From Hyperoplus lanceolatus (taxonomy: Eukaryota > Chordata > Actinopteri > Uranoscopiformes > Ammodytidae): 64,000 nucleotides of DNA. Location: positions 1-64,000 of the forward strand of contig JAMBYZ020000055.1 of NCBI GenBank assembly GCA_026929865.2, in the 5' to 3' direction. Below the pieces are notes generated by a model that ran no database searches, was not told the origin of the DNA, and worked only from the letters and a program-made list of their open reading frames with translations. Position 1 is the stretch's first letter; each line of letters starts with the position of its first letter. This document shows, piece after piece, positions 1 to 64,000 of this stretch. The position numbers and the translations under genes were made by a program.

Positions 1-406
1 AGGTCATAGTTCACAACCCCATGAGGTCCCCCAAGAACTTTCAGGACATTCTGATGTGTAGTTTCAAAATAAAAGCCCACTAGATATTGAAAATATGAGA
101 GAAATTAGATATGATTTTGGATTCAATTTTAAAAAAAAACGCCCTGTTATTCCAGAGTCATTCCACTCCAGGGTCATAGTTCACAACCCCATGAGGTCCC
201 CCAAGAACTTTCAGGACATTCTGATGTGTAGTTTCAGAAATAAAAGCCCACTAGATATTGAAAATATGAGAGAAATTAGATACGATTTTGGATTCAATTT
301 AAAAAAAACGCCCTGTTATTCCAGAGTCATTCCACCTGCAGGGTCATAATTCACAACCCCATGAGGTCAAACAAGAAGATTCAGGACATTCTGATGTGTA
401 CTTTCA

Positions 407-462
407 GGGTGACCTTTTTTTAATTGAATCCGAAATCATATCGAATTTGTCTCATATTTTCA
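407..462 (-). repeat. Inverted block 1, short form (56 bp)
   Basis: The usual forward-to-antisense junction begins here but jumps from GGGTGACC straight into T-run and AATTGAATCCGAAATC, the last part of a standard block. About 240 bp of antisense DNA is missing. The hairpin end is normal. About 6.7 forward monomers follow. Confidence 0.85.
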
Positions 463-837
463 AAATTAGATATGATTTTGGATTCAATAAAAAAAAAAAC
501 GCCCTGTTATTCCAGAGTCATTCCACTCCAGGGTCATAGTTCACAACCCCATGAGGTCCCCCAAGAAGTTTCAGGACATTCTGATGTGTAGTTTCAAAAT
601 AAAAGCCCACTAGATATTGAAAATATGAGAGAAATTAGATATGATTTTGGATTCAATTTTTAAAAAAACTCCCCGTTATTCCAGAGTCATTCCACTCCAG
701 GGTCATAGTTCACGACCCCATGAGGCCACACAAAAAGTTTCAGGACATTCTGATGTGTAGTTTCAGAATAAAAGCCCAATAGATATTGAAAATATGAGAA
801 AAATTAGATAAGATTTTGGATTCAATTTAAAAAAAAA

Positions 838-1006
838 CGCCCTGTTATTCCAGAGTCATTCCACTCCAGGGTCATAGTTCACGACCCCATGAAGCCACAC
901 AAAAAGTTTCAGGATATTCTGATGTGTACTTTCAAAATAAAAGCCCACTTGATATTGAAAATATCAGAGAAATTAGATATGATTTTGGATTCAATTTTTA
1001 AAAAAA
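838..1006 (+). repeat. Representative satellite monomer (169 bp)
   Basis: This copy shows the standard order of sub-motifs: CGCCCTGTTATTCCAGAG; TCATTCCACTCCAGGGTCAT; a variable segment here reading CACGACCCCATGAAGCCACA, the main subtype marker; TTTCAGGATATTCTGATG; ATAAAAGCCCAC; the dyad ATATT-GAA-AATAT; AAATTAGATATGATTTTGG; then a T-run/A-run (TTTTTAAAAAA). The variable segment separates subtypes: GTCCCCCAAGAAG, GTCCCCCAAGAACTT, GCCACACAAAAAG, GCCATACAAAAAG, GCCACACAAACAG, GTCACCCAAGAAG, CCAAATAAACAG and GAAGCCACAC. This one is a penultimate-type copy (GAAGCCACAC, ACTTGATATTG, ATCAGAG) although no inverted block follows it. 169 is not a multiple of three, so reading frames shift at each copy. 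Confidence 0.95.
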
Positions 1007-1601
1007 CTCCCTGTTATTCCAGAGTCATTCCACTCCAGGGTCATAGTTCACGACCCCATGAGGCCACACACAAAGTTTCAGGACATTCTGATGTGTAGTT
1101 TCAGAATAAAAGCCCACTAGATATTGAAAATTTGAGAAAAATTAGTTATGATTTTGGATTCAATTTAAAAAAAAACGCCCTGTTATTCCAGAGTCATTCC
1201 ACTCCAGGGTCATAGTTCACAACCCCTTGAGGTCCCCCAAGAACTTTCAGGACATTCTGATGTGTAGTTTCAAAATAAAAGCCCACTAGATATTGAAAAT
1301 ATGAGAGAAATTAGATATGATTTTGGATTCAATTAAAAAAAAAACGCCCTGTTATTCCAGAGTCATTCCACTCCAGGGTCATAGTTCACAACCCCATGAG
1401 GTCCCCCAAGAACTTTCAGGATATTCTGATGTGTAGTTTCAAAATAAAAGCCCACTAGATATGAGAGAAATTAGATACGATTTTGGATTCAATTTAAAAA
1501 AAAACGCCCTGTTATTCCAGAGTCATTCCACTGCAGGGTCATAATTCAGAACCCCATGAGGTCACACAAGAAGATTCAGGACATTCTGATGTGTACTTTC
1601 A

Positions 1602-1897
1602 GGGTGACCTCATGGGGTGACCTCATGGGGTTGTGAACTTTGACCCTGGAGTTGAATGACTCTGGAATAACAGGGCGTTTTTTTCAAAATTGAATCCAAA
1701 ATCATATCTAATTTCTCTCATATTTTCAATATCAAGTGGGCTTTTATTCTGAAACTACACATCAGAATGTCCTGAAACTTTGTGTGTGGCCTCATGGGGT
1801 CGTGAACTATGACCCTGGAGTGGAATTTTTCTGGAATAACAGGGCGTTTTTTTTTTAATTGAATCCGAAATCATATCGAATTTGTCTCATATTTTCA
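1602..1897 (-). repeat. Inverted block 2, full length (296 bp)
   Basis: A complete block of 1.7 antisense monomers. It starts with the duplicated GGTGACCTCATGG and ends at the hairpin junction. It has the block-specific bases GAATCCGAAATC and ATTTGTCTCAT near the hairpin, plus ATCGAATTTG, shared with blocks 1 and 33. Run after it: 471 bp (2.8 monomers). Confidence 0.93.
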
Positions 1898-2368
1898 AAA
1901 TTAGATATGATTTTGGAATCAATAAAAAAAAAACGCCCTGTTATTCCAGAGTCATTCCACTCCAGGGTCATAGTTCACGACCCCATGAGGCCACACAAAA
2001 AGTTTCAGGACATTCTGATGTGTAGTTTCAGAATAAAAGCCCACTAGATATTGAAAATATGAGAGCAATTAGATATGATTTTGGATTCAATTTTTTAAAA
2101 AACGCCCTGTTATTCCAGAGTCATTCCACTCCAGGGTCATAGTTCACGACCCCATGAAGCCACACAAAAAGTTTCAGGATATTCTGATGTGTACTTTCAA
2201 AATAAAAGCCCACTTGATATTGAAAATATCAGAGAAATTAGATATGATTTTGGATTCAACTTTTAAAAAAACTCCCTGTTATTCCAGAGTCATTCCACTG
2301 CAGGGTCATAATTCACAACCCCATGAGGTCACACAAGAAGATTCAGGACATTCTGATGTGTACTTTCA

Positions 2369-2661
2369 GGGTGACCTCATGGGGTGACCTCATGGGGTTG
2401 TGAACTTTGAACCTGGAGTTGAATGACTCTGGAATAACAGGGCGTTTTTTTTAAATTGAATCCAAAATCATATCTAATTTCTCTCATATTTTCAATATCA
2501 AGTGGGCTTTTATTCTGAAACTACACATCAGAATGTCCTGAAACTTTTGTGTGTGGCCTCATGGGGTCGTGAACTATGACCCTGGAGTGGAATTTTCTGG
2601 AATAACAGGGCGTTTTTTTTAATTGAATCCGAAATCATATCTAATTTGTCTCATATTTTCA
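2369..2661 (-). repeat. Inverted block 3, full length (293 bp)
   Basis: Standard block. The hairpin is followed by CAATTAAAAATTAAAACGCC rather than a pure A-run. That variant recurs only near 57.26, 58.79 and 59.72 kb and links the two ends of the window. Confidence 0.93.
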
Positions 2662-3066
2662 AAATTAGATATGATTTTGGATTCAATTAAAAATTAAAAC
2701 GCCCTGTTATTCCAGAGTCATTCCACTCCAGGGTCATAGTTCACAACCCCATGAGGTCCCCCAAGAAGTTTCAGGACATTCTGATGTGTGGTTTCAAAAT
2801 AAAAGCCCACTAGATATTGAAAATATGAGAGAAATTAGATATGATTTTGGATTCAATTTTTAAAAAAACTCCATGTTATTCCAGAGTCATTCCACTCCAG
2901 GGTCATAGTTCACGACCCCATGAGGCCACACAAAAAGTTTCAGGACATTCTGATGTGTAGTTTCAGAATAAAAGCCCACTAGATATTGAAAATATGAGAA
3001 AAATTAGATATGATTTTGGATTCAATTTAAAAAAAAACGCCCTGTTATTCCAGAGTCATTCCACTC

Positions 3067-3261
3067 AAAATCATATCTAATTTTTCTCATATTTTCAATA
3101 TCTAGTGGGCTTTTATTCTGAAACTACATCAGAATGTCCTGAAACTTTGTGTGTGGCCTCATGGGGTGGGAACTATGACGCTGGAGTGGAATTTTCTGGA
3201 ATAACAGGGCGTTTTTTTTTAATTGAGATCGAAATCATATCTAATTTGTCTCATATTTTGA
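3067..3261 (-). repeat. Inverted block 4, alternative left breakpoint (195 bp)
   Basis: A forward monomer is cut after TCATTCCACTC and continues directly as AAAATCATATCTAATTT in antisense. The usual GGGTGACCTCATGGGG head and the terminal-type monomer are both missing. The hairpin end is standard apart from small changes (TTTTGAAAATTATAT). About 6.8 forward monomers follow. Confidence 0.88.
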
Positions 3262-4410
3262 AAATTATATATGATTTTGGATTCAATAAAAAAAAAACGC
3301 CCTGTTATTCCAGAGTCATTCCACTCCAGGGTCATAGTTCACGACCCCATGAGGCCACACACAAAGTTTCAGGACATGCTGATGTGTAGTTTCAGAATAA
3401 AAGCCCACTAGATATTGAAAATATGAGAAAAATTAGATATGATTTTGGATTCAATTTAAAAAAAAAACGTCCTGTTATTCCAGAGTCATTCCACTCCAGG
3501 GTCATAGTTCACGACCCCATGAGGCCACACAAACAGTTTCAGGACATTCTGATGTGTAGTTTCAGAATAAAAGCCCACTGGATATTGAAAATATGAGAGA
3601 AATTAGATATGATTTTGGATTCAATTTAAAAAAAAACGCCCTGTTACTCCAGAAACATTCCACTCCAGGGTCATAGTTCACAACCCCATGAGGTCACCCA
3701 AGAAGTTTCAGGACATTCTGATGTGTAGTTTCAAAATAAAAGCCCACTAGATATTGAAAATATGAGAGAAGTTAGATATGATTTTGGATTCAATTTTTAA
3801 AAAAACGCCCTGTTATTCCAGAGTCATTCCAATCCAGGGTCATAGTTCACGACCCCGTGAGGCCACACAAAAAGTTTCAGGATATTCTGATGTGTAGTTT
3901 CAAAATAACAGCCCACTAGATATTGAAAATATGAGAGAAATTAGATATGATTTTGGATTCAATTTTTAAAAAAACGCCCTGTTATTCCAGAGTCATTCCA
4001 CTCCAGGGTCATAGTTCACGACCCCATGTAGCCACACAAAAAGTTTCAGGATATTCTGATGTGTACTTTCAAAATAAAAGCCCACTTGATATTGAAAATA
4101 TCAGAGAAATTAGATATGATTTTGGATTCAATTTTTAAAAAAACGCCCTGTTATTCCAGAGTCATTCCACTCCAGGGTCATAGTTCACGACCCCATGAGG
4201 CCACACAAAAAGTTTCAGGACATTCTGATGTGTAGTTTCAGAATAAAAGCCCACTAGATATTGAAAATATGAGAGAAATTAGATATGATTTTGGATTCAA
4301 TTTAAAAAAAAAACGCCCTGTTATTCCAGAGTCATTCCACTGCAGGGTCATAATTCACAACCCCATGAGGTCACACAAGAAGATTCAGGACATTATGATG
4401 TGTACTTTCA

Positions 4411-4705
4411 GGGTGACCTCATGGGGTGACCTCATGATGTTGTGAACTTTGACCCTGGAGTTGAATGACTCTGGAATAACAGGGCGAATTTTTTAAATTG
4501 AATCCAAAATCATATCTAATTTCTCTCATATTTTCAATATCAAGAGGCTTTTTATTTCTGAAACTACACATCAGAATGTCCTGAAACTTTGTGTGTGGCC
4601 TCATGGGGTCGTGAACTATGACCCTGGAGTGGAATTTTCTGGAATAACAGGGCGTTTTTTTTTTAATTGAATACGAAATCATATCTAATTTGTCTCATAT
4701 TTTCA
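4411..4705 (-). repeat. Inverted block 5, full length (295 bp)
   Basis: Standard block with local changes at the head (CTCATGATGTTG) and GGGCGAATTTTTT in place of the T-run. Followed by 978 bp (5.8 monomers) of forward DNA. Confidence 0.92.
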
Positions 4706-5683
4706 AAATTAGATATGATTTTGGATTCAATAAAAAAAAAACGCCCTGTTATTCCAGAGTCATTCCACTCCAGGGTCATAGTTCACAACCCCATGAGGTC
4801 CCCCAAGAAGTTTCAGGACATTCTGATGTGTACTTTCAAAATAAAAGCCCACTAGATATTGAAAATATGAGAGAAATTAGATATGATTTTGGATTCAATT
4901 TAAAAAAAAACGCCCTGTTATTCCAGAGTCATTCCACTCCAGGGTCATAGTTCACAACCCCATGAGGTCACCCAAGAAGTTTCAGGACATTCTGATGTGT
5001 ATTTTCAAAATAAAAGCCCACTAGATATTGAAAATATGAGAGAAATTAGATATGATTTTGGATTCAATTTTTAAAAAAACGCCCTGTTATTCCAGAGTCA
5101 TTCCACTCCAGGGTCATAGTTCACGACCCCATGAGGCCACACAAAAAGTTTCAGGACATTCTGATGTGTAGTTTCAGAATAAAAGCCCACTAGATATTGA
5201 AAATATGAGAGAAATTAGATATGATTTTGGATTCAACTTAAAAAAAAACGCCCTGTTATTCCAGAGTCATTCCACTCCAGGGTCATAGTTTACGACCCCA
5301 TGAAGCCACACAAAAAGTTCCAGGATATTCTGATGTGTACTTTCAAAATAAAAGCCCACTTGATATTGAAAATATCAGAGAAATTAGATATGATTTTGGA
5401 TTCAATTTTTAAAAAAACGCCCTGTTATTCCAGAGTCATTCCACTCCAGGGTCATTGTTCACGACCCCATGAGGCCACACAAAAAGTTTCAGGACATTCT
5501 GATGTGTACTTTCAAAATAAAAGCCCACTTGATATTGAAAATATCAGAGAAATTAGATATGATTTTGGATTCAATTTTTAAAAAAACACCCTGTTATTCC
5601 AGAGTCATTCCACTGCAGGGTCATAATTCACAACCCCATAAGGTCTCACAAGAAGATTCAGGACATTCTGATGTGTACTTTCA

Positions 5684-5972
5684 GGGTGACCTCATGGGGT
5701 GACCTCATGGGGTTGTGAACTTTGACCCTGGAGTTGAATGACTCTGGAATAACAGGGCGTTTTTTTAAATTGAATCCAAAATCATATCTAATTTCTCTCA
5801 TATTTTCAATATCAAGTGGGCTTTTATTCTGAAACTACACATCAGAATGTCCTGAAACTTTGTGTGGCCTCATGGGGTCGTGAACTATGACCCTGGAGTG
5901 GATTTTTCTGGAATAACAGGGCGTTTTTTTTAATTGAATCCAAAATCATATCTAATTTGTCTCATATTTTCA
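5684..5972 (-). repeat. Inverted block 6, full length (289 bp)
   Basis: Standard block. Block 7 starts 1,604 bp later, and the monomers before both are the same variants in the same order, including GTTTACGACC, GTTCCAGG and CATAAGGTCTCAC. The two belong to a duplicated HOR. Confidence 0.93.
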
Positions 5973-7287
5973 AAATTAGATATGATTTTGGATTCAATAA
6001 AAAAAAAACGCCCTGTTATTCCAGAGTCATTCCACTCCAGGGTCATAGTTCACAACCCCATGAGGTCCCCCAAGAAGTTTCAGGACATTCTGATGTGTAG
6101 TTTCAGAATAAAAGCCCACTAGATATTGAAAATATGAGAGAAATTACATATGATTTTGGATTACATTTTTAAAAAAACGCCCTGTTATTCCAGAGTCATT
6201 CCACTCCAGGGTCATAGTTCACGACCCCATGAGGCCACACAAAAAGTTTCAGGACATTCTGATGTGTAGTTTCAGAATAAAAGCCCACTAGATATTGAAA
6301 ATATGAGAGAAATTAGATATGATTTTGGATTCAATTTTAAAAAAACGCCCTGTTATTCCAGAGTCATTCCACTCCAGGGTCATAGTTCACGACCCCATGA
6401 GGCCACACAAAAAGTTTCAGGACATTCTGATGTGTAGTTTCAAAATAAAAGCCCACTAGATATTGAAAATATGAGAGAAATTAGATATGATTTTGGATTC
6501 AATTTTAAAAAAAACGCCCTGTTATTCCAGAGTCATTCCACTCCAGGGTCATAGTTCACGACCCCATGAGGCCACCCAAAAAGTTTCAGGACATTCTGAT
6601 GTGTAGTTTCAAAATAAAAGCCCACTAGATATTGAAAATATGAGAGAAATTAGATATGATTTTGGATTCAATTTTTAAAAAAACGCCCTGTTATTCCAGA
6701 GTCATTCCACTCCAGGGTCATAGTTCACGACCCCATGAGGCCACACAAGAAGTTTCAGGACATTCTGATGTGTAGTTTCAGAATAAAAGCCCACTAGATA
6801 TTGAAAATATGAGAGAAATTAGATATGATTTTGGATTCAACTTAAAAAAAAACGCCCTGTTATTCCAGAGTCATTCCACTCCAGGGTCATAGTTTACGAC
6901 CCCATGAAGCCACACAAAAAGTTCCAGGATATTCTGATGTGTACTTTCAAAATAAAAGCCCACTTGATATTGAAAATATCAGAGAAATTAGATATGATTT
7001 TGGATTCAATTTTTAAAAAAACGCCCTGTTATTCCAGAGTCATTCCACTCCAGGGTCATTGTTCACGACCCCATGAGGCCACACAAAAAGTTTCAGGACA
7101 TTCTGATGTGTACTTTCAAAATAAAAGCCCACTTGATATTGAAAATATCAGAGAAATTAGATATGATTTTGGATTCAATTTTTAAAAAAACACCCTGTTA
7201 TTCCAGAGTCATTCCACTGCAGGGTCATAATTCACAACCCCATAAGGTCTCACAAGAAGATTCAGGACATTCTGATGTGTACTTTCA

Positions 7288-7568
7288 GGGTGACCTCATG
7301 GGGTGACCTCATGGGGTTGTGAACTTTGACCCTGGAGTTGAATGACTCTGGAATAACAGGGGTTTTTTAAATTGAATCCAAAATCATATCTAATTTCTCT
7401 CATATTTTCAATATCAAGTGGGCCTTTATTCTGAAACTACACATCAGAATGTCCTGAAACTTGGTGGCCTCATGGGGTCGTGAACTATGAACCTGGAGGA
7501 ATTTTCTGGAATAACAGGGCTTTTTTTAATTGAATCCAAAATCATATCTAATTTGTCTCATATTTTCA
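7288..7568 (-). repeat. Inverted block 7 (281 bp, several small deletions)
   Basis: Copy of block 6 with losses such as CAGGGGTTTTTTAAATT, AACTTGGTGGCC and CCTGGAGGAATTTT. The forward DNA on both sides is almost undamaged, so damage is concentrated in the antisense part. Confidence 0.9.
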
Positions 7569-8379
7569 AAATTAGATATGATTTTGGATTCAATAAAAAA
7601 AAAACGCCCTGTTATTCCAGAGTCATTCCACTCCAGGGTCATAGTTCACAACCCCATGAGGTCCCCCAAGAAGTTTCAGGACATTCTGATGTGTAGTTTC
7701 AGAATAAAAGCCCACTAGATATTGAAAATATGAGAGAAATTACATATGATTTTGGATTACATTTTTAAAAAAACGCCCTGTTATTCCAGAGTCATTCCAC
7801 TCCAGGGTCATAGTTCACGACCCCATGAGGCCACACAAACAGTTTCAGGACATTCTGATGTGTAGTTTCAGAATAAAAGCCCACTAGATATTGAAAATAT
7901 GAGAGAAATTAGATATGATTTTGGATTCAATTTAAAAAAAAACGCCCTGTTATTCCAGAGTCATTCCACTCCAGGGTCATAGTTCACGACCCCATGAAGC
8001 CACACAAAAAGTTTCAGGATATTCTGATGTGTACTTTCAAAATAAAAGCCCACTTGATATTGAAAATATCAGAGAAATTAGATATGATTTTGGATTCAAT
8101 TGTTAAAAAAAACGCCCTGTTATTCCAGAGTCATTCCACTCCAGCGTCATAGTCCACGACCCCCTGAGGCCACACAAAAAGTTTCAGGACATTCTGATGT
8201 GTAGTTTCAAAATAAAAGCCCACTAGATATTGAAAATATGAGAGAAATTAGATATGAGTTTGGATTCAATTTTAAAAAAAAACGCCCTGTTATTCCAGAG
8301 TCATTCCACTGCAGGGTCATAATTCACAACCCCATGAGGTCACACAAGAAGATTCAGGACATTCTGATGTGTACTTTCA

Positions 8380-8426
8380 GGGTGACCTCATGGGGTGACC
8401 TCATGGGGTTGTGAACTTTGACCCTG
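8380..8426 (-). repeat. Inverted block 8, remnant (47 bp)
   Basis: The head GGGTGACCTCATGGGG through GAACTTTGACCCTG is present, then the sequence switches at once to forward GATATGACTTTGGATTC. The rest of the block and the hairpin are absent. A long forward run (about 3.3 kb) follows. Confidence 0.85.
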
Positions 8427-8744
8427 ATATGACTTTGGATTCAATTTTCAAAAAAAAACGCCCTGTTATTCCAGAGTCATTCCACTCCAGGGTCATAGTT
8501 CACAACCCCATGAGGGCCACACAAGAAGTTTCAGGACATTCTGATGTGTAGTTTCAGAATAAAAGCCCACTAGATATTGAAAATATGAGAGAAATTAGAT
8601 ATGATTTTGGATTCAATTTAAAAAAAAACGCCCTGTTATTCCAGAGTCATTCCACTCCAGGGTCATAGTTCACAACCCCATGAGGTCCCCCAAGAAGTTT
8701 CAGGACATTCTGATGTGTAGTTTCAAAATAAAAGCCCACTAGAT

Positions 8745-8795
8745 ATTGCAAATTTTCAGAAATTAGATATGATTTTGGATTCAATAAAAAAAAAA
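8745..8795 (+). other. Collapsed hairpin junction
   Basis: GATATTGCAAATTTTCAGAAATTAG replaces the normal TATTGAAAATATGAGAG stretch. It is followed by CAATAAAAAAAAAACGCC and GTCCCCCAAGAAG, the marker monomer normally found only just after a hairpin. Inference: an inverted block was once here and has been excised. Confidence 0.6.
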
Positions 8796-9569
8796 CGCCC
8801 TGTTATTCCAGAGTCATTCCACTCCAGGGTCATAGTTCACAACCCCATGAGGTCCCCCAAGAAGTTTCAGGACATTCTGATGTGTAGTTTCAAAATAAAA
8901 GCCCACTAGATATTGAAAATATGAGAGAAATTAGATATGATTTTGGATTCAATTTTTAAAAAAACGCCCTGTTATTCCAGAGTCATTCCACTCCAGGGTC
9001 ATAGTTCACGACCCCATGAGGCCACACAAAAAGTTTCAGGACATTCTGATGTGTAGTTTCAAAATAAAAGCCCACTAGATATTGAAAATATGAGAGAAAT
9101 TAGATATGATTTTGGATTCAAATTTTAAAAAAACGCCCTGTTATTCCAGAGTCATTCCACTCCAGGGTCATAGTTCACAACCCCATGAGGTCTCACAAGA
9201 AGTTTCAGGACATTCTGATGTGTAGGGTTTCAAAATAAAAGCCCATTGGATATTGAAAATATGAGAGAAATTAGATATGATTTTGGATTCAATTTTTAAA
9301 AAAAACGCCCTGTTATTCCAGAGTCATTCCACTCCAGGGTCATAGTTCACAACCCCATGAGGTTCACAAAAGTTTCAGGACATTCTGATGTGTAGTTTCA
9401 AAATAAAAGCGCACTAGATATTGAAAATATGAGAGAAATTAGATATGATTTTGGATTCAATTTTTAAAAAAACGCCCTGTTATTCCAGAGTCATTCCACT
9501 CCAGGGTCATAGTTCACGACCCCATGAGGTCACACAAAAAGTTTCAGGACATTCTGATGTGTAGTTTCA

Positions 9570-9650
9570 GAATCAAAATCCCATCTAGATATTGAAAATA
9601 TTTTCAAAATTAGATATGATTTTGGATTCAATATAAAAAAAACGCCCTGT
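9570..9650 (+). other. Collapsed hairpin junction
   Basis: CAGAATCAAAATCCCATCTAG then TATTGAAAATATTTTCAAAATTAG. The TATTTTCAAAATTAG part is the exact hairpin-side join seen in full blocks, and a post-hairpin marker monomer follows. The antisense DNA is absent. Confidence 0.65.
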
Positions 9651-11774
9651 TATTCCAGAGTCATTCCACTCCAGGGTCATAGTTCACAACCCCATGAGGT
9701 CCCCCAAGAAGTTTCAGGACATTCTGATGTGTAGTTTCAGAATAAAAGCCCACTAGATATTGAAAATATGAGAGAAATTACATATGATTTTGGATTACAT
9801 TTTTAAAGAAACGCCCTGTTATTCCAGAGTCATTCCACTCCAGGGTCATAGTTCACGACCCCATGAGGCCACACAAACAGTTTCAGGACATTCTGATGTG
9901 TAGTTTCAGAATAAAAGCCCACTAGATATTGAAAATATGAGAGAAATTAGATATGATTTTGGATTCAATTTAAAAAAAAACGCCCTGTTATTCCAGAGTC
10001 ATTCCACTCCAGGGTCATAGTTCACGACCCCATGAAGCCACACAAAAAGTTTCAGGATATTCTGATGTGTACTTTCAAAATAAAAGCCCACTTGATATTG
10101 AAAATATCAGAGAAATTAGATATGATTTTGGATTCAATTGTTAAAAAAAACGCCCTGTTATTCCAGAGTCATTCCACTCCAGGGTCATAGTTCACGACCC
10201 CATGAGGTCCACACAAAAAGTTTCAGGACATTCTGATGTGTAGTTTCAAAATAAAAGCCCACTAGATATTGAAAATATGAGAGAAATTAGATATGATTTT
10301 GGATTCAATTTTTAAAAAAACTCCCTGTTATTCCAGAGTCATTCCACTCCAGGGTCATAGTTCACGACCCCATGAGGCCATACAAAAAGTTTCAGGACAT
10401 TCTGATGTGTAGTTTCAGAATAAAAGCCCACTAGATATTGAAAATATGAGAGAAATTAGATATGATTTTGGATTCAATTTTTAAAAAAAAACGCCCTGTT
10501 ATTCCAGAGTCATTCCACTCCAGGGTCATAGTTCACGACCCCATGAGGCCACACAAAAAGTTTCAGGACATTCTGATGTGTAGTTTCAGAATAAAAGCCC
10601 ACTAGATATTGAAAATATGAGAAAAATTAGATATGATTTTGGATTCAATTTAAAAAAAAACGCCCTGTTATTCCAGAGTCATTCCACTCCAGGGTCATAG
10701 TTCACAACCCCATGAGGTCCCCCAAGAAGTTTCAGGACATTCTGATGTGTAGTTTCAAAATAAAAGCCCACTAGATATTGAAAATATGAGAGAAATTAGA
10801 TATGATTTTGGATTCAATTTTTAAAAAAACGCCCTGTTATTCCAGAGTCATTCCACTCCAGGGTCATAGTTCACGACCCCATGAGGCCACACAAAAGGTT
10901 TCAGGACATTCTGATTTGTAGTTTCAGAATAAAAGCCCACTAGATATTGAAAATATGAGAGAAATTAGATATGATTTTGGATTCAATTTTTAAAAAAAAA
11001 CACCCTGTTATTCCAGAGTCATTCCACTCCAGGGTCATAGTTCACGACCCCATGAGGCCACACAACAAGTTTCAGGACATTCTGATGTGTAGTTTCAAAA
11101 TAAAAGCCCACTAGATATTGAAAATATGAGAGAAATTAGATATGATTTTGGATTCAATTTTTTAAAAAACGCCCTGTTATTCCAGAGTCATTCCACTCCA
11201 GGGTCATAGTTCACGACCCCATGAGGCCACACAAACAGTTTCAGGACATTCTGATGTGTAGTTTCAGAATAAAAGCCCACTAGATATTGAAAATATGAGA
11301 GAAATTAGATATGATTTTGGATTCAATTTTAAAAAAAAACGCCCTGTTATTCCAGAGTCATTCCACTCCAGGGTCATAGTTCACAACCCCATGAGGTCAC
11401 CCAAGAAGTTTCAGGACATTCTGATGTGTAGTTTCAAAATAAAAGCCCACTAGATATTGAAAATATGAGAGAAATTAGATATGATTTTGGATTCAATTTT
11501 TAAAAAAACGCCCTGTTATTCCAGAGTCATTCCACTCCAGCGTCATAGTTCACGACCCCATGAAGCCACACAAAAAGTTTCAGGATATTCTGATGTGTAC
11601 TTTCAAAATAAAAGCCCACTTGATATTGAAAATATCAGAGAAATTAGATATGAATTTGGATTCAATTTTTAAAAAAACACCCTGTTATTCCAGAGTCATT
11701 CCACTGCAGGGTCATAATTCACAACCCCATGAGGTCACACAAGAAGATTCAGGGCATTCTGATGTGTACTTTCA

Positions 11775-12067
11775 GGGTGACCTCATGGGGTGACCTCATG
11801 GGGTTGTGAACTTTGACCCTGGAGTTGAATGACTCTGGAATAACAGGGCGTTTTTTAAATTGAATCCAAAATCATATCTAATTTCTCTCATATTTTCAAT
11901 ATCAAGTGGGCCTTTATTCTGAAACTACACATCAGAATGTACTGAAACTTTGTGTCTGGCCTCATGGGGTCTTGAACTATGACCCTGGAGTGGAATTTCT
12001 CTGGAATAACAGGGCGTTTTTTTTTTAATTGAATCCGAAATCATATCTAATTTGTCTCATATTTTCA
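11775..12067 (-). repeat. Inverted block 9, full length (293 bp)
   Basis: Standard block with GTACTGAAACTTTGTGTCTGG and GGGGTCTTGAAC. The same three changes recur in block 11, 4,389 bp later, so the two share recent ancestry. Run after it: 978 bp. Confidence 0.93.
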
Positions 12068-13045
12068 AAATTAGATATGATTTTGGATTCAATAAAAAAA
12101 AAAACGCCCTGTTATTCCCGAGTCATTCCACTCCAGGGTCATAGTTCACAACCCCATGAGGTCCCCCAAGAAGTTTCAGGACATTCTGATGTGTAGTTTC
12201 AAAATAAAAGCCCACTAGATATTGAAAATATGAGAGAAATTAGATATGATTTTGGATTCAATTTTTAAAAAACTCCCTGTTATTCCAGAGTCATTCCACT
12301 CCAGGGTCATAGTTCACGACCCCATGAGGCCATACAAAAAGTTTCAGGACATTCTGATGTGTAGTTTCAGAATAAAAGCCCACTAGATATTGAAAATATG
12401 AGAAAAAATAGATATGATTTTGGATTCAATTTAAAAAAAAACGCCCTGTTATTCCAGAGTCATTCCACTCCAGGGTCATAGTTCACAACCCCATGAGGTC
12501 CCCCAAGAAGTTTCAGGACATTCTGATGTGTAGTTTCAAAATAAAAGCCCACTAGATATTGAAAATATGAGAGAAATTAGATATGATTTTGGATTCAATT
12601 TTTAAAACAAAGCCCTGTTATTCCAGAGTCATTCCACTCCAGTGTCATAGTCCACGACCCCTCGAGGCCACACAAAAAGTTTCAGGACATTCTGATGTGT
12701 AGTTTCAAAATTAAAGCGCACTAGATATTGAAAATATGAGAGAAATTACATATGATTTTGGATTAAATTTTTAAAAAAACGCCGTGTTATTCCAGAGTCA
12801 TTCCACTCCAGGGTCATAGTTCACGACCCCATGAGGCCACACAAACAGTTTCAGGACATTCTGATGTGTCGTTTTAGAATAAAAGCCCATTAGATATTGA
12901 AAATATCAGAGAAATTAGATATGATTTTGGATTCAATTTTTAAAAAAACACCCTGTTATTCCAGAGTCATTCCACTGCAGGGTCATAATTCACAACCCCA
13001 TGAGGTCACACAAGAAGATTCAGGACATTCTGATGTGTACTTTCA

Positions 13046-13330
13046 GGGTGACCTCATGGGGTGACCTCATGGGGTTGTGAACTTTGACCCTGGAGTTGAA
13101 TCACTCTGGAATAACAGGGGCGTTTTGATTAAATTGATCCAAATCATCAATCTTCTCTCATATTTTCAATATCAAGTGGTTTTTATTCTGAACTACACAT
13201 CAGAATGTCCTGAAACGTGTGTGGCCTCATGGGGTCGTGAACTATGACCCTGGAGTGGATTTTTCTGGAATAACAGGGCGTTTTTTTTTAATTGAATCCG
13301 AAATCATATCTAATTTGTCTCATATTTTCA
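13046..13330 (-). repeat. Inverted block 10 (285 bp, damaged in the middle)
   Basis: Head and hairpin end are normal. The interior has many one- and two-base losses, for example AAATTGATCCAAATCATCAA and TCAAGTGGTTTTTATT. Confidence 0.9.
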
Positions 13331-16163
13331 AAATTAGATATGATTTTGGATTCAATAAAAAAAAAAACGCCCTGTTATTCCAGAGTCATTCCACTCCAGG
13401 GTCATAGTTCACAACCCCATGAGGTCCCCCAAGAAGTTTCAGGACATTCTGATGTGTAGTTTCAAAATAAAAGCCCACTAGATATTGAAAATATGAGAGA
13501 AATTAGATATGATTTTGGATTCAATTTTTAAAAAAACGCCCTGTTATTCCAGAGTCATTCCACTCCAGGGTCATAGTTCACAACCCCATGAGGTCCCCCA
13601 AGAACTTTCAGGACATTCTGATGTGTAGTTTCAAAATAAAAGCCCACTAGATATTGAAAATATGAGAGAAATTAGATATGATTTTGGATTCAATTTTTAA
13701 AAAACTCCCTGTTATTCCAGAGTCATTCCACTCCAGGGTCATAGTTCACGACCCCATGAGGCCATACAAAAAGTTTCAGGACATTCTGATGTGTAGTTTC
13801 AGAATAAAAGCCCACTAGATATTGAAAATATGAGAAAAATTAGATATGATTTTGGATTCAATTTAAAAAAAACGCCCTGTTATTCCAGAGTCATTCCACT
13901 CCAGGGTCATAGTTCACGACCCCATGAGGCCACACAAAAAGTTTCAGGACATTCTGATGTGTAGTTTCAGAATAAAAGCCCACTAGATATTGAAAATATG
14001 AGAAAAATTAGATATGATTTTGGATTCAATTTAAAAAAAACGCCCTGTTATTCCAGAGTCATTCCACTCCAGGGTCATAGTTCACAACCCCATGAGGTCC
14101 CCCAAGAAGTTTCAGGACATTCTGATGTGTAGTTTCAAAATAAAAGCCCACTAGATATTGAAAATATGAGAGAAATTAGATATGATTTTGGATTCAATTT
14201 TTAAAAAAACTCCCTGTTATTCCAGAGTCATTCCACTCCAGGGTCATAGTTCACGACCCCATGAGGCCACACAAAAGGTTTCAGGACATTCTGATTTGTA
14301 GTTTCAGAATAAAAGCCCACTAGATATTGAAAATATGAGAAAAATTAGATATGATTTTGGATTCAATTTAAAAAAAAACGCCCTGTTATTCCAGAGTCAT
14401 TCCACTCCAGGGTCATAGTTCACAACCCCATGAGGTCCCCCAAGAACTTTCAGGACATTCTGATGTGTAGTTTCAAAATAAAAGCCCACTAGATATTGAA
14501 AATATGAGAGAAATTAGATATGATTTTGGATTCAATTTTTAAAAAACTCCCTGTTATTCCAGAGTCATTCCACTCCAGGGTCATAGTTCACGACCCCATG
14601 AGGCCATACAAAAAGTTTCAGGACATTCTGATGTGTAGTTTCAGAATAAAAGCCCACTAGATATTGAAAATATGAGAAAAATTAGATATGATTTTGGATT
14701 CAATTTTAAAAAAAACGCCCTGTTATTCCAGAGTCATTCCACTCCAGGGTCATAGTTCACGACCCCATGAGGCCACACAAAAAGTTTCAGGACATTCTGA
14801 TGTGTAGTTTCAGAATAAAAGCCCACTAGATATTGAAAATATGAGAGAAATTAGATATGATTTTGGATTCAATTTAAAAAAAACGCCCTGTTATTCCAGA
14901 GTCATTCCACTCCAGGGTCATAGTTCACAACCCCATGAGGTCCCCCAAGAAGTTTCAGGACATTCTGATGTGTAGTTTCAAAATAAAAGCCCACTAGATA
15001 TTGAAAATATGAGAGAAATTAGATATGATTTTGGATTCAATTTTTAAAAAAACTCCCTGTTATTCCAGAGTCATTCCACTCCAGGGTCATAGTTCACGAC
15101 CCCATGAGGCCACACAAAAGGTTTCAGGACATTCTGATTTGTAGTTTCAGAATAAAAGCCCACTAGATATTGAAAATATGAGAAAAATTAGATATGATTT
15201 TGGATTCAATTTAAAAAAAAACGCCCTGTTATTCCAGAGTCATTCCACTCCAGGGTCATAGTTCACAACCCCATGAGGTCCCCCAAGAAGTTTCAGGACA
15301 TTCTGATGTGTAGTTTCAAAATAAAAGCCCACTAGATATTGAAAATATGAGAGAAATTAGATATGATTTTGGATTCAATTTTTAAAAAAAACACCCTGTT
15401 ATTCCAGAGTCATTCCACTCCAGCGTCATAGTCCACGACCCCTCGAGGCCACACAACAAGTTTCAGGACATTCTGATGTGTAGTTTCAAAATTAAAGCGC
15501 ACTAGATATTGAAAATATGAGAGAAATTACATATGATTTTGGATTAAATTTTTAAAAAACGCCCTGTTATTCCAGAGTCATTCCACTCCAGGGTCATAGT
15601 TCACGACCCCATGAGGCCACACAAACAGTTTCAGGACATTCTGATGTGTAGTTTCAGAATAAAAGCCCACTAGATATTGAAAATATGAGAGAAATTAGAT
15701 ATGATTTTGGATTCAATTTAAAAAAAAACGCCCTGTTATTCCAGAGTCATTCCACTCCAGGGTCATAGTTCACAACCCCATGAGGTCACCCAAGAAGTTT
15801 CAGGACATTCTGATGTGTAGTTTCAAAATAAAAGCCCACTAGATATTGAAAATATGAGAGAAATTAGATATGATTTTGGATTCAATTTTTAAAAAAACGC
15901 CCTGTTATTCCAGAGTCATTCCACTCCAGCGTCATAGTTCACGACCCCATGAAGCCACACAAAAAGTTTCAGGATATTCTGATGTGTACTTTCAAAATAA
16001 AAGCCCACTTGATATTGAAAATATCAGAGAAATTAGATATGAATTTGGATTCAATTTTTAAAAAAACACCCTGTTATTCCAGAGTCATTCCACTGCAGGG
16101 TCATAATTCACAACCCCATGAGGTCACACAAGAAGATTCAGGACATTCTGATGTGTACTTTCA
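13331..16163 (+). repeat. Forward run with type-A higher-order repeat (16.8 monomers)
   Basis: Reading the variable segments in order gives: CCCCCAAGAAG, CCCCCAAGAACTT, CCATAC, CCACAC, CCCCCAAGAAG, AAAAGGTTTCAGG with GATTTGTAG, then about the same five to six again, then CCTCGAGG, CAAACAG, CACCCAAGAAG, GAAGCCACAC and the terminal monomer. Runs after 18.83 kb and after 21.44 kb follow the same order without the internal duplication or with single extra monomers. Confidence 0.85.
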
Positions 16164-16444
16164 GGGTGACCTCATGGGGTGACCTCATGGGGTTGTGAAC
16201 TTTGACCCTGGAGTTGAATGACTCTGGAATAACAGGGCGTTTTTTAAATTGAATCCAAAATCATATCTAATTTCTCTCATATTTTCAATATCAAGTGGGC
16301 TTTATTCTGAAACTACACATCAGAATGTACTGAAACTTTGTGTCTGGCCTCATGGGGTCTTGAACTATGACCCTGGAGTGATCTGGAATAACAGGGCGTT
16401 TTTTAATTGAATCGAAATCATATCTAATTTGTCTCATATTTTCA
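16164..16444 (-). repeat. Inverted block 11 (281 bp)
   Basis: Shares GTACTGAAAC, TGTGTCTGGCC and GGGTCTTGAAC with block 9. It has also lost bases around GGAGTGATCTGGAATAAC. Followed by the longest stretch without a full block up to that point (4.7 kb). Confidence 0.92.
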
Positions 16445-17419
16445 AAATTAGATATGATTTTGGATTCAATAAAAAAAAAACGCCCTGTTATTCCAGAGTC
16501 ATTCCACTCCAGGGTCATAGTTCACAACCCCATGAGGTCCCCCAAGAAGTTTCAGGACATTCTGATGTGTAGTTTCAAAATAAAAGCCCACTAGATATTG
16601 AAAATATGAGAGAAATTAGATATGATTTTGGATTCAATTTTTAAAAAACTCCCTGTTATTCCAGAGTCATTCCACTCCAGGGTCATAGTTCACGACCCCA
16701 TGAGGCCATACAAAAAGTTTCAGGACATTCTGATGTGTAGTTTCAGAATAAAAGCCCACTAGATATTGAAAATATGAGAAAAATTAGATATGATTTTGGA
16801 TTCAATTTAAAAAAAAACGCCCTGTTATTCCAGAGTCATTCCACTCCAGGGTCATAGTTCACAACCCCATGAGGTCCCCCAAGAAGTTTCAGGACATTCT
16901 GATGTGTAGTTTCAAAATAAAAGCCCACTAGATATTGAAAATATGAGAGAAATTAGATATGATTTTGGATTCAATTTTTAAAAAAACGCCCTGTTATTCC
17001 AGAGTCATTCCACTCCAGGGTCATAGTTCACGACCCCATGAGGCCACACAAAAAGTTTCAGGACATTCTGATGTGTAGTTTCAAAATAAAAGCCCACTAG
17101 ATATTGAAAATATGAGAGAAATTAGATATGATTTTGGATTCAATTTTTAAAAAAACGCCCTGTTATTCCAGAGTCATTCCACTCCAGGGTCATAGTTCAC
17201 GACCCCATGAGGCCACACAAACAGTTTCAGGACATTCTGATGTGTAGTTTCAGAATAAAAGCCCACTAGATATTGAAAATATGAGAGAAATTAGATATGA
17301 TTTTGGATTCAATTTTTAAAAAAACACCCTGTTATTCCAGAGTCATTCCACTCCAGGGTCATAGTTCACAACCCCATGAGGTCACACAAGAAGTTTCAGG
17401 ACATTCTGATGTGTAGTTT

Positions 17420-17500
17420 CAAAGTAAGGGGAGCCTCACTAGATATTGAAAATATGACCCTGAGAAATTAGATATGATTTTGGATTAAAGGTTTTTAAAA
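17420..17500 (+). other. Irregular monomer with small G-rich insertions
   Basis: Within one monomer there are extra bases: AAAGTAAGGGGAGCCTCAC, AATATGACCCTGAG and GGATTAAAGGTTTTTAAAA. No other copy has these. This could be real microinsertion or an uncorrected read error. Confidence 0.6.
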
Positions 17501-17614
17501 AAACTCCCTGTTATTCCAGAGTCATTCCACTCAGGGTCATAGTTCACGACCCCATGAGGCCACACAATCAGTTTCAGGACATTCTGATTTGTAGTTTCAG
17601 AATAAAAGCCCACT

Positions 17615-17665
17615 AGATATTGAAAATCTCATATTTTCAAAATTAGATATGATTTTGGATTCAAT
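17615..17665 (+). other. Collapsed hairpin junction
   Basis: TATTGAAAATCTCATATTTTCAAAATTAG joins a forward monomer directly to the last 14 bases of a block (CTCATATTTTCA) and its hairpin. The post-hairpin marker monomer follows. Confidence 0.7.
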
Positions 17666-18604
17666 TAAAAAAAAACGCCCTGTTATTCCAGAGTCATTCC
17701 ACTCCAGGGTCATAGTTCACAACCCCATGAGGTCCCCCAAGAAGTTTCAGGACATTCTGATGTGTAGTTTCAAAATAAAAGCCCACTAGATATTGAAAAT
17801 ATGAGAGAAATTAGATATGATTTTGGATTCAATTTTTAAAAAACTCCCTGTTATTCCAGAGTCATTCCACTCCAGGGTCATAGTTCACGACCCCATGAGG
17901 CCATACAAAAAGTTTCAGGACATTCTGATGTGTAGTTTCAGAATAAAAGCCCACTAGATATTGAAAATATGAGAAAAAATAGATATGATTTTGGATTCAA
18001 TTTAAAAAAAAACGCCCTGTTATTCCAGAGTCATTCCACTCCAGGGTCATAGTTCACAACCCCATGAGGTCCCCCAAGAAGTTTCAGGACATTCTGATGT
18101 GTAGTTTCAAAATAAAAGCCCACTAGATATTGAAAATATGAGAGAAATTAGATATGATTTTGGATTCAATTTTTAAAACAAAGCCCTGTTATTCCAGAGT
18201 CATTCCACTCCAGTGTCATAGTCCACGACCCCATGAGGCCACACAAAAAGTTTCAGGACATTCTGATGTGTAGTTTCAAAATTAAAGCGCACTAGATATT
18301 GAAAATATGAGAGAAATTACATATGATTTTGGATTAAATTTTTAAAAAAACGCCGTGTTATTCCAGAGTCATTCCACTCCAGGGTCATAGTTCACGACCC
18401 CATGAGGCCACACAAACAGTTTCAGGACATTCTGATGTGTAGTTTCAGAATAAAAGCCCATTAGATATTGAAAATATGAGAGAAATTAGATATGATTTTG
18501 GATTCAATTTTAAAAAAAACGCCCTGTTATTCCAGAGTCATTCCACTCCAGGGTCATAGTTCACAACCCCATGAGGTCACACAAGAAGTTTCAGGACATT
18601 CTGA

Positions 18605-18665
18605 TGTGTACTTTCAGGGTGAATAAAAGCCCACTAGATATTGAAAATATGACGAGAAATTAGAT
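18605..18665 (+). other. Remnant of a forward-to-antisense junction
   Basis: The terminal-type signature GTGTACTTTCAGGGTGA is present but continues as forward ATAAAAGCCCAC instead of antisense. AATATGACGAGAAATTAG has one extra base. A block may have been removed at its head. Confidence 0.6.
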
Positions 18666-18804
18666 ATGATTTTGGATTCAATTTAAAAAAAAACGCCCTG
18701 TTATTCCAGAGTCATTCCACTCCAGGGTCATAGTTCACGACCCCATGAGGGCCCCAAGAAGTTTCAGGACATTCTGATGTGTAGTTTCAGAATAAAAGCC
18801 CACT

Positions 18805-18860
18805 AGATATTGAAAATATTGAGAAAATTAGATATGATTTTGGATTCAATTAAAAAAAAA
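18805..18860 (+). other. Collapsed hairpin junction
   Basis: TATTGAAAATATTGAGAAAATTAG is followed by CAATTAAAAAAAAAACGCC and GTCCCCCAAGAAG, i.e. a post-hairpin marker monomer without an inverted block. It starts the second type-A HOR. Confidence 0.6.
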
Positions 18861-21156
18861 ACGCCCTGTTATTCCAGAGTCATTCCACTCCAGGGTCATA
18901 GTTCACAACCCCATGAGGTCCCCCAAGAAGTTTCAGGACATTCTGATGTGTAGTTTCAAAATAAAAGCCCACTAGATATTGAAAATATGAGAGAAATTAG
19001 ATATGATTTTGGATTCAATTTTTAAAAAAACGCCCTGTTATTCCAGAGTCATTCCACTCCAGGGTCATAGTTCACAACCCCATGAGGTCCCCCAAGAACT
19101 TTCAGGACATTCTGATGTGTAGTTTCAAAATAAAAGCCCACTAGATATTGAAAATATGAGAGAAATTAGATATGATTTTGGATTCAATTTTTAAAAAACT
19201 CCCTGTTATTCCAGAGTCATTCCACTCCAGGGTCATAGTTCACGACCCCATGAGGCCATACAAAAAGTTTCAGGACATTCTGATGTGTAGTTTCAGAATA
19301 AAAGCCCACTAGATATTGAAAATATGAGAAAAATTAGATATGATTTTGGATTCAATTTAAAAAAAACGCCCTGTTATTCCAGAGTCATTCCACTCCAGGG
19401 TCATAGTTCACAACCCCATGAGGTCCCCCAAGAAGTTTCAGGACATTCTGATGTGTAGTTTCAAAATAAAAGCCCACTAGATATTGAAAATATGAGAGAA
19501 ATTAGATATGATTTTGGATTCAATTTTTAAAAAAACGCCCTGTTATTCCAGAGTCATTCCACTCCAGGGTCATAGTTCACGACCCCATGAGGCCACACAA
19601 AAGGTTTCAGGACATTCTGATTTGTAGTTTCAGAATAAAAGCCCACTAGATATTGAAAATATGAGAAAAATTAGATATGATTTTGGATTCAATTTAAAAA
19701 AAAACGCCCTGTTATTCCAGAGTCATTCCACTCCAGGGTCATAGTTCACAACCCCATGAGGTCCCCCAAGAAGTTTCAGGACATTCTGATGTGTAGTTTC
19801 AAAATAAAAGCCCACTAGATATTGAAAATATGAGAGAAATTAGATATGATTTTGGATTCAATTTTTAAAAAAAACACCCTGTTATTCCAGAGTCATTCCA
19901 CTCCAGGGTCATAGTTCACGACCCCATGAGGCCACACAAAAAGTTTCAGGACATTCTGATGTGTAGTTTCAGAATAAAAGCCCACTAGATATTGAAAATA
20001 TGAGAAAAATTAGATATGATTTTGGATTCAATTTAAAAAAAAACGCCCTGTTATTCCAGAGTCATTCCACTCCAGGGTCATAGTTCACAACCCCATGAGG
20101 TCCCCCAAGAAGTTTCAGGACATTCTGATGTGTAGTTTCAAAATAAAAGCCCACTAGATATTGAAAATATGAGAGAAATTAGATATGATTTTGGATTCAA
20201 TTTTTAAAACAAAGCCCTGTTATTCCAGAGTCATTCCACTCCAGCGTCATAGTCCACGACCCCCTCGAGGCCACACAAAAAGTTTCAGGACATTCTGATG
20301 TGTAGTTTCAAAATTAAAGCGCACTAGATATTGAAAATATGAGAGAAATTACATATGATTTTGGATTAAATTTTTAAAAAAACGCTGTGTTATTCCAGAG
20401 TCATTCCACTCCAGGGTCATAGTTCACGACCCCATGAGGCCACACAAACAGTTTCAGGACATTCTGATGTGTAGTTTCAGAATAAAAGCCCATTAGATAT
20501 TGAAAATATGAGAGAAATTAGATATGATTTTGGATTCAATTTAAAAAAAAACGCCCTGTTATTCCAGAGTCATTCCACTCCAGGGTCATAGTTCACGACC
20601 CCATGAGGTCCCCCAAGAAGTTTCAGGACATTCTGATGTGTAGTTTCAGAATAAAAGCCCACTAGATATTGAAAATATGAGAGAAATTAGATATGATTTT
20701 GGATTCAATTTTTAAAAAAAACGCCCTGTTATTCCAGAGTCATTCCACTCCAGGGTCATAGTTCACGACCCCATGAGGCCACACAAAAAGTTTCAGGACA
20801 TTCTGATGTGTAGTTTCAGAATAAAAGCCCACTAGATATTGAAAATATGAGAGAAATTATATATGATTTTGGTTTCAATTTTTAAAAAAACGCCCTGTTA
20901 TTCCAGAGTCATTCCACTCCAGGGTTATAGTTCACGACCCCATGAAGCCACACAAAAAGTCTCAGGATATTCTGATATGTACTTTCAAAATAAAAGCCCA
21001 CTTGATATTGAAAATATCAGAGAAATTAGATATGATTTTGGATTCAATTTTTAAAAAAACACCCTGTTATTCCAGAGTCATTCCACTGCAGGGTCATAAT
21101 TCACAACCCCATGAGGTCACACAAGAAGATTCAGGACATTCTGATGTGTACTTTCA

Positions 21157-21443
21157 GGGTGACCTCATGGGGTGACCTCATGGGGTTGTGAACTTTGACC
21201 CTGGAGTTGAATCACTCTGGAATAACAGGGCGTTTTTTAAATTGAATCCAAAATCATATCTAATTTCTCTCATATTTTCAATATCAAGTGGGTTTTTATT
21301 CTGAAACTACACATCAGAATGTCCTGAAACTTTGTGTGGCCTCATGGGGTCGTGAACTATGACCCTGGAGTGGATTTTTCTGGAATAACAGGGCGTTTTT
21401 TTAATTGAATCCGAAATCATATCTAATTTGTCTCATATTTTCA
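21157..21443 (-). repeat. Inverted block 12, full length (287 bp)
   Basis: Standard block. The type-A order of monomers starts again after it (10.8 monomers, 1,823 bp). Confidence 0.93.
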
Positions 21444-23266
21444 AAATTAGATATGATTTTGGATTCAATAAAAAAAAAAACGCCCTGTTATTCCAGAGTC
21501 ATTCCACTCCAGGGTCATAGTTCACAACCCCATGAGGTCCCCCAAGAAGTTTCAGGACATTCTGATGTGTAGTTTCAAAATAAAAGCCCACTAGATATTG
21601 AAAATATGAGAGAAATTAGATATGATTTTGGATTCAATTTTTAAAAAAACGCCCTGTTATTCCAGAGTCATTCCACTCCAGGGTCATAGTTCACAACCCC
21701 ATGAGGTCCCCCAAGAACTTTCAGGACATTCTGATGTGTAGTTTCAAAATAAAAGCCCACTAGATATTGAAAATATGAGAGAAATTAGATATGATTTTGG
21801 ATTCAATTTTTAAAAAACTCCCTGTTATTCCAGAGTCATTCCACTCCAGGGTCATAGTTCACGACCCCATGAGGCCATACAAAAAGTTTCAGGACATTCT
21901 GATGTGTAGTTTCAGAATAAAAGCCCACTAGATATTGAAAATATGAGAAAAATTAGATATGATTTTGGATTCAATTTAAAAAAAACGCCCTGTTATTCCA
22001 GAGTCATTCCACTCCAGGGTCATAGTTCACAACCCCATGAGGTCCCCCAAGAAGTTTCAGGACATTCTGATGTGTAGTTTCAAAATAAAAGCCCACTAGA
22101 TATTGAAAATATGAGAGAAATTAGATATGATTTTGGATTCAATTTTTAAAAAAAACTCCCTGTTATTCCAGAGTCATTCCACTCCAGGGTCATAGTTCAC
22201 GACCCCATGAGGCCACACAAAAGGTTTCAGGACATTCTGATTTGTAGTTTCAGAATAAAAGCCCACTAGATATTGAAAATATGAGAAAAATTAGATATGA
22301 TTTTGGATTCAATTTAAAAAAAAACGCCCTGTTATTCCAGAGTCATTCCACTCCAGGGTCATAGTTCACAACCCCATGAGGTCCCCCAAGAAGTTTCAGG
22401 ACATTCTGATGTGTAGTTTCAAAATAAAAGCCCACTAGATATTGAAAATATGAGAGAAATTAGATATGATTTTGGATTCAATTTTTAAAAAAAACACCCT
22501 GTTATTCCAGAGTCATTCCACTCCAGCGTCATAGTCCACGACCCCTCGAGGCCACACAACAAGTTTCAGGACATTCTGATGTGTAGTTTCAAAATTAAAG
22601 CGCACTAGATATTGAAAATATGAGAGAAATTACATATGATTTTGGATTAAATTTTTAAAAAAACGCCCTGTTATTCCAGAGTCATTCCACTCCAGGGTCA
22701 TAGTTCACGACCCCATGAGGCCACACAAACAGTTTCAGGACATTCTGATGTGTAGTTTCAGAATAAAAGCCCACTAGATATTGAACATATGAGAGAAATT
22801 AGATATGATTTTGGATTCAATTTTAAAAAAAACGCCCTGTTATTCCAGAGTCATTCCACTCCAGGGTCATAGTTCACAACCCCATGAGGCCACCCAAGAA
22901 GTTTCAGGACATTCTGATGTGTAGTTTCAAAATAAAAGCCCACTAGATATTGAAAATATGAGAGAAATTAGATATGATTTTGGATTAAATTTTAAAAAAA
23001 CGCCCTGTTATTCCAGAGTCATTCCACTCCAGCGTCATAGTTCATGACCCCATGAAGCCACACAAAAAGTTTCAGGATATTCTGATGTGTACTTTCAAAA
23101 TAAAAGCCCACTTGATATTGAAAATATCAGAGAAATTAGATATGAATTTGGATTCAATTTTAAAAAAAACACCCTGTTATTCCAGAGTCATTCCACTGCA
23201 GGGTCATAATTCACAACCCCATGAGGTCACACAAGAAGATTCAGGACATTCTGATGTGTACTTTCA

Positions 23267-23519
23267 GGGTGACCTCATGGGGTGACCTCATGGGGTGGGA
23301 ACTTTGACCCTGGAGTTGAATGACTCTTGGAATAACAGGGCGCTTTTTTAAATTGAATCCAAAATCATATCTATTCCTCTTCATATCAAGTGGGCTTTTA
23401 TTCTGACACCACATCAGAATGTCCTGAAACTTAGATATGACCCTGGAGTGGATTTTTCTGGATAACAGGGCGTTTTTTAATTGAATCCGAAATCATATCT
23501 AATTTGTCTCATATTTTCA
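23267..23519 (-). repeat. Inverted block 13 (253 bp, heavily damaged interior)
   Basis: Head variant GGGGTGGGAACTTTGACC. The interior is reduced (ATCTATTCCTCTTCATATC, ACACCACATCAGAATG, AACTTAGATATGACC). The hairpin end is intact. Confidence 0.88.
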
Positions 23520-24179
23520 AAATTAGATATGATTTTGGATTCAATAAAAAAAAAAACGCCCTGTTATTCCAGAGTCATTCCACTCCAGGGTCATAGTTCA
23601 CAACCCCATGAGGTCCCCCAAGAAGTTTCAGGACATTCTGATGTGTAGTTTCAAAATAAAAGCCCACTAGATATTGAAAATATGAGAGAAATTAGATATG
23701 ATTTTGGATTCAATTTAAAAAAAAACGCCCTGTTATTCCAGAGTCATTCCACTCCAGGGTCATAGTTCACGACCCCATGAGGCCACACAAACAGTTTCAG
23801 GACATTCTGATGTGTAGTTTCAGAATAAAAGCCCACTAGATATTGAAAATATGAGAGAAATTAGATATGATTTTGGATTTTGGATTCAATTTTTAAAAAA
23901 ACGCCCTGTTATTCCAGAGTCATTCCACTCCAGGGTCATAGTTCACGACCCCATGAGGCCACACAAAAAGTTTCAGGACATTCTGATGTGTACTTTCAAA
24001 ATAAAAGCCCACTAGATATTGAAAATATGAGAGAAATTAGATATGATTTTGGATTAAATTTTAAAAAAAACACCCTGTTATTCCAGAGTCATTCCACTCC
24101 AGGGTCATAGTTCACAACCCCATGAGGTCACACAAGAAGATTCAGGACATTCTGATGTGTAGTTTCAGAATAAAAGCCC

Positions 24180-24410
24180 ACTAGAGGGTGAAAATATGGG
24201 GAGAGAAATTAGATATGATTTTGGATTAAAGGTTTTAAAAAAACGCCCAGAGTTATTCCAGGGTCATAATTCAACCCCATGAGGTCTCCAGACATTCATA
24301 GTGTCCTGAAACCATGAGGTGACCTCATGGGGTCTGAACTTGAGTTTCAGGAATTCTGAGGGCGTTTTTTAATTGAATCGAAATCATATCAAATTTGTCT
24401 CATATTTTCA
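24180..24410 (-). repeat. Inverted block 14, highly degenerate junction region
   Basis: The forward part before it is already broken (GAGGGTGAAAATATGGGGAG; CGCCCAGAGTTATTCC). From about 24300 the antisense signal TGTCCTGAAAC appears, then GAGGTGACCTCATGGGGTC, then a scrambled stretch to GAGGGCGTTTTTTAATTG. The hairpin end is normal. About 31 forward monomers follow. Confidence 0.75.
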
Positions 24411-25854
24411 AAATTAGATATGAATTTGGATTCAATTTAAAAAAAAACGCCCTGTTATTCCAGAGTCATTCCACTCCAGGGTCATAGTTCACAACCCCAT
24501 GAGGTCCCCCAAGAAGTTTCAGGACATTCTGATGTGTAGTTTCAAAATAAAAGCCCACTAGATATTGAAAATATGAGAGAAATTAGATATGATTTTGGAT
24601 TCAATTTTTAAAAAAACGCCCTGTTATTCCAGAGTCATTCCACTCCAGGGTCATAGTCCACGACCCCATCGAGGCCACACAAAAGTTTCAGGACATTCTG
24701 ATGTGTAGTTTCAAAATTAAAGCCCACTAGATATTGAAAATATGAGAGAAATTACATATGATTTTGGATTCAATTTTTTAAAAAAACGCCCTGTTATTCC
24801 AGAGTCATTCCACTCCAGGGTCATAGTTCACGACCCCATGAGGCCACACAAACAGTTTCAGGACATTCTGATGTGTAGTTTCAGGATAAAAGCCCACTAG
24901 ATATTGAAAATATGAGAGAAATTAGATATGATTTTGGATTCAATTTAAAAAAAAAACGCCCTGTTATTCCAGAGTCATTCCACTCCAGGGTCATAGTTCA
25001 CAACCCCATGAGGTCACCCAAGAAGTTTCAGGACATTCTGATGTGTAGTTTCAAAATAAAAGCCCACTAGATATTGAAAATATGAGAGAAATTAGATATG
25101 ATTTTGGATTCAATTTAAAAAAAAAACGCCCTGTTATTCCAGAGTCATTCCACTCCAGGGTCATAGTTCACGACCCCATGAGGTCCCCCAAGAAGTTTCA
25201 GGACATTCTGATGTGTAGTTTCAGAATAAAAGCCCACTAGATATTGAAAATATGAGAGAAATTAGATATGATTTTGGATTCAATTTTTAAAAAAACGCCC
25301 TGTTATTCCAGAGTCATTCCACTCCAGGGTCATAGTTCACAACCCCATGAGGTCCCCCAAGAACTTTCAGGATATTCTGATGTGTAGTTTCAAAATAAAA
25401 GCCCACTAGATATTGAAAATATGAGAGAAATTATATATGATTTTGGATTCAAATTTTAAAAAAAACGCCCTGTTATTCCAGAGTCATTCCACTCCAGGGT
25501 CATAGTTCACGACCCCATGAGGCCACACAAAAGTTTCAGGACATTCTGATGTGTAGTTTCAGAATAAAAGCCCACTAGATATTGAAAATATGAGAGAAAT
25601 TAGATATGATTTTGGATTCAATTTTTTAAAAAACGCCCTGTTATTCCAGAGTCATTCCACTCCAGGGTTATAGTTCACGACCCCATGAAGCCACACAAAA
25701 AGTTTTAGGATATTCTGATGTGTACTTTCAAAATAAAGCCCACTTGATATTGAAAATATCAGAGAAATTAGATATGATTTTGGATTCAATTTTTAAAAAA
25801 ACACCCTGTTATTCCAGAGTCATTCCACTCCAGGGTCATAGTTCACAACCCCAT

Positions 25855-26130
25855 GAGGTCACACAAAGATTCAGGAGTTTCGATGGACATTCTGATGTGT
25901 AGTTTCAAAATGAAGACCCCACTAGATGATTGAAAAATATGACGAGAAATTAGATATGATTTTGGATTCAATTAAAAAAACGCCCTGTTATTCCAGAGTC
26001 ATTCCATGTCCAGGGTCATAGTCCACAACCCCATGAGGTCACACAAAAAGTTTCAGGACATTCTGATGTGTAGTTTCAAAAATAAAAGCCCAATCTAGAT
26101 ATTGAATCATATTGTGAGAAATTAGATATG
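25855..26130 (+). other. Irregular segment with extra bases
   Basis: Two consecutive monomers carry scattered insertions: AGGAGTTTCGATGGACATTC, TGAAGACCCCACTAGATGATTG, TTCCATGTCCAGG, CCAATCTAGATATTGAATC. Neighbouring copies lack them. The insertions look random rather than like a new subtype. Confidence 0.6.
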
Positions 26131-27434
26131 ATTTTGGATTCAATTAAAAAAAAAACGCCCTGTTATTCCAGAGTCATTCCACTCCAGGGTCATAGTCCAC
26201 GACCCCATGAGGCCACACAAAAAGTTTCAGGACATTCTGATGTGTAGTTTCAAAATTAAAGCGCCACTAGATATTGAAAATATGAGAGAAATTACATTTG
26301 ATTTTGGATTCATTTAAAAAAAAACGCCCTGTTATTCCAGAGTCATTCCACTCCAGGGTCATAGTTCACGACCCCATGAGGCCACACAAACAGTTTCAGG
26401 ACATTCTGATGTGTAGTTTCAGAATAAAAGCCCACTAGATATTGAAAATATGAGAGAAATTAGATATGATTTTGGATTCAATTTAAAAAAAAACGCCCTG
26501 TTATTCCAGAGTCATTCCACTCCAGGGTCATAGTTCACAACCCCATGAGGTCACCCAAGAAGTTTCAGGACATTCTGATGTGTAGTTTCAAAATAAAAGC
26601 CCACTAGATATTGAAAATATGAGAGAAATTAGATATGATTTTGGATTCAATTTAAAAAAAAACGCCCTGTTATTCCAGAGTCATTCCACTCCAGGGTCAT
26701 AGTTCACGACCCCATGAGGTCCCCCAAGAAGTTTCAGGACATTCTGATGTGTAGTTTCAGAATAAAAGCCCACTAGATATTGAAAATATGAGAGAAATTA
26801 GATATGATTTCGGATTCAATTTTTAAAAAAACGCCCTGTTATTCCAGAGTCATTCCACTCCAGGGTCATAGTTCACAACCCCATGAGGTCCCCCAAGAAC
26901 TTTCAGGATATTCTGATGTGTAGTTTCAAAATAAAAGCCCACTAGATATTGAAAATATGAGAGAAATTATATATGATTTTGGATTCAATTTTAAAAAAAA
27001 CGCCCTGTTATTCCAGAGTCATTCCACTCCAGGGTCATAGTTCACGACCCCATGAGGCCACACAAAAAGTTTCAGGACATTCTGATGTGTAGTTTCAGAA
27101 TAAAAGCCCACTAGATATTGAAAATATGAGAGAAATTAGATATGATTTTGGATTCAATTTTTTAAAAACGCCCTGTTATTCCAGAGTCATTCCACTCCAG
27201 GGTTATAGTTCACGACCCCATGAAGCCACACAAAAAGTTTCAGGATATTCTGATGTGTACTTTCAAAATAAAAGCCCACTTGATATTGAAAATATCAGAG
27301 AAATTAGATATGATTTTGGATTCAATTTTTAAAAAAACACCCTGTTATTCCAGAGTCATTCCACTGCAGGGTCATAATTCACAACCCCATGAGGTCACAC
27401 AAGAAGATTCAGGACATTCTGATGTGTACTTTCA

Positions 27435-27625
27435 GGGTGCCTCTGGGAAAATCCCACTAGATATTTGAAATATTTTCAAAATTAGATATGATTTTGGATT
27501 CAATTTTAAAAAAAAACGCCCTGTTATTCCAGAGTCATATCCAACTCTCATAGGGTCATCAAGTTCACAACCCCATGAGGTCCCCCAAAGAAGTTCTGCA
27601 GGACATTGACTGATGTGTAGTTTCA
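27435..27625 (+). other. Collapsed junction plus insertion-rich monomer
   Basis: After the terminal-type GTGTACTTTCAGGGTG the sequence reads CCTCTGGGAAAATCCCAC, then TATTTGAAATATTTTCAAAATTAG, the hairpin join without antisense DNA. The next monomer has many extra bases (CATATCCAACTCTCATAGGG, CATCAAGTTCAC, GAAGTTCTGCAGGACATTGA). Confidence 0.65.
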
Positions 27626-29667
27626 AAATAAAAGCCCACTAGATATTGAAAATATGAGAGAAATTAGATATGATTTTGGATTCAATTTAAAAAAAAAACG
27701 CCCTGTTATTCCAGAGTCATTCCACTCCAGGGTCATAGTTCACGACCCCATGAGGTCACCCAAAAAGTTTCAGGACATTCTGATGTGTAGTTTCAAAATA
27801 AAAGCCCACTAGATATTGAAAATATGAGAGAAATTAGATATGATTTTGGATTCAATTTTTAAAAAAAACGCCCTGTTATTCCAGAGTCATTCCACTCCAG
27901 GGTCATAGTTCACAACCCCATGAGGTCACCCAAAAAGTTTCAGGACATTCTGATGTGTAGTTTCAAAATAAAAGCCCACTAGATATTGAAAATATGAGAG
28001 AAATTAGATATGATTTTGGATTCAATTTTTAAAAAAACGCCCTGTTATTCCAGAGTCATTCCACTCCAGGGTCATAGTTCACGACCCCATGAGGCCCACA
28101 CAAAAAGTTTCAGGACATTCTGATGTGTAGTTTCAGAATAAAAGCCCACTAGATATTGAAAATATGAGAGAAATTAGATATGATTTTGGATTCAATTTTA
28201 AAAAAAACGCCCTGTTATTCCAGAGTCATTCCACTCCAGGGTCATAGTTCACAACCCCATGAGGTCACACAAAAAGTTTCAGGACATTCTGATGTGTAGT
28301 TTCAAAATAAAAGCCCACTAGATATTGAAAATATGAGGAGGAAGAGAAAATTAGATATGATTTTGGATTCAATTTTTAAAAAAACGCCCTGTTATTCCAG
28401 AGTCATTCCACTCCAGGGTCATAGTTCACAACCCCATGAGGTCCCCCAAGAAGTTTCAGGACATTCTGATGTGTAGTTTCAAAATAAAAGCCCACTAGAT
28501 ATTGAAAATATGAGAGAAATTAGATATGATTTTGGATTCAATTTTTAAAAAAACGCCCTGTTATTCCAGAGTCATTCCACTCCAGGGTCATAGTTCACGA
28601 CCCCATGAGGCCAAATAAACAGTTTCAGGACATTCTGATGTGTAGTTTCAGAATAAAAGCCCACTAGATATTGAAAATATGAGAGAAATTAGATATGATT
28701 TTGGATTCAATTTTAAAAAAAACGCCCTGTTATTCCAGAGTCATTCCACTCCAGGGTCATAGTTCACAACCCCATGAGGTCCCCCAAGAAGTTTCAGGAC
28801 ATTCTGATGTGTAGTTTCAAAATAAAAGCCCACTAGATATTGAAAATATGAGAGAAATTACATATGATTTTGGATTAAATTTTTAAAAAAAACGCCCTGT
28901 TATTCCAGAGTCATTCGACTCCAGGGTCATAGTTCACGACCCCATGAGGCCAAATAAACAGTTTCAGGACATTCTGATGTGTAGTTTCAGAATAAAAGCC
29001 CACTAGATATTGAAAATATGAGAGAAATTAGATATGATTTTGGATTAAATTTAAAAAAAAACGCCCTGTTATTCCAGAGTCATTCCACTCCAGGGTCATA
29101 GTTCACAACCCCATGAGGTCACCCAAGAAGTTTCAGGACATTCTGATGTGTAGTTTCAGAATAAAAGCCCACTAGATATTGAAAATATCAGAGAAATTAG
29201 ATATGATTTTGGATTCAATTTTAAAAAAACGCCCTGTTATTCCAGAGTCATTCCACTCCAGCGTCATAGTCCACGACCCCCATGAGGCCACACAAAAAGT
29301 TTCAGGACATTCTGATGTGTAGTTTCAAAATTAAAGCGCACTAGATATTGAAAATATGAGAGAAATTACATATGATTTTGGATAACAATTTTTAAAAAAA
29401 CGCCCTGTTATTCCAGAGTCATTCCACTCCAGGGTCATAGTTCACGACCCCATGAGGCCACACAAACAGTTTCAGGACATTCTGATGTGTAGTTTCAGAA
29501 AAAAAAGCCCACTAGATATTGAAAATATGAGAGAAATTAGATATGATTTTGGATTCAATTAAAAAAAAAACGCCCTGTTATTCCAGAGTCATTCCACTGC
29601 AGGGTCATAATTCACAACCCCATGAGGTCACACAAGAAGATTCAGGACATTCTGATGTGTACTTTCA

Positions 29668-29953
29668 GGGTGACCTCATGGGGTGACCTCATGGGGTTGT
29701 GAACTTTGACCCTGGACTTGAATGACTCTGGAATAACAGGGCGTTTTTTAATTGAATCCAAAATCCATCTCTACTCTCATATTTTCAATATCAAGTGGGC
29801 TTTATCCTGAAACTACACATCAGAATGTCCTGAAACTTTGTGTGTGGCCTCATGGGGTCGTGAACTATGACCCTGGAGTGGAATTTTCTGTAATAACAGG
29901 GCGTTTTTTTTTAATTGAATCCGAAATCATATCAAATTTGTCTCATATTTTCA
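29668..29953 (-). repeat. Inverted block 15 (286 bp)
   Basis: Standard block with GACCCTGGACTTGAATG, shared with blocks 17, 20, 21 and 24, and a short deletion in ATCCATCTCTACTCTC. Run after it: 1,318 bp (7.8 monomers). Confidence 0.92.
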
Positions 29954-31271
29954 AAATTAGATATGATTTTGGATTCAATAAAAAAAAAAACGCCCTGTTA
30001 TTCCAGAGTCATTCCACTCCAGGGTCATAGTTCACAACCCCATGATGTCCCCCAAGAAGTTTCAGGACATTCTGATGTGTAGTTTCAAAATAAAAGCCCA
30101 CTAGATATTGAAAATATGAGAGAAATTAGATATGATTTTGGATTCAATTTTTAAAAAAACGCCCTGTTATTCCAGAGTCATTCCACTCCAGCGTCATAGT
30201 CCACGACCCCTCGAGGCCACACAAAAAGTTTCAGGACATTCTGATGTGTAGTTTCAAAATAAAAGCCCACTAGATATTGAAAATATGAGAGAAATTAGAT
30301 TTGATTTTGGATTCAATTTTTAAAAAAACGCCCTGTTATTCCAGAGTCATTCCACTCCAGCGTCATAGTCCACGACCCCAAGAGGCCACACAAAAAGTTT
30401 CAGGACATTCTGATGTGTAGTTTCAAAATTAAAAGCCCACTAGATATTGAAAATATGAGAGAAATTACATATGATTTTGGATTAAATTTTTAAAAAAACG
30501 CCCTGTTATTCCAGAGTCATTCCACTCCAGGGTCATAGTTCACGACCCCATGAGGTCCCCCAAGAAGTTTCAGGACATTCTGATGTGTAGTTTCAGAATA
30601 AAAGCCCACTAGATATTGAAAATATGAGAGAAATTAGATATGATTTCGGATTCAATTTTTAAAAAAACGCCCTGTTATTCCAGAGTCATTCCACTCCAGG
30701 GTCATAGTTCACAACCCCATGAGGTCCCCCAAGAACTTTCAGGACATTCTGATGTGTAGTTTCAAAATAAAAGCCCACTAGATATTGAAAATATGAGAGA
30801 AATTAGATATGATTTTGGATTCAATTTTTAAAAAAACGCCCTGTTATTCCAGAGTCATTCCACTCCAGGGTCATAGTTCACGACCCCATGAGGCCACACA
30901 AAAAGTTTCAGGACATTCTGATGTGTAGTTTCAGAATAAAAGCCACTAGATATTGAAAATATGAGAGAAATTAGATATGATTTTGGATTCAATTTTTTAA
31001 AAAAACGCCCTGTTATTCCAGAGTCATTCCACTCCAGGGTTATAGTTCACGACCCCATGAAGCCACACAAAAAGTTTCAGGATATTCTGATGTGTACTTT
31101 CAAAATAAAAGCCCACTTGATATTGAAAATATCAGAGAAATTAGATATGATTTTGGATTCAATTTTTAAAAAAACACCCTGTTATTCCAGAGTCATTCCA
31201 CTGCAGGGTCATAATTCACAACCCCATGAGGTCACACAAGAAGATTCAGGACATTCTGATGTGTACTTTCA

Positions 31272-31564
31272 GGGTGACCTCATGGGGTGACCTCATGGGG
31301 TTGTGAACTTTGACCCTGGAGTTGAATGACTCTGGAATAACAGGGCTTTTTTTTAAATTGAATCCAAAATCATATCTAATTTCTCTCATATTTTCAACAT
31401 CAAGTGGGCTTTTATTCTGAAACTACACATCAGAATGTCCTGAAACTTTGTGTGTGGCCTCATGGGGTCGTGAACTATGACCCTGGAGTGGAATGACTCT
31501 GGAATAACAGGGCGTTTTTTTAAAATTGAATCCAAAATCATATCTAATTTCTCTCATATTTTCA
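31272..31564 (-). repeat. Inverted block 16, arm-homogenised (293 bp)
   Basis: Unlike nearly all other blocks, its last antisense monomer reads GAGTGGAATGACTCTGG, GAATCCAAAATCATATC and ATTTCTCTCATATTTTCA, i.e. the ordinary monomer sequence. The usual block-specific changes (missing GAC, GAATCCGAAATC, TTTGTCTC) are gone. The hairpin stem here is therefore closer to perfect. Run after it: about 12.8 monomers. Confidence 0.9.
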
Positions 31565-33728
31565 AAATTAGATATGATTTTGGATTCAATAAAAAAAAAA
31601 CGCCCTGTTATTCCAGAGTCATTCCACTCCAGGGTCATAGTTCACAACCCCATGAGGTCCCCCAAGAAGTTTCAGGACATTCTGATGTGTAGTTTCAGAA
31701 TAAAAGCCCACTAGATATTGAAAATATGAGAGAAATTAGATATGATTTTGGATTAAATTTTAAAAAAAACGCCCTGTTATTCCACAGTCATTCCACTCCA
31801 GGGTCATAGTTCACGACCCCATGAGGCCACTCAAACAGTTTCAGGACATTCTGATGTGTAGTTTCAGAATAAAAGCCCACTAGATATTGAAAATATGAGA
31901 GAAATTAGATATGATTTTGGATTCAATTTTAAAAAAAACGCCCTGTTATTCCAGAGTCATTCCACTGCAGGGTCATAGTTCACGACCCCATGAAGCCACA
32001 CAAAAAGTTTCAGGATATTCTGATGTGTAGTTTCAAAATAAAAGCCCACTAGATATTGAAAATATGAGAGAAATTAGATATGATTTTGGATTCAATTTAA
32101 AAAAAAAACGCCCTGTTATTCCAGAGTCATTCCACTGCAGGGTCATAATTCACAACCCCATGAGGTCACACAAGAAGATTCAGGACATTCTGATGTGTAG
32201 TTTCAAAATAAAAGCCCACTAGATATTGAAAATATGAGAGAAATTAGATATGATTTTGGATTCAATTTTTAAAAAAAACGCCCTGTTATTCCAGAGTCAT
32301 TCCACTCCAGGGTCATAGTTCACGACCCCATGAGGCCACACACAAAGTTTCAGGACATTCTGATGTGTAGTTTCAGAATGAAAGCCCACTAGATATTGAA
32401 AATATGAGAAAAATTAGATATGATTTTGGATTCAATTTTTAAAAAAACGCCCTGTTATTCCAGAGTCATTCCACTCCAGGGTCATAGTTCACAACCCCAT
32501 GAGGTCCCCCAAGAAGTTTCAGGACATTCTGATGTATAGTTTCAAAATAAAAGCCCACTAGATATTGAAAATATGAGAGAAATTAGATATGATTTTGGAT
32601 TCAATTTTTAAAAAAACGCCCTGTTATTCCAGAGTCATTCCACTCCAGGGTCATAGTTCACGACCCCATGAGGCCAAATAAACAGTTTCAGGACATTCTG
32701 ATGTGTAGTTTCAGAATAAAAGCCCACTAGATATTGAAAATATGAGAGAAATTAGATATGATTTTGGATTCAATTTAAAAAAAAACGCCCTGTTATTCCA
32801 GAGTCATTCCACTCCAGGGTCATAGTTCACAACCCCATGAGGTCCCCCAAGAAGTTTCAGGACATTCTGATGTGTAGTTTCAAAATAAAAGCCCACTAGA
32901 TATTGAAAATATGAGAGAAATTACATATGATTTTGGATTAAATTTTAAAAAAAACGCCCTGTTATTCCAGAGTCATTCGACTCCAGGGTCATAGTTCACG
33001 ACCCCATGAGGCCAAATAAACAGTTTCAGGACATTCTGATGTGTAGTTTCAGAATAAAAGCCCACTAGATATTGAAAATATGAGAGAAATTAGATATGAT
33101 TTTGGATTAAATTAAAAAAAAAACGCCCTGTTATTCCAGAGTCATTCCACTCCAGGGTCATAGTTCACAACCCCATGAGGTCACCCAAGAAGTTTCAGGA
33201 CATTCTGATGTGTAGTTTCAGAATAAAAGCCCACTAGATATTGAAAATATCAGAGAAATTAGATATGATTTTGGATTCAATTTTTAAAAAACGCCCTGTT
33301 ATTCCAGAGTCATTCCACTCCAGCGTCATAGTCCACGACCCCTCGAGGCCACACAAAAAGTTTCAGGACATTCTGATGTGTAGTTTCAAAATTAAAGCGC
33401 ACTAGATATTGAAAATATGAGAGAAATTACATATGATTTTGGATAACATTTTTAAAAAAACGCCCTGTTATTCCAGAGTCATTCCACTCCAGGGTCATAG
33501 TTCACGACCCCATGAGGCCACACAAACAGTTTCAGGACATTCTGATGTGTAGTTTCATAAAAAAAAAGCCCACTAGATATTGAAAATATGAGAGAAATTA
33601 GATATGATTTTGGATTCAATTAAAAAAAAAACGCCCTGTTATTCCAGAGTCATTCCACTGCAGGGTCATAATTCACAACCCCATGAGGTCACACAAGAAG
33701 ATTCAGGACATTCTGATGTGTACTTTCA

Positions 33729-33820
33729 GGGTGACCTCATGGGGTGACCTCATGGGGTTGTGAACTTTGACCCTGGACTTGAATGACTCTGGAATAAAAG
33801 GGTTTGGTTAATTTGAATTA
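33729..33820 (-). repeat. Inverted block 17, truncated (92 bp)
   Basis: The head through GGACTTGAATGACTCTGGAA is present, then AAAAGGGTTTGGTTAATTTG leads into forward AAAATTAGATATG. More than 190 bp of antisense DNA is gone compared with its duplicate partner at 29668. Confidence 0.85.
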
Positions 33821-33879
33821 AAATTAGATATGATTTTGGATTCAATTTAAAAAAACGCCCTGTTATTCCAGAGTCATTC

Positions 33880-34040
33880 CACTCCAGCATCATAGTGTCA
33901 CTGTGTGGCCCCATGAGGCCACACAAAAAGAAGGATTTTCAGGATATTCTGATTTGTAGTTTCAGAATAAAAGCCCACTAGATATTGTAAAATATTTTAA
34001 AAATTAGATATGATTTTGGATTCAATAAAAAAAAAACGCC
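33880..34040 (+). other. Irregular monomer and collapsed hairpin junction
   Basis: CAGCATCATAGTGTCACTGTG then GGCCCCATGAGGCC; AAAAAGAAGGATTTTCAGG; then TATTGTAAAATATTTTAAAAATTAG and CAATAAAAAAAAAACGCC. The last part is the post-hairpin signature without an inverted block. Confidence 0.6.
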
Positions 34041-35823
34041 CTGTTATTCCAGAGTCATTCCACTCCAGGGTCATAGTTCACGACCCCATGAAGCCACACA
34101 AAAAGTTTCAGGATATTCTGATGTGTAGTTTCAAAATAAAAGCCCACTAGATATTGAAAATATGAGAGAAATTAGATATGATTTTGGATTCAATTTTTAA
34201 AACAACGCCCTATTATTCCAGAGTCATTCCACTCCAGGGTCATAGCTCACGACCCCATGAGGCCACACAAAAAGTTTCAGGACATTCTGATGTGTAGTTT
34301 CAGAATAAAAGCCCACTAGATATTGAAAATATGAGAGAAATTAGATATGATTTTGGATTCAATTTTTTAAAAAAACGCCCTGTTATTCCAGAGTCATTCC
34401 ACTCCAGGGTCATAGTTCACGACCCCATGAGGCCACACAAAAAGTTTCAGGACATTCTGATGTGTAGTTTCAGAATAAAAGCCCACTAGATATTGAAAAT
34501 ATGAGAAAAATTAGATATGATTTTGGATTCAATTTAAAAAATAACGCCCTGTTATTCCAGAGTCATTCCACTCCAGGGTCATAGTTCACAACCCCATGAG
34601 GTCCTCCAAGAAGTTTCAGGACATTCTGATGTGTAGTTTCAAAACAACAGCCCACTAGATATTGAAAATATGAGAGAAATTAGATATGATTTTTGATTCA
34701 ATAAAAAAAAAATTGCCCTGTTATTCCAGAGTCATTCCACTCCAGGGTCATAGTTCACAACCCGTTGAGGTCCCCCAAGAAGTTTCAGGACATTCTGATG
34801 TGTAGTTTCAAAATAAAAGCCCACTAGATATTGAAAATATGAGAGAAATTAGATATGATTTTGGATTCAATTAAAAAAAAAACGCCCTGTTATTCCAGAG
34901 TCATTCCACTCCAGCGTCATAGTCCACGACCCCTCGAGGCCACACAAAAAGTTTCAGGACATTCTGATGTGTAGTTTCAGAATAAAAGCCCACTAGATAT
35001 TGAAAATATGAGAGAAATTAGATATGATTTTGGATTCAATTTAAAAAAAAACGCCCTGTTATTCCAGAGTCATTCCACTCCAGGGTCATAGTTCACAACC
35101 CCATGAGGTCCCCCAAGAACTTTCAGGACATTCTGATGTGTAGTTTCAAAATAAAAGCCCACTAGATATTGAAAATATGAGAGAAATTAGATATGATTTT
35201 GGATTCAATTTAAAAAAAAACGCCCTGTTATTCCAGAGTCATTCCACTCCAGGGTCATAGTTCACGACCCAATGAGGCCACACAAAAAGTTTCAGGACAT
35301 TCTGATGTTTAGTTTCAGAATAAAAGCCCACTAGATATTGAAAATATGAGAGAAATTACATATGATTTTGGATTATTTTTTTAAAAAACGCCCTGTTATT
35401 CCAGAGTCATTCCACTCCAGGGTCATAGTTCACAACCCCATGAGGTCACCCAAGAAGTTTCAGGACATTCTGATGTGTAATTTCAAAATATAAGCCCACT
35501 AGATATTGAAAATATGAGAGAAATTAGATATGATTTTGGATTCAATTTTTAAAAAAACGCCCTGTTATTCCAGAGTCATTCCACTCCAGGGTCATAGTTC
35601 ACGACCCCATGAAGCCACACAAAAAGTTTCAGGATATTCTGATGTGTACTTTCAAAATAAAAGCCCACTTGATATTGAAAATATCAGAGAAATTAGATAT
35701 GATTTTGGATTCAATTTTTAAAAAAACACCCTGTTATTCCAGAGTCATTCCACTGCAGGGTCATAATTCACAACCCCATGAGGTCACACAAGAAGATTCA
35801 GGACATTCTGATGTGTACTTTCA

Positions 35824-36111
35824 GGGTGACCTCATGGGGTGACCTCATGGGGTTGTGAACTTTGACCCTGGAGTTGAATGACTCTGGAATTAACAGCAGG
35901 GGGTTTTTTTAAATTGAATCCAAAATCATATCTAATTTCTCTCATATTTTCAATATCAAGTGGTAGTGTCTGAAACTCACATCAGAATGTCCTGAAACTT
36001 TGTGTGGCCTCATGGGGTCGTGAACTATGACCCTGGAGTGGAATTTTTCTGGAATAACAGGGCGTTTTATTTATTGAATCCAAATCATATCTAATTTGTC
36101 TCATATTTTCA
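35824..36111 (-). repeat. Inverted block 18 (288 bp)
   Basis: Standard head with small changes (GGAATTAACAGCAGGGGG; AAGTGGTAGTGTCTGAAACTC). Run after it: 472 bp (2.8 monomers). Confidence 0.9.
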
Positions 36112-36583
36112 AAATTAGATATGATTTTGGATTCAATAAAAAAAAAAACGCCCTGTTATTCCAGAGTCATTTCACTCCAGGGTCATAGTTCACAACCCCA
36201 TGAGGTCCCCCAAGAAGTTTCAGGACATTCTGATGTGTAGTTTCAAAATAACAGCCCACTAGATATTGAAAATATGAGAGAAATTAGATATGATTTTTGA
36301 TTCAATAAAAAAAAAATTGCCCTGTTATTCCAGAGTCATTCCACTCCAGGGTCATAGTTCACAACCCGTTGAGGTCCCCCAAGAAGTTTCAGGACATTCT
36401 GATGTGTAGTTTCAAAATAAAAGCCCACTAGATATTGAAAATATGAGAGAAATTAGATATGATTTTGGATACAATTTAAAAAAAAACGCCCTGTTATTCC
36501 AGAGTCATTCCACTGCAGGGTCATAATTCACAACCCCATGAGGTCACACAAGAAGATTCAGGACATTCTGATGTGTACTTTCA

Positions 36584-36761
36584 GGGTGACCTCATGGGGT
36601 GACCTCATGGGGGTGGGAACTTTGCCCCTGGGTTTTGGTGACTTTGGAATATGGGGGTTTTTTTTTTAAATCGCAAAAATCATATGTAATTTTCCTCATA
36701 GGGATATTGAAAATCATGGAGTTGATATCCAAAATCATATCTAATTTGTCTCATATTTTCA
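36584..36761 (-). repeat. Inverted block 19, most diverged block (178 bp)
   Basis: Head GGGTGACCTCATGGGG is followed by altered copies: GGGTGGGAACTTTGCCCC, GGGTTTTGGTGACTTTGG, AATATGGGGG, AAATCGCAAAAATCATATG, TTTTCCTCATAGGG. About 110 bp is missing before the normal ATCATATCTAATTTGTCTC end. It opens the 1.61-kb HOR series. Confidence 0.82.
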
Positions 36762-38368
36762 AAATTAGATATGATTTTGGATTCAATAAAAAAAAAACGC
36801 CCTGTTATTCCAGAGTCATTCCACTCCAGGGTCATAGTTCACGACCCCATGAAGCCACACAAAAAGTTTCAGGATATTCTGATGTGTAGTTTCAAAATAA
36901 AAGCCCACTAGATATTGAAAATATGAGAGAAATTAGATATGATTTTGGATTCAATTTTAAAAAAAACGCCCTGTTATTCCAGAGTCATTCCACTCCAGCG
37001 TCATAGTCCACGACCCCTCGAGGCCACACAAAAAGTTTCAGGACATTCTGATGTGTAGTTTCAAAATTAAAGTGCACTAGATATTGAAAATATGAGAGAA
37101 ATTACATATGATTTTGGATTAAATTTTTTAAAAAAACGCCCTGTTATTCCAGAGTCATTCCACTCCAGGGTCATAGTTCACGACCCCATGAAGCCACACA
37201 AACAGTTTCAGGACATTCTGATGTGTAGTTTCAGAATAAAAGCCCACTAAATATTGAAAATATGAGAGAAATTAGATATGATTTTGGATTCAATTTAAAA
37301 AAAAACGCCCTGTTATTCCAGAGTCATTCCACTCCAGGGTCATAGTTCACAACCCCATGAGGTCACCCAAGAAGTTTCAGGACATTCTGATGTGTAGTTT
37401 CAAAATAAAAGCCCACTAGATATTGAAAATATGACAGAAATTAGATATGATTTTGGATTCAATTTGAAAAAAAAACGCCCTGTTATTCCAGAGTCATTCC
37501 ACTCCAGGGTCATAGTTCACAACCCCATGAGGTCCCCCAAGAACTTTCAGGACATTCTGATGTGTAGTTTCAAAATAAAAGCCCACTAGATATTGAAAAT
37601 ATGAGAGAAATTAGATATGATTTTGGATTCAATTTTTAAAAAAACGCCCTGTTATTCCAGAGTCATTCCACTCCAGGGTCATAGCTCACGACCCCATGAG
37701 GCCACACAAAAAGTTTCAGGACATTCTGATGTGTAGTTTCAGAATAAAAGCCCACTAGATATTGAAAATATGAGAGAAATTAGATATGATTTTGGATTCA
37801 ATTTTTTAAAAAAACGCCCTGTTATTCCAGAGTCATTCCACTCCAGGGTCATAGTTCACGACCCCATGAAGCCACACAAAAAGTTCCAGGATATTCTGAT
37901 GTGTAATTTCAGAATAAAAGCCCACTAGATATTGAAAATATCAGAGAAATTAGATATGATTTTGGATTCAATTTAAAAAAAAACGCCCTGTTATTCCAGA
38001 GTCATTCCACTGCAGGGTCATAATTCACAACCCCATGAGGTCACACAAGAAGATTCAGGACATTCTGATGTGTACTTTCAGGGTGACCTCATGGGGTGAC
38101 CTCATGGGGTTGTGAACTTTGACCCTGGACTTGAATGACTCTGGAATAAAAGGGCGTTTTTTTTAAATTGAATCCAAAATCATATCTAATTTTCTCATAT
38201 TTTCAATATCAAGTGGGCTTTTATTCTGAAACTACACATCAGAATGTCACTGTTGTGTGTGGCCTCATGGGGTCGTGAACTATGACCCTGGAGTGGAATT
38301 TTCTGGAATATCAGGGCGTTTTTTTTTAATTGAATCCGAAATCATATCTAATTTGTCTCATATTTTCA
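36762..38368 (+). repeat. 1.61-kb HOR, copy 1
   Basis: A 7.8-monomer forward run plus inverted block 20. Order: GAAGCCACAC with TAGTTTCAAAA; GTCCACGACCCCTCGAGG with AAGTGCAC; GAAGCCACACAAACAG with CACTAAATATTG; CACCCAAGAAG with AATATGACAG; CCCCCAAGAACTT; GCTCACGACC; GAAGCCACAC with GTTCCAGG and GTAATTTCAG; terminal monomer. Confidence 0.88.
38081..38368 (-). repeat. Inverted block 20 (288 bp)
   Basis: Block of HOR copy 1, with GGACTTGAATG, GGAATAAAAGGGCG and GGAATATCAGGGCG. A short loss gives ATGTCACTGTTGTGTG where copy 2 has the full ATGTCCTGAAACTTTGTGTG. Confidence 0.93.
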
Positions 38369-39979
38369 AAATTAGATATGATTTTGGATTCAATAAAAAA
38401 AAAACGCCCTGTTATTCCAGAGTCATTCCACTCCAGGGTCATAGTTCACGACCCCATGAAGCCACACAAAAAGTTTCAGGATATTCTGATGTGTAGTTTC
38501 AAAATAAAAGCCCACTAGATATTGAAAATATGAGAGAAATTAGATATGATTTTGGATTCAATTTTAAAAAAAAACGCCCTGTTATTCCAGAGTCATTCCA
38601 CTCCAGCGTCATAGTCCACGACCCCTCGAGGCCACACAAAAAGTTTCAGGACATTCTGATGTGTAGTTTCAAAATTAAAGTGCACTAGATATTGAAAATA
38701 TGAGAGAAATTACATATGATTTTGGATTAAATTTTTAAAAAAACGCCCTGTTATTCCAGAGTCATTCCACTCCAGGGTCATAGTTCACGACCCCATGAAG
38801 CCACACAAACAGTTTCAGGACATTCTGATGTGTAGTTTCAGAATAAAAGCCCACTAAATATTGAAAATATGAGAGAAATTAGATATGATTTTGGATTCAA
38901 TTTAAAAAAAAACGCCCTGTTATTCCAGAGTCATTCCACTCCAGGGTCATAGTTCACAACCCCATGAGGTCACCCAAGAAGTTTCAGGACATTCTGATGT
39001 GTAGTTTCAAAATAAAAGCCCACTAGATATTGAAAATATGACAGAAATTAGATATGATTTTGGATTCAATTTGAAAAAAAAACGCCCTGTTATTCCAGAG
39101 TCATTCCACTCCAGGGTCATAGTTCACAACCCCATGAGGTCCCCCAAGAACTTTCAGGACATTCTGATGTGTAGTTTCAAAATAAAAGCCCACTAGATAT
39201 TGAAAATATGAGAGAAATTAGATATGATTTTGGATTCAATTTTTAAAAAAACGCCCTGTTATTCCAGAGTCATTCCACTCCAGGGTCATAGCTCACGACC
39301 CCATGAGGCCACACAAAAAGTTTCAGGACATTCTGATGTGTAGTTTCAGAATAAAAGCCCACTAGATATTGAAAATATGAGAGAAATTAGATATGATTTT
39401 GGATTCAATTTTTAAAAAAACGCCCTGTTATTCCAGAGTCATTCCACTCCAGGGTCATAGTTCACGACCCCATGAAGCCACACAAAAAGTTCCAGGATAT
39501 TCTGATGTGTAATTTCAGAATAAAAGCCCACTAGATATTGAAAATATCAGAGAAATTAGATATGATTTTGGATTCAATTTAAAAAAAAAACGCCCTGTTA
39601 TTCCAGAGTCATTCCACTGCAGGGTCATAATTCACAACCCCATGAGGTCACACAAGAAGATTCAGGACATTCTGATGTGTACTTTCAGGGTGACCTCATG
39701 GGGTGACCTCATGGGGTTGTGAACTTTGACCCTGGACTTGAATGACTCTGGAATAAAAGGGCGTTTTTTTTAAATTGAATCCAAAATCATATCTAATTTT
39801 CTCATATTTTCAATATCAAGTGGGCTTTTATTCTGAAACTACACATCAGAATGTCCTGAAACTTTGTGTGTGGCCTCATGGGGTCGTGAACTATGACCCT
39901 GGAGTGGAATTTTCTGGAATATCAGGGCGTTTTTTTTTAATTGAATCCGAAATCATATCTAATTTGTCTCATATTTTCA
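38369..39979 (+). repeat. 1.61-kb HOR, copy 2
   Basis: Same monomer order as copy 1, including CACTAAATATTG, AATATGACAG and GTTCCAGG with GTAATTTCAG. Copies 1 and 2 differ at only a few visible places, mainly A-run lengths and the loss in block 20. Confidence 0.9.
39688..39979 (-). repeat. Inverted block 21 (292 bp)
   Basis: Block of HOR copy 2, undamaged, with GGACTTGAATG, AAAAGGGCG and AATATCAGGGCG as in block 20. Starts 1,607 bp after block 20. Confidence 0.93.
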
Positions 39980-41595
39980 AAATTAGATATGATTTTGGAT
40001 TCAATAAAAAAAAAACGCCCTGTTATTCCAGAGTCATTCCACTCCAGGGTCATAGTTCACGACCCCATGAAGCCACACAAAAAGTTTCAGGATATTCTGA
40101 TGTGTAGTTTCAAAATAAAAGCCCACTAGATATTGAAAATATGAGAGAAATTAGATATGATTTTGGATTCAATTTTAAAAAAAACGCCCTGTTATTCCAG
40201 AGTCATTCCACTCCAGCGTCATAGTCCACGACCCCTCGAGGCCACACAAAAAGTTTCAGGACATTCTGATGTGTAGTTTCAAAATTAAAGTGCACTAGAT
40301 ATTGAAAATATGAGAGAAATTACATATGATTTTGGATTAAATTTTAAAAAAAACGCCCTGTTATTCCAGAGTCATTCCACTCCAGGGTCATAGTTCACGA
40401 CCCCATGAGGCCACACAAACAGTTTCAGGACATTCTGATGTGTAGTTTCAGAATAAAAGCCCACTAGATATTGAAAATATGAGAGAAATTAGATATGATT
40501 TTGGATTCAATTTTAAAAAAAACGCCCTGTTATTCCAGAGTCATTCCACTCCAGGGTCATAGTTCACAACCCCATGAGGTCACCCAAGAAGTTTCAGGAC
40601 ATTCTGATGTGTAGTTTCAAAATAAAAGCCCACTAGATATTGAAAATATGAGAGAAATTAGATATGATTTTGGATTCAATTTGAAAAAAAAACGCCCTGT
40701 TATTCCAGAGTCATTCCACTCCAGGGTCATAGTTCACAACCCCATGAGGTCCCCCAAGAACTTTCAGGACATTCTGATGTGTAGTTTCAAAATAAAAGCC
40801 CACTAGATATTGAAAATATGAGAGAAATTAGATATGATTTTGGATTCAATTTTTAAAAAAACGCCCTGTTATTCCAGAGTCATTCCACTCCAGGGTCATA
40901 GCTCACGACCCCATGAGGCCACACAAAAAGTTTCAGGACATTCTGATGTGTAGTTTCAGAATAAAAGCCCACTAGATATTGAAAATATGAGAGAAATTAG
41001 ATATGATTTTGGATTCAATTTTTTAAAAAAACGCCCTGTTATTCCAGAGTCATTCCACTCCAGGGTCATAGTTCACGACCCCATGAAGCCACACAAAAAG
41101 TTTCAGGATATTCTGATGTGTAGTTTCAGAATAAAAGCCCACTAGATATTGAAAATATCAGAGAAATTAGATATGATTTTGGATTCAATTTAAAAAAAAA
41201 CGCCCTGTTATTCCAGAGTCATTCCACTGCAGGGTCATAATTCACAACCCCATGAGGTCACACAAGAAGATTCAGGACATTCTGATGTGTACTTTCAGGG
41301 TGACCTCATGGGGTGACCTCATGGGGTTGTGAACTTTGACCCTGGAGTTGAATGACTCTGGAATAACATGCCGTGTTTTTTAAATTGAATCCAAAATCAT
41401 ATCTAATTTCTCTCATATTTTCAATAAAAAGTGGGCTGTTTATTCTGAAACCCACATCAGAATGTCCTGAAACTATGATTGTGGCCTCATGGGGTCGTGT
41501 TATTCAGAGTATTCCCTCAGGGCATAGTTACTGGAATAATTTCAGGGCATTTTTATTGAATTTCAAAATCATATCTAATTTGTCTCATATTTTCA
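39980..41595 (+). repeat. 1.61-kb HOR, copy 3 (variant)
   Basis: Same order as copies 1 and 2, but with ordinary bases at several sites: GAGGCCACACAAACAG, CACTAGATATTG, AATATGAGAG, GTTTCAGG with GTAGTTTCAG. Its block also lacks GGACTTGAATG. It shares GCTCACGACC and the AAGTGCAC variant with the others. Confidence 0.88.
41298..41595 (-). repeat. Inverted block 22 (298 bp, scrambled second half)
   Basis: Head normal. The middle reads ATGCCGTGTTTTTTAAATTG and AATAAAAAGTGGGCTG. The second antisense monomer is scrambled around GTGTTATTCAGAGTATTCCC and ACTGGAATAATTTCAGGGC, where a forward-like TTATTCAGAG fragment sits inside antisense DNA. Confidence 0.87.
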
Positions 41596-42715
41596 AAATT
41601 AGATATGATTTTGGATTCAATAAAAAAAAAAAACGCCCTGTTATTCCAGAGTCATTCCACTCCAGGGTCATAGTTCACAACCCCATGAGGTCCCCCAAGA
41701 AGTTTCAGGACATTCTGATGTGTAGTTTCAAAAAAAACATAGATATTGAAAATATGAGAAAATTAGATATGATTTTGGATTAATTTAAAAAAACGCCCTG
41801 TTATTCCAGAGTCATTCCACTGCAGGGTCATAGTTCACGACCCCGTGAAGCCACACAAAAAGTTTCAGGATATTCTGATGTGTAGTTTCAAAATAAAAGC
41901 CCACTAGATATTGAAAATATGAGAGAAATTAGATATGATTTTGGATTCAATTTAAAAAAAAAAACGCCCTGTTATTCCAGAGTCATTCCACTGCAGGGTC
42001 ATAATTCACAACCCCATGAGGTCACACAAGAAGATTCAGGACATTCTGATGTGTAGTTTCAAAATAAAAGCCCACTAGATATTGAAAATATGAGAGAAAT
42101 TAGATATGATTTTGGATTCAATTTTTAAAAAAACTCCCTGTTATTCCAGAGTCATTCCACTCCAGGGTCATAGTTCACGACCCCATGAGGCCACACACAA
42201 AGTTTCAGGACATTCTGATGTGTAGTTTCAGAATGAAAGCCCACTAGATATTGAAAATATGAGAAAAATTAGATATGATTTTGGATTCAATTTTAAAAAA
42301 AAACGCCCTGTTATTCCAGAGTCATTCCACTCCAGGGTCATAGTTCACAACCCCATGAGGTCCCCCAAGAAGTTTCAGGACATTCTGATGTCTAGTTTCA
42401 AAATAAAAGCCCACTAGATATTGAAAATATGAGAGAAATTAGATATGATTTTGGATTCAATTTTTAAAAAAACTCCCTGTTATTCCAGAGTCATTCCACT
42501 CCAGGGTCATAGTCCACGACCCCTAGAGGCCACACAAAAAGTTTCAGGACATTCTGATGTGTAGTTTCAAAATTAAAGCGCACTAGATATTGAAAATATG
42601 AGAGAAATTAGATATGATTTTGGATTCAATTTAAAAAAAACACCCTGTTATTCCAGAGTGATTCAACTCCAGGGTCAAAGTTCACAACCCCATGAGGTCA
42701 CCCCATGAGGTCACC
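41596..42715 (+). repeat. Forward run of mixed monomers (~6.6 monomers)
   Basis: Begins with a post-hairpin monomer. The next copy is shortened (TTCAAAAAAAACATAGATATTG), then come a CCCCGTGAAGCC copy and a terminal-type CTGCAGGG...AAGAAGATTC copy that is not followed by a block. The run ends at the mirror-image junction. Confidence 0.8.
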
Positions 42716-42859
42716 CTGAAACTACACATCAGAATGTCCTGAATCTTCTTGTGTGACCTCATGGGGTTGTGAATATGACCCTGGAGTTGAATAACTCTGG
42801 AATAACAGGGGGTTTTTTAATTGAACCCAAAATCATATCTAATTTGTCTCATATTTTCA
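42640..42859 (-). repeat. Inverted block 23: mirror-image junction
   Basis: The forward monomer carries ATTCAACTCCAGGGTCAAAG then CCCCATGAGGTCACCCCATG, which is the reverse complement of the normal block head. The antisense part from 42716 carries GAATCTTCTTGTGTGACCTC, the reverse complement of the normal terminal monomer. The junction is thus present in opposite orientation while both flanks keep their usual direction. The hairpin end is standard. Confidence 0.85.
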
Positions 42860-44183
42860 AAATTAGATATGATTTTGGATTCAATTAAAAGAAAAAACGC
42901 CCTGTTATTCCAGAGTCATTCCACTCCAGGGTCATAGTTCCCAACCCCATGAGGTCCCCCAAGAAGTTTCAGGACATTCTGATGTGTAGTTTCAAAATGA
43001 AAGCCCACTAGATATTGAAAATATGAGAGAAATTAGATATGATTTTGGATTCAATTTTTAAAAAAAACTCCCTGTTATTCCAGAGTCATTCCACTCCAGG
43101 GTTATAGTTCACGACCCCATGAGGCCACACACAAAGTTTCAGGACATTCTGATGTGTAGTTTCAGAATAAAAGCCCACTAGATATTGAAAATATGAGAGA
43201 AATTACATATGATTTTGGATTACATTTTTAAAAAAACGCCCTGTTATTCCAGAGTCATTCCACTCCAGGGTCATAGTTCACGACCCCATGAGGCCAAATA
43301 AACAGTTTCAGGACATTCTGATGTGTAGTTTCAGAATAAAAGCCCACTAGATATTGAAAATATGAGAGAAATTAGATATGATTTTGGATTCAATTTTTAA
43401 AAAAAAACGCCCTGTTATTCCAGAGTCATTCCACTCCAGGGTCATAGTTCACAACCCCATGAGGTCCCCCAAGAAGTTTCAGGACATTCTGATGTGTAGT
43501 TTCAAAATAAAAGCCCACTAGATATTGAAAATATGAGAGAAATTACATATGATTTTGGATTAAATTTTTAAAAAAAACGCCCTGTTATTCCAGAGTCATT
43601 CGACTCCAGGGTCATAGTTCACGACCCCATGAGGCCAAATAAACAGTTTCAGGACATTCTGATGTGTAGTTTCAGAATAAAAGCCCACTAGATATTGAAA
43701 ATATCAGAGAAATTAGATATGATTTTGGATTCAATTTTTAAAAAAACGCCCTGTTATTCCAGAGTCATTCCACTCCAGGGTCATAGTTCACAACCCCATG
43801 AGGTCACACAAAAAGTTTCAGGACATTCTGATGTGTAGTTTCAAAATAAAAGCCCACTAGATATTGAAAATATGAGAGAAATTAGATATGATTTTGGATT
43901 AAATTTTTAAAAAAACGCCCTGTTATTCCAGAGTCATTCCACTCCAGGGTCATAGTTCACGACCCCATGAGGCCACACAAAAAGTTTCAGGACATTCTGA
44001 TGTGTAGTTTCAAAAAAAAAAGCCCACTAGATATTGAAAATATGAGAGAAATTAGATATGATTTTGGATTCAATTTAAAAAAAAAACGCCCTGTTATTCC
44101 AGAGTCATTCCACTGCAGGGTCATAATTCACAACCCCATGAGGTCACACAAGAAGATTCAGGACATTCTGATGTGTACTTTCA
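42860..44183 (+). repeat. Forward run (7.8 monomers)
   Basis: Includes GCCACACACAAAG, ATTACATATG / GGATTACATTT and two CCAAATAAACAG monomers with TCATTCGACTCC, as in the 28- and 32-kb segments. Ends in a terminal monomer. Confidence 0.85.
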
Positions 44184-44469
44184 GGGTGACCTCATGGGGT
44201 GACCTCATGGGGTTGTGAACTTTGACCCTGGACTTGAATGACTCTGGAATAAAAGCGTTTTTTTAAATTGAATCCAAAATCATATCTAATTTTCTCTTAT
44301 TTTCAATATCAAGTGGGCTTTTATTCTGAAACTACACATCAGAATGTCCTGAAATTTGTGTGTGGCCTCATGGGGTCGTGAACTATGACCCTGGAGTGGA
44401 ATTTTTCTGGAATATCAGGGTGTTTTTTTAATTGAATCGAAATCATATCTAATTTGTCTCATATTTTCA
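44184..44469 (-). repeat. Inverted block 24 (286 bp)
   Basis: Carries GGACTTGAATG and GGAATATCAGGG as in HOR copies 1 and 2, plus small losses (AATAAAAGCGTTTTTTT; CTGAAATTTGTG). Confidence 0.92.
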
Positions 44470-46068
44470 AAATTAGATATGATTTTGGATTCAATAAAAA
44501 AAAAACGCCCTGTTATTCCAGAGTCATTCCACTCCAGGGTCATAGTTCACGACCCCATGAAGCCACACAAAAAGTTTCAGGATATTCTGATGTGTAGTTT
44601 CAAAATAAAAGCCCACTAGATATTGAAAATATGAGAGAAATTAGATATGATTTTGGATTCAATTTAAAAAAAAACGCCCTGTTATTCCAGAGTCATTCCA
44701 CTCCAGCGTCATAGTCCACGACCCCTCGAGGCCACACAAAAAGTTTCAGGACATTCTGATGTGTAGTTTCAAAATTAAAGTGCACTAGATATTGAAAATA
44801 TGAGAGAAATTACATATGATTTTGGATTAAATTTTTAAAAAAACGCCCTGTTATTCCAGAGTCATTCCACTCCAGGGTCATAGTTCACGACCCCATGAGG
44901 CCACACAAACAGTTTCAGGACATTCTGATGTGTAGTTTCAGAATAAAAGCCCACTAAATATTGAAAATATGAGAGAAATTAGATATGATTTTGGATTCAA
45001 TTTAAAAAAAAACGCCCTGTTATTCCAGAGTCATTCCACTCCAGGGTCATAGTTCACAACCCCATGAGGTCACCCAAGAAGTTTCAGGACATTCTGATGT
45101 GTAGTTTCAAAATAAAAGCCCACTAGATATTGAAAATATGACAGAAATTAGATATGATTTTGGATTCAATTTGAAAAAAAAACGCCCTGTTATTCCAGAG
45201 TCATTCCACTCCAGGGTCATAGTTCACAACCCCATGAGGTCCCCCAAGAACTTTCAGGACATTCTGATGTGTAGTTTCAAAATAAAAGCCCACTAGATAT
45301 TGAAAATATGAGAGAAATTAGATATGATTTTGGATTAAATTTTTAAAAAAACGCCCTGTTATTCCAGAGTCATTCCACTCCAGGGTCATAGCTCACGACC
45401 CCATGAGGCCACACAAAAAGTTTCAGGACATTCTGATGTGTAGTTTCAGAATAAAAGCCCACTAGATATTGAAAATATGAGAGAAATTAGATATGATTTT
45501 GGATTCAATTTTTTAAAAAAACGCCCTGTTATTCCAGAGTCATTCCACTCCAGGGTCATAGTTCACGACCCCATGAAGCCACACAAAAAGTTTCAGGATA
45601 TTCTGATGTGTAGTTTCAGAATAAAAGCCCACTAGATATTGAAAATATGAGAGAAATTAGATATGATTTTGGATTCAATTTAAAAAAAAACGCCCTGTTA
45701 TTCCAGAGTCATTCCAGTGCAGGGTCATAATTCACAACCCCATGAGGTCACACAAGAAGATTCAGGACATTCTGATGTGTACTTTCAGGGTGACCTCATG
45801 GGGTGACCTCATGGGGTTGTGAACTTTGACCCTGGAGTTGAATGACTCTGGAATAACAGGGCGTTTTTTTAAATTGAATCCAAAATCATATCTAATTTAT
45901 CTCATATTTTCAATATCAAGTGGGCTTTATTCTGAAACTACACATCAGAATGTCCTGAAACTTGTGTGCTCATGGGGTCGTGAAATGACCCTGGAGTGGA
46001 ATTATTCTGGAATAACAGGGCGTTTTTTATTGAATCCGAAATCATATCTAATTTGTCTCATATTTTCA
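44470..46068 (+). repeat. 1.6-kb HOR, copy 4 (mosaic)
   Basis: Detached from the tandem trio by about 2.9 kb. The left half has CACTAAATATTG and AATATGACAG like copies 1 and 2. The right half has GTTTCAGG with GTAGTTTCAG like copy 3. GCTCACGACC is common to all four. Confidence 0.85.
45788..46068 (-). repeat. Inverted block 25 (281 bp)
   Basis: Standard block with small losses (AACTTGTGTGCTCATGGGG; GTCGTGAAATGACC). Starts 1,604 bp after block 24. Run after it: 1,488 bp (8.8 monomers). Confidence 0.92.
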
Positions 46069-46559
46069 AAATTAGATATGATTTTGGATTCAAAAAAAAA
46101 AAAAAACGCCCTGTTATTCCAGAGTCATTCCACTCCAGGGTCATAGTTCACAACCCCATGAGGTCCCCCAAGAAGTTTCAGGACATTCTGATGTGTAGTT
46201 TCAAAATAAAAGCCCACTAGATATTGAAAATATGAGAGAAATTAGATATGATTTTGGATTCAATTTTAAAAAAACTCCCTGTTATTCCAGAGTCATTCCA
46301 CTCCAGGGTCATAGTTCACGACCCCATGAGGCCACACAAAAAGTTTCAGGACATTCTGATGTGTAGTTTCAGAATAAAAGCCCACTAGATATTGAAAATA
46401 TGAGAAAAATTAGATATGATTTTGGATTCAATTTAAAAAATAACGCCCTGTTATTCCAGAGTCATTCCACTCCAGGGTCATAGTTCACAACCCCATGAGG
46501 TCCTCCAAGAAGTTTCAGGACATTCTGATGTGTAGTTTCAAAATAACAGCCCACTAGAT

Positions 46560-46650
46560 ATTGAAAATATGAGAGAAATTAGATATGATTTTTGATTCAA
46601 TAAAAAAAAAATTGCCCTGTTATTCCAGAGTCATTCCACTCCAGGGTCAT
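46560..46650 (+). repeat. TTGATTC / ATTGCCCTG / CCCGTTGAGG variant monomer
   Basis: ATTTTTGATTCAATAAAAAA then AATTGCCCTG, and about 50 bases on, CAACCCGTTGAGGTCCCCC. This unusual combination recurs near 34690-34760, 36290-36370 and 48010-48090, each time within two monomers of GTTTCAAAA(T/C)AACAGCCCAC. It is a tracer for a duplicated segment. Confidence 0.8.
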
Positions 46651-47556
46651 AGTTCACAACCCGTTGAGGTCCCCCAAGAAGTTTCAGGACATTCTGATGT
46701 GTAGTTTCAAAATAAAAGCCCACTAGATATTGAAAATATGAGAGAAATTAGATATGATTTTGGATTCAATTTAAAAAAAAAACGCCCTGTTATTCCAGAG
46801 TCATTCCACTCCAGGGTCATAGTTCACGACCCCATGAGGCCACACAAAAAGTTTCAGGACATTCTGATGTTTAGTTTCAGAATAAAAGCCCACTAGATAT
46901 TGAAAATATGAGAGAAATTACATATGATTTTGGATTAAATTTTTTAAAAAACGCCCTGTTATTCCAGAGTCATTCCACTCCAGGGTCATAGTTCACAACC
47001 CCATGAGGTCACCCAAGAAGTTTCAGGACATTCTGATGTGTAATTTCAAAATATAAGCCCACTAGATATTGAAAATATGAGAGAAATTAGATATGATTTT
47101 GGATTCAATTTTAAAAAAAACGCCCTGTTATTCCAGAGTCATTCCACTCCAGGGTCATAGTTCACGACCCCATGAGGTCCCCCAAGAAGTTTCAGGACAT
47201 TCTGATGTATAGTTTCAGAATAAAAGCCCACTAGATATTGAAAATATGAGAGAAATTAGATATGATTTTGGATTCAATTTTTAAAAAAACGCCCTGTTAT
47301 TCCAGAGTCATTCCACTCCAGGGTCATAGTTCACGACCCCATGAAGCCACACAAAAAGTTTCAGGATATTCTGATGTGTACTTTCAAAATAAAAGCCCAC
47401 TTGATATTGAAAATATCAGAGAAATTAGATATGATTTTGGATTCAATTTTTAAAAAAAACACCCTGTTATTCCAGAGTCATTCCACTGCAGGGTCATAAT
47501 TCACAACCCCATGAGGTCACACAAGAAGATTCAGGACATTCTGATGTGTACTTTCA

Positions 47557-47828
47557 GGGTGACCTCATGGGGTGACCTCATGGGGTTGTGAACTTTGACC
47601 CTGGAGTTGAATGACTCTGGAATAACAGGGGTTTTTTTTTTAAATTGAATCCAAAATCATATCTAATTTCTCTCATATTTTCAATAAGCTTTATTCTGAA
47701 ACTACACATCAGAATGTCCTGAAAAAAAGTCGTGGTCATGGGGACATTCTGACCTGTGTAGTTCTGGAATAACAAGGAATTTTTTTTTATTGAATCCGAA
47801 ATCATATCTAATTTGTCTCATATTTTCA
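47557..47828 (-). repeat. Inverted block 26 (272 bp, damaged)
   Basis: Head normal, but the second monomer is badly altered: TTTTCAATAAGCTTTATTCTG, CTGAAAAAAAGTCGTGGTC, GGACATTCTGACCTGTG. The hairpin end is normal except AGATATGCTTTTGG in the forward arm. Confidence 0.87.
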
Positions 47829-49658
47829 AAATTAGATATGCTTTTGGATTCAATAAAAAAAAAAACGCCCTGTTATTCCAGAGTCATTCCACTCCAGGGT
47901 CATAGTTCACAACCCCATGAGGTCCCCCAAGAAGTTTCAGGACATTCTGATGTGTAGTTTCAAAATAACAGCCCACTAGATATTGAAAATATGAGAGAAA
48001 TTAGATATGATTTTTGATTCAATAAAAAAAAAATTGCCCTGTTATTCCAGAGTCATTCCACTCCAGGGTCATAGTTCACAACCCGTTGAGGTCCCCCAAG
48101 AAGTTTCAGGACATTCTGATGTGTAGTTTCAAAATAAAAGCCCACTAGATATTGAAAATATGAGAGAAATTAGATATGATTTTGGATTCAATTTAAAAAA
48201 AAACGCCCTGTTATTCCAGAGTCATTCCACTCCAGGGTCATAGTTCACAACCCCATGAGGTCACCCAAGAAGTTTCAGGACATTCTGATGTGTACTTTCA
48301 GGGGAAATAAAAGCCCACTAGATATTGAAAATATGAGAGAAATTAGATATGATTTTTGATTCAATTTAAAAAAAATCGCCCTGTTATTCCAGAGTCATTC
48401 CACTCCAGGGTCATAGTTCACAACCCCATGAGGTCCCCCAAGAAGTTTCAGGACATTCTGATGTGTAGTTTCAAAATAAAAGCCCACTAGATATTGAAAA
48501 TATGAGAGAAATTAGATATGATTTTGGATTCAATTTAAAAAAAAAACGCCCTGTTATTCCAGAGTCATTCCACTCCAGGGTCATAGTTCACGACCCCATG
48601 AGGCCACACAAAAAGTTTCAGGACATTCTGATGTGTAATTTCAAAATAAAAGCCCACTAGATATTGAAAATATGAGAGAAATTAGATATGATTTTGGATT
48701 CAATTTTAAAAAAAACGCCCTGTTATTCCAGAGTCATTCCACTCCAGGGTCATAGTTCACGACCCCATGAGGTCCCACAAGAAGTTTCAGGACATTCTGA
48801 TGTGTAGTTTCAGAATAAAAGCCCACTAGATATTGAAAATATGAGAGAAATTAGATATGATTTTGGATTCAATTTAAAAAAAAACGCCCTGTTATTCCAG
48901 AGTCATTCCACTCCAGGGTCATAGTTCACGACCCCATGAGGTCACCCAAGAAGTTTCAGGACATTCTGATGTGTAGTTTCAGAATAAAAGCCCACTAGAT
49001 ATTGAAAATATGAGAGAAATTAGATATGATTTTGGATTCAATTTAAAAAAAAACGCCCTGTTATTCCAGAGTCATTCCACTCCAGGGTCATAGTTCACAA
49101 CCCCATGAGGTCCCCCAAGAAGTTTCAGGACATTCTGATGTGTAGTTTCAAAATAAAAGCCCACTAGATATTGAAAATATGAGAGAAATTAGATATGATT
49201 TTGGATTCAATTTTTAAAAAAACGCCCTGTTATTCCAGAGTCATTCCACTCCAGGGTCATAGTTCACGACCCCATGAGGCCACCCCAAGAAGTTTCAGGA
49301 CATTCTGATGTGTAGTTTCAGAATAAAAGCCCACTAGATATTGAAAATATGAGAGAAATTAGATATGATTTTGGATTCAATTTTTAAAAAAACGCCCTGT
49401 TATTCCAGAGTCATTCCACTCCAGGGTCATAGTTCACGACCCCATGAAGCCACACAAAAAGTTTCAGGATATTCTGATGTGTAGTTTCAGAATAAAAGCC
49501 CACTAGATATTGAAAATATGAGAGAAATTAGATATGATTTTGGATTCAATTTTTAAAAAAACGCCCTGTTATTCCAGAGTCATTCCACTGCAGGGTCATA
49601 ATTCACAACCCCATGAGGTCACACAAGAAGATTCAGGACATTCTGATGTGTACTTTCA
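47829..49658 (+). repeat. Forward run (10.8 monomers)
   Basis: Includes the ATTGCCCTG variant near 48.03 kb and one odd copy at about 48290-48310 with GTACTTTCAGGGGAAATAAAAG, a terminal-type start that continues forward. Later copies are mostly CACCCAAGAAG and CCCACAAGAAG types. Confidence 0.85.
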
Positions 49659-49910
49659 GGGTGACCTCATGGGGTGACCTCATGGGGTTGTGAACTTTGA
49701 CCCTGGAGTTGATGACTCTGGAATAATAGGGCGTTTTTTAAATTGAATCCAAAATCATATCTAATTTCTCTCATATTTTCAATATCAGGGCTTTTATTCT
49801 GAAACTCCATCAGAATGTCCTGAACTTGTGTGTGGCATGGGGGTGAATGTGGATTGGATTTCTGAGAGGGGGGGTTGTTAATTAAAAAATATCTAATCTC
49901 TATATTTTCA
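49659..49910 (-). repeat. Inverted block 27 (252 bp, heavily damaged)
   Basis: Damage is confined to the second antisense monomer: GTGTGGCATGGGGGTGAATG, GGATTGGATTTCTGAGAG, a run of seven G's, and TTGTTAATTAAAAAATATC. The post-hairpin A-run is interrupted (AAAATAAAAAAAACGCC). Confidence 0.86.
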
Positions 49911-52242
49911 AAATTAGATATGATTTTGGATTCAATAAAATAAAAAAAACGCCCTGTTATTCCAGAGTCATTCCACTCCAGGGTCATAGTTCACAACCCC
50001 ATGAGGTCCCCCAAGAAGTTTCAGGACATTCTGATGTGTAGTTTCAAAATAAAAGCCCACTAGATATTGAAAATATGAGAGAAATTAGATATGATTTTGG
50101 ATTCAATTTAAAAAAAAACGCCCTGTTATTCCAGAGTCATTCCACTCCAGGGTCATAGTTCACGACCCCATGAGGCCACACAAAAAGTTTCAGGACATTC
50201 TGATGTGTAGTTTCAAAATAAAAGCCCACTAGATATTGAAAATATGAGAGAAATTAGATATGATTTTGGATTCAATTTAAAAAAAAACGCCCTGTTATTC
50301 CAGAGTCATTCCACTCCAGGGTCATAGTTCACAACCCCATGAGGTCCCCCAAGAAGTTTCAGGACATTCTGATGTGTAGTTTCAGAATAAAAGCCCACTA
50401 GATATTGAAAATATGAGAGAAATTAGATATGATTTTGGATTCAATTTAAAAAAAAACGCCCTGTTATTCCAGAGTCATTCCACTCCAGGGTCATAGTTCA
50501 CAACCCCATGAGGTCACCCAAGAAGTTTCAGGACATTCTGATGTGTAGTTTCAAAATAAAAGCCCACTAGATATTGAAAATATGAGAGAAATTAGATATG
50601 ATTTTGGATTCAATTTAAAAAAAAACGCCCTGTTATTCCAGAGTCATTCCACTCCAGGGTCATAGTTCACGAACCCCATGAGGCCACCCAAAAGTTTCAG
50701 GACATTCTGATGTGTAGTTTCAGAATAAAAGCCCACTAGATATTGAAAATATGAGAGAAATTAGATATGATTTTGGATTAAATTTTTAAAAAAACGCCCT
50801 GTTATTCCAGAGTCATTCCACTCCAGGGTCATAGTTCACGACCCCATGAGGTCACCCAAGAAGTTTCAGGACATTCTGATGTGTAGTTTCAAAATAAAAG
50901 CCCACTAGATATTGAAAATATGAGAGAAATTAGATATGATTTTGGATTCAATTTAAAAAAAAACGCCCTGTTATTCCAGAGTCATTCCACTCCAGGGTCA
51001 TAGTTCACGACCCCATGAGGTCACCCAAGAAGTTTCAGGACATTCTGATGTGTAGTTTCAAAATAAAAGCCCACTAGATATTGAAAATATGAGAGAAATT
51101 AGATATGATTTTGGATTCAATTTTTAAAAAAACGCCCTGTTATTCCAGAGTCATTCCACTCCAGGGTCATAGTTCACGACCCCATGAGGTCACCCAAGAA
51201 GTTTCAGGACATTCTGATGTGTAGTTTCAGAATAAAAGCCCACTAGATATTGAAAATATGAGAGAAATTAGATATGATTTTGGATTCAATTTTTAAAAAA
51301 ACGCCCTGTTATTCCAGAGTCATTCCACTCCAGGGTCATAGTTCACGACCCCATGAGGTCACCCAAGAAGTTTCAGGACATTCTGATGTGTAGTTTCAGA
51401 ATAAAAGCCCACTAGATATTGAAAATATGAGAGAAATTAGATATGATTTTGGATTCAATTTTTTAAAAACAGCCCTGTTATTCCAGAGTCATTCCACTCC
51501 AGGGTCATAGTTCACGACCCCATGAAGCCACACAAAAGTTTCAGGATATTCTGATGTGTAGTTTCAAAATAAAAGCCCACTAGATATTGAAAATATGAGA
51601 GAAATTAGATATGATTTTGGATTCAATTTAAAAAAAAACGCCCTGTTATTCCAGAGTCATTCCACTCCAGGGTCATAGTTCACAACCCCATGAGGTCCCC
51701 CAAGAAGTTTCAGGACATTCTGATGTGTAGTTTCAGAATAAAAGCCCACTAGATATTGAAAATATGAGAGAAATTAGATATGATTTTGGATTCAATTTTT
51801 AAAAAAACGCCCTGTTATTCCAGAGTCATTCCACTCCAGGGTCATAGTTCACGACCCCATGAGGCCACACAAAAAGTTTCAGGACATTCTGATGTGTAGT
51901 TTCAGAATAAAAGCCCACTAGATATTGAAAATATGAGAGAAATTAGATATGATTTTGGATTCAATTTTTAAAAAAACGCCCTGTTATTCCATAGTCATTC
52001 CACTCCAGGGTCATAGTTCACGACCCCATGAAGCCACACAAAAAGTGTCAGGATATTCTGATGTGTACTTTCAAAATAAAAGCCCACTTGATATTGAAAA
52101 TATCAGAGAAATTAGATATGATTTTGGATTCAATTTTAAAAAAAACACCCTGTTATTCCAGAGTCATTCCACTGCAGGGTCATAATTCACAACCCCATGA
52201 GGTCACACAAGAAGATTCAGGACATTCTGATGTGTACTTTCA
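49911..52242 (+). repeat. Forward run (13.8 monomers), the most regular part
   Basis: Many near-identical GTCACCCAAGAAG monomers in succession (about 50.8-51.5 kb), which suggests recent local homogenisation. Ends in a GAAGCCACAC penultimate copy with TTATTCCATAGTC and a terminal copy. Confidence 0.88.
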
Positions 52243-52536
52243 GGGTGACCTCATGGGGTGACCTCATGGGGTTGTGAACTTTGACCCTGGAGTTGAATGA
52301 CTCTGGAATAACAGGGCGTTTTTTTAAATTGAATCCAAAATCATATCTAATTTCTCTCATATTTTCAATATCAAGTGGGATTTTATTCTGAAACTACACA
52401 TCAGAATGTCCTGAAACTTTGTGTGTGGCCTCATGGGGTCGTGAACTATGACCCTGGAGTGGAATTTTTCTGGAATAACAGGGCGTTTTTTTTTTAATTG
52501 AATCCGAAATCATATCTAATTTGTCTCATATTTTCA
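52243..52536 (-). repeat. Inverted block 28, full length (294 bp)
   Basis: Standard, undamaged apart from GTGGGATTTTATTC. Run after it: 809 bp (4.8 monomers). Confidence 0.93.
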
Positions 52537-53345
52537 AAATTAGATATGATTTTGGATTCAATAAAAAAAAAAACGCCCTGTTATTCCAGAGTCATTCCAC
52601 TCCAGGGTCATAGTTCACAACCCCATGAGGTCACCCAAGAAGTTTCAGGACATTCTGATGTGTAATTTCAAAATATAAGCCCACTAGATATTGAAAATAT
52701 GAGAGAAATTAGATATGATTTTGGATTCAATTTTTTAAAAAATGCCCTGTTATTCCAGAGTCATTCCACTCCAGGGTCATAGTTCACGACCCCATGAGGT
52801 CCCCCAAGAAGTTTCAGGACATTCTGATGTATAGTTTCAGAATAAAAGCCCACTAGATATTGAAAATATGAGAGAAATTAGATATGATTTTGGATTCAAT
52901 TTTTAAAAAAACGCCCTGTTATTCCAGAGTCATTCCACTCCAGGGTCATAGTTCACGACCCCATGAGGCCACACAAAAAGTTTCAGGACATTCTGATGTG
53001 TAGTTTCAGAATAAAAGCCCACTAGATATTGAAAATATGAGAGAAATTAGATATGATTTTGGATTCAATTTTTAAAAAAACGCCCTGTTATTCCATAGTC
53101 ATTCCACTCCAGGGTCATAGTTCACGACCCCATGAAGCCACACAAAAGTTTCAGGATATTCTGATGTGTACTTTCAAAATAAAAGCCCACTTGATATTGA
53201 AAATATCAGAGAAATTAGATATGATTTTGGATTCAATTTTTAAAAAAACACCCTGTTATTCCAGAGTCATTCCACTGCAGGGTCATAATTCACAACCCCA
53301 TGAGGTCACACAAGAAGATTCAGGACATTCTGATGTGTACTTTCA

Positions 53346-53634
53346 GGGTGACCTCATGGGGTGACCTCATGGGGTTGTGAACTTTGACCCTGGAGTTGAA
53401 TGACTCTGGAATAACAGGGCGTTTTTTGAAATTGAATCCAAAATCATATCTAATTTCTCTCATATTTTCAATATCAAGTGGGCTTTATTCTGAAACTACA
53501 CATCAGGAATGTCCTGAAACTTTGTGTGTGGCTCATGGGGTCGTGAACTATGACCCTGGAGTGGAATTTTCTGGAATAACAGGGCGTTTTTTTAATTGAA
53601 TTCGAAATCATATCTAATTTGTCTCATATTTTCA
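53346..53634 (-). repeat. Inverted block 29, full length (289 bp)
   Basis: Standard block with ACATCAGGAATGTCC and GAATTCGAAATC. Run after it: 1,487 bp (8.8 monomers). Confidence 0.93.
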
Positions 53635-53899
53635 AAATTAGATATGATTTTGGATTCAATAAAAAAAAAAACGCCCTGTTATTCCAGAGTCATTCCACTC
53701 CAGGGTCATAGTTCACAACCCCATGAGGTCCCCCAAGAAGTTTCAGGACATTCTGATGTGTAGTTTCAAAATAAAAGCCCACTAGATATTGAAAATATGA
53801 GAGAAATTAGATATGATTTTGGATTAAATTTTTAAAAAAACGCCCTGTTATTCCAGAGTCATTCCACTCCAGGGTCATAGTTCACGACCCCATGAGGCC

Positions 53900-54560
53900 A
53901 CACAAACAGTTTCAGGACATTCTGATGTGTAGTTCCAGAATAAAAGCCCACTAGATATTGAAAATATGAGAGAAATTAGATATGATTTTGGATTCAATTT
54001 AAAAAAAAACTCCCTGTTTTTCCAGAGTCATTCCACTCCAGGGTCATAGTTCACAACCCCATGAGGTCACCCAAGAAGTTTCAGGACATTCTGATGTGTA
54101 GTTTCAGAATAAAAGCCCACTAGATATTGAAAATATGAGAGAAATTAGATATGAGTTTGGATTCAATTTAAAAAAAAAACCCTGTTATTCCAGAGTCATT
54201 CCACTCCAGGGTCATAGTTCACGACCCCATGAGGCCACACAAACAGTTTCAGGACATTCTGATGTGTAGTTCCAGAATAAAAGCCCACTAGATATTGAAA
54301 ATATGAGAGAAATTAGATATGATTTTGGATTCAATTTAAAAAAAAAACGCCCTGTTTTTCCAGAGTCATTCCACTCCAGGGTCATAGTTCACAACCCCAT
54401 GAGGTCACCCAAGAAGTTTCAGGACATTCTGATGTGTAGTTTCAAAATAAAAGCCCACTAGATATTGAAAATATGAGAGAAATTAGATATGAGTTTGGAT
54501 TCAATTAAAAAAAAAAAACCCTGTTATTCCAGAGTCATTCCACTCCAGCGTCATAGTCCA
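53900..54560 (+). repeat. Two-monomer tandem duplication with CCTGTTTTTCC
   Basis: GCCACACAAACAG with GTAGTTCCAG, then CCTGTTTTTCCAGAG with CACCCAAGAAG, then GATATGAGTTTGG and AAAAAACCCTGTTATTCC. This order occurs twice, about 337 bp (two monomers) apart. Confidence 0.78.
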
Positions 54561-55121
54561 CGACCCCTCGAGGCCACACAAAAAGTTTCAGGACATTCTG
54601 ATGTGTAGTTTCAGAATAAAAGCCCACTAGATATTGAAAATATGAGAGAAATTAGATATGATTTTGGATTCAATTTAAAAAAAAACGCCCTGTTATTCCA
54701 GAGGCATTCCACTCCAGGGTCATAGTTCACAACCCCATGAGGTCACCCAAGAGGTTTCAGGACATTCTGATGTGTATTTTCAAAATAAGAGCCCACTAGA
54801 TATTGAAAATATGAGAGAAATTAGAAATGATTTTGGATTCAATTTAAAAAAAAACGCCCTGTTATTCCAGAGTCATTCCACTCCAGGGTCATAGTTCACG
54901 ACCCCATGAAGCCACACAAAAAGTTTCAGGATATTCTGATGTGTAGTTTCAGAATAAAAGCCCACTAGATATTGAAAATATGAGAGAAATTAGATATGAT
55001 TTTGGATTCAATTTAAAAAAAAAACGCCCTGTTATTCCAGAGTCATTCCACTGCAGGGTCATAATTCACAACCCCATGAGGTCACACAAGAAGATTCAGG
55101 ACATTCTGATGTGTACTTTCA

Positions 55122-55369
55122 GGGTGACCTCATGGGGTGACCTCATGGGGTTGTGAACTTTGACCCTGGAGTTGAATGACCCTGGAATAACAGAGTCATT
55201 TCCAAAATCTCCATCTCATATTTTCACAACCATGAGGTCACACAAGAAAGTCATGAAATCTGATGTGTGCTCAGGGGTGAACTATGACCCTGGAGTGGAT
55301 TTTTCTGGAATAACAGGGCGTTTTTTTAATTTGAATCCGAAATCATATCTAATTTGTCTCATATTTTCA
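55122..55369 (-). repeat. Inverted block 30 (248 bp, degenerate middle)
   Basis: After GGAGTTGAATGACCCTGG the middle becomes patchy: AACAGAGTCATTTCC, ATCTCCATCTCATATTTTC, ACAACCATGAGGTCACAC, AGTCATGAAATCTG, GTGTGCTCAGGGGTG. Forward-like pieces (CATGAGGTCACACAAGAAAG) are mixed in. The hairpin end is normal. Confidence 0.85.
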
Positions 55370-55842
55370 AAATTAGATATGATTTTGGATTCAATTAAAA
55401 AAAAAAACGCCCTGTTATTCCAGAGTCATTCCACTCCAGGGTCATAGTTCACAACCCCATGAGGTCCCCCAAGAAGTTTCAGGACATTCTGATGTGTAGT
55501 TTCAAAATAAAAGCCCACTAGATATTGAAAATATGAGAGAAATTAGATATGATTTTGGATTCAATTTAAAAAAAAACGCCCTGTTATTCCAGAGTCATTC
55601 CACTCCAGGGTCATAGTTCACGACCCCATGAAGCCACACAAAAAGTTCCAGGATATTCTGATGTGTACTTTCAAAATAAAAGCCCACTTGATATTGAAAA
55701 TATCAGAGAAATTAGATATGATTTTGGATTCAATTTTTAAAAAAACACCCTGTTATTCCAGAGTCATTCCACTGCAGGGTCATAATTCACAACCCCATGA
55801 GGTCACACAAGAAGATTCAGGACATTCTGATGTGTACTTTCA

Positions 55843-56131
55843 GGGTGACCTCATGGGGTGACCTCATGGGGTTGTGAACTTTGACCCTGGAGTTGAATGA
55901 CTCTGGAATAACAGGGCGATTTTTTTAAATTGAATCCAAAATCATATCTAATTTCTCTCATATTTTCAATATCAAGTGGGCTTTTATTCTGAAACTACAC
56001 ATCAGAATGTCCTGAAACTTTGTGTGTGGCCTCATGGGGTCGTGAACTATGACCCTGGAGTGGAATTTTCTGGAATAACAGGGCTTTTTTTAATTGAATC
56101 GAAATCATATCTAATTTGTCTCATATTTTCA
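55843..56131 (-). repeat. Inverted block 31, full length (289 bp)
   Basis: Standard block, with GGGCGATTTTTTT and GGGCTTTTTTTAATTG small changes. Run after it: 978 bp (5.8 monomers). Confidence 0.93.
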
Positions 56132-57109
56132 AAATTAGATATGATTTTGGATTCAATAAAAAAAAAACGCCCTGTTATTCCAGAGTCATTCCACTCCAGG
56201 GTCATAGTTCACAACCCCATGAGGTCCCCCAAGAAGTTTCAGGACATTCTGATGTGTAGTTTCAAAATAAAAGCCCACTAGATATTGGAAATATGAGAGA
56301 AATTAGATATGATTTTGGATTCAATTTAAAAAAAAACGCCCTGTTATTCCAGAGTCATTCCACTCCAGGGTCATAGTTCACGACCCCATGAGGCCCCCCA
56401 AGAAGTTTCAGGACATTCTGATGTGTAGTTTCAAAATAAAAGCCCACTAGATATTGAAAATATGAGAGAAATTAGATATGATTTTGGATTCAATTTTAAA
56501 AAAAACGCCCTGTTATTCCAGAGTCACTCCACTCCAGGGTCATAGTTCACGACCCCATGAGGCCACACAAAAAGTTTCAGGACATTCTGATGTGTAGTTT
56601 CAAAATAAAAGCCCACTAGATATTGAAAATATGAGAGAAATTAGATATGATTTTGGATTCAATTTAAAAAAAAACGCCCTGTTATTCCAGAGTCATTCCA
56701 CTCCAGGGTCATAGTTCACAACCCCATGAGGCCCCCCAAGAACTTTCAGGACATTCTGATGTGTAGTTTCAAAATAAAAGCCCACTAGATATTGAAAATA
56801 TGAGGGAAATTAGATATGATTTTGGATTCAATTTAGAAAAAAACGCCCTTTTATTCCAGAGTCATTCCACTCCAGGGTCATAGTTCACAACCCCATGAGG
56901 TCCCCCAAGAACTTTCAGGACATTCTGATGTGTAGTTTAGAAATAAAAGCCCACTAGATATTGAAAATATGAGAGAAATTAGATACGATTTTGGATTCAA
57001 TTTAAAAAAAAACGCCCTGTTATTCCAGAGTCATTCCGCTGCAGGGTCATAATTCACAACCCCATGAGGTCACACAAGAAGATTCAGGACATTCTGATGT
57101 GTACTTTCA

Positions 57110-57235
57110 GGGTGACCTCATGGGGTGACCTCATGGGGTTGTGAACTTTGACCCTGGAGTTGAATGACTCTGGAATAACAGGGCGTTTTTTTTTAATTGA
57201 ATCCGAAATCATATCTAATTTGTCTCATATTTTCA
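57110..57235 (-). repeat. Inverted block 32, one monomer shorter (126 bp)
   Basis: Head and hairpin end are both intact, but the first GGAATAACAGGGCG runs straight into the AATTGAATCCGAAATC of the last antisense monomer. The loss equals one monomer (about 165 bp), as expected from crossover between the two antisense copies. Confidence 0.9.
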
Positions 57236-57712
57236 AAATTAGATATGATTTTGGATTCAATTAAAAATTAAAACGCCCTGTTATTCCAGAGTCATTCCAC
57301 TCCAGGGGTCATAGTTCACAACCCCATGAGGTCCCCCAAGAAGTTTCAGGACATTCTGATGTGTGGTTTCAAAATAAAAGCCCACTAGATATTGTCTAAA
57401 ATATGAGAGAAATTAGATATGATTTTGGATTCAATTTAAAAAAAAACGCCCTGTTATTCCAGAGTCATTCCACTCCAGGGTCATAGTTCACAACCCCATG
57501 AGGTCCCCCAAGAACTTTCAGGACATTCTGATGTGTATTTTCAAAATAAAAGCCCACTAGATATTGAAAATATGAGAGAAATTAGATATGATTTTGGATT
57601 CAATTTAAAAAAAAACGCCCTGTTATTCCAGAGTCATTCCACTGCAGGGTCATAATTCACAACCCCATGAGGTCACACAAGAAGATTCAGGACATTCTGA
57701 TGTGTACTTTCA

Positions 57713-58003
57713 GGGTGACCTCATGGGGTGACCTCATGGGGTTGTGAACTTTGACCCTGGAGTTGAATGACTCCGGAATAACAGGGCGTTTTTTTAAATT
57801 GAATCCAAAATCATATCTAATTTCTCTCATATTTTCAATATCAAGTGGGCTTTTATTCTGAAACTACACATCAGAATGTCCTGAAACTTGTGTGTGGCCT
57901 CATGGGGTCGTGAACTATGACCCTGGAGTGGAATTTTCTGGAATAACAGGGCGTTTTTTTTTAATTGAATCCGAAATCATATCGAATTTGTCTCATATTT
58001 TCA
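57713..58003 (-). repeat. Inverted block 33, full length (291 bp)
   Basis: Standard, with ATCGAATTTGTCTC as in blocks 1 and 2. Run after it: 471 bp. Confidence 0.93.
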
Positions 58004-58474
58004 AAATTAGATATGATTTTGGATTCAATAAAAAAAAAACGCCCTGTTATTCCAGAGTCATTCCACTCCAGGGTCATAGTTCACAACCCCATGAGGTCCC
58101 CCAAGAACTTTCAGGACATTCTGATGTGTAGTTTCAAAATAAAAGCCCACTAGATATTGAAAATATGAGAGCAATTAGATATGATTTTGGATTCAATTTT
58201 TAAAAAAACGCCCTGTTATTCCAGAGTCATTCCACTCCAGGGTCATAGTTCACGACCCCATGAAGCCACACAAAAAGTTTCAGGATATTCTGATGTGTAC
58301 TTTCAAAATAAAAGCCCACTTGATATTGAAAATATCAGAGAAATTAGATATGATTTTGGATTCAATTTTTAAAAAAACACCCTGTTATTCCAGAGTCATT
58401 CCACTGCAGGGTCATAATTCACAACCCCATGAGGTCACACAAGAAGATTCAGGACATTCTGATGTGTACTTTCA

Positions 58475-58762
58475 GGGTGACCTCATGGGGTGACCTCATG
58501 GGGTTGTGAACTTTGACCCTGGAGTTGAATGACTCTGGAATAACAGGGCGTTTTTTTAAATTGAATCCAAAATCATATCTAATTTCTCTCATATTTTCAA
58601 TATCAAGTGGGCTTTTATTCTGAAACTACACATCAGAATGTCCTGAAACTTTGTGTGTGGCCTCATGGGGTCGTGACTATGACCCTGGAGTGGAAATTTT
58701 CTGGAATAACAGGGCGTTTTTTTAGTGAATCGAAATCATATCTAATTTGTCTCATATTTTCA
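58475..58762 (-). repeat. Inverted block 34 (288 bp)
   Basis: Standard block. The T-run ends TTTTTTTAGTGAATCG, a change shared with block 35. Run after it: 642 bp (3.8 monomers). Confidence 0.93.
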
Positions 58763-59404
58763 AAATTAGATATGATTTTGGATTCAATTAAAAATTAAAA
58801 CGCCCTGTTATTCCAGAGTCATTCCACTCCAGGGTCATAGTTCACAACCCCATGAGGTCCCCCAAGAAGTTTCAGGACATTCTGATGTGTGGTTTCAAAA
58901 TAAAAGCCCACTAGATATTGAAAATATGAGAGAAATTAGATATGATTTTGGATTCAATTTTTAAAAAAACTCCCTGTTATTCCAGAGTCATTCCACTCCA
59001 GGGTCATAGTTCACAACCCCATGAGGTCCCCCAAGAACTTTCAGGACATTCTGATGTGTAGTTTCAAAATAAAAGCCCACTAGATATTGAAAATATGAGA
59101 GAAATTAGATATGATTTTGGATTCAATTTAAAAAAAAAAGCCCTGTTATTCCAGAGTCATTCCACTCCAGGGTCATAGTTCACAACCCCATGAGGTCCCC
59201 CAAGAACTTTCAGGATATTCTGATGTGTAGTTTCAAAATAAAAGCCCACTAGATATTGAAAATATGAGAGAAATTAGATACGATTTTGGATTCAATTTAA
59301 AAAAAAACGCCCTGTTATTCCAGAGTCATTCCACTGCAGGGTCATAATTCAGAACCCCATGAGGTCACACAAGAAGATTCAGGACATTCTGATGTGTACT
59401 TTCA

Positions 59405-59694
59405 GGGTGACCTCATGGGGTGACCTCATGGGGTTGTGAACTTTGACCCTGGAGTTGAATGACTCTGGAATAACAGGGCGTTTTTTTAAATTGAATCAAA
59501 ATCATATCTAATTTCTCTCATATTTTCAATATCAAGTGGGGCTTTTATTCTGAAACTACACATCAGAATGTCCTGAAACTCTGTGTGTGGCCTCATGGGG
59601 TCGTGAACTATGACCCTGGAGTGGATTTTTCTGGAATAACAGGGCGTTTTTTTTAGTGAATCCGAAATCATATCTAATTTGTCTCATATTTTCA
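59405..59694 (-). repeat. Inverted block 35 (290 bp)
   Basis: Standard block with TTTTAGTGAATCCG and ACTCTGTGTGTGG. Run after it: about 9.8 monomers. Confidence 0.93.
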
Positions 59695-60539
59695 AAATTA
59701 GATATGATTTTGGATTCAATTAAAAATTAAAACGCCCTGTTATTCCAGAGTCATTCCACTCCAGGGTCATAGTTCACAACCCCATGAGGTCCCCCAAGAA
59801 GTTTCAGGACATTCTGATGTGTGGTTTCAAAATAAAAGCCCACTAGATATTGAAAATATGAGAGAAATTAGATATGATTTTGGATTCAATTTTTAAAAAA
59901 AACTCCCTGTTATTCCAGAGTCATTCCACTCCAGGGTCATAGTTCACGACCCCATGAGGCCACACAAAAAGTTTCAGGACATTCTGATGTGTAGTTTCAG
60001 AATAAAAGCCCACTAGATATTGAAAATATGAGAAAAATTAGATATGATTTTGGATTCAATTAAAAAAAAAACGCCCTGTTATTCCAGAGTCATTCCACTC
60101 CAGGGTCACAGTTAACAACCCCAGGAGGTCCCCCAAGAACTTTCAGGACATTCTGATGTGTAGTTTCAAAATAAAAGCCCACTAGATATTGAAAATATGA
60201 GAGAAATTAGATATGATTTTGGATTCAATTTTTAAAAAAAACGCCCTGTTATTCCAGAGTCATTCCACTCCAGGGTCATAGTTCACGACCCCATGAGGCC
60301 ACACAAAAAATTTCAGGACATTCTGATGTGTAGTTTCAGAATAAAAGCCCACTAGATATTGAAAATATGAGAAAAATTAGATATGATTTTGGATTCAATT
60401 TAAAAAAAAAACGCCCTGTTATTCCAGAGTCATTCCACTCCAGGGTCATAGTTCACGACCCCATGAGGTCCCCCAAGAAGTTTCAGGACATTCTGATGTG
60501 TAGTTTCAGAATAAAAGCCCACTAGATATTGAAAATATG

Positions 60540-61255
60540 AGAGAAATTAGATATGATTTTGGATTCAATTAAAAAAAAAACGCCCTGTTATTCCAGAGTC
60601 ATTCCACTCCAGGGTCATAGTTCACGACCCCATGAGGCCACACAAAAAGTTTCAAGACATTCTGATTTGAAGTTTCAGAATAAAAGCCCACTAGATATTG
60701 AAAATATGAGAGCAATTAGATATGATTTTGGATTCAATTTTTAAAAAAACGCCCTGTTATTCCAGAGTCATTTCACTCCAGGGTCATAGTTCACGACCCC
60801 ATGAAGCCACACAAAAAGTTTCAGGATATTCTGATGTGTACTTTCAAAATAAAAGCCCACTTGATATTGAAAATATCAGAGAAATTAGATACGATTTTGG
60901 ATTCAATTTTTAAAAAAACACCCTGTTATTCCAGAGTCATTCCACTCCAGGGTCATAGTTCACGACCCCATGAGGCCACACAAAAAGTTTCAAGACATTC
61001 TGATGTGTAGTTTCAGAATAAAAGCCCACTAGATATTGAAAATATGAGAGCAATTAGATATGATTTTGGATTCAATTTTTAAAAAAACGCCCTGTTATTC
61101 CAGAGTCATTTCACTCCAGGGTCATAGTTCACGACCCCATGAAGCCACACAAAAAGTTTCAGGATATTCTGTTGTGTACTTTCAAAATAAAAGCCCACTT
61201 GATATTGAAAATATCAGAGAGATTAGATATGATTTTGGATTCAATTTTTAAAAAA
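60540..61255 (+). repeat. Two-monomer (338-bp) tandem duplication
   Basis: GAGAGCAATTAG followed by TCATTTCACTCC and a GAAGCCACAC penultimate copy occurs at about 60711 and again at about 61049. TTTCAAGACATTC precedes both. As a result two penultimate-type monomers occur in one unit. Confidence 0.85.
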
Positions 61256-61354
61256 AACACCCTGTTATTCCAGAGTCATTCCACTGCAGGGTCATAATTC
61301 ACAACCCCATGAGGTCACACAAGAAGATTCAGGACATTCTGATGTGTACTTTCA

Positions 61355-61645
61355 GGGTGACCTCATGGGGTGACCTCATGGGGTTGTGAACTTTGACCCT
61401 GGAGTTGAATGACTCTGGAATAACAGGGCGTTTTTTTAAATTGAATCAAAATCATATCTAATTTCTCTCATATTTTCAATATCAAGTGGGCTTTTATTCT
61501 GAAACTACACATCAGAATGTCCTGAAACTTTGTGTGTGGCCTCATGGGGTCGTGAACTATGAACCTGGAGTGGCATTTTTCTGGAATAACAGGGCGTTTT
61601 TTTTAATTGAATCCGAAATCATATCTAATTTGTCTCATATTTTCA
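61355..61645 (-). repeat. Inverted block 36 (291 bp)
   Basis: Standard block with GAACCTGGAGTGGCATTTTT. Run after it: 640 bp (3.8 monomers). Confidence 0.93.
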
Positions 61646-62285
61646 AAATTAGATATGATTTTGGATTCAATAAAAAAAAAAACGCCCTGTTATTCCAGAG
61701 TCATTCCACTCCAGGGTCATAGTTCACAACCCCATGGGGTCCCCCAAGAAGTTTCAGGACATTCTGATGTGTAGTTTCAAAATAAAAGCCCACTAGATAT
61801 TGAAAATATGAAAGAAATTAGATATGATTTTGGATTCAATTAAAAAAAAAACGCCCTGTTATTCCAGAGTCATTCCACTCCAGGGTCATAGTTCACAACC
61901 CCATGAGGTCCCCCAAGAACTTTCAGGACATTCTGATGTGTAGTTTCAAAATAAAAGCCCACTAGATATTGAAAATATGAGAGAAATTAGATATGATTTT
62001 GGATTCAATTTTTAAAAAAACGCCCTGTTATTCCAGAGTCATTCCACTCCAGGGTCATAGTTCATAACCCCATGAGGTCCCCAAAGAACTTTCAGGACAT
62101 TCTGATGTGTAGTTTAGAAATAAAAGCCCACTAGATATTGAAAATATGAGAGAAATTAGATACGATTTTGGATTCAATTTAAAAAAAAAGCCCTGTTATT
62201 CCAGAGTCATTCCACTGCAGGGTCATAATTCACAACCCCATGAGGTCACACAAGAAGATTCAGGACATTCTGATGTGTACTTTCA

Positions 62286-62553
62286 GGGTGACCTCATGGG
62301 GTGACCTCATGGGGTTGTGAACTTTGACCCTGGAGTTGAATGACTCTGGAATGCCAGGGCTTTTTTTTTAAATTGAATCCAAAATCATATCTACTTTCTC
62401 TCATATTTTCAATATCAAGTGGAATTTTATTCTGAAACTACACATCAGAATGTCCTGAAACTTTGTGTGTGGCCTCATGGGGTCGTGAACTATGACCCTG
62501 GAGTGGAATTTTTCTGGAATAACAGGGCGTTTTTTTTTAATTGAATCCGAAAT
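62286..62553 (-). repeat. Inverted block 37, truncated before the hairpin (268 bp)
   Basis: Head and most of the block are normal, but it stops at TTGAATCCGAAAT and switches to a 25-base forward piece (GTGTGTAGTTTCAG...AAAAGCCC, to 62578). The LINE starts directly after. This is the only block lacking the hairpin join because of a foreign element. Confidence 0.88.
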
Positions 62554-62578
62554 GTGTGTAGTTTCAGAATAAAAGCCC

Positions 62579-62743
62579 TACAGAATGATGGAGTCATGGC
62601 GCCGGTGAGACGGCAGCCTGTTGCGTGCAGCTTTGTGTAGTGTGTATGTTCAATGTTGATTTAGTATTTTTCTAGACTTCTTATAAGTGTTGTTAAGTTC
62701 TTAACCAAGACTTAACCATACTATCTGGAACGGGGGTGGAAAT
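62579..62743 (+). promoter_or_regulatory. LINE 5' leader, probable internal promoter region
   Basis: Non-coding stretch between the satellite and the ORF start. An in-frame TAA at 62702-62704 closes the ORF frame upstream. Non-LTR elements usually carry an internal promoter here. No TATA box or defined promoter motif can be pointed to, so the promoter role is inferred. Confidence 0.45.
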
Positions 62744-64000
62744 ATGTGCTTAATATCGGCCAGACGGACGGAGCAAGCTACCGTGGTATACACTCGTCAG
62801 GAACTGATAAGCCTAGTACATGGCTCAATATTCGGGATTCGACATGACATACCGAAGGAACTCTTACAGAGGAGACATCGGGGAACCCGTGCAGGGGTGA
62901 AGAGAAACAGGAGGAGGTTGGCGACAGTATGGAGAGATACTTTTAAACCAGCCCTACCATCTATCACAATGGGAAATGTTTGCTGCCTAACGAACAAATT
63001 CGAAGAATTGGAAAGCCTGGTCAGGTACCAGAAATTGTACCGGGAGAGCAGCATTGTATGCCTGACAGAGACGTGGCTGACGGAAAATACGCCTGACTCA
63101 TTGATAAGTTTCACCGGCTTCAGGACAATACGAGCGGACAGGGACACCGGAGCGAGCGGTAAGCAGAAAGGAGGGGGGCTTTTACTGCTCGTCAACAACA
63201 AATGGTGTAACCCTAATCATGCTACTATCAAAGAACAGGTATGCAATAAGGACATTGAACTTTTAGCTGTTAGTTTAAGGCCATACTACCTACCCAGAGA
63301 GTTCACTGTGGTGATAGCCATTGTTGTTTACATTCCCCCATCTGCCAAGGCGGAAGTCGCGTGTGACGTGCTTCACACCACTATCGCGGGACTTCAGTCC
63401 AAGTTCCCAGAGGCGTTCATTGTTGTGTCTGGAGATTTCAACCATGTCTGTCTCTCTAAGACTTTGCCCACTTTTAAACAGTTTATTGACTGTGCAACTA
63501 GAGGTGTTAAAACACTGGATCTCTTGTATGCAAATGTAAAAAATGCATACAAATGTACAGCACTGCCCCCTCTTGGTCGATCAGACCACAACATGCTCCA
63601 TCTCTCTCCCTCCTACACCCCAGCTGCAAAGAGGCTGCCTGTCACCACCAGAACATTACGAGCCTGGCATCCTGAGGCTGATGAAGCTCTGAGGTGCTGC
63701 TTTGAGACAACAGATTGGGATGTGTTCTGTGAGGAGTATGGGGAAGACATCGATGGCCTAACAGAATGCATTACCCATTACATCAATTTCTGTTATGATG
63801 ACATCATGCCATCCAGGGTAATTCGTTGCTTCCCTAACAACAAACCATGGATAACCAGCAGCCTGAAGGCCTTACTGAATGAGAAGAAAAAGGCTTTCAG
63901 GGAGGGCGACAGGAATAAAATCAAAGAAATTCAAAAGGAACTGAAGGTGAGGATTAAGGAGGGGAAAGAAGCATATCGGCTCAAACTGGAACAACAGCTG
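62744..64000 (+). CDS. LINE ORF2-like protein, N-terminal part (endonuclease domain), open at window edge
   Basis: The frame is open without a stop from 62705 to the last base. The first ATG is at 62744 (A at -3), giving 419 visible codons. In residues counted from that ATG, an arginine-rich stretch lies at about 45-70. The endonuclease/exonuclease/phosphatase fold then runs from about 76 to 290: GNV at 77-79, catalytic E109 in TETWL, YIPP at 196-199, GDFNH at 230-234 (D231, N233), D259 in TLDLLYAN, and SDHN at 280-283. All the expected acidic and histidine residues are present. A linker follows with NKPW at 366-369 and a lysine/glutamate-rich helical region to 419. The reverse transcriptase domain should follow outside the window. 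The product would nick target DNA and prime reverse transcription. The lack of stops or frameshifts suggests a young copy. A later start at 62969 (residue 76) is possible but would lose the N-terminal extension. Confidence 0.9.
   Translation, partial: MCLISARRTEQATVVYTRQELISLVHGSIFGIRHDIPKELLQRRHRGTRAGVKRNRRRLATVWRDTFKPALPSITMGNVCCLTNKFEELESLVRYQKLYRESSIVCLTETWLTENTPDSLISFTGFRTIRADRDTGASGKQKGGGLLLLVNNKWCNPNHATIKEQVCNKDIELLAVSLRPYYLPREFTVVIAIVVYIPPSAKAEVACDVLHTTIAGLQSKFPEAFIVVSGDFNHVCLSKTLPTFKQFIDCATRGVKTLDLLYANVKNAYKCTALPPLGRSDHNMLHLSPSYTPAAKRLPVTTRTLRAWHPEADEALRCCFETTDWDVFCEEYGEDIDGLTECITHYINFCYDDIMPSRVIRCFPNNKPWITSSLKALLNEKKKAFREGDRNKIKEIQKELKVRIKEGKEAYRLKLEQQL

What the first reader, a model, noticed from the sequence alone, without database searches (positions are those of the whole stretch)
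1..62578. Satellite with a built-in, regularly recurring inversion: forward runs quantised at n + 0.8 monomers
Forward stretches between inverted blocks measure about 471 (five times), 640-642, 809-811, 978 (three times), 1315-1324 (seven times), 1487-1488, 1823-1830, 2164, 2332 and 2833 bp. These equal 2.8, 3.8, 4.8, 5.8, 7.8, 8.8, 10.8, 12.8, 13.8 and 16.8 monomers of 169 bp. Almost every exception is a visibly damaged block or contains a scar. The architecture is a strict grammar: post-hairpin monomer, n internal monomers, penultimate, terminal, 1.7 antisense monomers, hairpin. Ordinary satellites are head-to-tail over long distances, so a strand switch every 0.5-3 kb throughout an array is unusual. 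I do not recognise this family as described.
Basis: partly seen in the sequence, partly recalled or inferred. Interest (0 to 1): 0.82.

Follow-up and report, generated by a model that had tools for sequence, protein, structure and literature searches.

The report
Satellite with one amplified inversion
A 169-base tandem repeat found on at least five large pieces of this genome carries, every few kilobases, copies of one and the same short backwards block, most likely a single ancient copying accident that was duplicated thousands of times along with its neighbours.

Summary
The window (1-62578) is a 169-bp satellite that switches strand every 0.5-5 kb. Of 70 strand switches in the window, 66 use two fixed breakpoint pairs; with 268 kb from other contigs added, 303 of 328 do. 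Forward runs are n+0.8 monomers (28 of 32 within 0.05). No counting mechanism is needed: copies of one inversion with fixed ends, in an array that changes by whole monomers, must give n+0.8.
One founding event is supported by private near-fixed variants of the antisense block and of the monomer before it and by trees. The exact 26-base junction occurs 7,632 times in the 807-Mb genome. Recent copies are whole tandem units.
Block plus flanks folds into two strong hairpins. Block intervals are disturbed in 32 of 156 cases, sense intervals in 28 of 1225. Some blocks seem to have recombined into larger inversions. I found no clear sign that pairing is selected. Closest precedent: Tribolium madens, with conserved amplified inversion sites (PMC13081366). 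This is a new, asymmetric variant. Centromere function is untested.

The parts
1..62578 (+). 169-bp satellite array (GC 0.366), sense orientation +, interrupted by antisense blocks
1443..1602 (+). example terminal monomer (last sense monomer before the S->AS junction; this copy is about 160 bp); the class carries 28G, 39A, 69A, 91C at 0.94-0.99
1602..1630 (+). example S->AS junction J: GGGTGACCTCATG in two copies; 33 such junctions in the window
1617..1898 (-). example full antisense block (282 bp, phase 60 down to 117 through one extra monomer); 26 blocks with both ends intact in the window, one of them one monomer shorter (57125-57236)
1858..1923 (+). example AS->S junction H: 26-pair stem in the consensus (mismatches in this copy) with a 14-base loop
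1898..2369 (+). example shortest common forward run (2.8 monomers)
1434..2033 (+). terminal monomer + J + antisense block + H + post-hairpin segment; folds as two adjacent hairpins, -265.8 kcal/mol
   Evidence: control
36762..41298 (+). three successive n=7 units (a further copy at 44470) with in-register monomer identity 0.993-1.0 (terminal monomer left out of the comparison): recent tandem copies of whole units
41596..42860 (.). junction J in flipped orientation, explicable by homologous recombination between sense monomers and the neighbouring antisense block
8370..8429 (+). scar: J kept, most of the antisense block and H deleted
18606..18625 (+). scar or ancestor-like site: J remnant GGGTG running straight into sense monomer
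27424..27490 (+). scar: J remnant, jumbled bases, then H-like remnant
33744..33821 (.). truncated antisense block (59 bp left)

Best explanation
This is a tandem satellite of ordinary monomer length (169 bp) in which a 282-bp stretch of the opposite strand was once spliced in between phase 97 and phase 132. The likeliest cause is one strand-switching replication or repair event (inferred). The composite 'terminal monomer - 13-bp duplication - antisense block - foldback - post-hairpin segment' then behaved as part of a variable-length higher-order unit. Unequal exchange or similar recombination duplicated whole units in tandem (shown for recent copies; the process is inferred) and changed the number of plain monomers between blocks only in whole steps, hence n+0.8. 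Exchange among arrays, or recent common origin of the arrays, put it on many contigs (the lack of array-specific clustering is shown; the route is inferred). The blocks are probably side-effect structures: they form long inverted repeats, their length is disturbed unusually often, and they supply homology for larger secondary inversions.
For: 303 of 328 strand switches at the same two breakpoint pairs in 9 stretches from the window, C1, C5, C8 (two), C14, C100, C200 and C400. Private near-fixed variants of antisense blocks (131C 0.96, 24A 0.98, 37A 0.98, 112T 0.91; internal monomers 0.05 or less) and of terminal monomers. In trees of samples (40 of 123 antisense blocks, 30 of 127 terminal, 60 of 612 internal monomers), 40 of 40 antisense segments on the J side (branch support 0.77) and 37 of 40 on the H side (0.94) form pure groups, as do 28 of 30 and 29 of 30 terminal monomers. 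Whole-unit recent duplicates, in-register identity up to 1.0 over six monomers. Identity within arrays is not higher than between arrays (antisense 0.958 vs 0.963). Exact junction 7,632 times genome-wide. 12 segments join an antisense-type start to a sense-type end or the reverse. Length departures in 32 of 156 J->H intervals vs 28 of 1225 sense intervals, Fisher odds ratio 11.
Against: The founding mechanism is inferred. Phases show it is not a clean cut-and-flip, which would give antisense phases 131 to 98, but inversion with 19- and 71-bp flanking deletions fits as well as template switching, and homology at the joints is at most a few bases. 25 of 328 switches lie elsewhere; some are damaged blocks, a few may be independent. 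The damage count includes mild length departures, secondary flips, cases where H had diverged beyond the motif, and possibly duplicated copies of one damaged block. At least 2 of the 12 mixed segments (C1 16505, C8b 11) abut an insertion or a stretch end and may not be recombinants. The near-absence of forward runs with n of 1 or less (3 of 130 against about 17 from a geometric distribution) is not explained by simple unequal exchange. Sampling outside C1 and the window is small.
Confidence: 0.8

Rival explanations
1. The block is a maintained structural element: a double hairpin or cruciform, spaced a few kilobases apart, that helps define or organise (peri)centromeric chromatin.
For: A 600-nt module folds at -265.8 kcal/mol against a shuffle mean of -62.5, while plain satellite of equal length gives -40.5 and 97 of 100 shuffles fold at least as well. 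No exact CENP-B box in any fetched sequence; the review PMC8997354 (passages) links dyad symmetries to centromeres. Among copies chosen for exact ends, J and H-loop columns are mostly 0.97-1.0 uniform. Clusters lie within about 1.1 Mb of a contig end on C1, C5, C8 and C14. Few forward runs below 2.8 monomers. The H stem is slightly better paired than most shuffles (44 of 500 reach it).
Against: Arms do not co-vary: in 101 adjacent pairs (of 123 blocks) an antisense block is no more like its own arm (0.8981) than like other units' arms (0.8987; 424 of 500 shuffles at or above). In 90 distinct H copies 192 cells break pairing against 8 double changes that keep it, and 34 of 500 shuffles reach 8. 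Antisense diversity (pi 0.037) lies among those of the sense subfamilies (0.023, 0.032, 0.043). Long forward runs without blocks persist.
Confidence: 0.14
2. The block is a foldback-type or terminal-inverted-repeat transposon that inserts repeatedly into the satellite.
For: Compact inverted-repeat module present thousands of times.
Against: 303 of 328 switches at the same satellite phases, and the block itself is satellite sequence. 34 bp of phase missing rather than a target duplication on both sides. The one relic outside an array that was fetched (C1 14.09 Mb) has single-orientation satellite only. No full scan for dispersed blocks was done.
Confidence: 0.03
3. Assembly artefact (chimeric or palindromic read errors).
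For: No reads were available. Satellites assemble poorly.
Against: Same base-precise joints with private variants on many contigs, 131 of 136 J copies of one exact length (these copies were chosen for exact phases), and 7,632 exact genome-wide matches.
Confidence: 0.02

Closest known systems
[quoted passage not shown] passages and section 7 read)
   Same: Satellite arrays change orientation at a few conserved, diverged and homogenised inversion sites; a structural frame with variable numbers of repeats between fixed points; no pronounced contig-specific clustering; presumed amplification of a rearrangement.
   Different: There the switches build long macro-dyads (a few to tens of kilobases) tending to symmetry, in two interleaved beetle satellites. 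Here the antisense part is a fixed 1.67-monomer block between sense runs of mostly 2.8 to about 17 monomers (longest 36.8, possibly fused) of one satellite, with occasional secondary macro-inversions.
Satellites with an inverted repeat inside the monomer (TmSat2 704 bp; Tribolium brevicornis 1061 bp; both as told in PMC13081366)
   Same: About 300-470 bp inverted segments repeated with the satellite.
   Different: Here the inverted segment is not part of a fixed-length monomer; block spacing varies in whole-monomer steps.
Higher-order repeat organisation, such as primate alpha-satellite (171-bp monomers, head-to-tail; start of the abstract of PMC4585704 seen in the listing, the rest recalled)
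   Same: Monomers of similar length, position-specific variants, whole-unit tandem copies.
   Different: Alpha-satellite is head-to-tail; here each unit contains an inversion and unit length is variable.

Membership tests
Tandem satellite DNA with higher-order units | Head-to-tail monomers of one period over long arrays | tested here: met
   169-bp period across 62.6 kb; 308.5 kb of satellite tiled in all, window included
Tandem satellite DNA with higher-order units | Multi-monomer units duplicated in register | tested here: met
   11 of 455 same-length run pairs (n of 4 or more) with in-register identity above 0.99, all within one array
T. madens-type conserved inversion-site arrays | Few inversion sites, conserved across the genome and distinct from canonical monomers | tested here: met
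   in the contigs sampled
T. madens-type conserved inversion-site arrays | No contig-specific clustering | tested here: met
   within-array identity not above between-array identity in four classes; most within-array pairs come from C1 and the window
T. madens-type conserved inversion-site arrays | Near-symmetric multi-kilobase direct and inverted subarrays (macro-dyads) | tested here: not met
   antisense blocks 239-282 bp (123 of 128) or 110-115 bp (5 of 128), against sense runs of up to 36 full monomers; only secondary macro-flips on C1
Centromeric satellite | CENP-A occupancy | not testable with these tools
   sequence only
Centromeric satellite | One major array per chromosome on all chromosomes | tested here: inconclusive
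   places on C1, C5, C6, C8, C14 in a listing cut at 100 of 7,632; other contigs not listed
CENP-B-box satellite | NTTCGNNNNANNCGGGN box | tested here: not met
   0 exact matches on either strand of the window and all fetched loci; motif recalled
Foldback or TIR transposon | Insertion at varied sites with target-site duplication | tested here: not met
   same phase pairs in 303 of 328 switches
Known structured RNA | Match to an Rfam family | tested here: not met
   0 matches at gathering score in the window

The most novel reading that the evidence does not exclude
A satellite spread over many chromosomes uses a duplicated double-hairpin block as a recurrent structural mark of its (peri)centromeres, tolerated or favoured despite its instability, with a minimum sense spacer of about 472 bp that leaves each block its own pairing partner on both sides.
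Probability: 0.13. Interest if true: 0.75.

Novelty: new variant of a known kind. Interest (0 to 1): 0.45.

Why it matters
It gives thousands of copies of one base-precise inversion inside a repeat array. That is a natural tracer for how satellite units move between chromosomes, how often long inverted repeats are deleted or flipped in vivo, and whether dyad symmetry in such arrays is selected or simply carried along. The evidence so far favours the carried-along view, a useful counterweight to functional readings of similar arrays.

Tried and rejected
Literature: four monomer segments as text, 0 papers; assembly size, 3 unrelated papers; '169 bp' satellites, 2 unrelated papers; a strand-switch query, 0 papers; further queries on fish, dyads, chicken CNM, palindromes and teleosts gave listings only, from which some of the papers cited were opened. 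PMC4053949 (passages) has no occurrence of 'invert' or 'orientation'. Channel and blue catfish (PMC10071708, passages) were considered and rejected as the host satellite: 321-325 bp Xba elements. Host species not established; a fish is only my guess from genome size and the neighbouring LINE-like frame.

Rejected: simple in-place inversion (phases do not fit), foldback transposon (fixed phase), clear compensatory pairing, a distinct penultimate monomer. Flawed scripts: the damage counts (control intervals crossed blocks; H motif too lax) were replaced, and (motifs too lax). The 13-mer copy count is kept as a rough figure. Dropped before counts: one search left out junctions within 900 bp of a stretch end and 72 sense intervals touching a junction; one search left out those within 330 bp of an end; one search left out 1 forward run with n=0 and 5 short antisense blocks, and runs with n=1 from the terminal and penultimate classes; one search paired 101 of 123 antisense blocks with an arm; one search counts only segments less than 60 bp apart; 112 of 370 tiled segments lacked both standard ends and are outside the run-length counts.

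Full report
Observation. Tiling the window with the 169-bp consensus shows one satellite from 1 to 62578, sense on the + strand, broken by antisense blocks. There are 70 strand switches between neighbouring segments in the window: 33 at one junction (J: sense phase 97, 14 bases, antisense phase 60), 33 at the other (H: antisense phase 117, sense phase 132) and 4 elsewhere. Of 32 forward runs bounded by H and J, 28 are within 0.05 monomer of n+0.8. Lengths it left out are further n+0.8 values (1140, 1150, 1661), a run 0.06 off beside a truncated block (2004), and long runs holding scars of lost blocks (4207, 4713, 5258).

Extent. The window lies at the start of contig C70 of an 806.7-Mb, 527-contig genome. 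The exact 26-base J occurs 3,585 + 4,047 times there; the listing, cut at 100 places, shows C1, C5, C6, C8 and C14. I fetched 200 kb of C1 and 74 kb from C5, C8, C14 and four arbitrarily chosen small contigs; the large-contig places were chosen because they held junction hits. Three of the four small contigs carry the satellite with the same block; C300 does not. Without C300 and the eight short loci, the stretches analysed beyond the window total 268 kb, of which about 19.9 kb is non-satellite sequence in stretches over 300 bp on C1 and C400. Over all these arrays 303 of 328 switches use the two breakpoint pairs (152 J, 151 H). 130 sense runs were bounded at both ends, 114 of them within 0.05 of n+0.8; of 128 antisense blocks bounded at both ends 123 are 239-282 bp and 5 are one monomer shorter. 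With about 2.06 kb of satellite per block in the sample, the exact J count implies on the order of 16 Mb of this satellite (my multiplication; inexact junctions are not in it).

Origin of the block. Antisense blocks share private variants at 0.67-0.98 that internal sense monomers almost lack (0.05 or less), and the terminal monomer before J has its own (28G and 39A 0.94, 69A 0.98, 91C 0.99 against 0.07 or less). In trees of samples (40 of 123 antisense blocks, 30 of 127 terminal, 40 of 129 post-hairpin, 60 of 612 internal) the antisense segments form pure groups (40 of 40 on the J side, support 0.77; 37 of 40 on the H side, 0.94), as do terminal monomers (28 of 30, 29 of 30); the post-hairpin segment does not (best group 24 of 40 with 3 others). 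The penultimate and first full monomers have no diagnostic site. Among copies with exact phases J has one length in 131 of 136. In a rough count 148 of 170 J hits hold two copies of the 13-mer. I read this as one founding event. A clean cut-and-flip between phases 97 and 132 would give antisense phases 131 to 98; the actual 60 to 117 needs extra deletions or, more simply, a copied piece of the opposite strand with two strand switches (inference). Homology at the joints is at most a few bases.

How it spreads. Internal monomers fall mainly into two subfamilies in irregular order, which makes units recognisable. Eleven of 455 same-length run pairs match in register above 0.99 (terminal monomer left out), all within one array and some adjacent, for example 36762, 38369, 39980 and 44470 in the window. 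So whole units, block included, are copied locally. If block ends are fixed and exchange works in whole monomers, spacing can only be n+0.8; no ruler is needed. Antisense, terminal, internal and post-hairpin sequences are no more alike within arrays than between them, so either exchange reaches other arrays or the arrays share a recent origin (inference).

What the block does to the array. A 600-nt piece from terminal monomer to post-hairpin folds as two adjacent hairpins that share the antisense block (-265.8 kcal/mol, shuffle mean -62.5, 0 of 100 shuffles as good); plain satellite of the same length gives -40.5, and 97 of 100 shuffles fold at least as well. J->H length is off in 32 of 156 cases (3 more are one monomer short) against 28 of 1225 two-monomer sense intervals; overlapping intervals count an event twice on the sense side, and the J side includes mild departures, flips and unrecognised H. 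A second count finds 130 full, 7 one-monomer-short, 18 partial and 10 absent blocks after 165 J-type ends. Twelve segments begin as antisense and end as sense or the reverse, though at least two of them (C1 16505, C8b 11) abut an insertion or a stretch end. The others can explain a flipped J in the window (41596-42860) and orientation flips on C1, and point to homologous recombination between block and sense monomers.

Is it selected? Against: arms do not track each other (0.8981 own, 0.8987 shuffled, 424 of 500 at or above; 101 pairs); stem changes mostly break pairs (192 cells, 60 single changes that keep pairing, 8 double changes); shuffles reach the double-change count in 34 of 500 and the paired fraction (0.918) in 44 of 500, a slight excess at best; antisense diversity is ordinary (pi 0.037; sense subfamilies 0.023, 0.032, 0.043). 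For: terminal monomers have low diversity (pi 0.024; only the small subfamily of 52, chosen by its alleles, is lower at 0.023), the loops are very uniform, and runs of n=0 or 1 are rare (3 of 130 against about 17). Copies are not independent, so that last test is indicative only. Centromere location is plausible but unproved.

Comparison. Tribolium madens has thousands of conserved inversion sites, distinct from canonical subunits, no pronounced contig clustering and variable repeat numbers between fixed points (PMC13081366, passages and section 7), so the kind is known. The fixed short antisense block inside a variable sense run is the difference. My text searches listed no paper that I recognised as describing this satellite; most listed papers were not opened. 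Dfam and Repbase were not available.

Noticed in passing
62579-64000: The array is followed by non-satellite DNA with an open frame (62744-64000, open at the window edge) weakly matching the endonuclease domain of LINE-type elements (Pfam Exo_endo_phos_2 E 0.0013, Exo_endo_phos E 0.0014, both below the curated cut-off; none at E 0.001).
   Followed up: partly
C1 43.42-43.62 Mb (L009-L028): Array orientation flips as a whole several times; segments at some flips start as antisense block and end as sense run or the reverse.
   Followed up: partly
C1 14.09 Mb (L001, L002): A 958-bp single-orientation relic at 89.5% identity, without inversion; a possible outgroup copy.
   Followed up: no
18606-18625: Terminal-like monomer ending TTTCAGGGTG that runs straight into AATAAAAG: a near-complete block excision or a pre-inversion-like site. 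One exact case in the fetched data; three related forms on C1 (stretch positions 69772, 177794, 178811).
   Followed up: partly
all sampled arrays: Forward runs with n=0 or 1 are nearly absent (3 of 130), while n=2 is common (17); cause unknown.
   Followed up: partly
internal monomers, all sampled arrays: Two main monomer subfamilies (phases 45/57/65 = G/C/A and A/T/G) in irregular mixture, with a smaller G/T/G class.
   Followed up: partly
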